Shown here in pieces: positions 1 through 29,048 of a stretch of DNA of 29,048 nucleotides. The notes beneath the pieces are model-generated. The model made no database searches, was not told the DNA's origin, and saw only the letters and a program-made list of their open reading frames with translations. Position 1 is the first letter of the stretch. The number at the start of each line of letters is the position of its first letter. The DNA lies in contig JAFTLD010000027.1 in NCBI GenBank assembly GCA_017452945.1, positions 1-29,048 of the forward strand, in the 5' to 3' direction. The DNA is from Clostridia bacterium. GTDB taxonomy: Bacteria > Bacillota_A > Clostridia > Oscillospirales > CAG-272. Made by a program: the position numbers and the translations under genes.

Positions 1-129
1 GTATTTCGCCAAAGGCGAAATTTCGCTACGCGAGTTTGGGAGGCGAATAGAATATCACTGAAGCCGTAAGGCTTCAATATCACTATTGCGACAGCAATAA
101 TATCACTCCGACGCAGTCGGAATACCACT
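1..129. repeat. Mini-hairpin/AATATCACT repeat cluster 1
   Basis: Linker copies AATATCACT lie at 51-59, 76-84 and 99-107, and a one-mismatch copy AATACCACT at 121-129. Between them are perfect short hairpins: GAAGCC/GGCTTC (60-75), ATTGC/GCAAT (85-98) and CCGAC/GTCGG (108-120). Before the first linker are ATTTCGCC/GGCGAAAT (3-21) and TCGC/GCGA (23-33). All linkers point the same way. No open frame of quality overlaps the cluster. It is the same family as clusters 2 to 5 of this window. Confidence 0.85.
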
Positions 130-143
130 ATTACAGCAAAAAT

Positions 144-196
144 GAGAGAGAGCTTTGCGAAATTTCACTTCCGCATAACTCTCTCTTCTTCTTTTT
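144..196 (+). terminator. Probable intrinsic terminator of a gene left of the window
   Basis: GAGAGAG at 144-150 can pair with CTCTC near 181, with an inner GCG/CGC pairing. The stem is followed by a pyrimidine-rich tail ending in TTTTT (192-196). It closely resembles the terminator at 20362-20400, which also borders a repeat cluster. The gene it would serve lies outside the window. Confidence 0.5.
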
Positions 197-391
197 ACCG
201 CTAATTCATCAGCCCTTCTTTTCAAAAAAACGGACGGACGCGTGATGCGACACGCATTGCAGAACAGCCGTTCGGTACGACATGCATGTCTATCGGAAAA
301 ATAGACAAAATAGTTTTGAAAAATTGGCGCGAAATTCTCAACCGTAGTGCTTTTCACGAAATATCTCGTCAAAAATCGTCAACTTTGCTAA
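197..391. other. Intergenic stretch with no supported gene
   Basis: Short frames cross this stretch on both strands (for example 286-645 plus and 103-372 minus). They have no ribosome site, show no recognisable domain, and run through a promoter, a terminator or a repeat. A small GCGTG/CACGC inverted repeat lies near 239-254. Nothing else can be supported. Confidence 0.5.
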
Positions 392-420
392 TTTACAAAA
401 CGCGCTTGATGCGGTATAAT
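392..420 (+). promoter_or_regulatory. Sigma-A promoter of candidate ncRNA
   Basis: TTTACA (392-397), a 17-bp spacer and TATAAT (415-420) match the housekeeping consensus at 11 of 12 positions. No ribosome site or plausible start codon follows within the next 100 bases. A strong terminator closes the unit at 577-608, so the promoter most likely drives a non-coding RNA. Confidence 0.7.
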
Positions 421-426
421 ATTCTT

Positions 427-608
427 GCTCGACGGAAGCAGTCGTTCCGTCGCCGAGTGCAGCTCAAGCCGGACTTTGTGGAATATCAATCTCATGATGT
501 CAAGCGTGCAAAGACGCCAAATGTTGTACTCACTGCGCTGTTCGCACCGTGCGTTCTTCGCGGACAGACATGGAAGCGGGATCGGTTTATGCCGATTCCG
601 TTTTTTTT
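427..608 (+). ncRNA. Candidate structured small RNA, family not identified
   Basis: The unit runs from just after a near-consensus promoter to a terminator with eight T residues, giving a transcript of about 180 nt. Visible structure: a 5' hairpin GACGGAA/TTCCGTC (about 431-451) extended by CTC/GAG; a small GCG/CGC hairpin near 504-516; CCGTG/CGCGG near 547-563; and a possible long-range pairing of CATGATGTC (493-501) with GACAGACATG (563-572). The size resembles 6S RNA, but the 5' and 3' ends do not form the closing stem expected of 6S. I do not see the SRP GGAAGGAAGCAG loop or tmRNA signatures. The 64-codon frame at 425-619 has no ribosome site and reads through the terminator, so coding is unlikely. 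Confidence 0.55.
577..608 (+). terminator. Intrinsic terminator of candidate ncRNA
   Basis: GGGATCGG (578-585) pairs with CCGATTCC (592-599) with one G-U wobble, and an outer C-G pair (577/600) extends it. Eight T residues follow at 601-608. Confidence 0.8.
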
Positions 609-676
609 GTGCTTTTTGAAAATATTATATTATATTTGTAAATAAACCTTGAAAGGTATGGCTTTTCGGGCAAGTT

Positions 677-687
677 TGTGCTATAAT
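677..687 (+). promoter_or_regulatory. Extended -10 promoter of lon
   Basis: TTGTGCTATAAT (676-687) has a perfect -10 (682-687) with the extended TG dinucleotide. No good -35 lies 17 bp upstream, which is usual for extended -10 promoters. A second TATAAT at 698-703 is an alternative. No CIRCE or CtsR-like operator was recognised, so no heat-shock control can be claimed. Confidence 0.55.
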
Positions 688-744
688 GCTAAGTTGATAT
701 AATATTGTTATACCGCATTACCCCGTTTATGAAAGGAAATTCTC

Positions 745-3186
745 ATGTCAGGATATATAGAAAGAGCCGAGAGCATGACCATGCCCGTGATCGCTTTGCG
801 CGGCATTGTCGCTTTTCCCGGCGCAACCTTGAATTTTGATATTGCCGAGGATAGCTTTGGCTCGGCACAAGCGGCAAAGCTTGCCGCACAAGGCTCACTT
901 CCCGTACTGCTGGTTTCGCTTCGCGACCCTGCAGAGCCGGACAGCGGCGAGCCCTCCCTCTCCAAGCTGTACCGCGTTGGTACGGTTGCCAAGATCAGAC
1001 AGCTGGTCAAGTCGGGGGACGGTCAGAACCGCGCCATTGCCGTGGGTATGACGCGCGGCATGATCACTGCCCTGCACAACACGGATGAGGCAACCTACGC
1101 TGACGTTATGTGCAAATCCTACGTCCTTAAGGACAACGGCGGCATTCGTGCCGAGGCATATATGCGCAGAGCCCTTACCTCCATGGAGCGCGTTGTGCGT
1201 CACCTGCCCGCCTCCTCCGAGGAGATCATGCATGCAGCGCGTGCCATCAACGATCCCGGTGTGTTGGCGGACATGATCGCGGCCAACGTGCTGATCCGTC
1301 CCGAGGATAAGCAGACCGTATTGGAGTGTTTTGATCCCATGATCCGCATCGAAACCGTCACGCTCATGCTGGATCACGAGGCTGAAATTTTAGAATGCGA
1401 CGCCATGATCAACGCGCGTGTGCGCGAGCGCATTGCAAGACACCAAAAGGAATACTACATGCGTGAGCAGATCCGCACGCTGCAGGAGGAGCTTGGCGAG
1501 GGCGACAACGAGATTTACGAAAACAAGATGCGCATCGCACGCGCACATCTGCCCGAAGAGGTGGAGAAAAAGCTGAACAAGGAAAACGACCGCCTTTCCC
1601 GTACGCCCTTCGGCTCTGCCGAGGCGGGAGTGCTGGAGAATTATCTGGACGTTTGCCTTTCCCTGCCTTGGAATAAAACCACCAAGGACCGCGTGGACAT
1701 TGCCGCTGCCAAAAAGATTTTGGACGCAGACCACGACGGTCTTGACAAGGTCAAGGAGCGCATTCTGGAATTTTTGGCTGTCAAGCAGCTTTCCCCCGAT
1801 CTGAAGAACCAGATCATTTGTCTTGTCGGCCCTCCCGGTGTGGGTAAGACCTCGATCGCTGCCTCTGTCGCACGTGCCATGAAGCGCAAGTACGTACGCG
1901 TTTCTCTTGGCGGTGTGCGTGACGAGGCTGACATCCGAGGTCACCGCAAGACCTACATCGGTGCCATGCCCGGCAGAATCATTGACGCGGTATCCCGCGC
2001 AGGCGTACGCAATCCGCTCATTCTGCTTGATGAAATCGACAAGCTCTCGACAAGTGCGCACGGTGATCCCTCCTCTGCTATGCTGGAGGTACTGGATCCC
2101 GAGCAGAACAAATTCTTCCGCGACCACTTTGTTGAGCTGCCCTTCGATCTTTCCGACTGTCTGTTCATCGCCACGGCCAACACGCTGGAAACCGTGCCGC
2201 GTCCTTTGATCGACCGCATGGAGATCATTGAACTGAAAACCTACACCAAGAGTGAAAAGCGCAGCATTGCAAAAAATCATCTGATAAGCAAGCAGCTTGG
2301 CCGCCACGGCCTGAACAAACGCACCGTGAAGATCACGGATGCCGCAGTGGACGAGCTGATCGAATACTATACCCGTGAGGCCGGTGTGCGTAACTTAGAG
2401 CGCGCGATTTCCGATCTTTGCCGCAAGGCAGCAAAAAAGCTGATCGAAGAAAAGGTCAAGCGCGTCACGATCGACGCTGCAGACATTGCCGGCTATCTCG
2501 GCCCGCGCAAGCGTCTGCCCGATGCCATCTCGCCTGTCGACCTTGTCGGTGAGGTCAACGGTCTTGCATGGACAGAAGTGGGCGGTGACGTGCTGCGCGT
2601 GGAGGTTGCCATCACGGACGGCACGGGAAAGCTGGAGCTGACAGGCTCGCTTGGCGACGTAATGAAGGAGAGTGCCAAGGCAGCGCTGACCTGGGTACGC
2701 TCTGTTGCAAGCACGTGGGACATTCCTTCCGATTTCTATACCAAAAAGGACATTCATATTCACGTCCCCGAGGGCGCTGTTCCCAAGGACGGTCCCAGCG
2801 CGGGCGTGACCATGGCGACAGCCATGATCAGTGCGCTGACAGGCATCCCCGTCAAGCGCAACGTTGCCATGACGGGCGAGATCACGCTGCGCGGCAGAGT
2901 GCTTGCCATCGGCGGCCTGAAAGAAAAATCCCTTGCAGCCTTTGCAGCCGGTGCAGATACCGTTTGCATCCCCGCGGACAATCTGCGTGACCTTTGGGAG
3001 CTTGATCCCGAGGTCAGGGAAAACGTCAAGTTTATCCCCTGCAGCCGTATAGAGGACGTATTGGCTACAGCCCTTGTGCAGTCTGAGGCATCCGTGTCGG
3101 CTGCCCGGACTCCCGACATTCCCGATTACATTCCCATGACCGAGCATGCACACCGCATGCCCGCGACATCATTCAAAGAGGTATAA
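745..3186 (+). CDS. lon: ATP-dependent protease Lon
   Basis: This is a cytosolic AAA+ serine protease that unfolds and degrades damaged or regulatory proteins. The 813-residue product has the full LonA layout: an N-terminal substrate-recognition domain (about 1-200), a helical linker, an AAA+ module with Walker A GPPGVGKT (from residue 362) and Walker B LILLDEID (D429 first acidic residue), and a C-terminal protease domain. The catalytic dyad is visible as Ser685 in DGPSAG and Lys728 in GGLKEK, 43 residues apart as in E. coli Lon (S679/K722). The ATG at 745 is chosen because GAAAGGA (731-737) precedes it and the N-terminal domain starts at once. The C-terminal 25 residues or so (after about 790) are a low-complexity extension. 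The gene is followed 2 bases later by engB, the same lonA-ysxC order as in Bacillus. Confidence 0.97.
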   Translation: MSGYIERAESMTMPVIALRGIVAFPGATLNFDIAEDSFGSAQAAKLAAQGSLPVLLVSLRDPAEPDSGEPSLSKLYRVGTVAKIRQLVKSGDGQNRAIAVGMTRGMITALHNTDEATYADVMCKSYVLKDNGGIRAEAYMRRALTSMERVVRHLPASSEEIMHAARAINDPGVLADMIAANVLIRPEDKQTVLECFDPMIRIETVTLMLDHEAEILECDAMINARVRERIARHQKEYYMREQIRTLQEELGEGDNEIYENKMRIARAHLPEEVEKKLNKENDRLSRTPFGSAEAGVLENYLDVCLSLPWNKTTKDRVDIAAAKKILDADHDGLDKVKERILEFLAVKQLSPDLKNQIICLVGPPGVGKTSIAASVARAMKRKYVRVSLGGVRDEADIRGHRKTYIGAMPGRIIDAVSRAGVRNPLILLDEIDKLSTSAHGDPSSAMLEVLDPEQNKFFRDHFVELPFDLSDCLFIATANTLETVPRPLIDRMEIIELKTYTKSEKRSIAKNHLISKQLGRHGLNKRTVKITDAAVDELIEYYTREAGVRNLERAISDLCRKAAKKLIEEKVKRVTIDAADIAGYLGPRKRLPDAISPVDLVGEVNGLAWTEVGGDVLRVEVAITDGTGKLELTGSLGDVMKESAKAALTWVRSVASTWDIPSDFYTKKDIHIHVPEGAVPKDGPSAGVTMATAMISALTGIPVKRNVAMTGEITLRGRVLAIGGLKEKSLAAFAAGADTVCIPADNLRDLWELDPEVRENVKFIPCSRIEDVLATALVQSEASVSAARTPDIPDYIPMTEHAHRMPATSFKEV

Positions 3187-3188
3187 TC

Positions 3189-3803
3189 ATGGCTTTACAA
3201 ACCCAGAACTCCCAGCTGCAAATCAGCGCGGGACTTGCCAAGCAATTCCCCACCAATCCCATTCCGCAGGTTGCCTTTTCCGGGCGCTCCAACGTGGGCA
3301 AAAGCTCTTTGCTCAACACGCTGCTGGGCAGAAAATCGCTGGCACGCGTTTCATCCGCGCCCGGCAAGACCATCACGGTCAATTTTTACAACGTAGATAA
3401 AAAGCTGTTCCTTGTTGACCTGCCCGGCTACGGCTTTGCAGCCCGCAACCCCGCAGACAAGGAAAAATGGTCGGCTCTGACCGACGGCTATTTCACCAAC
3501 AACCCCAACGTTGACCTGCTCTGCCTTGTGCTGCAGCTGGTGGACAGCCGCGTAGGGCTGACGCGTGACGACGAGATGATGGTGGATTTTCTCAATCAAA
3601 GCGAGATCCCCTATGCCATCGTGGCCACCAAGGTGGATAAGCTCAACAAAACCGAACGCGAAAAGAGCCTTGCCGCGCTTTGCTCTCATCCGCTCATTGC
3701 CGATGGCACACCCATCATTCCCTTCTCCTCCCTGAAGGGCGAGGGAAAGAGTGAAGTCTGGAAGGTGATCTGCGCACACGCAGACCTGCCAACACCGAAC
3801 TGA
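3189..3803 (+). CDS. engB: Ribosome biogenesis GTPase EngB/YsxC (YihA family)
   Basis: The product is a small GTPase needed for late assembly of the 50S ribosomal subunit. Its 204 residues match the family length of about 195-210. The G1 loop GRSNVGKSS is at residues 32-40, G3 DLPGYGFA follows in the switch II region, and G4 TKVDK is present near residue 158. The start ATG lies two bases after the lon stop, and its ribosome site (AGAGG, 3177-3181) is inside the end of lon, so the two are translated from one transcript. The stop codon is embedded in a long hairpin (3800-3844), with a repeat cluster right behind it. Confidence 0.96.
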   Translation: MALQTQNSQLQISAGLAKQFPTNPIPQVAFSGRSNVGKSSLLNTLLGRKSLARVSSAPGKTITVNFYNVDKKLFLVDLPGYGFAARNPADKEKWSALTDGYFTNNPNVDLLCLVLQLVDSRVGLTRDDEMMVDFLNQSEIPYAIVATKVDKLNKTEREKSLAALCSHPLIADGTPIIPFSSLKGEGKSEVWKVICAHADLPTPN

Positions 3804-3844
3804 TGCCTGCGCTGCATGCCTGCGCTGCATGCAGCGGGCATCAG
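3800..3844 (+). repeat. Long hairpin and tandem duplication at the engB stop codon
   Basis: CTGATGCC (3800-3807) plus CGCTGCATG pair with CATGCAGCG and GGCATCAG (ending 3844), leaving a 2-nt bulge. The left arm contains the 13-mer ATGCCTGCGCTGC twice in tandem, from 3802 and 3817. The engB TGA (3801-3803) is part of the stem. There is no T-tract, so it is not a standard terminator. It may protect the 3' end or begin repeat cluster 2. Confidence 0.65.
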
Positions 3845-3845
3845 T

Positions 3846-3970
3846 AGTGATATATTTCGCCCATGGCGAAATGTGATATTTTGCTGTCGCAAAGTGATAT
3901 TCGCGCTATGCGCGAGTGATATGTTTCGCTGCGCGAAACGCTATGGTAGAAATTTGCCCGTGGGCAATTT
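3846..3970. repeat. Mini-hairpin/AGTGATATT repeat cluster 2
   Basis: Linkers (AGTGATAT or TGTGATATT) occur at 3846, 3872, 3893 and 3915. They alternate with hairpins ATTTCGCC/GGCGAAAT, TTTGC/GCAAA, TCGCGC/GCGCGA and GTTTCGC/GCGAAAC (to 3939). A further hairpin, AAATTTGCCC/GGGCAATTT, lies at 3950-3970 just upstream of the lysA ribosome site. All linkers point opposite to those of cluster 1. Confidence 0.85.
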
Positions 3971-4000
3971 TCAATTTAATCGTATTTTTGAGGTATTATT

Positions 4001-5320
4001 ATGCTTCTTTACCCCCATTTTGATATCAACGCCGCGGGGCATCTGACCGTGGGCGGACTTGATACCGTGGAGCTGGCTGCCGAATTCGGCACACCGGTCA
4101 ACATTCTTGACGAAAACCATATCCGCGAGCAGATGCGCCTTTATATCCGCTGCGCCAAGCAATCCTTTGGCGAAAATGCACTGCCCCTGTTTGCATCCAA
4201 AGCTCTTTGCTGCGCAGAGATCTATCGCATCGCGGCCGAGGAAGGCATGGGCATTGACTGCGTTTCTCCCGGTGAGCTGTATATTGCGCGCCGCACGGGA
4301 TTCCCTGCAAGCCGTATCTATTTCCACGGCAATAATAAAACTGACCGCGACATAGCGGACGCCTTGGACATGGGCGTTGGCACGTTTGTGGTAGACAATC
4401 GCGAGGAGCTGGAGGCTTTGAGCGAAGCCGCTCTTTCGCGGGGTACGTGCGCCCGCATTCTCTTGCGCATCACACCCGGTATTGATCCCCATACCCACAA
4501 GGCTATCTCCACGGGCGGTGTGGATTCCAAGTTTGGCTCCGCTATCCACACGGGACAGGCCGAGCAGATGGTCAAGGCCGCGCTGGATACCCCCGGTGTG
4601 GATCTGCAGGGCTTGCACTGCCACATCGGCTCGCAGATCTTTGACGCACAGCCCTTTGTGGACGCTGCTGCCATCATGGTAGCGTTTATGGCGGATATGA
4701 TACACAAGCACGGTGCGCACTTGCACGAGCTCAACCTGGGCGGTGGACTTGGCGTGCGCTATACAGCCGAGCAGCCCATGCTGGATATTCCCGGCACGGT
4801 TCACACCATTGCAAGCAAGGTCAAGGAGCTGTGTACCGCGCACGGCATCAGCATGCCGCGCGTCATTCTGGAGCCCGGCCGCTCTTTGGTAGCCGCTGCA
4901 GGTGTAACGCTTTACACGGTAGGATCGGTCAAAGAGATCCCCGGCTTTAAGAACTACGTATCCGTGGACGGCGGTATGGCAGACAATCCCAGATACGCCC
5001 TTTATCAGTCCCCCTACACCGCGCTGATCGCAAACCGCGCTGACACCCCTGCGGATTTCTGCGCTACGGTTGCGGGCAGATGCTGCGAATCGGGCGACCT
5101 GCTCGGTGAAGGCATGATGCTGCAGCGCCCTGTGCGCGGTGACATTCTTGCCATGCTGGTCACGGGTGCATACCAACACTCCATGGCGTCCAACTATAAC
5201 AAGATCCCCCGTCCCCCGCTGGTTATGGTCAAGGACGGACAGGCGCGCGTTGTCGTGCGCCGCGAGACTTATGAGGACCTCTTGGCTTACGACGTAACCG
5301 ATCACATTTATTCGAGGTAA
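4001..5320 (+). CDS. lysA: Diaminopimelate decarboxylase LysA
   Basis: This PLP enzyme converts meso-diaminopimelate to L-lysine, the last step of lysine synthesis. The 439-residue protein is of normal length, with an alanine-racemase-like barrel followed by a C-terminal beta-domain. The PLP lysine is K67 in FASKAL. HCHIGSQI, the glycine-rich GGGLGVRY and EPGRSLV (phosphate binding) follow in the usual order, and CCESGD carries the active-site cysteine and acidic residues contributed across the dimer. The start has GAGGT at 3990-3994, six bases upstream. The gene is separated from engB by repeat cluster 2, and no clear promoter is visible in that gap, so read-through from lon-engB is possible. 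Its own promoter cannot be excluded. Confidence 0.96.
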   Translation: MLLYPHFDINAAGHLTVGGLDTVELAAEFGTPVNILDENHIREQMRLYIRCAKQSFGENALPLFASKALCCAEIYRIAAEEGMGIDCVSPGELYIARRTGFPASRIYFHGNNKTDRDIADALDMGVGTFVVDNREELEALSEAALSRGTCARILLRITPGIDPHTHKAISTGGVDSKFGSAIHTGQAEQMVKAALDTPGVDLQGLHCHIGSQIFDAQPFVDAAAIMVAFMADMIHKHGAHLHELNLGGGLGVRYTAEQPMLDIPGTVHTIASKVKELCTAHGISMPRVILEPGRSLVAAAGVTLYTVGSVKEIPGFKNYVSVDGGMADNPRYALYQSPYTALIANRADTPADFCATVAGRCCESGDLLGEGMMLQRPVRGDILAMLVTGAYQHSMASNYNKIPRPPLVMVKDGQARVVVRRETYEDLLAYDVTDHIYSR

Positions 5321-5325
5321 ATATT

Positions 5326-6036
5326 ATGTTGCTCACTTTACTTTCAGAGGGCTTCAGCCGTGACGCTCTGATCTCGGTGCTGCTCTCACTTCCCGTCATC
5401 GTGCTTTCCCTGTGCCTGCATGAAACAGCACACGGCTGGGTGGCATACAAGATGGGCGACCCAACTGCCAAGAATCTTGGCAGATTGACGCTCAACCCGC
5501 TCAAGCATCTGGATCCCATGGGATTCCTCTTTATGCTTTTGTTTGGTATCGGTTGGGCAAAACCCGTACCCATTCAAACGCGCAATTTCAAGAATCCGCG
5601 TGTGGGCATGGCTCTTTCGGGCATTGCCGGCCCCATCTCCAACCTGTTACTTGGCTTTTTTGGTATGATCATGTATGTGCTGATCTGGGCGATCTGCGTA
5701 CTTGCGGGAGTTGACCCCTGGTCAATCATATGGATCACGGTGCTGCTTTTGTTCCTTGAGGTGCTTGCATTTATGAACATCGCGTTGGCTGTATTCAATC
5801 TCATTCCCGTGCCTCCGTTTGACGGCTCACGCTTTGCATACGTATTCCTGCCTGCCAAGTGGTATTTCAAGGTCATGCAGTACGAGCGCTACACCGGCAT
5901 TGTGATCATGATAGTCATCTTCATTCTTTCCCGCATCGGATACAATCCCATCAGTATCGTGGTGGATTTCATCATGAACAACACCATGAATCTCCTGATC
6001 TTTTTGGCAAATCTCCTGCTCAATCTCATTTTATGA
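5326..6036 (+). CDS. Site-2-type zinc metalloprotease, M50 family
   Basis: A polytopic membrane protein of 236 residues related to the small S2P/RseP-like peptidases that cut within membranes. The HExxH zinc motif is seen as HETAH near residues 37-41 in the first hydrophobic stretch. The second metal-ligand motif, normally NPDG, appears as NLIPVPPFDG. At least four hydrophobic segments are evident. There is no PDZ domain, so it belongs to the compact S2P/M50B class common in Firmicutes, whose substrates are usually unknown. The start lies 5 bases after the lysA stop, with the ribosome site CGAGGT inside the end of lysA, so the two genes are probably translated from one message. Confidence 0.88.
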   Translation: MLLTLLSEGFSRDALISVLLSLPVIVLSLCLHETAHGWVAYKMGDPTAKNLGRLTLNPLKHLDPMGFLFMLLFGIGWAKPVPIQTRNFKNPRVGMALSGIAGPISNLLLGFFGMIMYVLIWAICVLAGVDPWSIIWITVLLLFLEVLAFMNIALAVFNLIPVPPFDGSRFAYVFLPAKWYFKVMQYERYTGIVIMIVIFILSRIGYNPISIVVDFIMNNTMNLLIFLANLLLNLIL

Positions 6037-6060
6037 TCTTAACTTTTTTGGCGGTATAGT

Positions 6061-6855
6061 ATGGCTGAATTGAAATATAAAATTGAATCCTTTGACTTTG
6101 ACGGTCCGTTGGATCTCTTACTGACCCTGATCCAGAAAAACAAGGTCAGCATCCAGGATATTCCCATCGCACTGATCTGCGACCAGTATATTGCCTATAT
6201 TGCGCAGGCACAAAAGCTTGACTTAGAGGTAGCTACCGAGTTTTTGGTCATGGCAAGCGAGCTGATCCTGATCAAGACCAAGATGCTGCTCCCGCGCGAC
6301 GAAAAGGACGAGGAAAAAGACCCCCGTGCAGAGCTGGCCGATGCACTGCTGAAATACCAGCAAGCCAAAGAGGCTGCTGCCAAGCTCAAGGTGCGCTATG
6401 AACGCTACAGCGGCAGAATGGTCAAGGATACGGATGAAATTTCGATCGACAAAACCTTTGTGGACGATCAGCAGGTGACCTCGCTTTGTGCTGCAGTACG
6501 CCGCATCATTGCCTACAACGAGGCAAATCAGGGAAATGAAAAGGTGGTATTCTCCCCTATGATCTCCAAGCCCATCGTGCCTGTTGAAGCAAAGATCGTG
6601 GGCATTTTGCACCGCATGAAGAAAAAAGAATGGACTCCCATTGAGGAGCTGCTCTCCGACTCGGTCTCACATGCAGACATGATCGCCATTTTTCTCGGCA
6701 TCTTAGAGCTTCTGAAGGTGCGAGATATTTTACTTGACGACGAGGATGCAGACGAGCATTCGCTCTACCGCTCAAGTGCAAGACTGCGCATCAATCCCAT
6801 CCCCGCTGACCAACGGCAACCACAAAATCAAGACAGTGAGGTAACGCCCGTATGA
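6061..6855 (+). CDS. scpA: Segregation and condensation protein A
   Basis: ScpA is the kleisin that bridges the SMC heads and binds ScpB in the bacterial condensin complex acting on replicated chromosomes. The 264-residue product starts with the typical FDGPLDLLLTLIQKNKV motif, followed by an N-terminal helical domain that binds the SMC neck. A charged middle (DEKDEEKDPRAEL) follows, and then a C-terminal winged-helix region (about 190-250) ending in a Gln-rich tail. It overlaps scpB by 4 bases (ATGA), implying translational coupling and balanced amounts of the two partners. The start is the ATG at 6061 with GGCGGT as a weak ribosome site. Confidence 0.95.
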   Translation: MAELKYKIESFDFDGPLDLLLTLIQKNKVSIQDIPIALICDQYIAYIAQAQKLDLEVATEFLVMASELILIKTKMLLPRDEKDEEKDPRAELADALLKYQQAKEAAAKLKVRYERYSGRMVKDTDEISIDKTFVDDQQVTSLCAAVRRIIAYNEANQGNEKVVFSPMISKPIVPVEAKIVGILHRMKKKEWTPIEELLSDSVSHADMIAIFLGILELLKVRDILLDDEDADEHSLYRSSARLRINPIPADQRQPQNQDSEVTPV

Positions 6856-7514
6856 ACGATCAACAAATGCCTACCATATCCGATATCGGTGAAGCCATCG
6901 AGGCCATTCTGTTCGCCGCAGGCTATCCCGTAAAATACGAAAAGCTCTCCGAGGTGCTGGGACTGAGTGTAAAGGACGTCAAGCTGCTTTGCGAGCACAT
7001 GGCAACCGAATATCAAAAATCCGGCAGAGGCATTCTGATGCTTTGCCTGCCCGAGACCTGTCAGTTGACCACCAAGGAGCAATATATGCCCTATATCCGC
7101 GAAGCGCTCGGAATCAAGCGCGGCGGCAACCTTTCCGCATCTTCTTTGGAAGTGCTTGCCATCGTGGCTTACAACCAGCCCGTGACCCGTGCTTACATTG
7201 ACGCGGTGCGCGGTGTGGACTCTTCATATGCCGTCGGCTCACTTCTTGACAAGAACCTGATCGAGGCTTGCGGCAGACTGGATGCCCCCGGCCGTCCCAT
7301 GCTGTACGTTACGACCGACAAATTCTTGCGCGTGTTTGGCTTGAATTCGCTCTCCGAGCTGCCTGAGACCGAGGCGCTCAGCATTGCAGCAGCACAAGCG
7401 GACGCAAGTGCCGAGGCGGAACAAGCACAGGCAGAGGAATCACCCGAGCAGGAACCCATTCCCGAGGGAGAATATACCGAGGTAACCGAGGACGATTCAC
7501 GCGCAGAGGTCTGA
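6852..7514 (+). CDS. scpB: Segregation and condensation protein B
   Basis: ScpB is the dimeric winged-helix partner of ScpA in the SMC complex. The first 175 residues or so contain the two winged helices, with conserved features such as AIEAILFAAGYPV near the start and SASSLEVLAIVAYNQPVTRAYIDAVRGVDS in the middle. The LDAPGRPMLYVTTDKFLRVFGL segment closes the second domain. The last 45 residues are an acidic Ala/Glu/Gln-rich tail, which is common but variable in Clostridia. The start overlaps the scpA stop (ATGA at 6852-6855). Confidence 0.95.
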   Translation: MNDQQMPTISDIGEAIEAILFAAGYPVKYEKLSEVLGLSVKDVKLLCEHMATEYQKSGRGILMLCLPETCQLTTKEQYMPYIREALGIKRGGNLSASSLEVLAIVAYNQPVTRAYIDAVRGVDSSYAVGSLLDKNLIEACGRLDAPGRPMLYVTTDKFLRVFGLNSLSELPETEALSIAAAQADASAEAEQAQAEESPEQEPIPEGEYTEVTEDDSRAEV

Positions 7515-7552
7515 TTGACCGTTTGGTAATTTCCAAAGGAAAGGAGGATGCT

Positions 7553-8341
7553 ATGCCACCCGTCATAAAAATCACGCTGATCATACTTGGCGTACTTGTC
7601 ATTTTTTTGGCCATACTCGTTTTGATGCTGCTGACGCTGCGCATCAAGATCAAGATCGGCTACAGCGACAAGCTGCATTTCAAGCTGTACGTAGGAGGCA
7701 TCAGAGTTGCCTCCCTCCCCCGTCCCCCGAAAAAGCTGCGCCCCTTGCGTACGTATACCAAGGAAAAGGCCGAGCGTGCCGCCAAGAAATACGCACGCCG
7801 TCCCGAGGATTATCTCGAAGCCATCCGACAGCACGCACTTTACCGTGCACTGATGCAAAGGCAAGCAGAGAAAAAAGCACAAAGTAAAAAAGTGCCCACA
7901 CAGCAGGCAAAGCCCAAAGCGCAAAAGACAGAGGATAAGCTCAACGTGGAAATCCTTATGCAAATGATCGCTGAGATCATCGATGCATTCTTTGAAGGTA
8001 CCCGACGCGGATTGCACATTCACGTTTGCCGCTTCCATTTATGGGTGGTGGGCAAGGATGCCGCGCAGACCGCACTCTTGTGCGGCGGTGCTTGGGCAGC
8101 CGTATCCAATCTGCTGGCCGTGCTGGACGCGCATGCCAAGCTGCGCGTGGGCAAGACTGACGTGCAGATCATTCCCGATTATACGGGCGAGAAGACCAAG
8201 ACAGATTTCTCGCTGGTCATTTCATTTGGCGTAGTACGTACACTGCACACACTGCTCTCGCTCATCCCCATTATCCTCAAGCACAAAGACTCCCTGCTGA
8301 CCAAGCCAACGGCCGCGCAGACACAATCGCAATCACAATGA
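7553..8341 (+). CDS. DUF2953 membrane-anchored protein (YtfI-like)
   Basis: A 262-residue protein with an N-terminal membrane segment (about residues 5-25, rich in Ile/Leu/Val), then a basic, probably extracytoplasmic or spore-membrane domain. The segment LRVGKTDVQIIPDYTGEKTKTDFSL and the hydrophobic stretch after it resemble the C-terminal half of DUF2953 proteins such as Bacillus YtfI. That gene also lies directly upstream of ytfJ, as here, which strengthens the call. The ATG at 7553 is preferred over an in-frame TTG at 7523 because AAAGGAGG (about 7538-7546) precedes it at good spacing. A Lys/Gln/Ala-rich low-complexity linker lies at roughly residues 100-125. The function is unknown; a spore role is inferred only from context. 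Confidence 0.75.
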   Translation: MPPVIKITLIILGVLVIFLAILVLMLLTLRIKIKIGYSDKLHFKLYVGGIRVASLPRPPKKLRPLRTYTKEKAERAAKKYARRPEDYLEAIRQHALYRALMQRQAEKKAQSKKVPTQQAKPKAQKTEDKLNVEILMQMIAEIIDAFFEGTRRGLHIHVCRFHLWVVGKDAAQTALLCGGAWAAVSNLLAVLDAHAKLRVGKTDVQIIPDYTGEKTKTDFSLVISFGVVRTLHTLLSLIPIILKHKDSLLTKPTAAQTQSQSQ

Positions 8342-8369
8342 ATACACATATATGAAAGGAACTGTCAGT

Positions 8370-8825
8370 ATGTCTGAGAACAACAAAATCCAAGAGATCA
8401 TCAAGGAATCCCTTGAAAACATCCGCTCTATCATTGATGCCAATACCGTGATCGGTACGCCCATGGAAACCTCCAACGGTGTAACCATCATCCCCGTATC
8501 CAAGATCACCATGGGCTTTGCCTCGGGTGGCGTGGATTTTGACGGCAAGAAGGAAAGCAGCACCGCAAAGAACTTTGGCGGTGGCGGCGGCACAGGTCTT
8601 TCGGTACAGCCCGTGGGCTTTTTGGTCATCTCTCACGAAGGCCGTGTAGAAATGGTCAATGTCGGCCAAAAGGCACCCAAGGACACCATCGAGCAGGTGG
8701 CAGATCTTTTGGAGCGCACCCCCGATATCGTATACCGCCTCAAGGCCATTTTCGACAAGTTCGGTGAGATGAAGCAGGACGGTGAGCCTCTGCCCGAAAT
8801 CTCGCCAGAAACGCAGGACGAATAA
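8370..8825 (+). CDS. ytfJ: Spore protein YtfJ/GerW family
   Basis: A 151-residue protein with the GerW/YtfJ pattern: an N-terminal helix, then TVIGTPMETSNGVTIIPVSKI, GFASGG, a glycine run FGGGGGTGLSVQPVGFLVI and a C-terminal helical tail. In Bacillus the family is expressed in the forespore and is linked to germination in the superdormant or GerW setting; homologues also occur in non-spore-formers. The ATG at 8370 is chosen over the one at 8352 because GAAAGGA (8354-8360) sits 9 bases upstream of it. It follows the YtfI-like gene by 28 bases. Confidence 0.9.
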   Translation: MSENNKIQEIIKESLENIRSIIDANTVIGTPMETSNGVTIIPVSKITMGFASGGVDFDGKKESSTAKNFGGGGGTGLSVQPVGFLVISHEGRVEMVNVGQKAPKDTIEQVADLLERTPDIVYRLKAIFDKFGEMKQDGEPLPEISPETQDE

Positions 8826-8831
8826 GACATA

Positions 8832-8883
8832 CTCCCCTTTCAAGACTCGTATACTGTAATAATACGAGCTGTGATATGGGGGA
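8832..8883 (+). promoter_or_regulatory. Hairpin in the ytfJ-dacF gap that may mask the dacF ribosome site
   Basis: CTCGTAT (8846-8852) pairs with ATACGAG (8862-8868). The flanking TCCCC (near 8832-8836) can pair with GGGGGA (about 8878-8883), which is the dacF ribosome site. This would place the ribosome site in a stem. No T-tract follows, so it is not a terminator. The regulatory effect is inference. Confidence 0.35.
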
Positions 8884-8886
8884 ATT

Positions 8887-10038
8887 ATGCAAAAACATCC
8901 GATTCTTCACACGTTATGCGTGTTGCTTTGTTGCGTTCTTTTTACAGGTGCACTGAGCATGTCGACCGCGGCTGTAACAGCGGACGTTGCGGCAGGGGCT
9001 TGCGTACTGATCGAGGCTGAGAGTGGCAGCGTGCTCTATGAGCAGCATGCGCATACCCGCATGCCCATGGCATCCACGACCAAGATCATGACCGCACTGG
9101 TCGTACTGGAAAATTGCGATCTGCAGACAACCGTTTGCGTTGACGAAAGAGCTGTAGGCGTGGAGGGCTCGTCGGTCTATCTCTACCCCGGTGAGCTGTT
9201 GACGGTGGAGCAGCTGCTATATGCACTGATGCTCTCCTCTGCCAACGATGCAGCCGCTGCGCTTGCCTACGAGGTAGCCGGCAGCATAGAAGGCTTTGCC
9301 GCGCTGATGAACCAAAAGGCAGCTGAGCTTAACTTGCAGAACACACACTTTGCAAATCCGCACGGTCTTGATGCCGATGGACACTATACCACTGCTTACG
9401 ACCTTGCCTGCATTGCGGCTTACGCTTTGAAGAACGAGGATTTTTTACGCATCGTATCCACACAAAAAAAGGTGATCCCCTTGCGCGAGCAACAGGGGGC
9501 TCGCGTGCTGCGCAATCACAACAAGCTGCTGGCCTCCTTGGACGGCTGCATCGGTGTTAAAACGGGCTTTACCAAGAAAAGCGGCCGATGCTTGGTCAGT
9601 GCAGCAGAGCGGGACGGTGTGCGCCTTGTTTGCGTCACACTGGATTGTCCTGATGATTGGCGCACACATACAGAGCTGTTGGACAGCGGCTTTGCCGCTT
9701 ATGAGCGCGTTCTGCTGTCCCCTGCCAACGCCTACGTTGCATCCCTGCCCATTGTTGGCGGCACGGAGAATGAGGTATACTTACAAACTTATACCGAGGT
9801 AACGGTCACTTTGCCGCGAGAACGCAGCGAGATCGGCTTTTACATAGAGTCGCGGCACTTCTTGTACGCCCCCATAGCAGCAGGCGAATACGTAGGTGAT
9901 GCTGTTTGGACGTTAGACGGATGCGAAATTGCCCGCACCCCTTTATACACCATATACAAGGTGCAAAAGCATACGGTCAAAAACTCCCCTTGGGATTGGC
10001 TGCGCGCTTTACTTCAAAAATTAAAGGAACTGATATGA
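8887..10038 (+). CDS. dacF: D-alanyl-D-alanine carboxypeptidase, S11 family (DacF-like)
   Basis: This low-molecular-weight penicillin-binding protein trims the terminal D-Ala from peptidoglycan stem peptides. The 383 residues include a signal peptide (about 1-28). The three active-site motifs are all present in order: SxxK as STTK (S63, K66), SxN as SAN (S118-N120) and KTG at 225-227. A C-terminal beta-domain (about 280-360) and a terminal amphipathic segment, which would tether the enzyme to the membrane, complete the usual architecture. The neighbours ytfJ and an RluB-type gene fit the dac loci of Firmicutes. The name dacF rather than dacB is from general similarity and is not certain. It overlaps the next gene by 4 bases. 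Confidence 0.92.
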   Translation: MQKHPILHTLCVLLCCVLFTGALSMSTAAVTADVAAGACVLIEAESGSVLYEQHAHTRMPMASTTKIMTALVVLENCDLQTTVCVDERAVGVEGSSVYLYPGELLTVEQLLYALMLSSANDAAAALAYEVAGSIEGFAALMNQKAAELNLQNTHFANPHGLDADGHYTTAYDLACIAAYALKNEDFLRIVSTQKKVIPLREQQGARVLRNHNKLLASLDGCIGVKTGFTKKSGRCLVSAAERDGVRLVCVTLDCPDDWRTHTELLDSGFAAYERVLLSPANAYVASLPIVGGTENEVYLQTYTEVTVTLPRERSEIGFYIESRHFLYAPIAAGEYVGDAVWTLDGCEIARTPLYTIYKVQKHTVKNSPWDWLRALLQKLKELI

Positions 10039-10769
10039 CAGAACAGGTAAGACTTGCAAAATACTTTACCGATTGCGGTGTGCTTTCGCGTCGCGCCGCA
10101 GAGGAAGAGATCAAAAAAGGACGCGTCAAGGTCAACGGCACGGCTGCAGAGCTTGGACAGAAGATCACCCCCGGTGTGGACGTTGTGGAATACAACGGCA
10201 AACGCATCATGCCCCCAAAACAGACGGGCAAGGTGTACGTTATGCTGCATAAGCCGCGCGGCTTTGTGACCACCATGTCGGATGAAAAAGGACGCCCGAC
10301 AGTCGCTCAGCTGACCCGCAGCGTGGGCACGCGCGTCTATCCCGTGGGCAGGCTGGACATGGATTCCTCGGGCCTTTTGCTCATGACCAACGACGGAGAG
10401 CTTGCCAACCGTCTGACGCACCCGCGTCACGATATTCCCAAAATCTATCACGTGCTGGTGGCGGGACACCCCACCACGGCACAAATGACGGGACTTGGCT
10501 CCCCTGCCGACCTGGATGGATATATCACACAACCCATCCATGTACGTAAGTTGGCCGAGGGTGAGAGCGAAACGCTTTTGGAAATGACGCTTTACGAAGG
10601 GCGCAACAGACAGATCCGCCGCATTTGCGAGATGCAGAATTTACGCGTCAAGCAGCTTGTGCGCGTCGCCATCGGTGAAGTAGAGCTGGGTACGCTGCCC
10701 GAAGGAAAATATATGCATTTGAGCAAGGATCAGATTGCATATCTGAAAGGAGAGAGAGATCATGTTTGA
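10035..10769 (+). CDS. rluB: Pseudouridine synthase, RsuA/RluB family
   Basis: It isomerises a uridine in rRNA; the Firmicute RluB-type enzyme usually acts on 23S rRNA. The 244-residue protein has an N-terminal S4 RNA-binding domain (about 4-60: RLAKYFTDCGVLSRRAAEEE and the following GRVKVNG) and then the catalytic domain with GRLDMDSSGLLL, whose D108 is the nucleophilic aspartate. YEGRNRQIRRICE is the family's C-terminal signature. The ATG at 10035 is taken because the S4 domain starts there and it overlaps the dacF stop (ATGA). The longer upstream frame from 9906 would lie inside dacF. Target position cannot be decided from sequence alone. Confidence 0.93.
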   Translation: MTEQVRLAKYFTDCGVLSRRAAEEEIKKGRVKVNGTAAELGQKITPGVDVVEYNGKRIMPPKQTGKVYVMLHKPRGFVTTMSDEKGRPTVAQLTRSVGTRVYPVGRLDMDSSGLLLMTNDGELANRLTHPRHDIPKIYHVLVAGHPTTAQMTGLGSPADLDGYITQPIHVRKLAEGESETLLEMTLYEGRNRQIRRICEMQNLRVKQLVRVAIGEVELGTLPEGKYMHLSKDQIAYLKGERDHV

Positions 10770-11154
10770 GGTTATCCCGATTCAGGACAAGCCCACGCAG
10801 GAAAAGTTCTGCCGCTTATGCAACACCGAATACTTAGCCGAAGATTTTTGCTACAGCGTCTGGGACGAGGGCAAGTTTTCCGGCGTTTGCCAATTCAACA
10901 TCTATGCCGATCACGGTGAGCTGCACACACTGATCTCGCTGCCCGAGGCAGATGCATTCCAAGCCATGTTCACCGCAGGCAGAGCTGCACTGAATTTTAT
11001 CGACCTTTGCGACGTCCACCTGGCGCATTTTACGGGCGAGGTTCAGGACGAGGTGCTGATCAAGGCCATCGGCTTCAAAAGGAACGCACAAAACGTTTGG
11101 GAAATGGATCTGACCGGCTTTTTCACCGCCCCTTGTAAGTGTAAGAGCGAATAA
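10762..11154 (+). CDS. Small protein, possible degenerate GNAT-fold
   Basis: A 130-residue protein that I do not firmly recognise. Its order of elements (an N-terminal FEVIPIQD strand, a helix, a G-V-C-Q-F strand, a long helix around residues 65-85, a strand, then IKAIGFKRN near the end) recalls the GNAT acetyltransferase fold. The acetyl-CoA pyrophosphate loop Q/RxxGxG/A is not evident, so activity is doubtful. Five cysteines are present, one pair (CKC) close to the C-terminus. It overlaps the pseudouridine synthase by 8 bases and has AAAGGAGAG upstream, so it is clearly translated in the same operon. It is the last gene of the plus-strand block; no obvious terminator follows. Confidence 0.7.
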   Translation: MFEVIPIQDKPTQEKFCRLCNTEYLAEDFCYSVWDEGKFSGVCQFNIYADHGELHTLISLPEADAFQAMFTAGRAALNFIDLCDVHLAHFTGEVQDEVLIKAIGFKRNAQNVWEMDLTGFFTAPCKCKSE

Positions 11155-11178
11155 TTTCAACAAAATTCATCCATACGA

Positions 11179-11207
11179 TTGACAAAACAAGGAAAATCAT
11201 ATAAAAT
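11179..11207 (+). promoter_or_regulatory. Sigma-A promoter of surface protein gene
   Basis: TTGACA (11179-11184), 17 bp, then TAAAAT (11202-11207). The gene's AAGGAG ribosome site lies about 25 bases downstream. Confidence 0.7.
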
Positions 11208-11244
11208 GTTTATATCAAATCAATAACAAATAAGGAGAATTATC

Positions 11245-12096
11245 ATGAAAAAATTACTTGCCATGATCCTTTGTGCACTGATGCTCACCTCTTGCTTTGC
11301 GCTTTATGCATTCGCTTCTGAGGAGACGACTGCTGAGGAGACGACCACCGAAGGTTCCGAAGAAACTGTTGAACACACCGCTGACAGAATCGTCTTCAAC
11401 TCCGAGCTTGCCGGCAAGCCCAACTGCGTGACCGGTATGACCGGTCTGAATAAGGGCAGCGGCCTTTCCAAGGATGGCTCTTATGACGGTATGAAGATCG
11501 ATATCAAGTATCCCGAAGATCCCAACTTCACGGTCAACTATCAGACCTATTGCAAAAAATACGATCTGGAAAGACTGAACGGCGAAGACGTTGGTGTTAT
11601 TGTTCTCAAGCTCTATGTTCCCGAGGATTCCTACTATGATGACATCGAGATCTTTTACTGCGCAGGCGACGTGATTGCTCCCACACAGGATGCTGCCATC
11701 ACCAGTGACTATTGCGATGAAAGCAGAGGCTTTGTTTACTTTATCTACAACATAGAGGGTGCATGGTCCGGTGCGATCAACCAGTTCCGTATCGACCCCG
11801 TTGGCCTGGACGAAGGCTGCGTCATGTATTTGCTTGAGCTGGCTATGTTCAAGACCGAGGAAGATGCAGTTGCTTGGTGCGATTTTGAGGAAGAAACCGA
11901 GCCTGAAACTACCGAGGAAGAAACCACTGAAGAAGATACCACCGAGGAAGAGACCACCAAGGCTCCTGCTGCTACCACCGCTCCCGCTAAGGACGATGAG
12001 AAGAAGGACGAAGGCTGCGGCAGCGTGATCGGCGCAGGCATCGTTGCATTCGCTCTGATCTCCCTGGGTGCTGTTTGCATCAAGAAGAAGGACTAA
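11245..12096 (+). CDS. Exported Thr/Glu-rich surface protein with C-terminal anchor
   Basis: A 283-residue exported protein of unknown function. It has a signal peptide with a likely signal-peptidase I site after AFA (residue 24), followed by a short Thr/Glu-rich stretch. The domain of about 150 residues (50-210) has alternating hydrophobic strands and ends in FRIDPVGLDEGCVMYLLELAMF, which resembles carbohydrate-binding beta-sandwich modules, though without a named family. A second Thr/Glu linker (TTEEDTTEEETT) leads to a single membrane helix (GSVIGAGIVAFALISLGAVCI) and a short basic tail KKKD. This suggests display on the outer face of the cytoplasmic membrane. It has its own promoter and a hairpin behind it. 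The same linker type occurs in two other proteins of this window. Confidence 0.8.
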   Translation: MKKLLAMILCALMLTSCFALYAFASEETTAEETTTEGSEETVEHTADRIVFNSELAGKPNCVTGMTGLNKGSGLSKDGSYDGMKIDIKYPEDPNFTVNYQTYCKKYDLERLNGEDVGVIVLKLYVPEDSYYDDIEIFYCAGDVIAPTQDAAITSDYCDESRGFVYFIYNIEGAWSGAINQFRIDPVGLDEGCVMYLLELAMFKTEEDAVAWCDFEEETEPETTEEETTEEDTTEEETTKAPAATTAPAKDDEKKDEGCGSVIGAGIVAFALISLGAVCIKKKD

Positions 12097-12123
12097 TTCA
12101 TTATTAACCACATAATACGTTTT

Positions 12124-12168
12124 ACGGGGCTGCGTCAGTAATTGACACAGCCCCGTGCTTTATTATTT
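12124..12168. terminator. Terminator between convergent genes
   Basis: ACGGGGCTGCGTCA (12124-12137) pairs with TGACACAGCCCCGT (12143-12156), with one mismatch, around a 5-nt loop. The following T-rich tail favours the plus direction. On the minus side the stem also lies just beyond the stop of the acyl-CoA ligase and may serve both. Confidence 0.75.
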
Positions 12169-13875
12169 GATCAAATGTCTCTTGATCTTCTTGGAAGTCG
12201 TCTTTTCAAACTCCGTCTTGCGCAGCTCGATACGCTGAATCTGCTTGAAGCTGGGCAAGTTGCGGTTGATTGCACGAATAGAAGCAAGAATGGTAGCCTT
12301 GACGTTCTCATCCGAGTTATCCTTTTCAAATTTGTCATAATTGGGATAGATCACGGCAACCAAAGCGGTAGGCGTGTTTTCATCCAGCTTTCTGCCGACA
12401 ACCACGCACTCTGCGATGGTATCCAGAGCACCGAGATATTCCTCGATCTCCTCCGGGAATACGTTCTTACCGTTATCCAGTACAATGACCGACTTGCATC
12501 TGCCCGTAATATAATAGTAACCGTTTTCATCGCAATAGCCAACGTCACCGGTGCGGAACCAGCCGTCATCGGTAAACACTGCAGCGTTTGCCTCAGGGTT
12601 CTGATAATATCCCAGCATCACGTTTGCACCCTTGACCTGAATTTCGCCCTCGCGATATCCCTTATCGTTCTTACCGTAGCCATTGGTATCCAAACGCAGA
12701 TTGCAGCAGCTCACAGGCTTGCCGATCGAGCCGGGATGAGGGGCAAAATAGGGATTGAGCGTGGTCAGAGGTGAGCATTCCGTAATACCGCAACCCTCGT
12801 AAACCGTAATACCAAAGCTGTCAAAGGTCTTGATCAGCGCGGGATTGAGCTTTGCACCGCCGCAAATGATCACGCGCAGATCGCCGCCAAATGCCGCATG
12901 CACGTCAGCAAACAGCTTGCGGCGCATATCAACACCGGTCTTACGCATAGCATCCGATGCCTTCATGGCATTGCGCAGCGTTTTTGCCTTGCCCTTCTTC
13001 TCTGCCTCGGCCCAGACCTTCTTTTCCATGGTGTCCAAAAACAGAGGCACCAGCGTCATCAGAGTGGGCTTGAAGCGATTCATATTCTTGACCACGTGAC
13101 GCAGCTTATCGTTGATACAGATGGTAATACCCAGCAGCATTTCTGCTTGCAGGCACATCAACTCGTAAGTGTGATGCACGGGCAGAACGCTCAGCGATAC
13201 GTCGTCGGGCTTCAGATTGATATATTGCATAGCTGCATTGACAGTTGCGTAAATATTCTGCTGACTGAGCATAACGCATTTGGAGCTGCCTGTTGTGCCG
13301 GATGTGAACAACATTTCCGCCAGCTTGGAGCGGTCTGCAATTCTTGGCAGATTCCATCCTGTACGCACGCTTGCCGCACCCATACGCAGCACTTTTTCAT
13401 AGCTTGTTACCTTAGCGTTATCCCCGCGCTCGGACAGCATGGGAATATAATGCTTAAGTGTGGGATGGGTCTCCATTGCTTTGTCAAACTTGCCGTTGAA
13501 GGTGTCACCGTAAATCACAGCCTCTGCATCCACAGATGCGATAAATTGCTCGATCTGATCCTGCGCCACTTCCTTATCCATGGGAATGATCACGCTGTCC
13601 AAAGCCAATACTGCCAGATATGCAGTCAGCCACATGGGACTGGTTTCTCCGATCAAAGCAATTCTTTTGCCGCCAAGTCCCAGCGCATCAAGACCTGCAG
13701 CCAAATCCAGAATATTGTCGCAAAACGTTTTATAGGTCATATCCTTGACCTTACCGTCTTCAATATAGCGCAGCGCGGTCTTGTCACCGTGTGCACGCAT
13801 AGCGGCATACAAATCCGAAGCATCCCAGATCTGAGGGCAATATGTGCTTGAGGCGGGTGTTGTATTCTTTTTCAT
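12163..13875 (-). CDS. AMP-forming acyl-CoA synthetase (long-chain fatty acid ligase-like)
   Basis: This adenylate-forming enzyme activates a carboxylic acid, probably a long-chain fatty acid, with ATP and joins it to CoA. The 570-residue protein carries the P-loop FTSGTTGSSKCVM (usually followed by Gly, here K-C), the YEGCGITECSP substrate motif, GWFRTGDVGYCDENGYYYITGR with the conserved Asp and hinge Arg, and a Lys-rich C-terminus (TTSKKIKRHL) in the place of the catalytic lysine. The ATG at 13875 is preferred because AGAGG lies about 8 bases upstream; the longer frame begins with an unsupported TTG at 13905. The gene stands alone on the minus strand with a fully consensus promoter, suggesting strong expression. 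Its exact substrate cannot be read from sequence. Confidence 0.9.
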   Translation of the reverse strand: MKKNTTPASSTYCPQIWDASDLYAAMRAHGDKTALRYIEDGKVKDMTYKTFCDNILDLAAGLDALGLGGKRIALIGETSPMWLTAYLAVLALDSVIIPMDKEVAQDQIEQFIASVDAEAVIYGDTFNGKFDKAMETHPTLKHYIPMLSERGDNAKVTSYEKVLRMGAASVRTGWNLPRIADRSKLAEMLFTSGTTGSSKCVMLSQQNIYATVNAAMQYINLKPDDVSLSVLPVHHTYELMCLQAEMLLGITICINDKLRHVVKNMNRFKPTLMTLVPLFLDTMEKKVWAEAEKKGKAKTLRNAMKASDAMRKTGVDMRRKLFADVHAAFGGDLRVIICGGAKLNPALIKTFDSFGITVYEGCGITECSPLTTLNPYFAPHPGSIGKPVSCCNLRLDTNGYGKNDKGYREGEIQVKGANVMLGYYQNPEANAAVFTDDGWFRTGDVGYCDENGYYYITGRCKSVIVLDNGKNVFPEEIEEYLGALDTIAECVVVGRKLDENTPTALVAVIYPNYDKFEKDNSDENVKATILASIRAINRNLPSFKQIQRIELRKTEFEKTTSKKIKRHLIK

Positions 13876-13931
13876 TTTATTATACCTCTTTTCAAAATTA
13901 TGCAAAGTGTTCTGCTCGATTTAACACATAC

Positions 13932-13960
13932 ATTATACGGATGCAAGGAAATTTTGTCAA
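13932..13960 (-). promoter_or_regulatory. Perfect-consensus sigma-A promoter of the acyl-CoA ligase
   Basis: Read on the minus strand: TTGACA (13955-13960), 17-bp spacer, TATAAT (13932-13937). Both hexamers are exact. The gene starts 57 bases downstream. Confidence 0.85.
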
Positions 13961-14124
13961 GAAGAAACCATGTTTGTTCACAATTCCATGCATGTAATGT
14001 TACATTTGTCACACGAATTAAGCAAACGGGACAAATGCCGAAGCAGTTTCCCGGAATGATATCCTATCATATAATTATTAGGGGTTTATTTGTTCTATGT
14101 CAAATAATTATTAAATCGAAGCCT

Positions 14125-14324
14125 TAGCCGAACGGAAGTCGAACCGAATTGCTCGCCGGCGATGCATTTTTCGCATCTTTCGGCGCAGTTTTGACGCAGC
14201 AGATTTTTTCGAATCCAAAAGCTTTTCTCGCAGGGCATATAGGCAATATGTCCGGGGAGAAAAGATGCAGGAGTCGGAGAAATCTGCACGTCAAAACCAA
14301 CTTGATTCGACTCCCGTTCGGCTA
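14125..14324. repeat. Nested ~200-bp imperfect palindrome (MITE-like or structured RNA)
   Basis: The outer arms 14125-14150 and 14299-14324 match as inverted repeats at 22 of 26 positions, beginning TAGCCGAACGG. Inside, GTTTTGACG plus GCAGATTT (14188-14206) pairs with AAATCTGC plus CGTCAAAAC (14280-14297). CTTTTCTC (14222-14229) pairs with GAGAAAAG (about 14257-14264), and GGGCATAT pairs with ATATGTCC at the tip. A side hairpin CGCCG..GATGC/GCATC..CGGCG occupies 14154-14185 of the left half. Short frames on both strands cross it but show no domain. It lies in the divergent gap between the ligase and the beta-helix lipoprotein. The rest of that gap (13961-14124) is AT-rich with no supported gene. 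Confidence 0.65.
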
Positions 14325-14351
14325 TTCATATCGCTTTTTTGCTTGCATTGG

Positions 14352-14380
14352 TTGCATTTCCCGAATTAGTATGGTATAAT
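14352..14380 (+). promoter_or_regulatory. Extended -10 promoter of the beta-helix lipoprotein
   Basis: TTGCAT (14352-14357), 17 bp, TATAAT (14375-14380) with an extended TG just before the -10. It lies just downstream of the large palindrome and 30 bases before the gene. Confidence 0.65.
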
Positions 14381-14410
14381 AAATTATCTTCATACAACAG
14401 GAGGTACTGT

Positions 14411-17400
14411 ATGCGACTGTTAAAAATTGCAGCACTTTTACTTTGCAGCTCTCTGCTGCTCTCTTTCGTTGCCTGCAACCCTGGAGATTCACCGGATACA
14501 TCCCAAGATTCATCGGAACAAACGGCAACTTCCCCTGCTGAGCAAATAACCCAACCTACCGAACCCGATGCGCCTCCCGAACAACCCAAGGATGCGCTCC
14601 AGACACAAAAGGAGGCTTTGGAAAATATGAAGCAATCCATTGGTGCCGTGACCGATACCGTGCTGTACGTCAAGGATTTTGGCGCTGTAGGTGACGGTGT
14701 TACGAATGACGGTGATGCAATTCTGGCAGCTGTTAACGCTGCTATCGAACAGCGTGCAACACTCAAATTCGAGCAAGACAAAACGTATTACGTAAGCTCT
14801 GTTGCAGGAGGCCGATCCACGCCTTTTTCATTGAGCGGTGCACATGACGTCACCATTGACGGCTGCAATGCCACCATTCTGGTCTCCCCCGAAATGCAGT
14901 ATATCAACATGTCCGGCTGTGGCAACGTGAAATTCGTAAACCTGCATTTTGACTATGCTGTCTCGCCCTATCTGATCGGTACCGTCACCGCAGTTGACGG
15001 CAAAACCGTAACCTTTACTACGGATCAGGCGCCGAATGTGGCCAACTACGATTTTGCCCGCATCAACGGCTTTTCCATCATGTACAACGAGGGCATTCAG
15101 CAGCGTCCCCATATGTTTATGGGCAACATGGTACAAACTGCCGAAAAGGAAGTGCAGGTTACCTATACCGCCAACCACCATTACTCGGTCGGCAGTGTGG
15201 CATATCTGCCCAATCCCGGTGTTGGACACGCATACGGTGAAGTATTTTACATCGGCGGCTCGGATCAACCCTTGCTGTTTGAAAACGTAGGCGTACACGC
15301 AGCAGCCAGCTTTGTCTGGGCAATCAAAGGCAACAATGCAGATATTTTCTTTGAAAACGTAGATCTCGTGCCGGCAGAAAGCAATCAAAGACAGATCAAA
15401 ATGGTCGCCTGGCGTGACGGATACCATTGCAAGGACAACACTTACGGTCTGCACTGGAATAATTGCGAGGCAGACGTACTGTTCGACGACGTATTCAACA
15501 TTGCAGCTACGCTTGGCGTCGTAACAGCGGTTGACGGTAACACTTCATTTACCGTGAAAAACTATGAGGTCGCAGCAGCTGCATTCGTATGCAAGCCGGG
15601 CGACACCGTGGATATCTATAACCTTTCCGACGGTTCTTACAAGGGCAATGCCCGCATTCGCTCTGTTACCAACAATGCCGACAGCTCACGTACCATCACA
15701 TTGTATTATGGCCAGACAATTGATAACGTTACCGAGGGCTGCGTGGTAGCCAACCGCAACACAGGCGCTCCCGGCAGCACCATAACGAATTGCCATTTCC
15801 AAGGAACCTTCCGTTTCTTGCGCAGCTTGTACGTAGAAAACACGGTATTTGATATGCTGGTCACCTGGATGATGGTAGAGGGCTCCGTTGAAGGTCCCAT
15901 GCCCGGAAACGTAGACTTTGTGAACTGCACCTTCAATGGCGGAAACATTGAGATCGATGCCTACAATCGTAACACAGCCAAGAGATTGCGCGATATCGGC
16001 AAGCAGATCGTGGATATCGGCTTCTGGGGCTGTACGTTTAACGGCAAAAGCCGCATTACAACCAAGACCGGTGCGGAATACACCACGGCAGATACCTACA
16101 CCACCGAGGATCTGTTTACCGTCAAAAACGCAGCGGCTGTAAAAGATCCGCAAAACATCACGCCCACCGAGGGAGATCTTGCTTTGGGCGTAAGCTATGA
16201 CTGGACGCTGTTTACCATGCCCATGACAGGCAGCATCGCAAGCATTACACCGCTCTCTGCATTGCAGGATCAGTCCCTTGCAGATATTCTGAATGCTGAA
16301 AACGTGAGCGACAACGTGCTGCAGATCAATGCAACGCAAGGCGAAAAGCTTTACTTTGACGGTTTGAGTGCTTCTTCCCTTTCTTGCCTGTACAAGAAAA
16401 ATAACAGCTATATGATCAAGCTGACTTATTATACCGCTTCCCCCGTCAAGGCAAGTCTTGTGATCGGCGACAGGGTTCTGACGAACGATCTGTTTGCACA
16501 GACAGGTGCGCTGACCACCGTGACGCTGATGTATGAGGCTACAGGTTCCGGCAAAACAGCCTATATTGAGTGCGCTGACAACGGCACAGTATATCTTGGT
16601 GAGCTGACCGTGGCAGCATATGCAAATGCCAACCCTTCGATCAGCCAGCTTGAAACCGGTCATACGTTTATCTGGAATGACACGGTCAAGATCAATGGCG
16701 GCACGGCAATTCCCGTGCAGGAAATCCGGGACGAAGCAGCGAAGCAGGCCATCCTTGCCGCTCCCGATCAGTTCGGTGACACCGTACTGCATATAAATGG
16801 GGATATGGGCGACTTCACAGGTCTTTCCAAAAAGACGTATTACACCTCGGGCACCACCTATCACATCAGCATAGACGCCTACATAGCTTCCCCTGTTTCG
16901 TCAGGCACTACCATGTATTTGCTTGCAATGGATAGCACCCCCGGCAATCGCGTACTCAAGGAAGGAATTTTCACCGGTGAGGGTATGTATCACTTCGAGA
17001 TGGATTGGCAGGTTGGAGCCACGGGTGAATATCAGCTTAAATTCTTTATCAACTCCACCCCCGCCAAGTATGCGGACATTTACGTGGGCAATTTTTCAAT
17101 CACAAAAATGCCCGGTATGAACCCGAACAAAACCATCGTTCCCGATAGTATGGCCAAGCCCACCGTTGACCAGCTCAAAGCAGGCTTTACTTACGATTTT
17201 GCAAGCGGAGTCTTCTTTGAAACCACCAAGAATACCTACGTAGATTCCTCTTGCCTGAACGCTTACACCCAAGAAACGCTGGCAAATGCAGGCTTTGGGG
17301 AATATGCTTACTACTTTAACGAAAACTTCGACGGCATTGCCCTGGCAGATCCCCTGCTGGGCGGACAGAAATACACCATTTCCTTTAAGGTGTACGACTG

Positions 17401-17632
17401 CAAGGGCAATCTGGATGATAATGCCCGCGGTGCATTCGTATTGTTGAATATGACAGGCGGCGGACAAAACAGTGCCGAATGCAACTATAAGATTCAGGCC
17501 GATCCCGCAGTTCCCGGGCTTTACACGCTGACCTTTACGGACGTTCCTCCAAGCGGGACAGACACATTCCGCTTCTATCAGATCGAGCCTTGTGAATTCT
17601 ACATCGCATCCATTACCGTCAAGATCGGATAA
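14411..17632 (+). CDS. Large lipoprotein with pectate-lyase-3-type beta-helix
   Basis: A 1073-residue lipoprotein, probably a polysaccharide lyase or hydrolase-like surface protein. The signal peptide ends in the lipobox FVAC (Cys22). A Pro/Gln/Thr linker follows, then LYVKDFGAVGDGVTND (residues 85-100), the hallmark start of pectate_lyase_3/GH28-like right-handed beta-helices. The helix seems to continue to about residue 560, with turns such as VNCTFNGGNIEIDAYNRN. The C-terminal half holds three successive beta-rich modules (about 590-740, 742-905, 917-1073), each opening with a related motif of the type QLxxGxTF and reading like carbohydrate-binding jelly rolls. The start ATG at 14411 has CAGGAGGT six bases upstream. 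Catalytic residues cannot be assigned by eye, so it may be binding only. A clear terminator follows. Confidence 0.8.
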   Translation: MRLLKIAALLLCSSLLLSFVACNPGDSPDTSQDSSEQTATSPAEQITQPTEPDAPPEQPKDALQTQKEALENMKQSIGAVTDTVLYVKDFGAVGDGVTNDGDAILAAVNAAIEQRATLKFEQDKTYYVSSVAGGRSTPFSLSGAHDVTIDGCNATILVSPEMQYINMSGCGNVKFVNLHFDYAVSPYLIGTVTAVDGKTVTFTTDQAPNVANYDFARINGFSIMYNEGIQQRPHMFMGNMVQTAEKEVQVTYTANHHYSVGSVAYLPNPGVGHAYGEVFYIGGSDQPLLFENVGVHAAASFVWAIKGNNADIFFENVDLVPAESNQRQIKMVAWRDGYHCKDNTYGLHWNNCEADVLFDDVFNIAATLGVVTAVDGNTSFTVKNYEVAAAAFVCKPGDTVDIYNLSDGSYKGNARIRSVTNNADSSRTITLYYGQTIDNVTEGCVVANRNTGAPGSTITNCHFQGTFRFLRSLYVENTVFDMLVTWMMVEGSVEGPMPGNVDFVNCTFNGGNIEIDAYNRNTAKRLRDIGKQIVDIGFWGCTFNGKSRITTKTGAEYTTADTYTTEDLFTVKNAAAVKDPQNITPTEGDLALGVSYDWTLFTMPMTGSIASITPLSALQDQSLADILNAENVSDNVLQINATQGEKLYFDGLSASSLSCLYKKNNSYMIKLTYYTASPVKASLVIGDRVLTNDLFAQTGALTTVTLMYEATGSGKTAYIECADNGTVYLGELTVAAYANANPSISQLETGHTFIWNDTVKINGGTAIPVQEIRDEAAKQAILAAPDQFGDTVLHINGDMGDFTGLSKKTYYTSGTTYHISIDAYIASPVSSGTTMYLLAMDSTPGNRVLKEGIFTGEGMYHFEMDWQVGATGEYQLKFFINSTPAKYADIYVGNFSITKMPGMNPNKTIVPDSMAKPTVDQLKAGFTYDFASGVFFETTKNTYVDSSCLNAYTQETLANAGFGEYAYYFNENFDGIALADPLLGGQKYTISFKVYDCKGNLDDNARGAFVLLNMTGGGQNSAECNYKIQADPAVPGLYTLTFTDVPPSGTDTFRFYQIEPCEFYIASITVKIG

Positions 17633-17642
17633 CTCGCTTTGT

Positions 17643-17673
17643 AAGCGGACGAGATTTTTCTCGTCCGCTTTTA
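17643..17673 (+). terminator. Intrinsic terminator of the beta-helix lipoprotein
   Basis: A perfect 12-bp stem AAGCGGACGAGA/TCTCGTCCGCTT (17643-17654 and 17659-17670) with a TTTT loop, followed by a short T tail. Confidence 0.85.
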
Positions 17674-17712
17674 CATCATGTGAAAAGTTTTCGACAATAC
17701 ATGCACCGATCA

Positions 17713-17741
17713 TTGACATTTGCAAAAAAATATGATATACT
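17713..17741 (+). promoter_or_regulatory. Sigma-A promoter of the two-lipoprotein operon
   Basis: TTGACA (17713-17718), 17 bp, TATACT (17736-17741): 11 of 12 consensus positions. Confidence 0.8.
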
Positions 17742-17786
17742 TTATGCTGTATGGGTATATCAAATGAACATACGGAGGTAAAAATA

Positions 17787-18788
17787 ATGAAAATGAATAC
17801 GAAATGGATCGCAATTTTGCTCGTGCTCGGTATGGTTTTCACAGTGCTTGCAAGCTGCGATAACAAGACACCTGCAACTCCCAACGGTCCCGGTAGTACC
17901 CCCGGCAATTCCACCCAGGGTGCTACAACACAGACTCCCGATAACACGCCCCCTGCGACCAAATACGGCAACTACTCTTCCGATGCTCCTGTGCTCACAC
18001 CGGAAGAGATCTTTGCAGAACAGATCAAAAAGTCGGAAGAGACTTACGCAACGGGCTCCTCGTACGACACAACCAAGGTCAATAACGTCTATAAAATTGC
18101 TGACTACATTGCCAACTACGAAAAGTACGTAGCCGAATACGAGCTGGAAGATGAGCTGGAAGATCTCTATGAGGACACAGGCTTTACCCTGGATCTCGGC
18201 TTTGGCGCTGCTATGATCAAGCACTACGTGGATATGTCCGGTGACACCTACGAATACTCGGATCAGATGGCTGAGATGCTGGAGCATCCCAAGGTGGCTG
18301 CTGCACAGGCAACGACTGTCAATGCAGCTATGAAGGCAGCAGAGAATCTGGTAGCAGACGAACAAAGCGGTGTATCCGTCAACCAGAGCACTCCTATGAG
18401 TTTCTCCAGCCTGAGCTCTACCGATGGCCCGATCTACTTCGCACTCGGCTCTTACTACACGATGGCTGACCTTTCCAACGTGCAAAGAACCGGTGACAGA
18501 TTCACCGCAACTCTGACCTTCCGCATCGTGGATTTCTACAGCTGGGATGAGAGCAACACCGAGCCCGACTTTACCACTTATCTGAAAAAGCTGGATGATT
18601 CCTACCGTGCGCTGCTCAACGAAATGGTTGATATGCCCACACTGGAATCCTTCTGCCCTGCAGATATGGCACAGCTGCACTACGCAGGCTTTGCACAGAA
18701 CTTCTTGGCACACGGCACAGCAACCTACACCATCTCATGGACTGCAGGCCAGACCTTTGCCGAAGCAACCGTAACTCCCGCACAGTAA
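17787..18788 (+). CDS. Lipoprotein of unknown function
   Basis: A 333-residue lipoprotein that I do not recognise with confidence. It has a lipobox LASC (Cys24), then a Pro/Thr/Asn-rich linker of about 45 residues, then a mixed domain. The domain includes an acidic helical segment (YELEDELEDLYEDTG) and a beta-rich half with PIYFALGSYYTMADLSNV, FTATLTFRIVDFYSWDE and a C-terminal block around LHYAGFAQNFLAHGTATYTISW. This last part is faintly like DUF6402-type domains of polymorphic-toxin proteins, but that is a weak visual impression only. The ATG at 17787 has CGGAGGT eight bases upstream; the longer frame from 17751 does not. It is followed 32 bases later by the solute-binding lipoprotein, so the two are likely co-transcribed. 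Confidence 0.75.
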   Translation: MKMNTKWIAILLVLGMVFTVLASCDNKTPATPNGPGSTPGNSTQGATTQTPDNTPPATKYGNYSSDAPVLTPEEIFAEQIKKSEETYATGSSYDTTKVNNVYKIADYIANYEKYVAEYELEDELEDLYEDTGFTLDLGFGAAMIKHYVDMSGDTYEYSDQMAEMLEHPKVAAAQATTVNAAMKAAENLVADEQSGVSVNQSTPMSFSSLSSTDGPIYFALGSYYTMADLSNVQRTGDRFTATLTFRIVDFYSWDESNTEPDFTTYLKKLDDSYRALLNEMVDMPTLESFCPADMAQLHYAGFAQNFLAHGTATYTISWTAGQTFAEATVTPAQ

Positions 18789-18820
18789 TCCACAAATAAA
18801 GTGTTATAAGGAGAAATGTC

Positions 18821-20308
18821 ATGCGTTACCGTCTTTTAGCGTTGCTTTTAGTAGCCCTGTTACTTCTCCCCTGCCTTTGCGCATGCGCCAACACGGGCGT
18901 TGAGGATCCTGCTGAATCTACAAACGAAGTTGAAACCGAATTCGATCCCTTTGCCGAGCTTGATTACGGCGGAGCGGAATTCTGGATCTACACCAGTACC
19001 AACGCTGCCTCGACCGGCATGGGCAATTCCAACTTTATGATCGAGGGTGACGGCGAGCAAGCCGACTCCTCGGACATTGTAGCTTCCGCTGTTTACAAGA
19101 GAAATCTTGATACCGAGGAGCTGCTGGGCATCAATCTCGAATACGTGCAGACTGACCTTGTTTACTCTGCCGTGGCTGACGATATCAAAAAATACGTCAC
19201 TGCAGGATCGGACGAATTCGATCTGATCATCAACGACCTCTTCCCTCTGGCAGGGCTTAGCATCAACGGATATTTCGTGAACACTCTGGATGACAGCTAC
19301 AGCTTTGATTTCGATCAGAACTATTGGTATTCCGACTACATGACTGACGTCAGCTTCATAGAAGGCTATCAGTTCCTGTTGGCAGGTGACTATTTTGCTG
19401 ACATCATCCGAAGCGGCCATTGCCTGATCTACAACAAGAGCCTTTACGAGGACAGATACGGAAATCCTGACGAGCTTTACGACATTGTTTTGAACTATGA
19501 ATGGACGCAGGAAAAAATGCTGGAGCTGATCGACGAAAACTACGTTGACCTCAACGGTAACGGTCAGGCTGATAAGGATGACCGCTACGGTTACGCGATC
19601 TGCGATATCTGGGGCTGTTCGATCCCGCTGATCACTTCGGGTGACTGCAACTACATGGAGCGCGACGCCGAAACCGGAAATCCCATCATTACCATTGATA
19701 ACGAGCGCACCTACACTTTGACAGAAAGCATCTATAATCTGATGTACAGCAAGGGTACGGGAACTTTTAGCGAAGCAGAGCTTTTGGACGTATTTGCACG
19801 TGATCAGGCTTTGATCGTGGGCTACCAAAGACTCGGCTCTCTGGAAAATCTGCGCGGTATGGAAAATGATCTCGGCATCATTCCCTACCCCATGCTTCTG
19901 AAATCGGATCAGCAATACACCACCTCCTCGCACGATACCACCGAGGTTGGTGTGATCATGACCACGGCTATCAACGATATGGAGTATATCAGCACAGTGC
20001 TGGAAGTGCTCAACCGCGAAACCGCAAAAACGGTTATGCCGCAGTATTATGAAACCGCGCTTAAGATCAAGTATACCGACGATCCGCAGGCAGGTGCCAT
20101 GATCGATATCATCCACGACAATTTCCGTAACGTTTTTGAGCTGGCATATGACTCCTCGATCGGCACCCCGATCAAAACGGTTATCTACGGCACAATTGAG
20201 GCAAAATCCTACAACGTAGCCTCCAAGCTGGCCAAGACCACCAAGAGTTGTACCAAGCTGATAAACAAAATGATCGCACAATGCGAAAAGAATTTTGTCG
20301 ACGACTAA
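18821..20308 (+). CDS. Extracellular solute-binding lipoprotein, family 1-like, orphan
   Basis: A 495-residue lipoprotein resembling sugar-type ABC binding proteins. The lipobox is LCAC (Cys22), followed by a short acidic linker. The body has the usual two-lobe pattern: an early VASAVYKRNLDTEELLGINLEYV strand-helix unit, FDLIINDLFPL in the ligand-cleft region and GTFSEAELLDVFARDQALIVG later. DLNGNGQADKDDRYG near residue 243 looks like a calcium-binding loop of the kind common in Clostridial binding proteins. No permease or ATPase gene is adjacent, so it may use distant partners or act as a sensor. It shares a transcript with the upstream lipoprotein. AAGGAG lies about 7 bases before the start, and a terminator and repeat element follow. 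Confidence 0.85.
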   Translation: MRYRLLALLLVALLLLPCLCACANTGVEDPAESTNEVETEFDPFAELDYGGAEFWIYTSTNAASTGMGNSNFMIEGDGEQADSSDIVASAVYKRNLDTEELLGINLEYVQTDLVYSAVADDIKKYVTAGSDEFDLIINDLFPLAGLSINGYFVNTLDDSYSFDFDQNYWYSDYMTDVSFIEGYQFLLAGDYFADIIRSGHCLIYNKSLYEDRYGNPDELYDIVLNYEWTQEKMLELIDENYVDLNGNGQADKDDRYGYAICDIWGCSIPLITSGDCNYMERDAETGNPIITIDNERTYTLTESIYNLMYSKGTGTFSEAELLDVFARDQALIVGYQRLGSLENLRGMENDLGIIPYPMLLKSDQQYTTSSHDTTEVGVIMTTAINDMEYISTVLEVLNRETAKTVMPQYYETALKIKYTDDPQAGAMIDIIHDNFRNVFELAYDSSIGTPIKTVIYGTIEAKSYNVASKLAKTTKSCTKLINKMIAQCEKNFVDD

Positions 20309-20315
20309 AAAACAA

Positions 20316-20639
20316 AAAGAGGCTGAGCCATCGGGCTGGTCAATTAGCGGTCAAAGAAGAAGGGAGAGCTGCGAAAGTATTCGCAAGCTCTCTCTTTTTT
20401 GCATAATATTGGTGATATTCCGACTGCGTCAGAGTGATATTATACGGCTTCGCCGTGTAGTGATATTGTTCGGCTTCGCCTCACAGTGGTATTCTATTCG
20501 CCTTTGTAGCTTTAACTCGCGAAGCGAATATCACTGCCCAAAGGCAATATCACGCGCGTAGTGCACATCACTCGCCACAGGCGAATAGAATCGGGGAGAT
20601 ACTCCGCTCGGAGCATCTCCCCATCGGCTCAGCCTCTTT
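20316..20639. repeat. 324-bp inverted-repeat-bounded mosaic containing repeat cluster 3
   Basis: The ends are a perfect 14-bp inverted repeat, AAAGAGGCTGAGCC at 20316-20329 and its complement at 20626-20639. Inside are a terminator hairpin (20362-20400), linkers AGTGATATT or close variants at 20411, 20433, 20459 and 20485, then linkers in the opposite orientation AATATCAC(T) at 20527 and 20546 and CACATCACT at 20564. Mini-hairpins include ACGGC/GCCGT, GCC/GGC and TCGCC/GGCGA. A long hairpin GGGGAGAT..ATCTCCCC lies at 20593-20622. The element fills the gap between two convergent lipoprotein genes; there is no coding evidence. Confidence 0.8.
20362..20400 (+). terminator. Intrinsic terminator of the solute-binding lipoprotein
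   Basis: GGGAGAGCT plus GCGAA (20362-20375) pairs with TTCGC and AGCTCTCTC (20380-20394), followed by six T residues (20395-20400). It is close in sequence to the hairpin at 144-196. Confidence 0.85.
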
Positions 20640-20640
20640 C

Positions 20641-22065
20641 TTATTGCTCTGCACTCTCTTGAGCAGGATCGTACGGTACGTAGATCTTGAAGATCGGCTG
20701 CATGTCCTCCTCGCTCATATCCAACAAGGACGTCAGAGGCGTCTTGGATACGTTGAAGGCGCGATAATTGAAATCTCCCCACCAAAGCTCATCAATCACG
20801 ATCATGGCCGTATTGGTAGAAGCAGGACGCAAGCTTCCGGCAAGGGCAGCATCCTCAATCCAGCCCTCAGGTCTGTACTGCCACCCCTCGGCAAGCACAA
20901 TGATCGAGCCTGCAGGCAAGGTCTCCTTGGTAAAGATCTGCGTGGAATAGAATTGGTTGGCAAGATCCGAGCCTTGAATACGGTTCCAATGTCTGCCGCC
21001 CGGCTCACAGGCGTGGTAATACCCGCGCACAAATTCGATCTCCAGCTCGTAAAGATCCTCAATGCCGGGCTGTTTGGGGGCCTGGGCGGTGGGAACAGAC
21101 ACGGCAAACGGTGTTTGGACAGCCAGCATAGCCGCCTCAATGGCCAGAGTCTGCTCCGCTTGTGTGATCCCTGCGGGAGCATACGTTACGCCCTCGACCG
21201 ATCTGCCGGTCAGTGTCTGTGCAAATGTCAGTGCTGCAATATAGCGGCCTGTATTGCTCAGATGAAAACCGTCGCGCGTCAAGGTATCTCCGATCCACCC
21301 CGCACGGGCATTCTGGATAGCCGTGCCGCATGGGATCACTTTTTTGATGATCTCCTCGCTCTGTACCTTATCTTGTACTGTCGTGAGAATCTTTTCGTAC
21401 ATGGTCATTTGGTCGCTGTCATATTTGTGAAAGGAACCATGCGTAGAATCCTGCTGATATGCCCAAGTCATATTCCACACGATGTGTGCATCCGGAGCCA
21501 TTTCCGAAAGCAGCGAAAGCAACTCAGGCAGCTTGCGGTAAGTATTGGGCAAGCCGCTGTCGTGGCTGGCTTGCTGAACCGAAATATAGTCCCAGTTTTC
21601 GCTCTTGACCTTCTCGGAAAGCACGTTGCCTTCTGTCACGGACCACGTGCCGCTCGTATTTTCATAGTAAAGATAATCGGGGGTATCCTTCTTAGCATTA
21701 CTTGCATGCGTATTCACCGTGCAGCCGCCAATTGCAAGATTGCCCAGCTTGATCTGTGCTATACCAAGATCCTGTAAAATGCCGTACAGGTACTCCATGC
21801 TGTCCACAGAAAAGCTGTTTCCGATACAAAGGATCTTCAGCACGCCATCCTCATCCCAATCCTTCTCCAAATCCTCCACGGGAGGCTGTTCGGTGGTTTG
21901 TTCGGTGCTGTCGGTTTGCTCGGGCTGTGTTTCGGGTTGCGTTGACGTTTGCTCAGCAGACGCTTGCTCCGATGAAGGCTCATCCGGCTGATTGCAGGCG
22001 TAAAGGGGCAGCAAAAGGCACACGCAAAGTAATAAAAGCATCATGCGGGACATTTGTTTTTTCAA
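20641..22065 (-). CDS. DUF4886 / SGNH-hydrolase-like lipoprotein
   Basis: A 474-residue lipoprotein, probably an esterase or deacetylase acting on surface glycans. The lipobox is LYAC (Cys24), followed by a Gln/Glu/Thr linker to about residue 65. ILCIGNSFSVDSM (from residue 78) gives the block I nucleophile of DUF4886 proteins, and DGFHLSNTGRYIAALTF supplies the Asp-His block V pair. A further beta-rich region of about 130 residues (ELEIEFVRGYYHACEPGG onward) follows the hydrolase core. The TTG at 22065 is chosen as start because AGAGGTGA lies 8 bases upstream and gives a normal MKKQ signal peptide. A GTG at 22074 overlaps that ribosome site, and an ATG at 22053 is too far from it. It lies downstream of pgk-tpiA, with a terminator between. 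Confidence 0.85.
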   Translation of the reverse strand: MKKQMSRMMLLLLCVCLLLPLYACNQPDEPSSEQASAEQTSTQPETQPEQTDSTEQTTEQPPVEDLEKDWDEDGVLKILCIGNSFSVDSMEYLYGILQDLGIAQIKLGNLAIGGCTVNTHASNAKKDTPDYLYYENTSGTWSVTEGNVLSEKVKSENWDYISVQQASHDSGLPNTYRKLPELLSLLSEMAPDAHIVWNMTWAYQQDSTHGSFHKYDSDQMTMYEKILTTVQDKVQSEEIIKKVIPCGTAIQNARAGWIGDTLTRDGFHLSNTGRYIAALTFAQTLTGRSVEGVTYAPAGITQAEQTLAIEAAMLAVQTPFAVSVPTAQAPKQPGIEDLYELEIEFVRGYYHACEPGGRHWNRIQGSDLANQFYSTQIFTKETLPAGSIIVLAEGWQYRPEGWIEDAALAGSLRPASTNTAMIVIDELWWGDFNYRAFNVSKTPLTSLLDMSEEDMQPIFKIYVPYDPAQESAEQ

Positions 22066-22085
22066 TGTGATCACCTCTTTGAATC

Positions 22086-22133
22086 AAATAAAAATCGCAC
22101 TTACGGCTCGCGAATATCCGGAGCCGTAAGTGC
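22086..22133 (-). terminator. Intrinsic terminator of tpiA
   Basis: A perfect 13-bp stem GCACTTACGGCTC/GAGCCGTAAGTGC (22097-22109 and 22121-22133) with, on the minus strand, a T-rich tail at 22086-22096. It leaves only about 20 bases before the next minus-strand start, with its ribosome site inside them. Confidence 0.85.
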
Positions 22134-22145
22134 ATTGGGAATCAT

Positions 22146-22907
22146 TTACTGTGCTGCGTCAACAATTGCGTTGAACTTAGCGGCAACCAGGGATGCACCG
22201 CCGATCAAACCACCGTCAACGTGCTGCTTTGCAAGCAGCTCTGCAGCGTTCTTTTCGTTCATGGAGCCACCGTACTGAATGGTGGTAGCCTCTGCAACCT
22301 CTGCACCGTAGATCTCTGCAAGAACCTCGCGGATCTGGCCGCAGGTCTCGTCTGCCTGCTCGGGAGTAGCGGTAAGTCCCGTACCGATTGCCCAAACGGG
22401 CTCGTAAGCGATGATGACGTTTGCCATCTGCTCAGCAGTGACGCCTGCCAGATCCAGCTTGGTCTGCATGGAAACAACCTCACGGGTAATGCCGGAAAGT
22501 CTTTCTTCCTTGACCTCACCAAGGCAAAGGATGACCTTCATACCTGCCTCAAGAGCAGCCTTGGTACGAGCGTTTACGGTTGCGTCGGTCTCACCGAAGT
22601 ACTGTCTTCTCTCGGAGTGGCCGATGATCACGTACTCAACACCGATAGCGGTCAGCATCTCAGCGGAAACCTCACCGGTGTAAGCGCCGCTCTTTGCAAA
22701 GTGTACGTTCTCAGCACCGATCTTGATATTGGAGCCTGCTGCAGCCTTCTGTGCTGCATCGATGGTCACGTAAGGAGCGCAGAAAATGATATCGCAGTTA
22801 TCCTTACCTGCCACCATGGGCTTGATCTCTTCAATAAAAGCAGTTGCCTGTGCGGGAGTGAAGTTCATCTTCCAGTTGCCCGCGATTACGGTTCTTCTGT
22901 TAGCCAT
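22146..22907 (-). CDS. tpiA: Triosephosphate isomerase
   Basis: It interconverts dihydroxyacetone phosphate and glyceraldehyde 3-phosphate in glycolysis. The 253-residue protein is of normal length and has all landmarks: GNWKMN with the catalytic Lys near the start, IGHSERR with the catalytic His, AYEPVWAIGTG with the catalytic Glu, and the phosphate-binding YGGS and GLIGGASL loops. The start ATG has GGGAGG about 8 bases upstream. It lies 18 bases after pgk on the same strand, so the two form an operon, and a strong terminator ends it. Confidence 0.98.
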   Translation of the reverse strand: MANRRTVIAGNWKMNFTPAQATAFIEEIKPMVAGKDNCDIIFCAPYVTIDAAQKAAAGSNIKIGAENVHFAKSGAYTGEVSAEMLTAIGVEYVIIGHSERRQYFGETDATVNARTKAALEAGMKVILCLGEVKEERLSGITREVVSMQTKLDLAGVTAEQMANVIIAYEPVWAIGTGLTATPEQADETCGQIREVLAEIYGAEVAEATTIQYGGSMNEKNAAELLAKQHVDGGLIGGASLVAAKFNAIVDAAQ

Positions 22908-22925
22908 GTTGTCAATCCTCCCTGA

Positions 22926-24242
22926 TTATTCCTTGTCGCCAAGGCAAGCGATACCGGGCAGCTCCAGGCCTTCCAGGAACTCGAGCGATGCACCGCCGCC
23001 GGTGGAGATGTGAGTGATCTTATCAGCATAGCCGAGCTGCTCGCAAGCTGCTGCACTGTCGCCGCCACCGACAATGGTGGTAGCCTCAGAAGCTGCCAGA
23101 GCCTCTGCTACTGCAATGGTACCCTTTGCAAGGGTGGGGTTCTCGAACACACCCATAGGACCGTTCCAAACAACGGTCTTTGCATTCTTGACAGCCTCTG
23201 CGTACAGAGCCATGGTTGCAGGACCGATGTCAACGCCTTCTCTGTCTGTGGGGATCTTGTCAGCGTCGCAGATCTCAACGTCAACGGGAGCATCAATGGG
23301 ATTGGGGAAATCAGCGATGGTGGTTACGTCGATGGGCAGCAGCAGCTTGACGCCGTTTGCCTCAGCCTTAGCCATCATATCGCGGCAGTAGTCGATCTTG
23401 CTCTCGTCAAGCAGAGACTTGCCAACGCCATAGCCCTTGGCAGCCTGGAAGGTATATGCCATACCGCCACCGATGATCAGGGTGTCAACCTTGGAGAGGA
23501 GGTTGTTGATTACGTTGAGCTTATCGGAAACCTTAGCACCGCCAAGGATTGCAACGAAAGGACGCTCGGGGTTAGCCAGAGCCTTACCCATCACGGAGAT
23601 CTCCTTCTGGATCAGGTAGCCGCAAACTGCGGGCAGACCTGCATGCTGTGCTACGCCTGCGGTAGAAGCGTGTGCGCGGTGTGCGGTGCCGAATGCATCG
23701 TTTACGAAAATCTCAGCAAAGCTTGCAAGCTGCTTTGCGAATTCGGGATCGTTCTTTTCTTCCTTCTTGGTGAAACGGGTGTTCTGCAGCAGAACAATGT
23801 CACCGGGCTTCATAGCGGCAACCTTAGCCTGTGCATCGGGGCCAACGGTATCTTCTGCGAAAACAACGCCGCCGCCAAGCAGCTCGTTCAGCTTATCAGC
23901 GACAACCTGCAGGGAGAACTTCTTGACGTCGCCCTTTGCCTTTTCAAGCGCTGCAGCGGTAGCAGCTTCTCTTTCAGCTTCAGGCAGCTTTTCGATCTTT
24001 GCGATCTCCTTCTTGTCCAGCTTGAGCTCCTTGTCAAACACGTTGTGGGGCTTGCCCATGTGAGAGCAAAGAATAACCATAGCGCCCTGAGCCTTGAGGT
24101 ACTTGATGGTAGGCAGAGCTTCTACGATTCTCTTCTCGGAGGTGATCACACCGTCCTTAACGGGTACGTTGAAGTCGCAACGGACCAGGCACTTCTTGCC
24201 GGAAACGTTGATATCTTCAATATTCATCTTGTTGTAAGTCAT
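22926..24242 (-). CDS. pgk: Phosphoglycerate kinase with an insertion in the N-domain
   Basis: It transfers phosphate from 1,3-bisphosphoglycerate to ADP. Key motifs are all present: [11 protein letters not shown] at 21-31, SHMGKP (usually SHLGRP) near 60-65, [19 protein letters not shown] and the C-terminal GGGDSAAA nucleotide loop. The protein is 438 residues, longer than the usual 390-420. The excess is a charged, Lys/Glu/Ala-rich segment of about 40 residues (roughly 67-108) between SHMGKP and [10 protein letters not shown], where most enzymes have a short loop. The ATG at 24242 is preferred over the upstream frame at 24278 because AGGTGG lies 9 bases before it. It heads the pgk-tpiA operon with its own promoter; gap and eno are not adjacent. 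Confidence 0.97.
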
Positions 24243-24283
24243 GGATTTGTTCCACCTTTCACAATTAATTTTTTCCACCTAAT

Positions 24284-24312
24284 ACTATACCATATTTTGG
24301 ACGCTTTTGCAA
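24284..24312 (-). promoter_or_regulatory. Promoter of pgk-tpiA
   Basis: On the minus strand: TTGCAA (24307-24312), 17 bp, TATAGT (24284-24289), with an extended TG before the -10. Confidence 0.65.
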
Positions 24313-24342
24313 GAGAATTTGCACAAAAATCCAAAAATCGGC

Positions 24343-24378
24343 AAAAACATAAGACAGGGCATATACATTCCCTGTCTT
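24343..24378 (-). terminator. Intrinsic terminator of the 229-residue lipoprotein
   Basis: AAGACAGGG (24351-24359) pairs with CCCTGTCTT (24370-24378). On the minus strand the stem is followed by a T-run (complement of 24343-24347). It sits just upstream of the pgk promoter. Confidence 0.75.
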
Positions 24379-24394
24379 GTTGTGCAATATGGTA

Positions 24395-25084
24395 TTATTC
24401 TGCCTCGGGTTCAACGATCACAAGAGAGAACTTACCGATCTTCTTCTTGTTTTCCTTGCCGTTGATGATGGAAGCGATCTCATACTTGGCAACCTCTTCC
24501 TTGAGGTACTCGTCCTTGATGGGGCTGTCCATCCAAACGCCAACGCCCTCTCCCTGCTCGTCTACACCGTCGCAAACCAGGAGCAGATAGGTGCCTGCGC
24601 CGAACTTGCCTTCCTCATATTCGCAGGTCAGCGTGCTGTTATCTGCAAAATCAACGAATTCATCAAGCTGGAGGGGATTCTTGGAAACGGTGGTTTCGAA
24701 ATCGGTATCCCAAGCAAAGAGCTTGATGTTCAAGCTACCCAGGTCATCACTGTAGCTGGGAGCAGAAACGCTGCCCTCAAACAGGTAACCACCCTCGGGG
24801 ATCACGAAACGAATGCCAACACCCTTATGCTTGGAATCAAGCGCCTGAGGAGACTGGGACTTGTCTTCCCAAACGTCAATATAAACGTCAACCAGATCCG
24901 GGATACCGTCATCAGTGGTTTCCTCTTCGGTGGTGGGCTCTTCGGTGGTAGGCTCTTCGGTAGTGGGAGCTTCAGTCTTTGCAGCAGTGGTGGTTTCCCC
25001 GGAGGGCTTGTCACCTTCATCGCATGCTACGAATACGCAGCACAGCATCAGAGCTGCCAGGATCATTGCGAGAATTCTTTTCAT
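24395..25084 (-). CDS. Lipoprotein with Thr/Glu/Pro linker, unknown function
   Basis: A 229-residue lipoprotein with lipobox FVAC (Cys21) and a tandem linker PTTEEPTTEEPTTEEETT. The remaining ~165 residues form a beta-rich domain with IRFVIPEGGYLFEGSVSAPSY and FGAGTYLLLVCDGVDEQG, reminiscent of pre-peptidase or bacterial surface beta-sandwich domains; no family can be named safely. The signal peptide starts MKRILAMILAALML, nearly the same as that of the surface protein at 11245, which suggests common descent of the leader or linker. AAAGGAG lies 9 bases before the ATG. It has its own promoter and terminator, so it is a single-gene unit. Confidence 0.78.
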   Translation of the reverse strand: MKRILAMILAALMLCCVFVACDEGDKPSGETTTAAKTEAPTTEEPTTEEPTTEEETTDDGIPDLVDVYIDVWEDKSQSPQALDSKHKGVGIRFVIPEGGYLFEGSVSAPSYSDDLGSLNIKLFAWDTDFETTVSKNPLQLDEFVDFADNSTLTCEYEEGKFGAGTYLLLVCDGVDEQGEGVGVWMDSPIKDEYLKEEVAKYEIASIINGKENKKKIGKFSLVIVEPEAE

Positions 25085-25120
25085 GGTATGTAAACTCCTT
25101 TCAAAAGTTATTATGTAGTC

Positions 25121-25149
25121 ATTATAACAGATAAAGGCTGATTTATCAA
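25121..25149 (-). promoter_or_regulatory. Promoter of the 229-residue lipoprotein
   Basis: On the minus strand: TTGATA (25144-25149), 17 bp, TATAAT (25121-25126). It is divergent from the thiT promoter. Confidence 0.75.
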
Positions 25150-25177
25150 GGGGTTTTAGAATTTTTTTGCAAAGTAC

Positions 25178-25206
25178 TTGACAAAATATAAAAACAGTCG
25201 TACAAT
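25178..25206 (+). promoter_or_regulatory. Promoter of the TPP riboswitch-thiT unit
   Basis: TTGACA (25178-25183), 17 bp, TACAAT (25201-25206). Transcription would begin about 20 bases before the aptamer. Confidence 0.8.
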
Positions 25207-25227
25207 ATATGCGAACAACCGCATAAA

Positions 25228-25328
25228 AAATCAGGGGTGCTGACGGAAATCGTGAGTTTCCAACGGCTGAGATGCGCGCAAGCGTGAACCCTTAACCTGA
25301 TACGGATAATACCGGCGTAGGAAGATTT
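25228..25328 (+). ncRNA. TPP riboswitch (THI element)
   Basis: The aptamer senses thiamine pyrophosphate. The conserved parts are in order: AGGGGTGCTGA (from about 25233), CTGAGAT in the pyrimidine-sensor arm (from about 25267), ACCCTTAACCTGAT (from about 25289), and GGATAATACCGGCGTAGGAA near the end. The variable arm GAAATCGTGAGTTTC lies between the first two. Together with the downstream terminator hairpin (25352-25390) and the thiT gene, this is a classic transcriptional off-switch: ligand binding should favour termination. Confidence 0.97.
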
Positions 25329-25351
25329 GCACATACTTGAGATAGGAATCC

Positions 25352-25390
25352 TCAACCGCACGGAGATTTTTCGTGCGGTTGATTTTTATT
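25352..25390 (+). terminator. Riboswitch-controlled terminator
   Basis: TCAACCGCACG (25352-25362) pairs with CGTGCGGTTGA (25372-25382) and is followed by TTTTATTT (25383-25390). It lies between the TPP aptamer and the thiT ribosome site. The antiterminator pairing was not resolved. Confidence 0.85.
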
Positions 25391-25406
25391 TCAAGGAGGA
25401 GGATTT

Positions 25407-26078
25407 ATGAATACCTCACAAAAAACCAAACGGTTGACCGTCAGTGCCATCATGCTGGCTACCGCTGTCATTCTCGCGCTGATCAGCTCACCCATCCCGC
25501 CCCTGCCCTTTGGCGGCAGCTTTACTGTTGCCAGCATGCTGCCCATCGTACTGATCGCCTACATGTACGGCACCAAATGGGGACTTTTTTCCGCGTTCAC
25601 CTACGCGATCATTCAGATCATCATGGACCTGATGCTTGGCAAGGGCTCGACCTTGCTTGCCTATTTTCTGCCCACCAGCGAGGACTTTATGGGCTTTGGC
25701 GTTGCGATCGGCATTTTGATCCTTGACTATTTCGTAGCCTATACCGTACTCGGTCTTGGCGGTGTGCTGCGAAACAAGCTGCCCAAGGTGCCTGCCATTA
25801 TTCTGGGAGTACTGATTGCCCTAGGCGCGCGCTACGCGGTGCATATATGCTCGGGCTTTCTCTTCTTCGCCTCTTGGGCAGAATGGTTCTTTACGCAAGA
25901 GGGCTTTTATGCCATCGGTGACGTAATCCTGAATGCCTTCAGCGGACATTTGCTGTCCATCATTTACTCGATCATCTACAATGGCACCTACATGATCCCC
26001 GAAATCGTGATCACTGCGATCTGCGCTTCGGGCGTGGCGTTCATTCCCTATATCAAGAAATACGACGTCAAGTCTTGA
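25407..26078 (+). CDS. thiT: Thiamine ECF transporter S component ThiT
   Basis: This integral membrane protein binds thiamine and works with the shared ECF energizing module (EcfA/A'/T), whose genes are not in this window. The 223-residue product has about six hydrophobic segments. The family features include GGSFTVASMLPIVLIAYMYGTKWG in the first third and DYFVAYTVLGLGGVLRN in the middle, close to known ThiT sequences. Regulation by the TPP riboswitch just upstream agrees with the assignment. AAGGAGGAGG lies about 4-7 bases before the ATG. The stop codon overlaps the -35 box of the next gene, rnpB. Confidence 0.95.
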   Translation: MNTSQKTKRLTVSAIMLATAVILALISSPIPPLPFGGSFTVASMLPIVLIAYMYGTKWGLFSAFTYAIIQIIMDLMLGKGSTLLAYFLPTSEDFMGFGVAIGILILDYFVAYTVLGLGGVLRNKLPKVPAIILGVLIALGARYAVHICSGFLFFASWAEWFFTQEGFYAIGDVILNAFSGHLLSIIYSIIYNGTYMIPEIVITAICASGVAFIPYIKKYDVKS

Positions 26079-26103
26079 CTTTTTGCCGCCCTTGTGCTAT
26101 AAT
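26075..26103 (+). promoter_or_regulatory. Promoter of rnpB
   Basis: TTGACT (26075-26080, overlapping the thiT stop), 17 bp, TATAAT (26098-26103) with an extended TG. It predicts transcription from about 26109, exactly where the RNA's P1 helix starts. Confidence 0.85.
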
Positions 26104-26108
26104 CGCAC

Positions 26109-26475
26109 TTGCAGCTTAGCTAAACGGCCGCGCCGTATGTTGCCGAAAGGTATTACGGTGAGGAAAGTCCGGGCTTTACAGGGCAAGGGTAACTGATAAC
26201 GTCAGCCGCGGGTAACCGCCGGGAAAGTGCAACAGAAATAAACCGCCATGAAAATGGTAAGGATGGAAAGGCGAGGTAAGAGCTCACCCACTTCTACGGT
26301 AACGTAGACTTGCTGTAAACCCTACCCAAAGCAACACCGTTCGGGGAATGTCTGCCCGACAGCCGCAAGGACCCGATGGGTGGCACGAGCGCAAAACGCT
26401 CGGAGCTTTTTGGTGACAAGAAGCAAAGATAGATGGCCGTTCTCGACAGAACCCGGCTTACAGGCAAAACTGCAA
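26109..26475 (+). ncRNA. rnpB: RNase P RNA
   Basis: This is the catalytic RNA that removes tRNA 5' leaders. The universal core GAGGAAAGTCCGGGCT lies at about 26160-26176, AACAGAAATA at about 26231-26240, and the 3' element ACAGAACCCGGCTTA at 26446-26460. The ends pair as P1: TTGCAG (26109-26114) with CTGCAA (26470-26475), extended by further pairs. The length of about 367 nt is normal. No protein subunit gene is nearby. Whether it is class A or B was not resolved by eye. Confidence 0.97.
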
Positions 26476-26508
26476 AAAAGAACCAACCGCGCGCGGTTGG
26501 TTCTTTTT
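26475..26508 (+). terminator. Terminator of rnpB (34-bp perfect palindrome, extendable to 66 nt)
   Basis: AAAAAGAACCAACCGCG and its complement (26475-26491 and 26492-26508) form a perfect palindrome ending in TTTTT. The outer arms TTACAGGCAAAAC (26458-26470) and GTTTTGCCTGTAA (26511-26523) extend it to 66 nt with small bulges; the left outer arm is also part of mature RNase P RNA. Confidence 0.9.
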
Positions 26509-26525
26509 GCGTTTTGCCTGTAACT

Positions 26526-26633
26526 CTTGCGCAGCAAGAATATCACTCTTAGTTATATTGCCTCGGGCGAGTGATATTGCGCGGCAAACCGCGCAGTGAT
26601 ATTCACCTACGGTGAGTTTTATTCGCTGCGCGA
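26526..26633. repeat. Mini-hairpin repeat cluster 4
   Basis: Linker AATATCACT lies at 26539-26547, then the orientation switches: AGTTATATT (26551), AGTGATATT (26570 and 26595) and a degenerate AGTTTTATT (26615). Hairpins are CTTGC/GCAAG, GCC/GGC, GCGCGG/CCGCGC, CACC/GGTG and TCGC/GCGA. It lies between the rnpB terminator and the promoter of the alcohol dehydrogenase. Confidence 0.85.
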
Positions 26634-26677
26634 GTTGTGTGTGTTTTTACAAATTTCATGAAAATTCCTGATTTCCC

Positions 26678-26706
26678 TTGCAAGCCCGGCGTTTTTGTGC
26701 TATAAT
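26678..26706 (+). promoter_or_regulatory. Promoter of the alcohol dehydrogenase
   Basis: TTGCAA (26678-26683), 17 bp, TATAAT (26701-26706) in the extended context TGTGCTATAAT also seen before lon and rnpB. Confidence 0.75.
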
Positions 26707-26742
26707 GTATTTGTAGATTTATGCCAACAGGAGCAAAACCCC

Positions 26743-27888
26743 ATGAAAGAATTCCACATCGGTACACAAATATATTTCGGAGAATCGGCACTGGACAGAC
26801 TGTCGCAGATCAACTTTGATCGCGTCATCATTCTTGCCGACCCCTTTGTCGTGACCTCGGGGCTGATCGAGCACGTGACCAAGCGTCTTGACAGCGCGGG
26901 CGTTTCCTATTCCCTGTTTACCGATATCGTGCCCGATCCTCCTGTTGATAAGGTGATTGCAGGCGTAGCAGAGGTGCTTCGAGGCAAATATCCATGTATG
27001 ATCGCCATCGGCGGTGGCTCTGCCATCGATACCGCCAAAGCTGTTCGTAAATTCGCAGGTCAGATCGAGCCCGGTTATGCACCCCGCCTGATCGCCATTC
27101 CCACCACGTCGGGTACGGGTAGCGAGGTAACCTCGTTTGCCGTGATCTCCAATCCCGCTGAAGACAAGAAATATCCTCTTTGCGCCGAGGACATGATGCC
27201 CGAAGAAGCCATCCTTGATGAGGTGCTGGTCAAATCGGTTCCTGCAGCCGTAACGGCAGACACAGGTATGGACGTCATGACACACGCAATCGAGGCATAC
27301 GTCAGCACAAACAACAATGAGTTTTCGGGCGCTTTGGCAGAAAAATCGGTAGAAATCTGCGGTCAGTTCCTGATCCGCTCCTGGGCTGATAACAACGACT
27401 CACACGCACGACGCAAGATGCACATCGCGGCATGTCTTGCAGGCATTGCCTTTAATTCCGCTTCACTTGGCTTGGTACACGGTATGGCACACCAGCTTGG
27501 CGCACATTTGCATATTCCGCACGGCAGAAGCTGTGCGCTGCTGCTCCCCTCTCTGATCGAATATAACAGCGGCATTACCACCAGTTCGCGTTCACAGGCC
27601 GAATATCCCCCTTGCGTACGTAAATATTGCAACGTGGCAAGAATTCTTGGCGTGAGCAACTTCAACGAGATCACCACCGTGCGTGCGCTGATCAGTTACG
27701 TGCATTTTCTCTCACAGGAGATGCACATGCCTGCACGCGTGTCCGAAGCGGTCAGCATTTCCCATGAGGAGTATCTTGCATTGGTGGACACAATGGCCGA
27801 GGGCGCCTTGGCAGACTCCTGCACCGCAACCAATCCCCGCGTGCCGACAAAGCAAGAGGTCGTGGAGATATATAAAAGTATTTGGTAA
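26743..27888 (+). CDS. Iron-containing alcohol dehydrogenase
   Basis: An NAD(P)-dependent type III alcohol dehydrogenase, probably reducing an aldehyde in fermentation; the substrate is not clear. The 381-residue protein has the N-terminal dinucleotide-binding domain with IGGGSAIDTAKAV and PTTSGTGSEVTSFAVIS. The metal-binding C-terminal domain has the ligands in DTGMDVMTHAIEAYVS (Asp, His) and LVHGMAHQLGAHLHIPHG (His residues). The length and order fit the family (butanol or 1,3-propanediol dehydrogenase-like). The ATG at 26743 has AGGAG 10 or so bases upstream; the in-frame ATG at 26695 lies before the -10 box and cannot be used. It is a single-gene unit with its own promoter and palindromic terminator. 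Confidence 0.93.
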   Translation: MKEFHIGTQIYFGESALDRLSQINFDRVIILADPFVVTSGLIEHVTKRLDSAGVSYSLFTDIVPDPPVDKVIAGVAEVLRGKYPCMIAIGGGSAIDTAKAVRKFAGQIEPGYAPRLIAIPTTSGTGSEVTSFAVISNPAEDKKYPLCAEDMMPEEAILDEVLVKSVPAAVTADTGMDVMTHAIEAYVSTNNNEFSGALAEKSVEICGQFLIRSWADNNDSHARRKMHIAACLAGIAFNSASLGLVHGMAHQLGAHLHIPHGRSCALLLPSLIEYNSGITTSSRSQAEYPPCVRKYCNVARILGVSNFNEITTVRALISYVHFLSQEMHMPARVSEAVSISHEEYLALVDTMAEGALADSCTATNPRVPTKQEVVEIYKSIW

Positions 27889-27918
27889 AAAGAGAACCGA
27901 CGCGTCGGTTCTCTTTTT
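27887..27918. terminator. Bidirectional terminator, 32-bp perfect palindrome
   Basis: AAAAAGAGAACCGACG (27887-27902) is followed directly by its exact complement (27903-27918), ending in a T-run on either strand. It begins inside the stop codon of the alcohol dehydrogenase and separates it from the convergent lipoprotein. Confidence 0.9.
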
Positions 27919-27920
27919 TC

Positions 27921-28026
27921 ACTCGGTGCAGCCGAATATCACTCGCGCAGCGAATATCACTTGGACGAAGTCCAAATATCACTCGCCGCAGGCGAATATC
28001 ACTGATCTCTGCCCACGGCAGAGATC
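27921..28026. repeat. Mini-hairpin repeat cluster 5, overlapping a coding end
   Basis: Four perfect AATATCACT linkers lie at 27935, 27953, 27975 and 27995. Hairpins between them are CGC/GCG, TGGAC/GTCCA and CGCC/GGCG, and the last is GATCTCTGCC/GGCAGAGATC (28004-28026). The last linker contains the stop codon of the minus-strand lipoprotein (27999-28001), and the last hairpin lies within its coding sequence. Confidence 0.88.
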
Positions 28027-28817
28027 TCCGCTCCTCCCCACTCAACCACGCAAAAGCCCTTTCTAACAAACGGCTCAAATTCCTGTGGCTCGATCTCAAC
28101 CGCTTGGTCCAGCGGCATATAGGCCATAAACACACGCAACAGGCTATCGGGCGCAGGATCGATCTGCAGCTTTGCTCCGTCGGTGTAAGCATCGGTCTGG
28201 AAGCTGATCAGATTGTACGCATTATTCTGCATGCGGGGCAGCCAGTAAATGATAAACTCGTTGGCCTCGCGTGCGTTCAGCCCCTGCTCTGCCAAAGCCC
28301 ACTCCAGAAATGCAGCGGTATCTTCGCCCGCAACGCAAAAGCCGCGCGAGAAATCATATTCCGTATCGGTCTTTCCCTCCCAGAACAGGCAGTAATATTG
28401 CTTGCCATCCGGGAACACCAGCGTGCCGTCGGGGTAAGCGACGAAATTCTGCCAGCCAAGTGAGCCGTGATCGGGATAGGTGAAGGTCAGCTTGCCGTCA
28501 AGAAGCACGCGCAAATCAATTTCGGTAGGCACTTCGGGATACAGATAAATCACCGGCTTTTCGGCAACCACCTCGTCGGTGCAAACGTGCGTGTCCTCCT
28601 CGGTGGTTACCTCTTCGGTGGTTACCTCATCAGTGGTTGGAGGCTCCGTGCTTGGAATCTCGGGCAAAACGTCGGTCCCGATCGGAACTGGATCGGTAGG
28701 ATACGTATCCGCTTCGGTGCTCTGTGCGCCCCATCCATATAAGGGATCGTCATTGGCGCAGGCTGCAAGCAAGCAAAGACATAACAAAATTGCGAAACAT
28801 AGGCTCAGTTTTTTCAT
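27999..28817 (-). CDS. Lipoprotein with KPVIYLYP motif
   Basis: A 272-residue lipoprotein with lipobox LAAC (Cys20), a linker rich in Thr/Asp/Glu (VTTEEVTTEED), then a domain beginning EKPVIYLYPEVPTEIDLRV. This opening, together with LTFTYPDHGSLGWQNFVAYPDGTL and QYYCLFWEG, is a recognisable widespread pattern in Clostridial surface proteins, but I know of no established function. The middle contains a helical segment (FLEWALAEQGLNAREANEFIIYWLPRM). The extreme C-terminus, EISAVGRDQ, is encoded by the last hairpin of repeat cluster 5. AAAGGAGGG lies about 7 bases before the ATG. No clear promoter was found. Confidence 0.82.
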   Translation of the reverse strand: MKKLSLCFAILLCLCLLAACANDDPLYGWGAQSTEADTYPTDPVPIGTDVLPEIPSTEPPTTDEVTTEEVTTEEDTHVCTDEVVAEKPVIYLYPEVPTEIDLRVLLDGKLTFTYPDHGSLGWQNFVAYPDGTLVFPDGKQYYCLFWEGKTDTEYDFSRGFCVAGEDTAAFLEWALAEQGLNAREANEFIIYWLPRMQNNAYNLISFQTDAYTDGAKLQIDPAPDSLLRVFMAYMPLDQAVEIEPQEFEPFVRKGFCVVEWGGAEISAVGRDQ

Positions 28818-29048
28818 TGTGAATCCCTCCTTTGGATTTTCTTCACTTATATAAACGATAAAAATTCAAAAATGTTCCCGAAAATACAAAAAAAGTTGCG
28901 CAATTACGCCAATGTCATTAAGTTAATTTAGTGACGCGAAAGAAAGATGCACTTAACAAAGCTGAAAAAGCAGAGTTAAGTGCATTTTTCGTGAAAAAGG
29001 CATGGCGAAAAGACAGACGAGAAAGTCTGTCAAAAAAGTATTGCAAAA
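28818..29048. other. Right edge: inverted repeats, possible partial gene
   Basis: ATGCACTTAAC (28947-28957) pairs with GTTAAGTGCAT (28975-28985), followed by TTTT, which resembles a plus-strand terminator. A second hairpin, ACAGAC/GTCTGT, follows near 29013-29030. An in-frame ATG at 29002 opens a frame (MAKRQTRKSVKK) that runs off the window, but AAAGG is only one base upstream, too close for a good ribosome site. A GTG frame from 28931 is also open to the edge. Neither can be supported as a gene from this window. Confidence 0.35.

Follow-up and report, generated by a model that had tools for sequence, protein, structure and literature searches.

What kind of element holds a short linker constant while the hairpins that it joins vary in sequence? 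The window analysed here, the whole 29,048-nucleotide stretch of a Clostridia bacterium contig, raises this question in five intergenic clusters. Sequence comparison places the clusters in a named family whose members are dispersed, differ in presence between species, sit at terminators and are linked to PF05635 genes. We consider it likely that they derive from a family of mobile DNA elements associated with PF05635 proteins, as dispersed non-autonomous copies that are MITE-like or reduced to a single module.

Hairpin arrays in the window

With at most one mismatch, AATATCACT occurs 28 times in the window, against 5.27 expected and a maximum of 13 in 100 shuffles. Fourteen of the matches are exact; 23 lie inside the five clusters and the other five are scattered singles. 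A sequence-only reading had described five intergenic clusters of a repeated 9-mer in which a constant linker joins variable self-complementary units, and both observations hold. Its proposed comparison with shuffled sequence was made on linker-bounded units, defined as the stretches between intact ATWTCAC cores in the same orientation. A stem of at least 4 bp is found in 11 of the 12 such units in the window (92%), compared with 5.4% on average, and 25% at most, when these units are shuffled. The proposal of that reading that the hairpin itself is under selection, or is produced by a generating mechanism, is likewise supported.

Viral contigs served as a negative control, with linker pairs located by pattern alone in 97 stretches. 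Stems of at least 5 bp are present in 4 of 82 linker pairs from the first 80 loci, two of them in one contig; when all 97 loci are counted, stems of at least 4 bp occur in 15% of 78 units (shuffles: mean 5.4%, largest 12.8%). This frequency is slightly above that of the shuffles and far below that of the window units. As to carriage of arrays by phages, the viral contigs yielded almost solely chance linker pairs.

The compound clusters are composed of two modules with linkers in opposite orientation (Table 1). Within one array the arms vary from slot to slot and the linker is conserved. The arm variability stressed by the earlier reading therefore stands for slots of the same array, but the same slots reappear in homologous copies elsewhere, where arm changes are compensated. 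Pairing between left and right linkers was considered as the source of linker constancy; by eye, the left deviants GTGTTAT and GTGGTAT lack matching changes on the right, so this idea is not supported.

Table 1. Positions of the array clusters (limits approximate), their parts and one unoccupied site in the window
Feature	Position	Strand	Description
Cluster 1	1–217	+	Compound (two-module) element truncated by the window start; right-hand part
Cluster 1 hairpins	3–21, 23–33, 59–76, 84–99, 107–121	+	
Cluster 1 linkers	51–59, 76–84, 99–107, 121–129	+	
Cluster 1 internal hairpin	~144–193	+	AGAGAG/CTCTCT, terminator-like; by eye
Cluster 1 right-end motif	~198–215	+	By eye
Cluster 2	3804–3990	-	One module, flanked by the engB stop and lysA
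Cluster 2 hairpins	3854–3872, 3880–3893, 3901–3915, 3923–3939		
Cluster 2 linkers	~3846, 3873, 3893, 3915	+	GTGATAT
Cluster 3	20316–20640	.	Complete compound element within a terminator hairpin
Cluster 3 outer arms	20316–20329, 20626–20639		Flanks perfectly complementary, 14 bp
Cluster 3 left end	~20333–20350		Boundary by eye
Cluster 3 internal hairpin	~20361–20400		Terminator-like; boundary by eye
Cluster 3 GTGATATT module	20411–20493		Boundary by eye
Cluster 3 ATATCAC module	20527–20590		Boundary by eye
Cluster 3 terminal hairpin	20593–20622		Boundary by eye
Cluster 4	26520–26640	.	Array after the RNase P RNA terminator; linker orientation switches inside
Cluster 4 hairpins	26525–26539, 26578–26595, 26603–26615, 26623–26633		
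Cluster 5	27918–28026	+	Single-orientation array after the terminator at 27890–27915
Cluster 5 hairpins	27923–27935, 27943–27953, 27961–27975, 27983–27995	+	
Cluster 5 linkers	27935, 27953, 27975, 27995	+	
Cluster 5 closing hairpin	28004–28026	+	
Empty site	12097–12165	.	Plain terminator between convergent genes

Family identity and site occupancy

The window arrays belong, by covariance-model match, to the Rfam family Gut-1 (RF01706), which overturns the earlier statement that no named family fits. All five clusters match the model. Cluster 5 (58.0 bits, E 3e-9) exceeds the gathering score of 50 bits; the four below it have best scores of 48.9 (cluster 2), 39.4 (cluster 1), 36.9 (cluster 4) and 36.8 bits, with E from 6e-7 to 7e-4. 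The window arrays share the Gut-1 layout of tandem hairpins and linkers, with GTGATAT in place of GUGAAAU. Counting sub-cut-off matches, Gut-1 is found in 105 of 245 genomes of the order, and above the cut-off in 87; one of 14 control genomes (E. coli) also gave a sub-cut-off match. Hundreds of places in relatives score as Gut-1 matches; the genomes include MAGs from the gut of sheep, cattle and deer, and further linker types occur. The available text of PMC2864571 describes Gut-1 RNA as a noncoding RNA found in the ‘human gut only’; among the open-licence PubMed Central matches listed, no other work on Gut-1 appeared.

For each of the five clusters, at least one sister species lacks the array, clusters 1 and 3 being compared from one side. 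In the comparison of orthologous intergenic regions that the sequence-only reading suggested, the differences in presence were seen only between species, and no excision or insertion event was observed. Cluster 1 adjoins lon, beside which neither L001 nor L002 has an array (compared from the lon side only), and its positions 4–124 share 87.6% identity with the array that a sister species carries in an element encoding PF05635 (L329, 79–196). For cluster 2, with both flanking genes aligned, L002 has an array with partly different hairpins and L001 has none. Cluster 3 has dispersed copies in G001–G003, and its site is a plain terminator after the left-hand gene in all three genomes, a one-sided comparison as the right-hand neighbour differs there. 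With both sides aligned, the cluster 4 site has no array in G001, and in G002 it has one whose linker is TCATAAC instead. The cluster 5 site is an array-less remnant in G002 (both sides aligned), and the array is absent in G001 (one-sided). Conversely, the empty site of the window holds a complete compound element inside the terminator in L001 and none in L002. A gene-bearing copy after tRNA-Trp differs between species in the same way.

The two-module form is a dispersed repeat of 278–355 bp in 12 of 13 copies, and 10 of the 13 lie within a terminator hairpin. Complementary flanks measure 16, 16, 15, 15, 15, 14, 13, 12, 10, 10, 6, 4 and 2 bp in the 13 copies, against a mean of 3.79 when flanks are swapped; three copies lack long complementary flanks. 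Flanking duplications, judged by eye, are 2–3 bp and not uniform, mostly AT or ATT and once GTG. A tRNA gene lies at most 260 nt upstream of 36 of 56 arrays, compared with 1 of 1000 random windows. By eye, the window clusters and the copies inspected sit at terminators, tRNA genes and other intergenic places, and several single-module copies (L194, L195, L200, L203 and others) come after a stop codon and before the following terminator or gene. A motif common to the right end of some copies and the 5' regions of other genes was also followed by eye and led to no transposase.

PF05635 genes and the search for a mover

In relatives, the array is followed immediately by a gene that encodes a four-helix-bundle protein of PF05635, the "23S rRNA intervening sequence protein" (IVP/S23); one such element protein, P0001, matches the family with E 3e-28. 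No PF05635 gene was found within the window itself. PF05635 is present in 90 of 105 Gut-1 genomes and 26 of 140 others (odds ratio 26, p 4e-27; raw counts that ignore kinship and include sub-cut-off Gut-1 matches). A strict two-module array lies upstream of 57 of 120 PF05635 loci, compared with 8 of 3000 random windows. When a PF05635 protein is paired with its closest counterpart from a different genome, the linker class agrees in 48 of 55 cases, and in 42 of 48 in the strict-array subset (12.9 expected in each); at the sequence level, linker type and protein type co-segregate. The association is not complete: many array copies have no adjacent PF05635 gene, and 15 of the 105 Gut-1 genomes lack a detected one, among them four with at least 10 Gut-1 matches (G031, G069, G215 and G248). 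Genome incompleteness may account for these. G002 and G003 have many GTGATAT arrays, yet their sole detected PF05635 gene is accompanied by another linker.

We know of no catalytic activity in PF05635 proteins. Among the open-licence PubMed Central matches listed, no work on PF05635 elements at terminators was found. The fuller members have two hairpin modules with linkers in opposite orientation, followed by the small IVP gene, and we propose the following mechanism. The elements would move; an IVP oligomer may bind the linker-strand hairpin–linker units when this DNA is single-stranded or extruded and, by itself or helped by host factors, cause insertion into structured targets, for example terminator loops. 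Reading by IVP would explain the constant linker, as the part read by the protein, and would leave the arms free to change while pairing and the loops held at GNA or GNNA. A linker-reading protein, one of the roles listed in the earlier reading, is plausible given the co-segregation, with binding itself a prediction. As a tentative and somewhat doubtful extension, PF05635 proteins might drive a new class of mobile DNA without a known transposase, recombinase or reverse transcriptase, their oligomer reading arrays of GNA-loop hairpins with an element-specific linker and inserting at terminator or rRNA hairpins; ‘Gut-1 RNA’, the linker variants and 23S rRNA intervening sequences would then be branches of it.

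A Pfam scan covered 96 of the 236 ORFs found beside the arrays. Ten families were hit by at least two of the 96, and no transposase, of a Y1 family or otherwise, was among them; a further 82 families were each matched by one ORF. PF05635 was hit by three ORFs, two of which represent a single gene because their loci overlap. A phage integrase was also hit once. A reverse transcriptase (PF00078) acting in trans was rejected on its distribution: it is present in 68 of 245 genomes, is not enriched with PF05635 (31 of 116 genomes versus 37 of 129 others), is rarer with Gut-1 (22 of 105 versus 46 of 140) and was not found in G001.

Alternative explanations and known systems

Loop sequences bear on whether the arrays act as DNA or RNA. 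On the AATATCACT strand, 57 of 91 triloops are GNA and one is the complementary TNC, and the closing pair is C-G in 137 of 156 array hairpins; in the PF05635-selected set, GNA accounts for 56 of 96 triloops and TNC for none. Loop orientation is coupled to linker orientation in both modules. GNA occurs in 2 of 37 terminators of the same loci and in 142 of 1671 background hairpins. The GNNA loops of the arrays show no GNRA preference (14 of 33), compared with 15 of 16 in terminators. The loops on this strand are of the stable-DNA type. Since GNA belongs to the ATWTCAC strand, loops on the strand that Rfam takes as sense (GUGAWAU) read UNC. Judged from sequence, the loop types argue against an expressed-RNA function, and ‘Gut-1 RNA’ is probably not primarily an RNA. 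Folding energies do not separate the two over the 156 hairpins, the linker strand being more stable both as DNA (51 versus 10) and as RNA (45 versus 12).

A structured noncoding RNA, acting as an sRNA or 3'-UTR element whose transcript forms tandem hairpins, is an unlikely reading, even though Gut-1 is a curated Rfam family of type ‘Gene; sRNA’, arm changes in homologous slots are compensated and RNA folding energies also favour one strand. Several single-module copies, given their position downstream of a stop codon and ahead of a terminator or gene, are probably transcribed. Against an RNA stand the UNC triloops of the sense strand, the GNNA loops that differ from those of terminators, an element with modules on both strands, the variation of array sites among sister species, and a terminator that precedes 30 of 55 PF05635-linked arrays. 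Because of the DNA-type loops and the position of these 30 arrays between terminator and gene, the 3'-end RNA processing suggested earlier is not favoured in general, and is possible for single-module 3'-UTR copies. Slightly less probable again is a regulatory role, in which the array is an operator or control region for the PF05635 gene, or a host 3'-end insulator (terminator boost or supercoil sink), spread by other means. The gene begins shortly after the array, a -10-like box separates the two in 42 of 55 cases (42% in shuffles), and arrays adjoin terminators and tRNA genes; the gene is missing beside many copies, however, and occupancy varies among sister species.

Template switching during replication, described at quasipalindromes in the available text of PMC7202029, could correct imperfect palindromes as a neutral by-product, stable DNA loops merely favouring the process and the arrays having no function or mobility. 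The DNA-type loops and near-perfect arms suit such a process, which we nevertheless judge improbable: it leaves unexplained the constant linker, the loop–linker coupling in both modules, the dispersal into terminators with complementary flanks and the PF05635 link. It could act on top of the mobile-element explanation. Very improbable are REP/BIME-like repeats moved by a RAYT or other Y1 HUH transposase. The arrays are intergenic, 3' of genes, with hairpins, a flanking constant motif and inverted pairs, and Y1_Tnp is slightly commoner in Gut-1 genomes (46 of 105 versus 45 of 140; odds ratio 1.65, p = 0.08). This is no clear association, Y1_Tnp is absent from 27 of 50 genomes with at least 10 Gut-1 matches, the palindrome is not conserved and the neighbour scan gave no recurrent Y1 family. 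The RAYT or other Y1 HUH transposase that the sequence-only reading suggested looking for is not supported, and we rejected a Y1/RAYT mover.

If the PF05635-linked mobile-element explanation is true, one element family, common in gut Clostridia, has been split in the catalogues between an RNA and an orphan protein, and is marked by DNA hairpin shape and a short linker instead of a conserved end sequence. Two long-open items, the nature of Gut-1 ‘RNA’ and the role of the S23 protein of 23S rRNA intervening sequences, become testable together.

Several known systems share parts of this organization. REP/BIME elements with RAYT are intergenic hairpins in inverted pairs with a conserved palindrome and a Y1 transposase; Gut-1 arrays resemble them as inverted pairs of intergenic hairpins and differ in their variable palindrome, conserved linker and lack of a clear Y1 association. 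MITEs are short dispersed copies that code for nothing themselves and have a longer relative with a gene, a relationship also seen here; most copies have flanking duplications too, although these vary between 2 and 3 bp. Unlike MITEs, the longer relative has no known transposase, and the ends are hairpin modules instead of simple terminal inverted repeats. Hairpins or terminators are also the targets of IS1111/IS110 elements and group IIC introns, and the choice of structured DNA is similar; reverse transcriptases (PF00078) are not associated with Gut-1 arrays. The published Gut-1 RNA has the same hairpins joined by GUGAAAU-type linkers and is presented as a noncoding RNA, whereas the window family has DNA-type loops, sites that differ between species and a PF05635 link. 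PF05635 resembles Avd, the accessory protein of diversity-generating retroelements, according to the available text of PMC10053308; Gut-1 arrays differ in having no linked reverse transcriptase. In the available text of PMC4990558, the 23S rRNA intervening-sequence element is called selfish, with short tandem repeats before its ORF, and S23/IVP is a family of no known function. That element lies inside 23S rRNA and is excised from the RNA by RNase III, whereas Gut-1 elements carry hairpin arrays in many copies per genome and lie at terminators and the 3' sides of tRNA genes; the two have in common the same protein family and an element within a hairpin.

Constant linkers, variable hairpins and the Gut-1 family

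The window contains 28 matches to AATATCACT at one mismatch or fewer, where 5.27 are expected; 14 are exact and 23 lie within five intergenic clusters. A stem of at least 4 bp forms in 11 of the 12 units flanked by intact linkers of the same orientation, against a shuffle average of 5.4%. The control comprised 97 viral-contig loci picked by the linker-pair pattern alone: stems of at least 5 bp occur in 4 of 82 linker pairs (80 of the 97 loci), two of these on one contig, and over all 97 loci stems of at least 4 bp occur in 15% of 78 units, slightly above shuffles. The linker excess and the stems, set against shuffles and viral loci, therefore bear out the sequence-only reading of a constant linker joined to self-complementary units and indicate that the pattern is specific to these genomes.

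That reading also held that no named family fits, which is wrong because Rfam Gut-1 (RF01706) matches the arrays, in one case above the gathering score. Gut-1 was catalogued in 2010 among noncoding RNA motifs and marked ‘human gut only’ (PMC2864571). A match to a known repeat family, which the sequence-only reading named as grounds for refutation, therefore applies to the sequence family but not to its explanation.

Features of the window, with scores from an Rfam scan and identities to the array of L329, a PF05635-bearing element of sister MAG G001
Feature	Position	Remark
Cluster 1, right part of a class I copy	1-217	by eye
Cluster 1, similarity to L329 array	4-124	87.6% identity
Cluster 1, Gut-1 match	47-130	39.4 bits, below gathering score
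Cluster 2, Gut-1 match	3845-3927	48.9 bits, below gathering score
Empty terminator	12097-12165	full element there in L001, none in L002
Cluster 3, class I copy	20316-20640	by eye
Cluster 3, Gut-1 match	20410-20471	26.4 bits, below gathering score
Cluster 3, similarity to L329 array	20412-20590	73.8% identity
Cluster 3, Gut-1 match	20523-20593	36.8 bits, below gathering score
Gene right of cluster 3	20641-22074	
TPP riboswitch	25223-25340	Rfam scan; upstream of ORF 25407-26078
Bacterial RNase P class A RNA gene	26112-26476	Rfam scan
Cluster 4, Gut-1 match	26550-26627	36.9 bits, below gathering score
Cluster 5, Gut-1 match	27931-28004	58.0 bits, above gathering score
Cluster 5, similarity to L329 array	27935-28004	75.3% identity

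Judged by LysA, the window is closest to three MAGs, L001 (87%), L002 (85%) and L003 (83%), which bear the label Oscillospiraceae or Clostridia bacterium. Gut-1 matches number 22, 12, 23 and 11 in G001 to G004, the genomes to which L001 to L004 belong. With up to 18 candidates scored per genome, 105 of 245 genomes of the order have a match (87 over the cut-off); so, below the cut-off, does E. coli, the one such case among 14 named controls. Many matches in the surveyed genomes lie, by eye, less than 200 bases from the end of a contig, as would follow if assemblies break at near-identical copies.

Element layout, terminator sites and sister species

Three array layouts were defined by eye. Class I is compound: it runs from a terminal hairpin through a GTGATAT-linked module with up to four hairpins, a centre and an ATATCAC-linked module with three, to an internal terminator-like hairpin (AGAGAG) and the right end. 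Class II is a single module 3' of a stop codon, in several cases ahead of the terminator. Class III has two modules with GTGAAAT/ATTTCAC linkers directly 3' of a terminator, often that of a tRNA gene.

A search with window 20000-22000 finds many class I copies outside the orthologous place in G001-G003. Thirteen copies with both ends range in length from 218 to 355 (twelve at 278-355), and perfect complementarity between their two flanks extends for 16, 16, 15, 15, 15, 14, 13, 12, 10, 10, 6, 4 and 2 bp. Flanks exchanged between copies give a mean of 3.79, with 7 or more in 6.4% of 156 swaps. The long complementary flanks place the element within a terminator hairpin loop in 10 of the 13, and class I is a dispersed repeat situated inside terminators. 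In most of the 13, short duplications flank the element, usually AT or ATT and in one case GTG. The class I copy at about 3600-3850 of L191 (G002:C3) has flanks resembling halves of different terminators, which would reflect either recombination between two copies or misassembly. A motif resembling a leader, GGGGTATGGGC..GCCC followed by a CTTTGTAATACAAAG-type hairpin and by GCGAAACTGGCGATAAA, recurs in loci L310-L334 (G001-G003 and a further relative, G249): it is found both at the right ends of elements, some class I copies included, and in the 5' regions of small genes unrelated to one another.

Cluster 1 was compared from the lon side only, where L001 and L002 both lack an array. The engB-lysA array (cluster 2) recurs in L002, although two of its four hairpins differ there, and is absent from L001. 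At cluster 3, G001, G002 and G003 have plain terminators 3' of the left-hand gene, a one-sided comparison since the next gene there is tpiA. The gene right of cluster 3 was not found beside tpiA in these three genomes, so this part of the window is unlike the sisters in more than the presence of the element. Cluster 4 has no counterpart in G001 and an array with another linker, TCATAAC, in G002; cluster 5 corresponds to a remnant in G002 and to no array in G001 (left side only comparable). A gene-bearing element 3' of tRNA-Trp in G249 is absent from G001 and a remnant in G002. Because terminator sequences differ between species, none of these cases is a same-flank strain pair.

Loop composition of the array hairpins

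Among 156 distinct array hairpins read on the ATWTCAC strand (91 triloops, 50 tetraloops), GNA accounts for 57/91 triloops and TNC for 1/91; GNNA accounts for 33/50 tetraloops (only 14 of the 33 being GNRA) and TNNC for none. The closing pair is 5'C-G3' in 137/156. The 195 terminators of the same loci have GNA in 2 of 37 triloops and GNNA in 16 of 104 tetraloops (15 of them GNRA), and among background hairpins GNA makes up 142 of the 1671 triloops. Since most of the 156 were found via the Gut-1 model, loci selected by PF05635 (‘23S rRNA intervening sequence protein’, IVP) provide an independent check: GNA forms 56 of 96 triloops and TNC none, and stems of at least 4 bp occur in 65% of 94 distinct TGAWAT-linker units (shuffles 5.5%) and 56% of 154 other-linker units (shuffles 6.4%). 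Loop orientation tracks linker orientation in each of the two modules, and therefore on either DNA strand.

A published account describes d(GNA) triloops closed by a C-G pair as stable loops in DNA (PMC5815330). Folding energies under the standard models do not separate DNA from RNA: among the 156 hairpins, DNA parameters favour the linker strand in 51 and the opposite strand in 10, and RNA parameters do so in 45 and 12. The array hairpins are best read as DNA type, an argument resting on loop composition.

Association with PF05635 genes

A Pfam scan of 96 of 236 array-adjoining ORFs yields mostly housekeeping genes, with PF05635 (23S_rRNA_IVP) recurring. PF05635 is found in 116 of 245 genomes: 90/105 with Gut-1 versus 26/140 without (odds ratio 26, p 4e-27, kinship ignored). 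The REP-type or HUH transposase suggested from sequence shows no clear association, Y1_Tnp occurring in 46/105 Gut-1 genomes and 45/140 others (p 0.08, kinship ignored); for reverse transcriptase (PF00078) the counts are 22/105 and 46/140 (kinship ignored). Physical linkage is free of the kinship problem that burdens such tests: a strict two-module array lies within 460 nt upstream in 57 of 120 PF05635-selected loci versus 8/3000 random windows. Many of the other 63 loci have, by eye, looser arrays or inverted short tandem repeats around the gene. A terminator lies just upstream of 30/55 linked arrays (34/3000 random windows), and a tRNA gene within 260 nt of 36/56 (1/1000).

By eye, many array-less PF05635 genes in L337-L354 lie between inverted short tandem repeats, e.g. 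AATGCATAATGCAT upstream and its reverse complement downstream, and in L347 arrays with linker GCTAAAT/ATTTAGC lie on both sides of the gene. One array-adjoining gene (L085, G004:C17) appears disrupted, with a single-frame match to profile positions 43-105 only.

Linkers vary between elements. A simple rule assigns a class in 56 of 120 PF05635 loci versus 13/3000 random windows (TGAAG 18, TGAAAT 18, TGATG 9, GAATTG 5, TGATAT 3, GTTATAT 2, GCTAAA 1). For the 55 classed loci with a PF05635 protein of at least 80 residues, the nearest such protein of another genome shares the linker class in 48 cases, where 12.9 are expected (strict-array subset 42/48, 12.9 expected), and protein identity is 0.738 for same versus 0.562 for different linkers (permutation p 0.0005). 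We infer that the IVP may act on the hairpin-linker units.

No PF05635 gene lies within the 29,048-nt window. G001 contains two elements (L329, L332) with a terminal hairpin, both modules and a PF05635 gene; the L329 protein (P0001) matches PF05635 in Pfam at E 3e-28 and, among solved chains, 2RLD at E 3e-30. The window arrays are best interpreted as non-autonomous copies of mobile elements that are linked to PF05635 and whose arrays are DNA hairpins. Against this, no PF05635 turned up in 15 of 105 Gut-1 genomes, four of them with at least 10 matches; G002 and G003 have GTGATAT arrays yet a PF05635 gene with another linker; and the flanking duplications are short.

PF05635 is reported to resemble Avd, a protein of diversity-generating retroelements (PMC10053308). 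The same protein occurs in 23S rRNA intervening sequences, which lie within an rRNA helix, and is described there as having no known function (PMC4990558).
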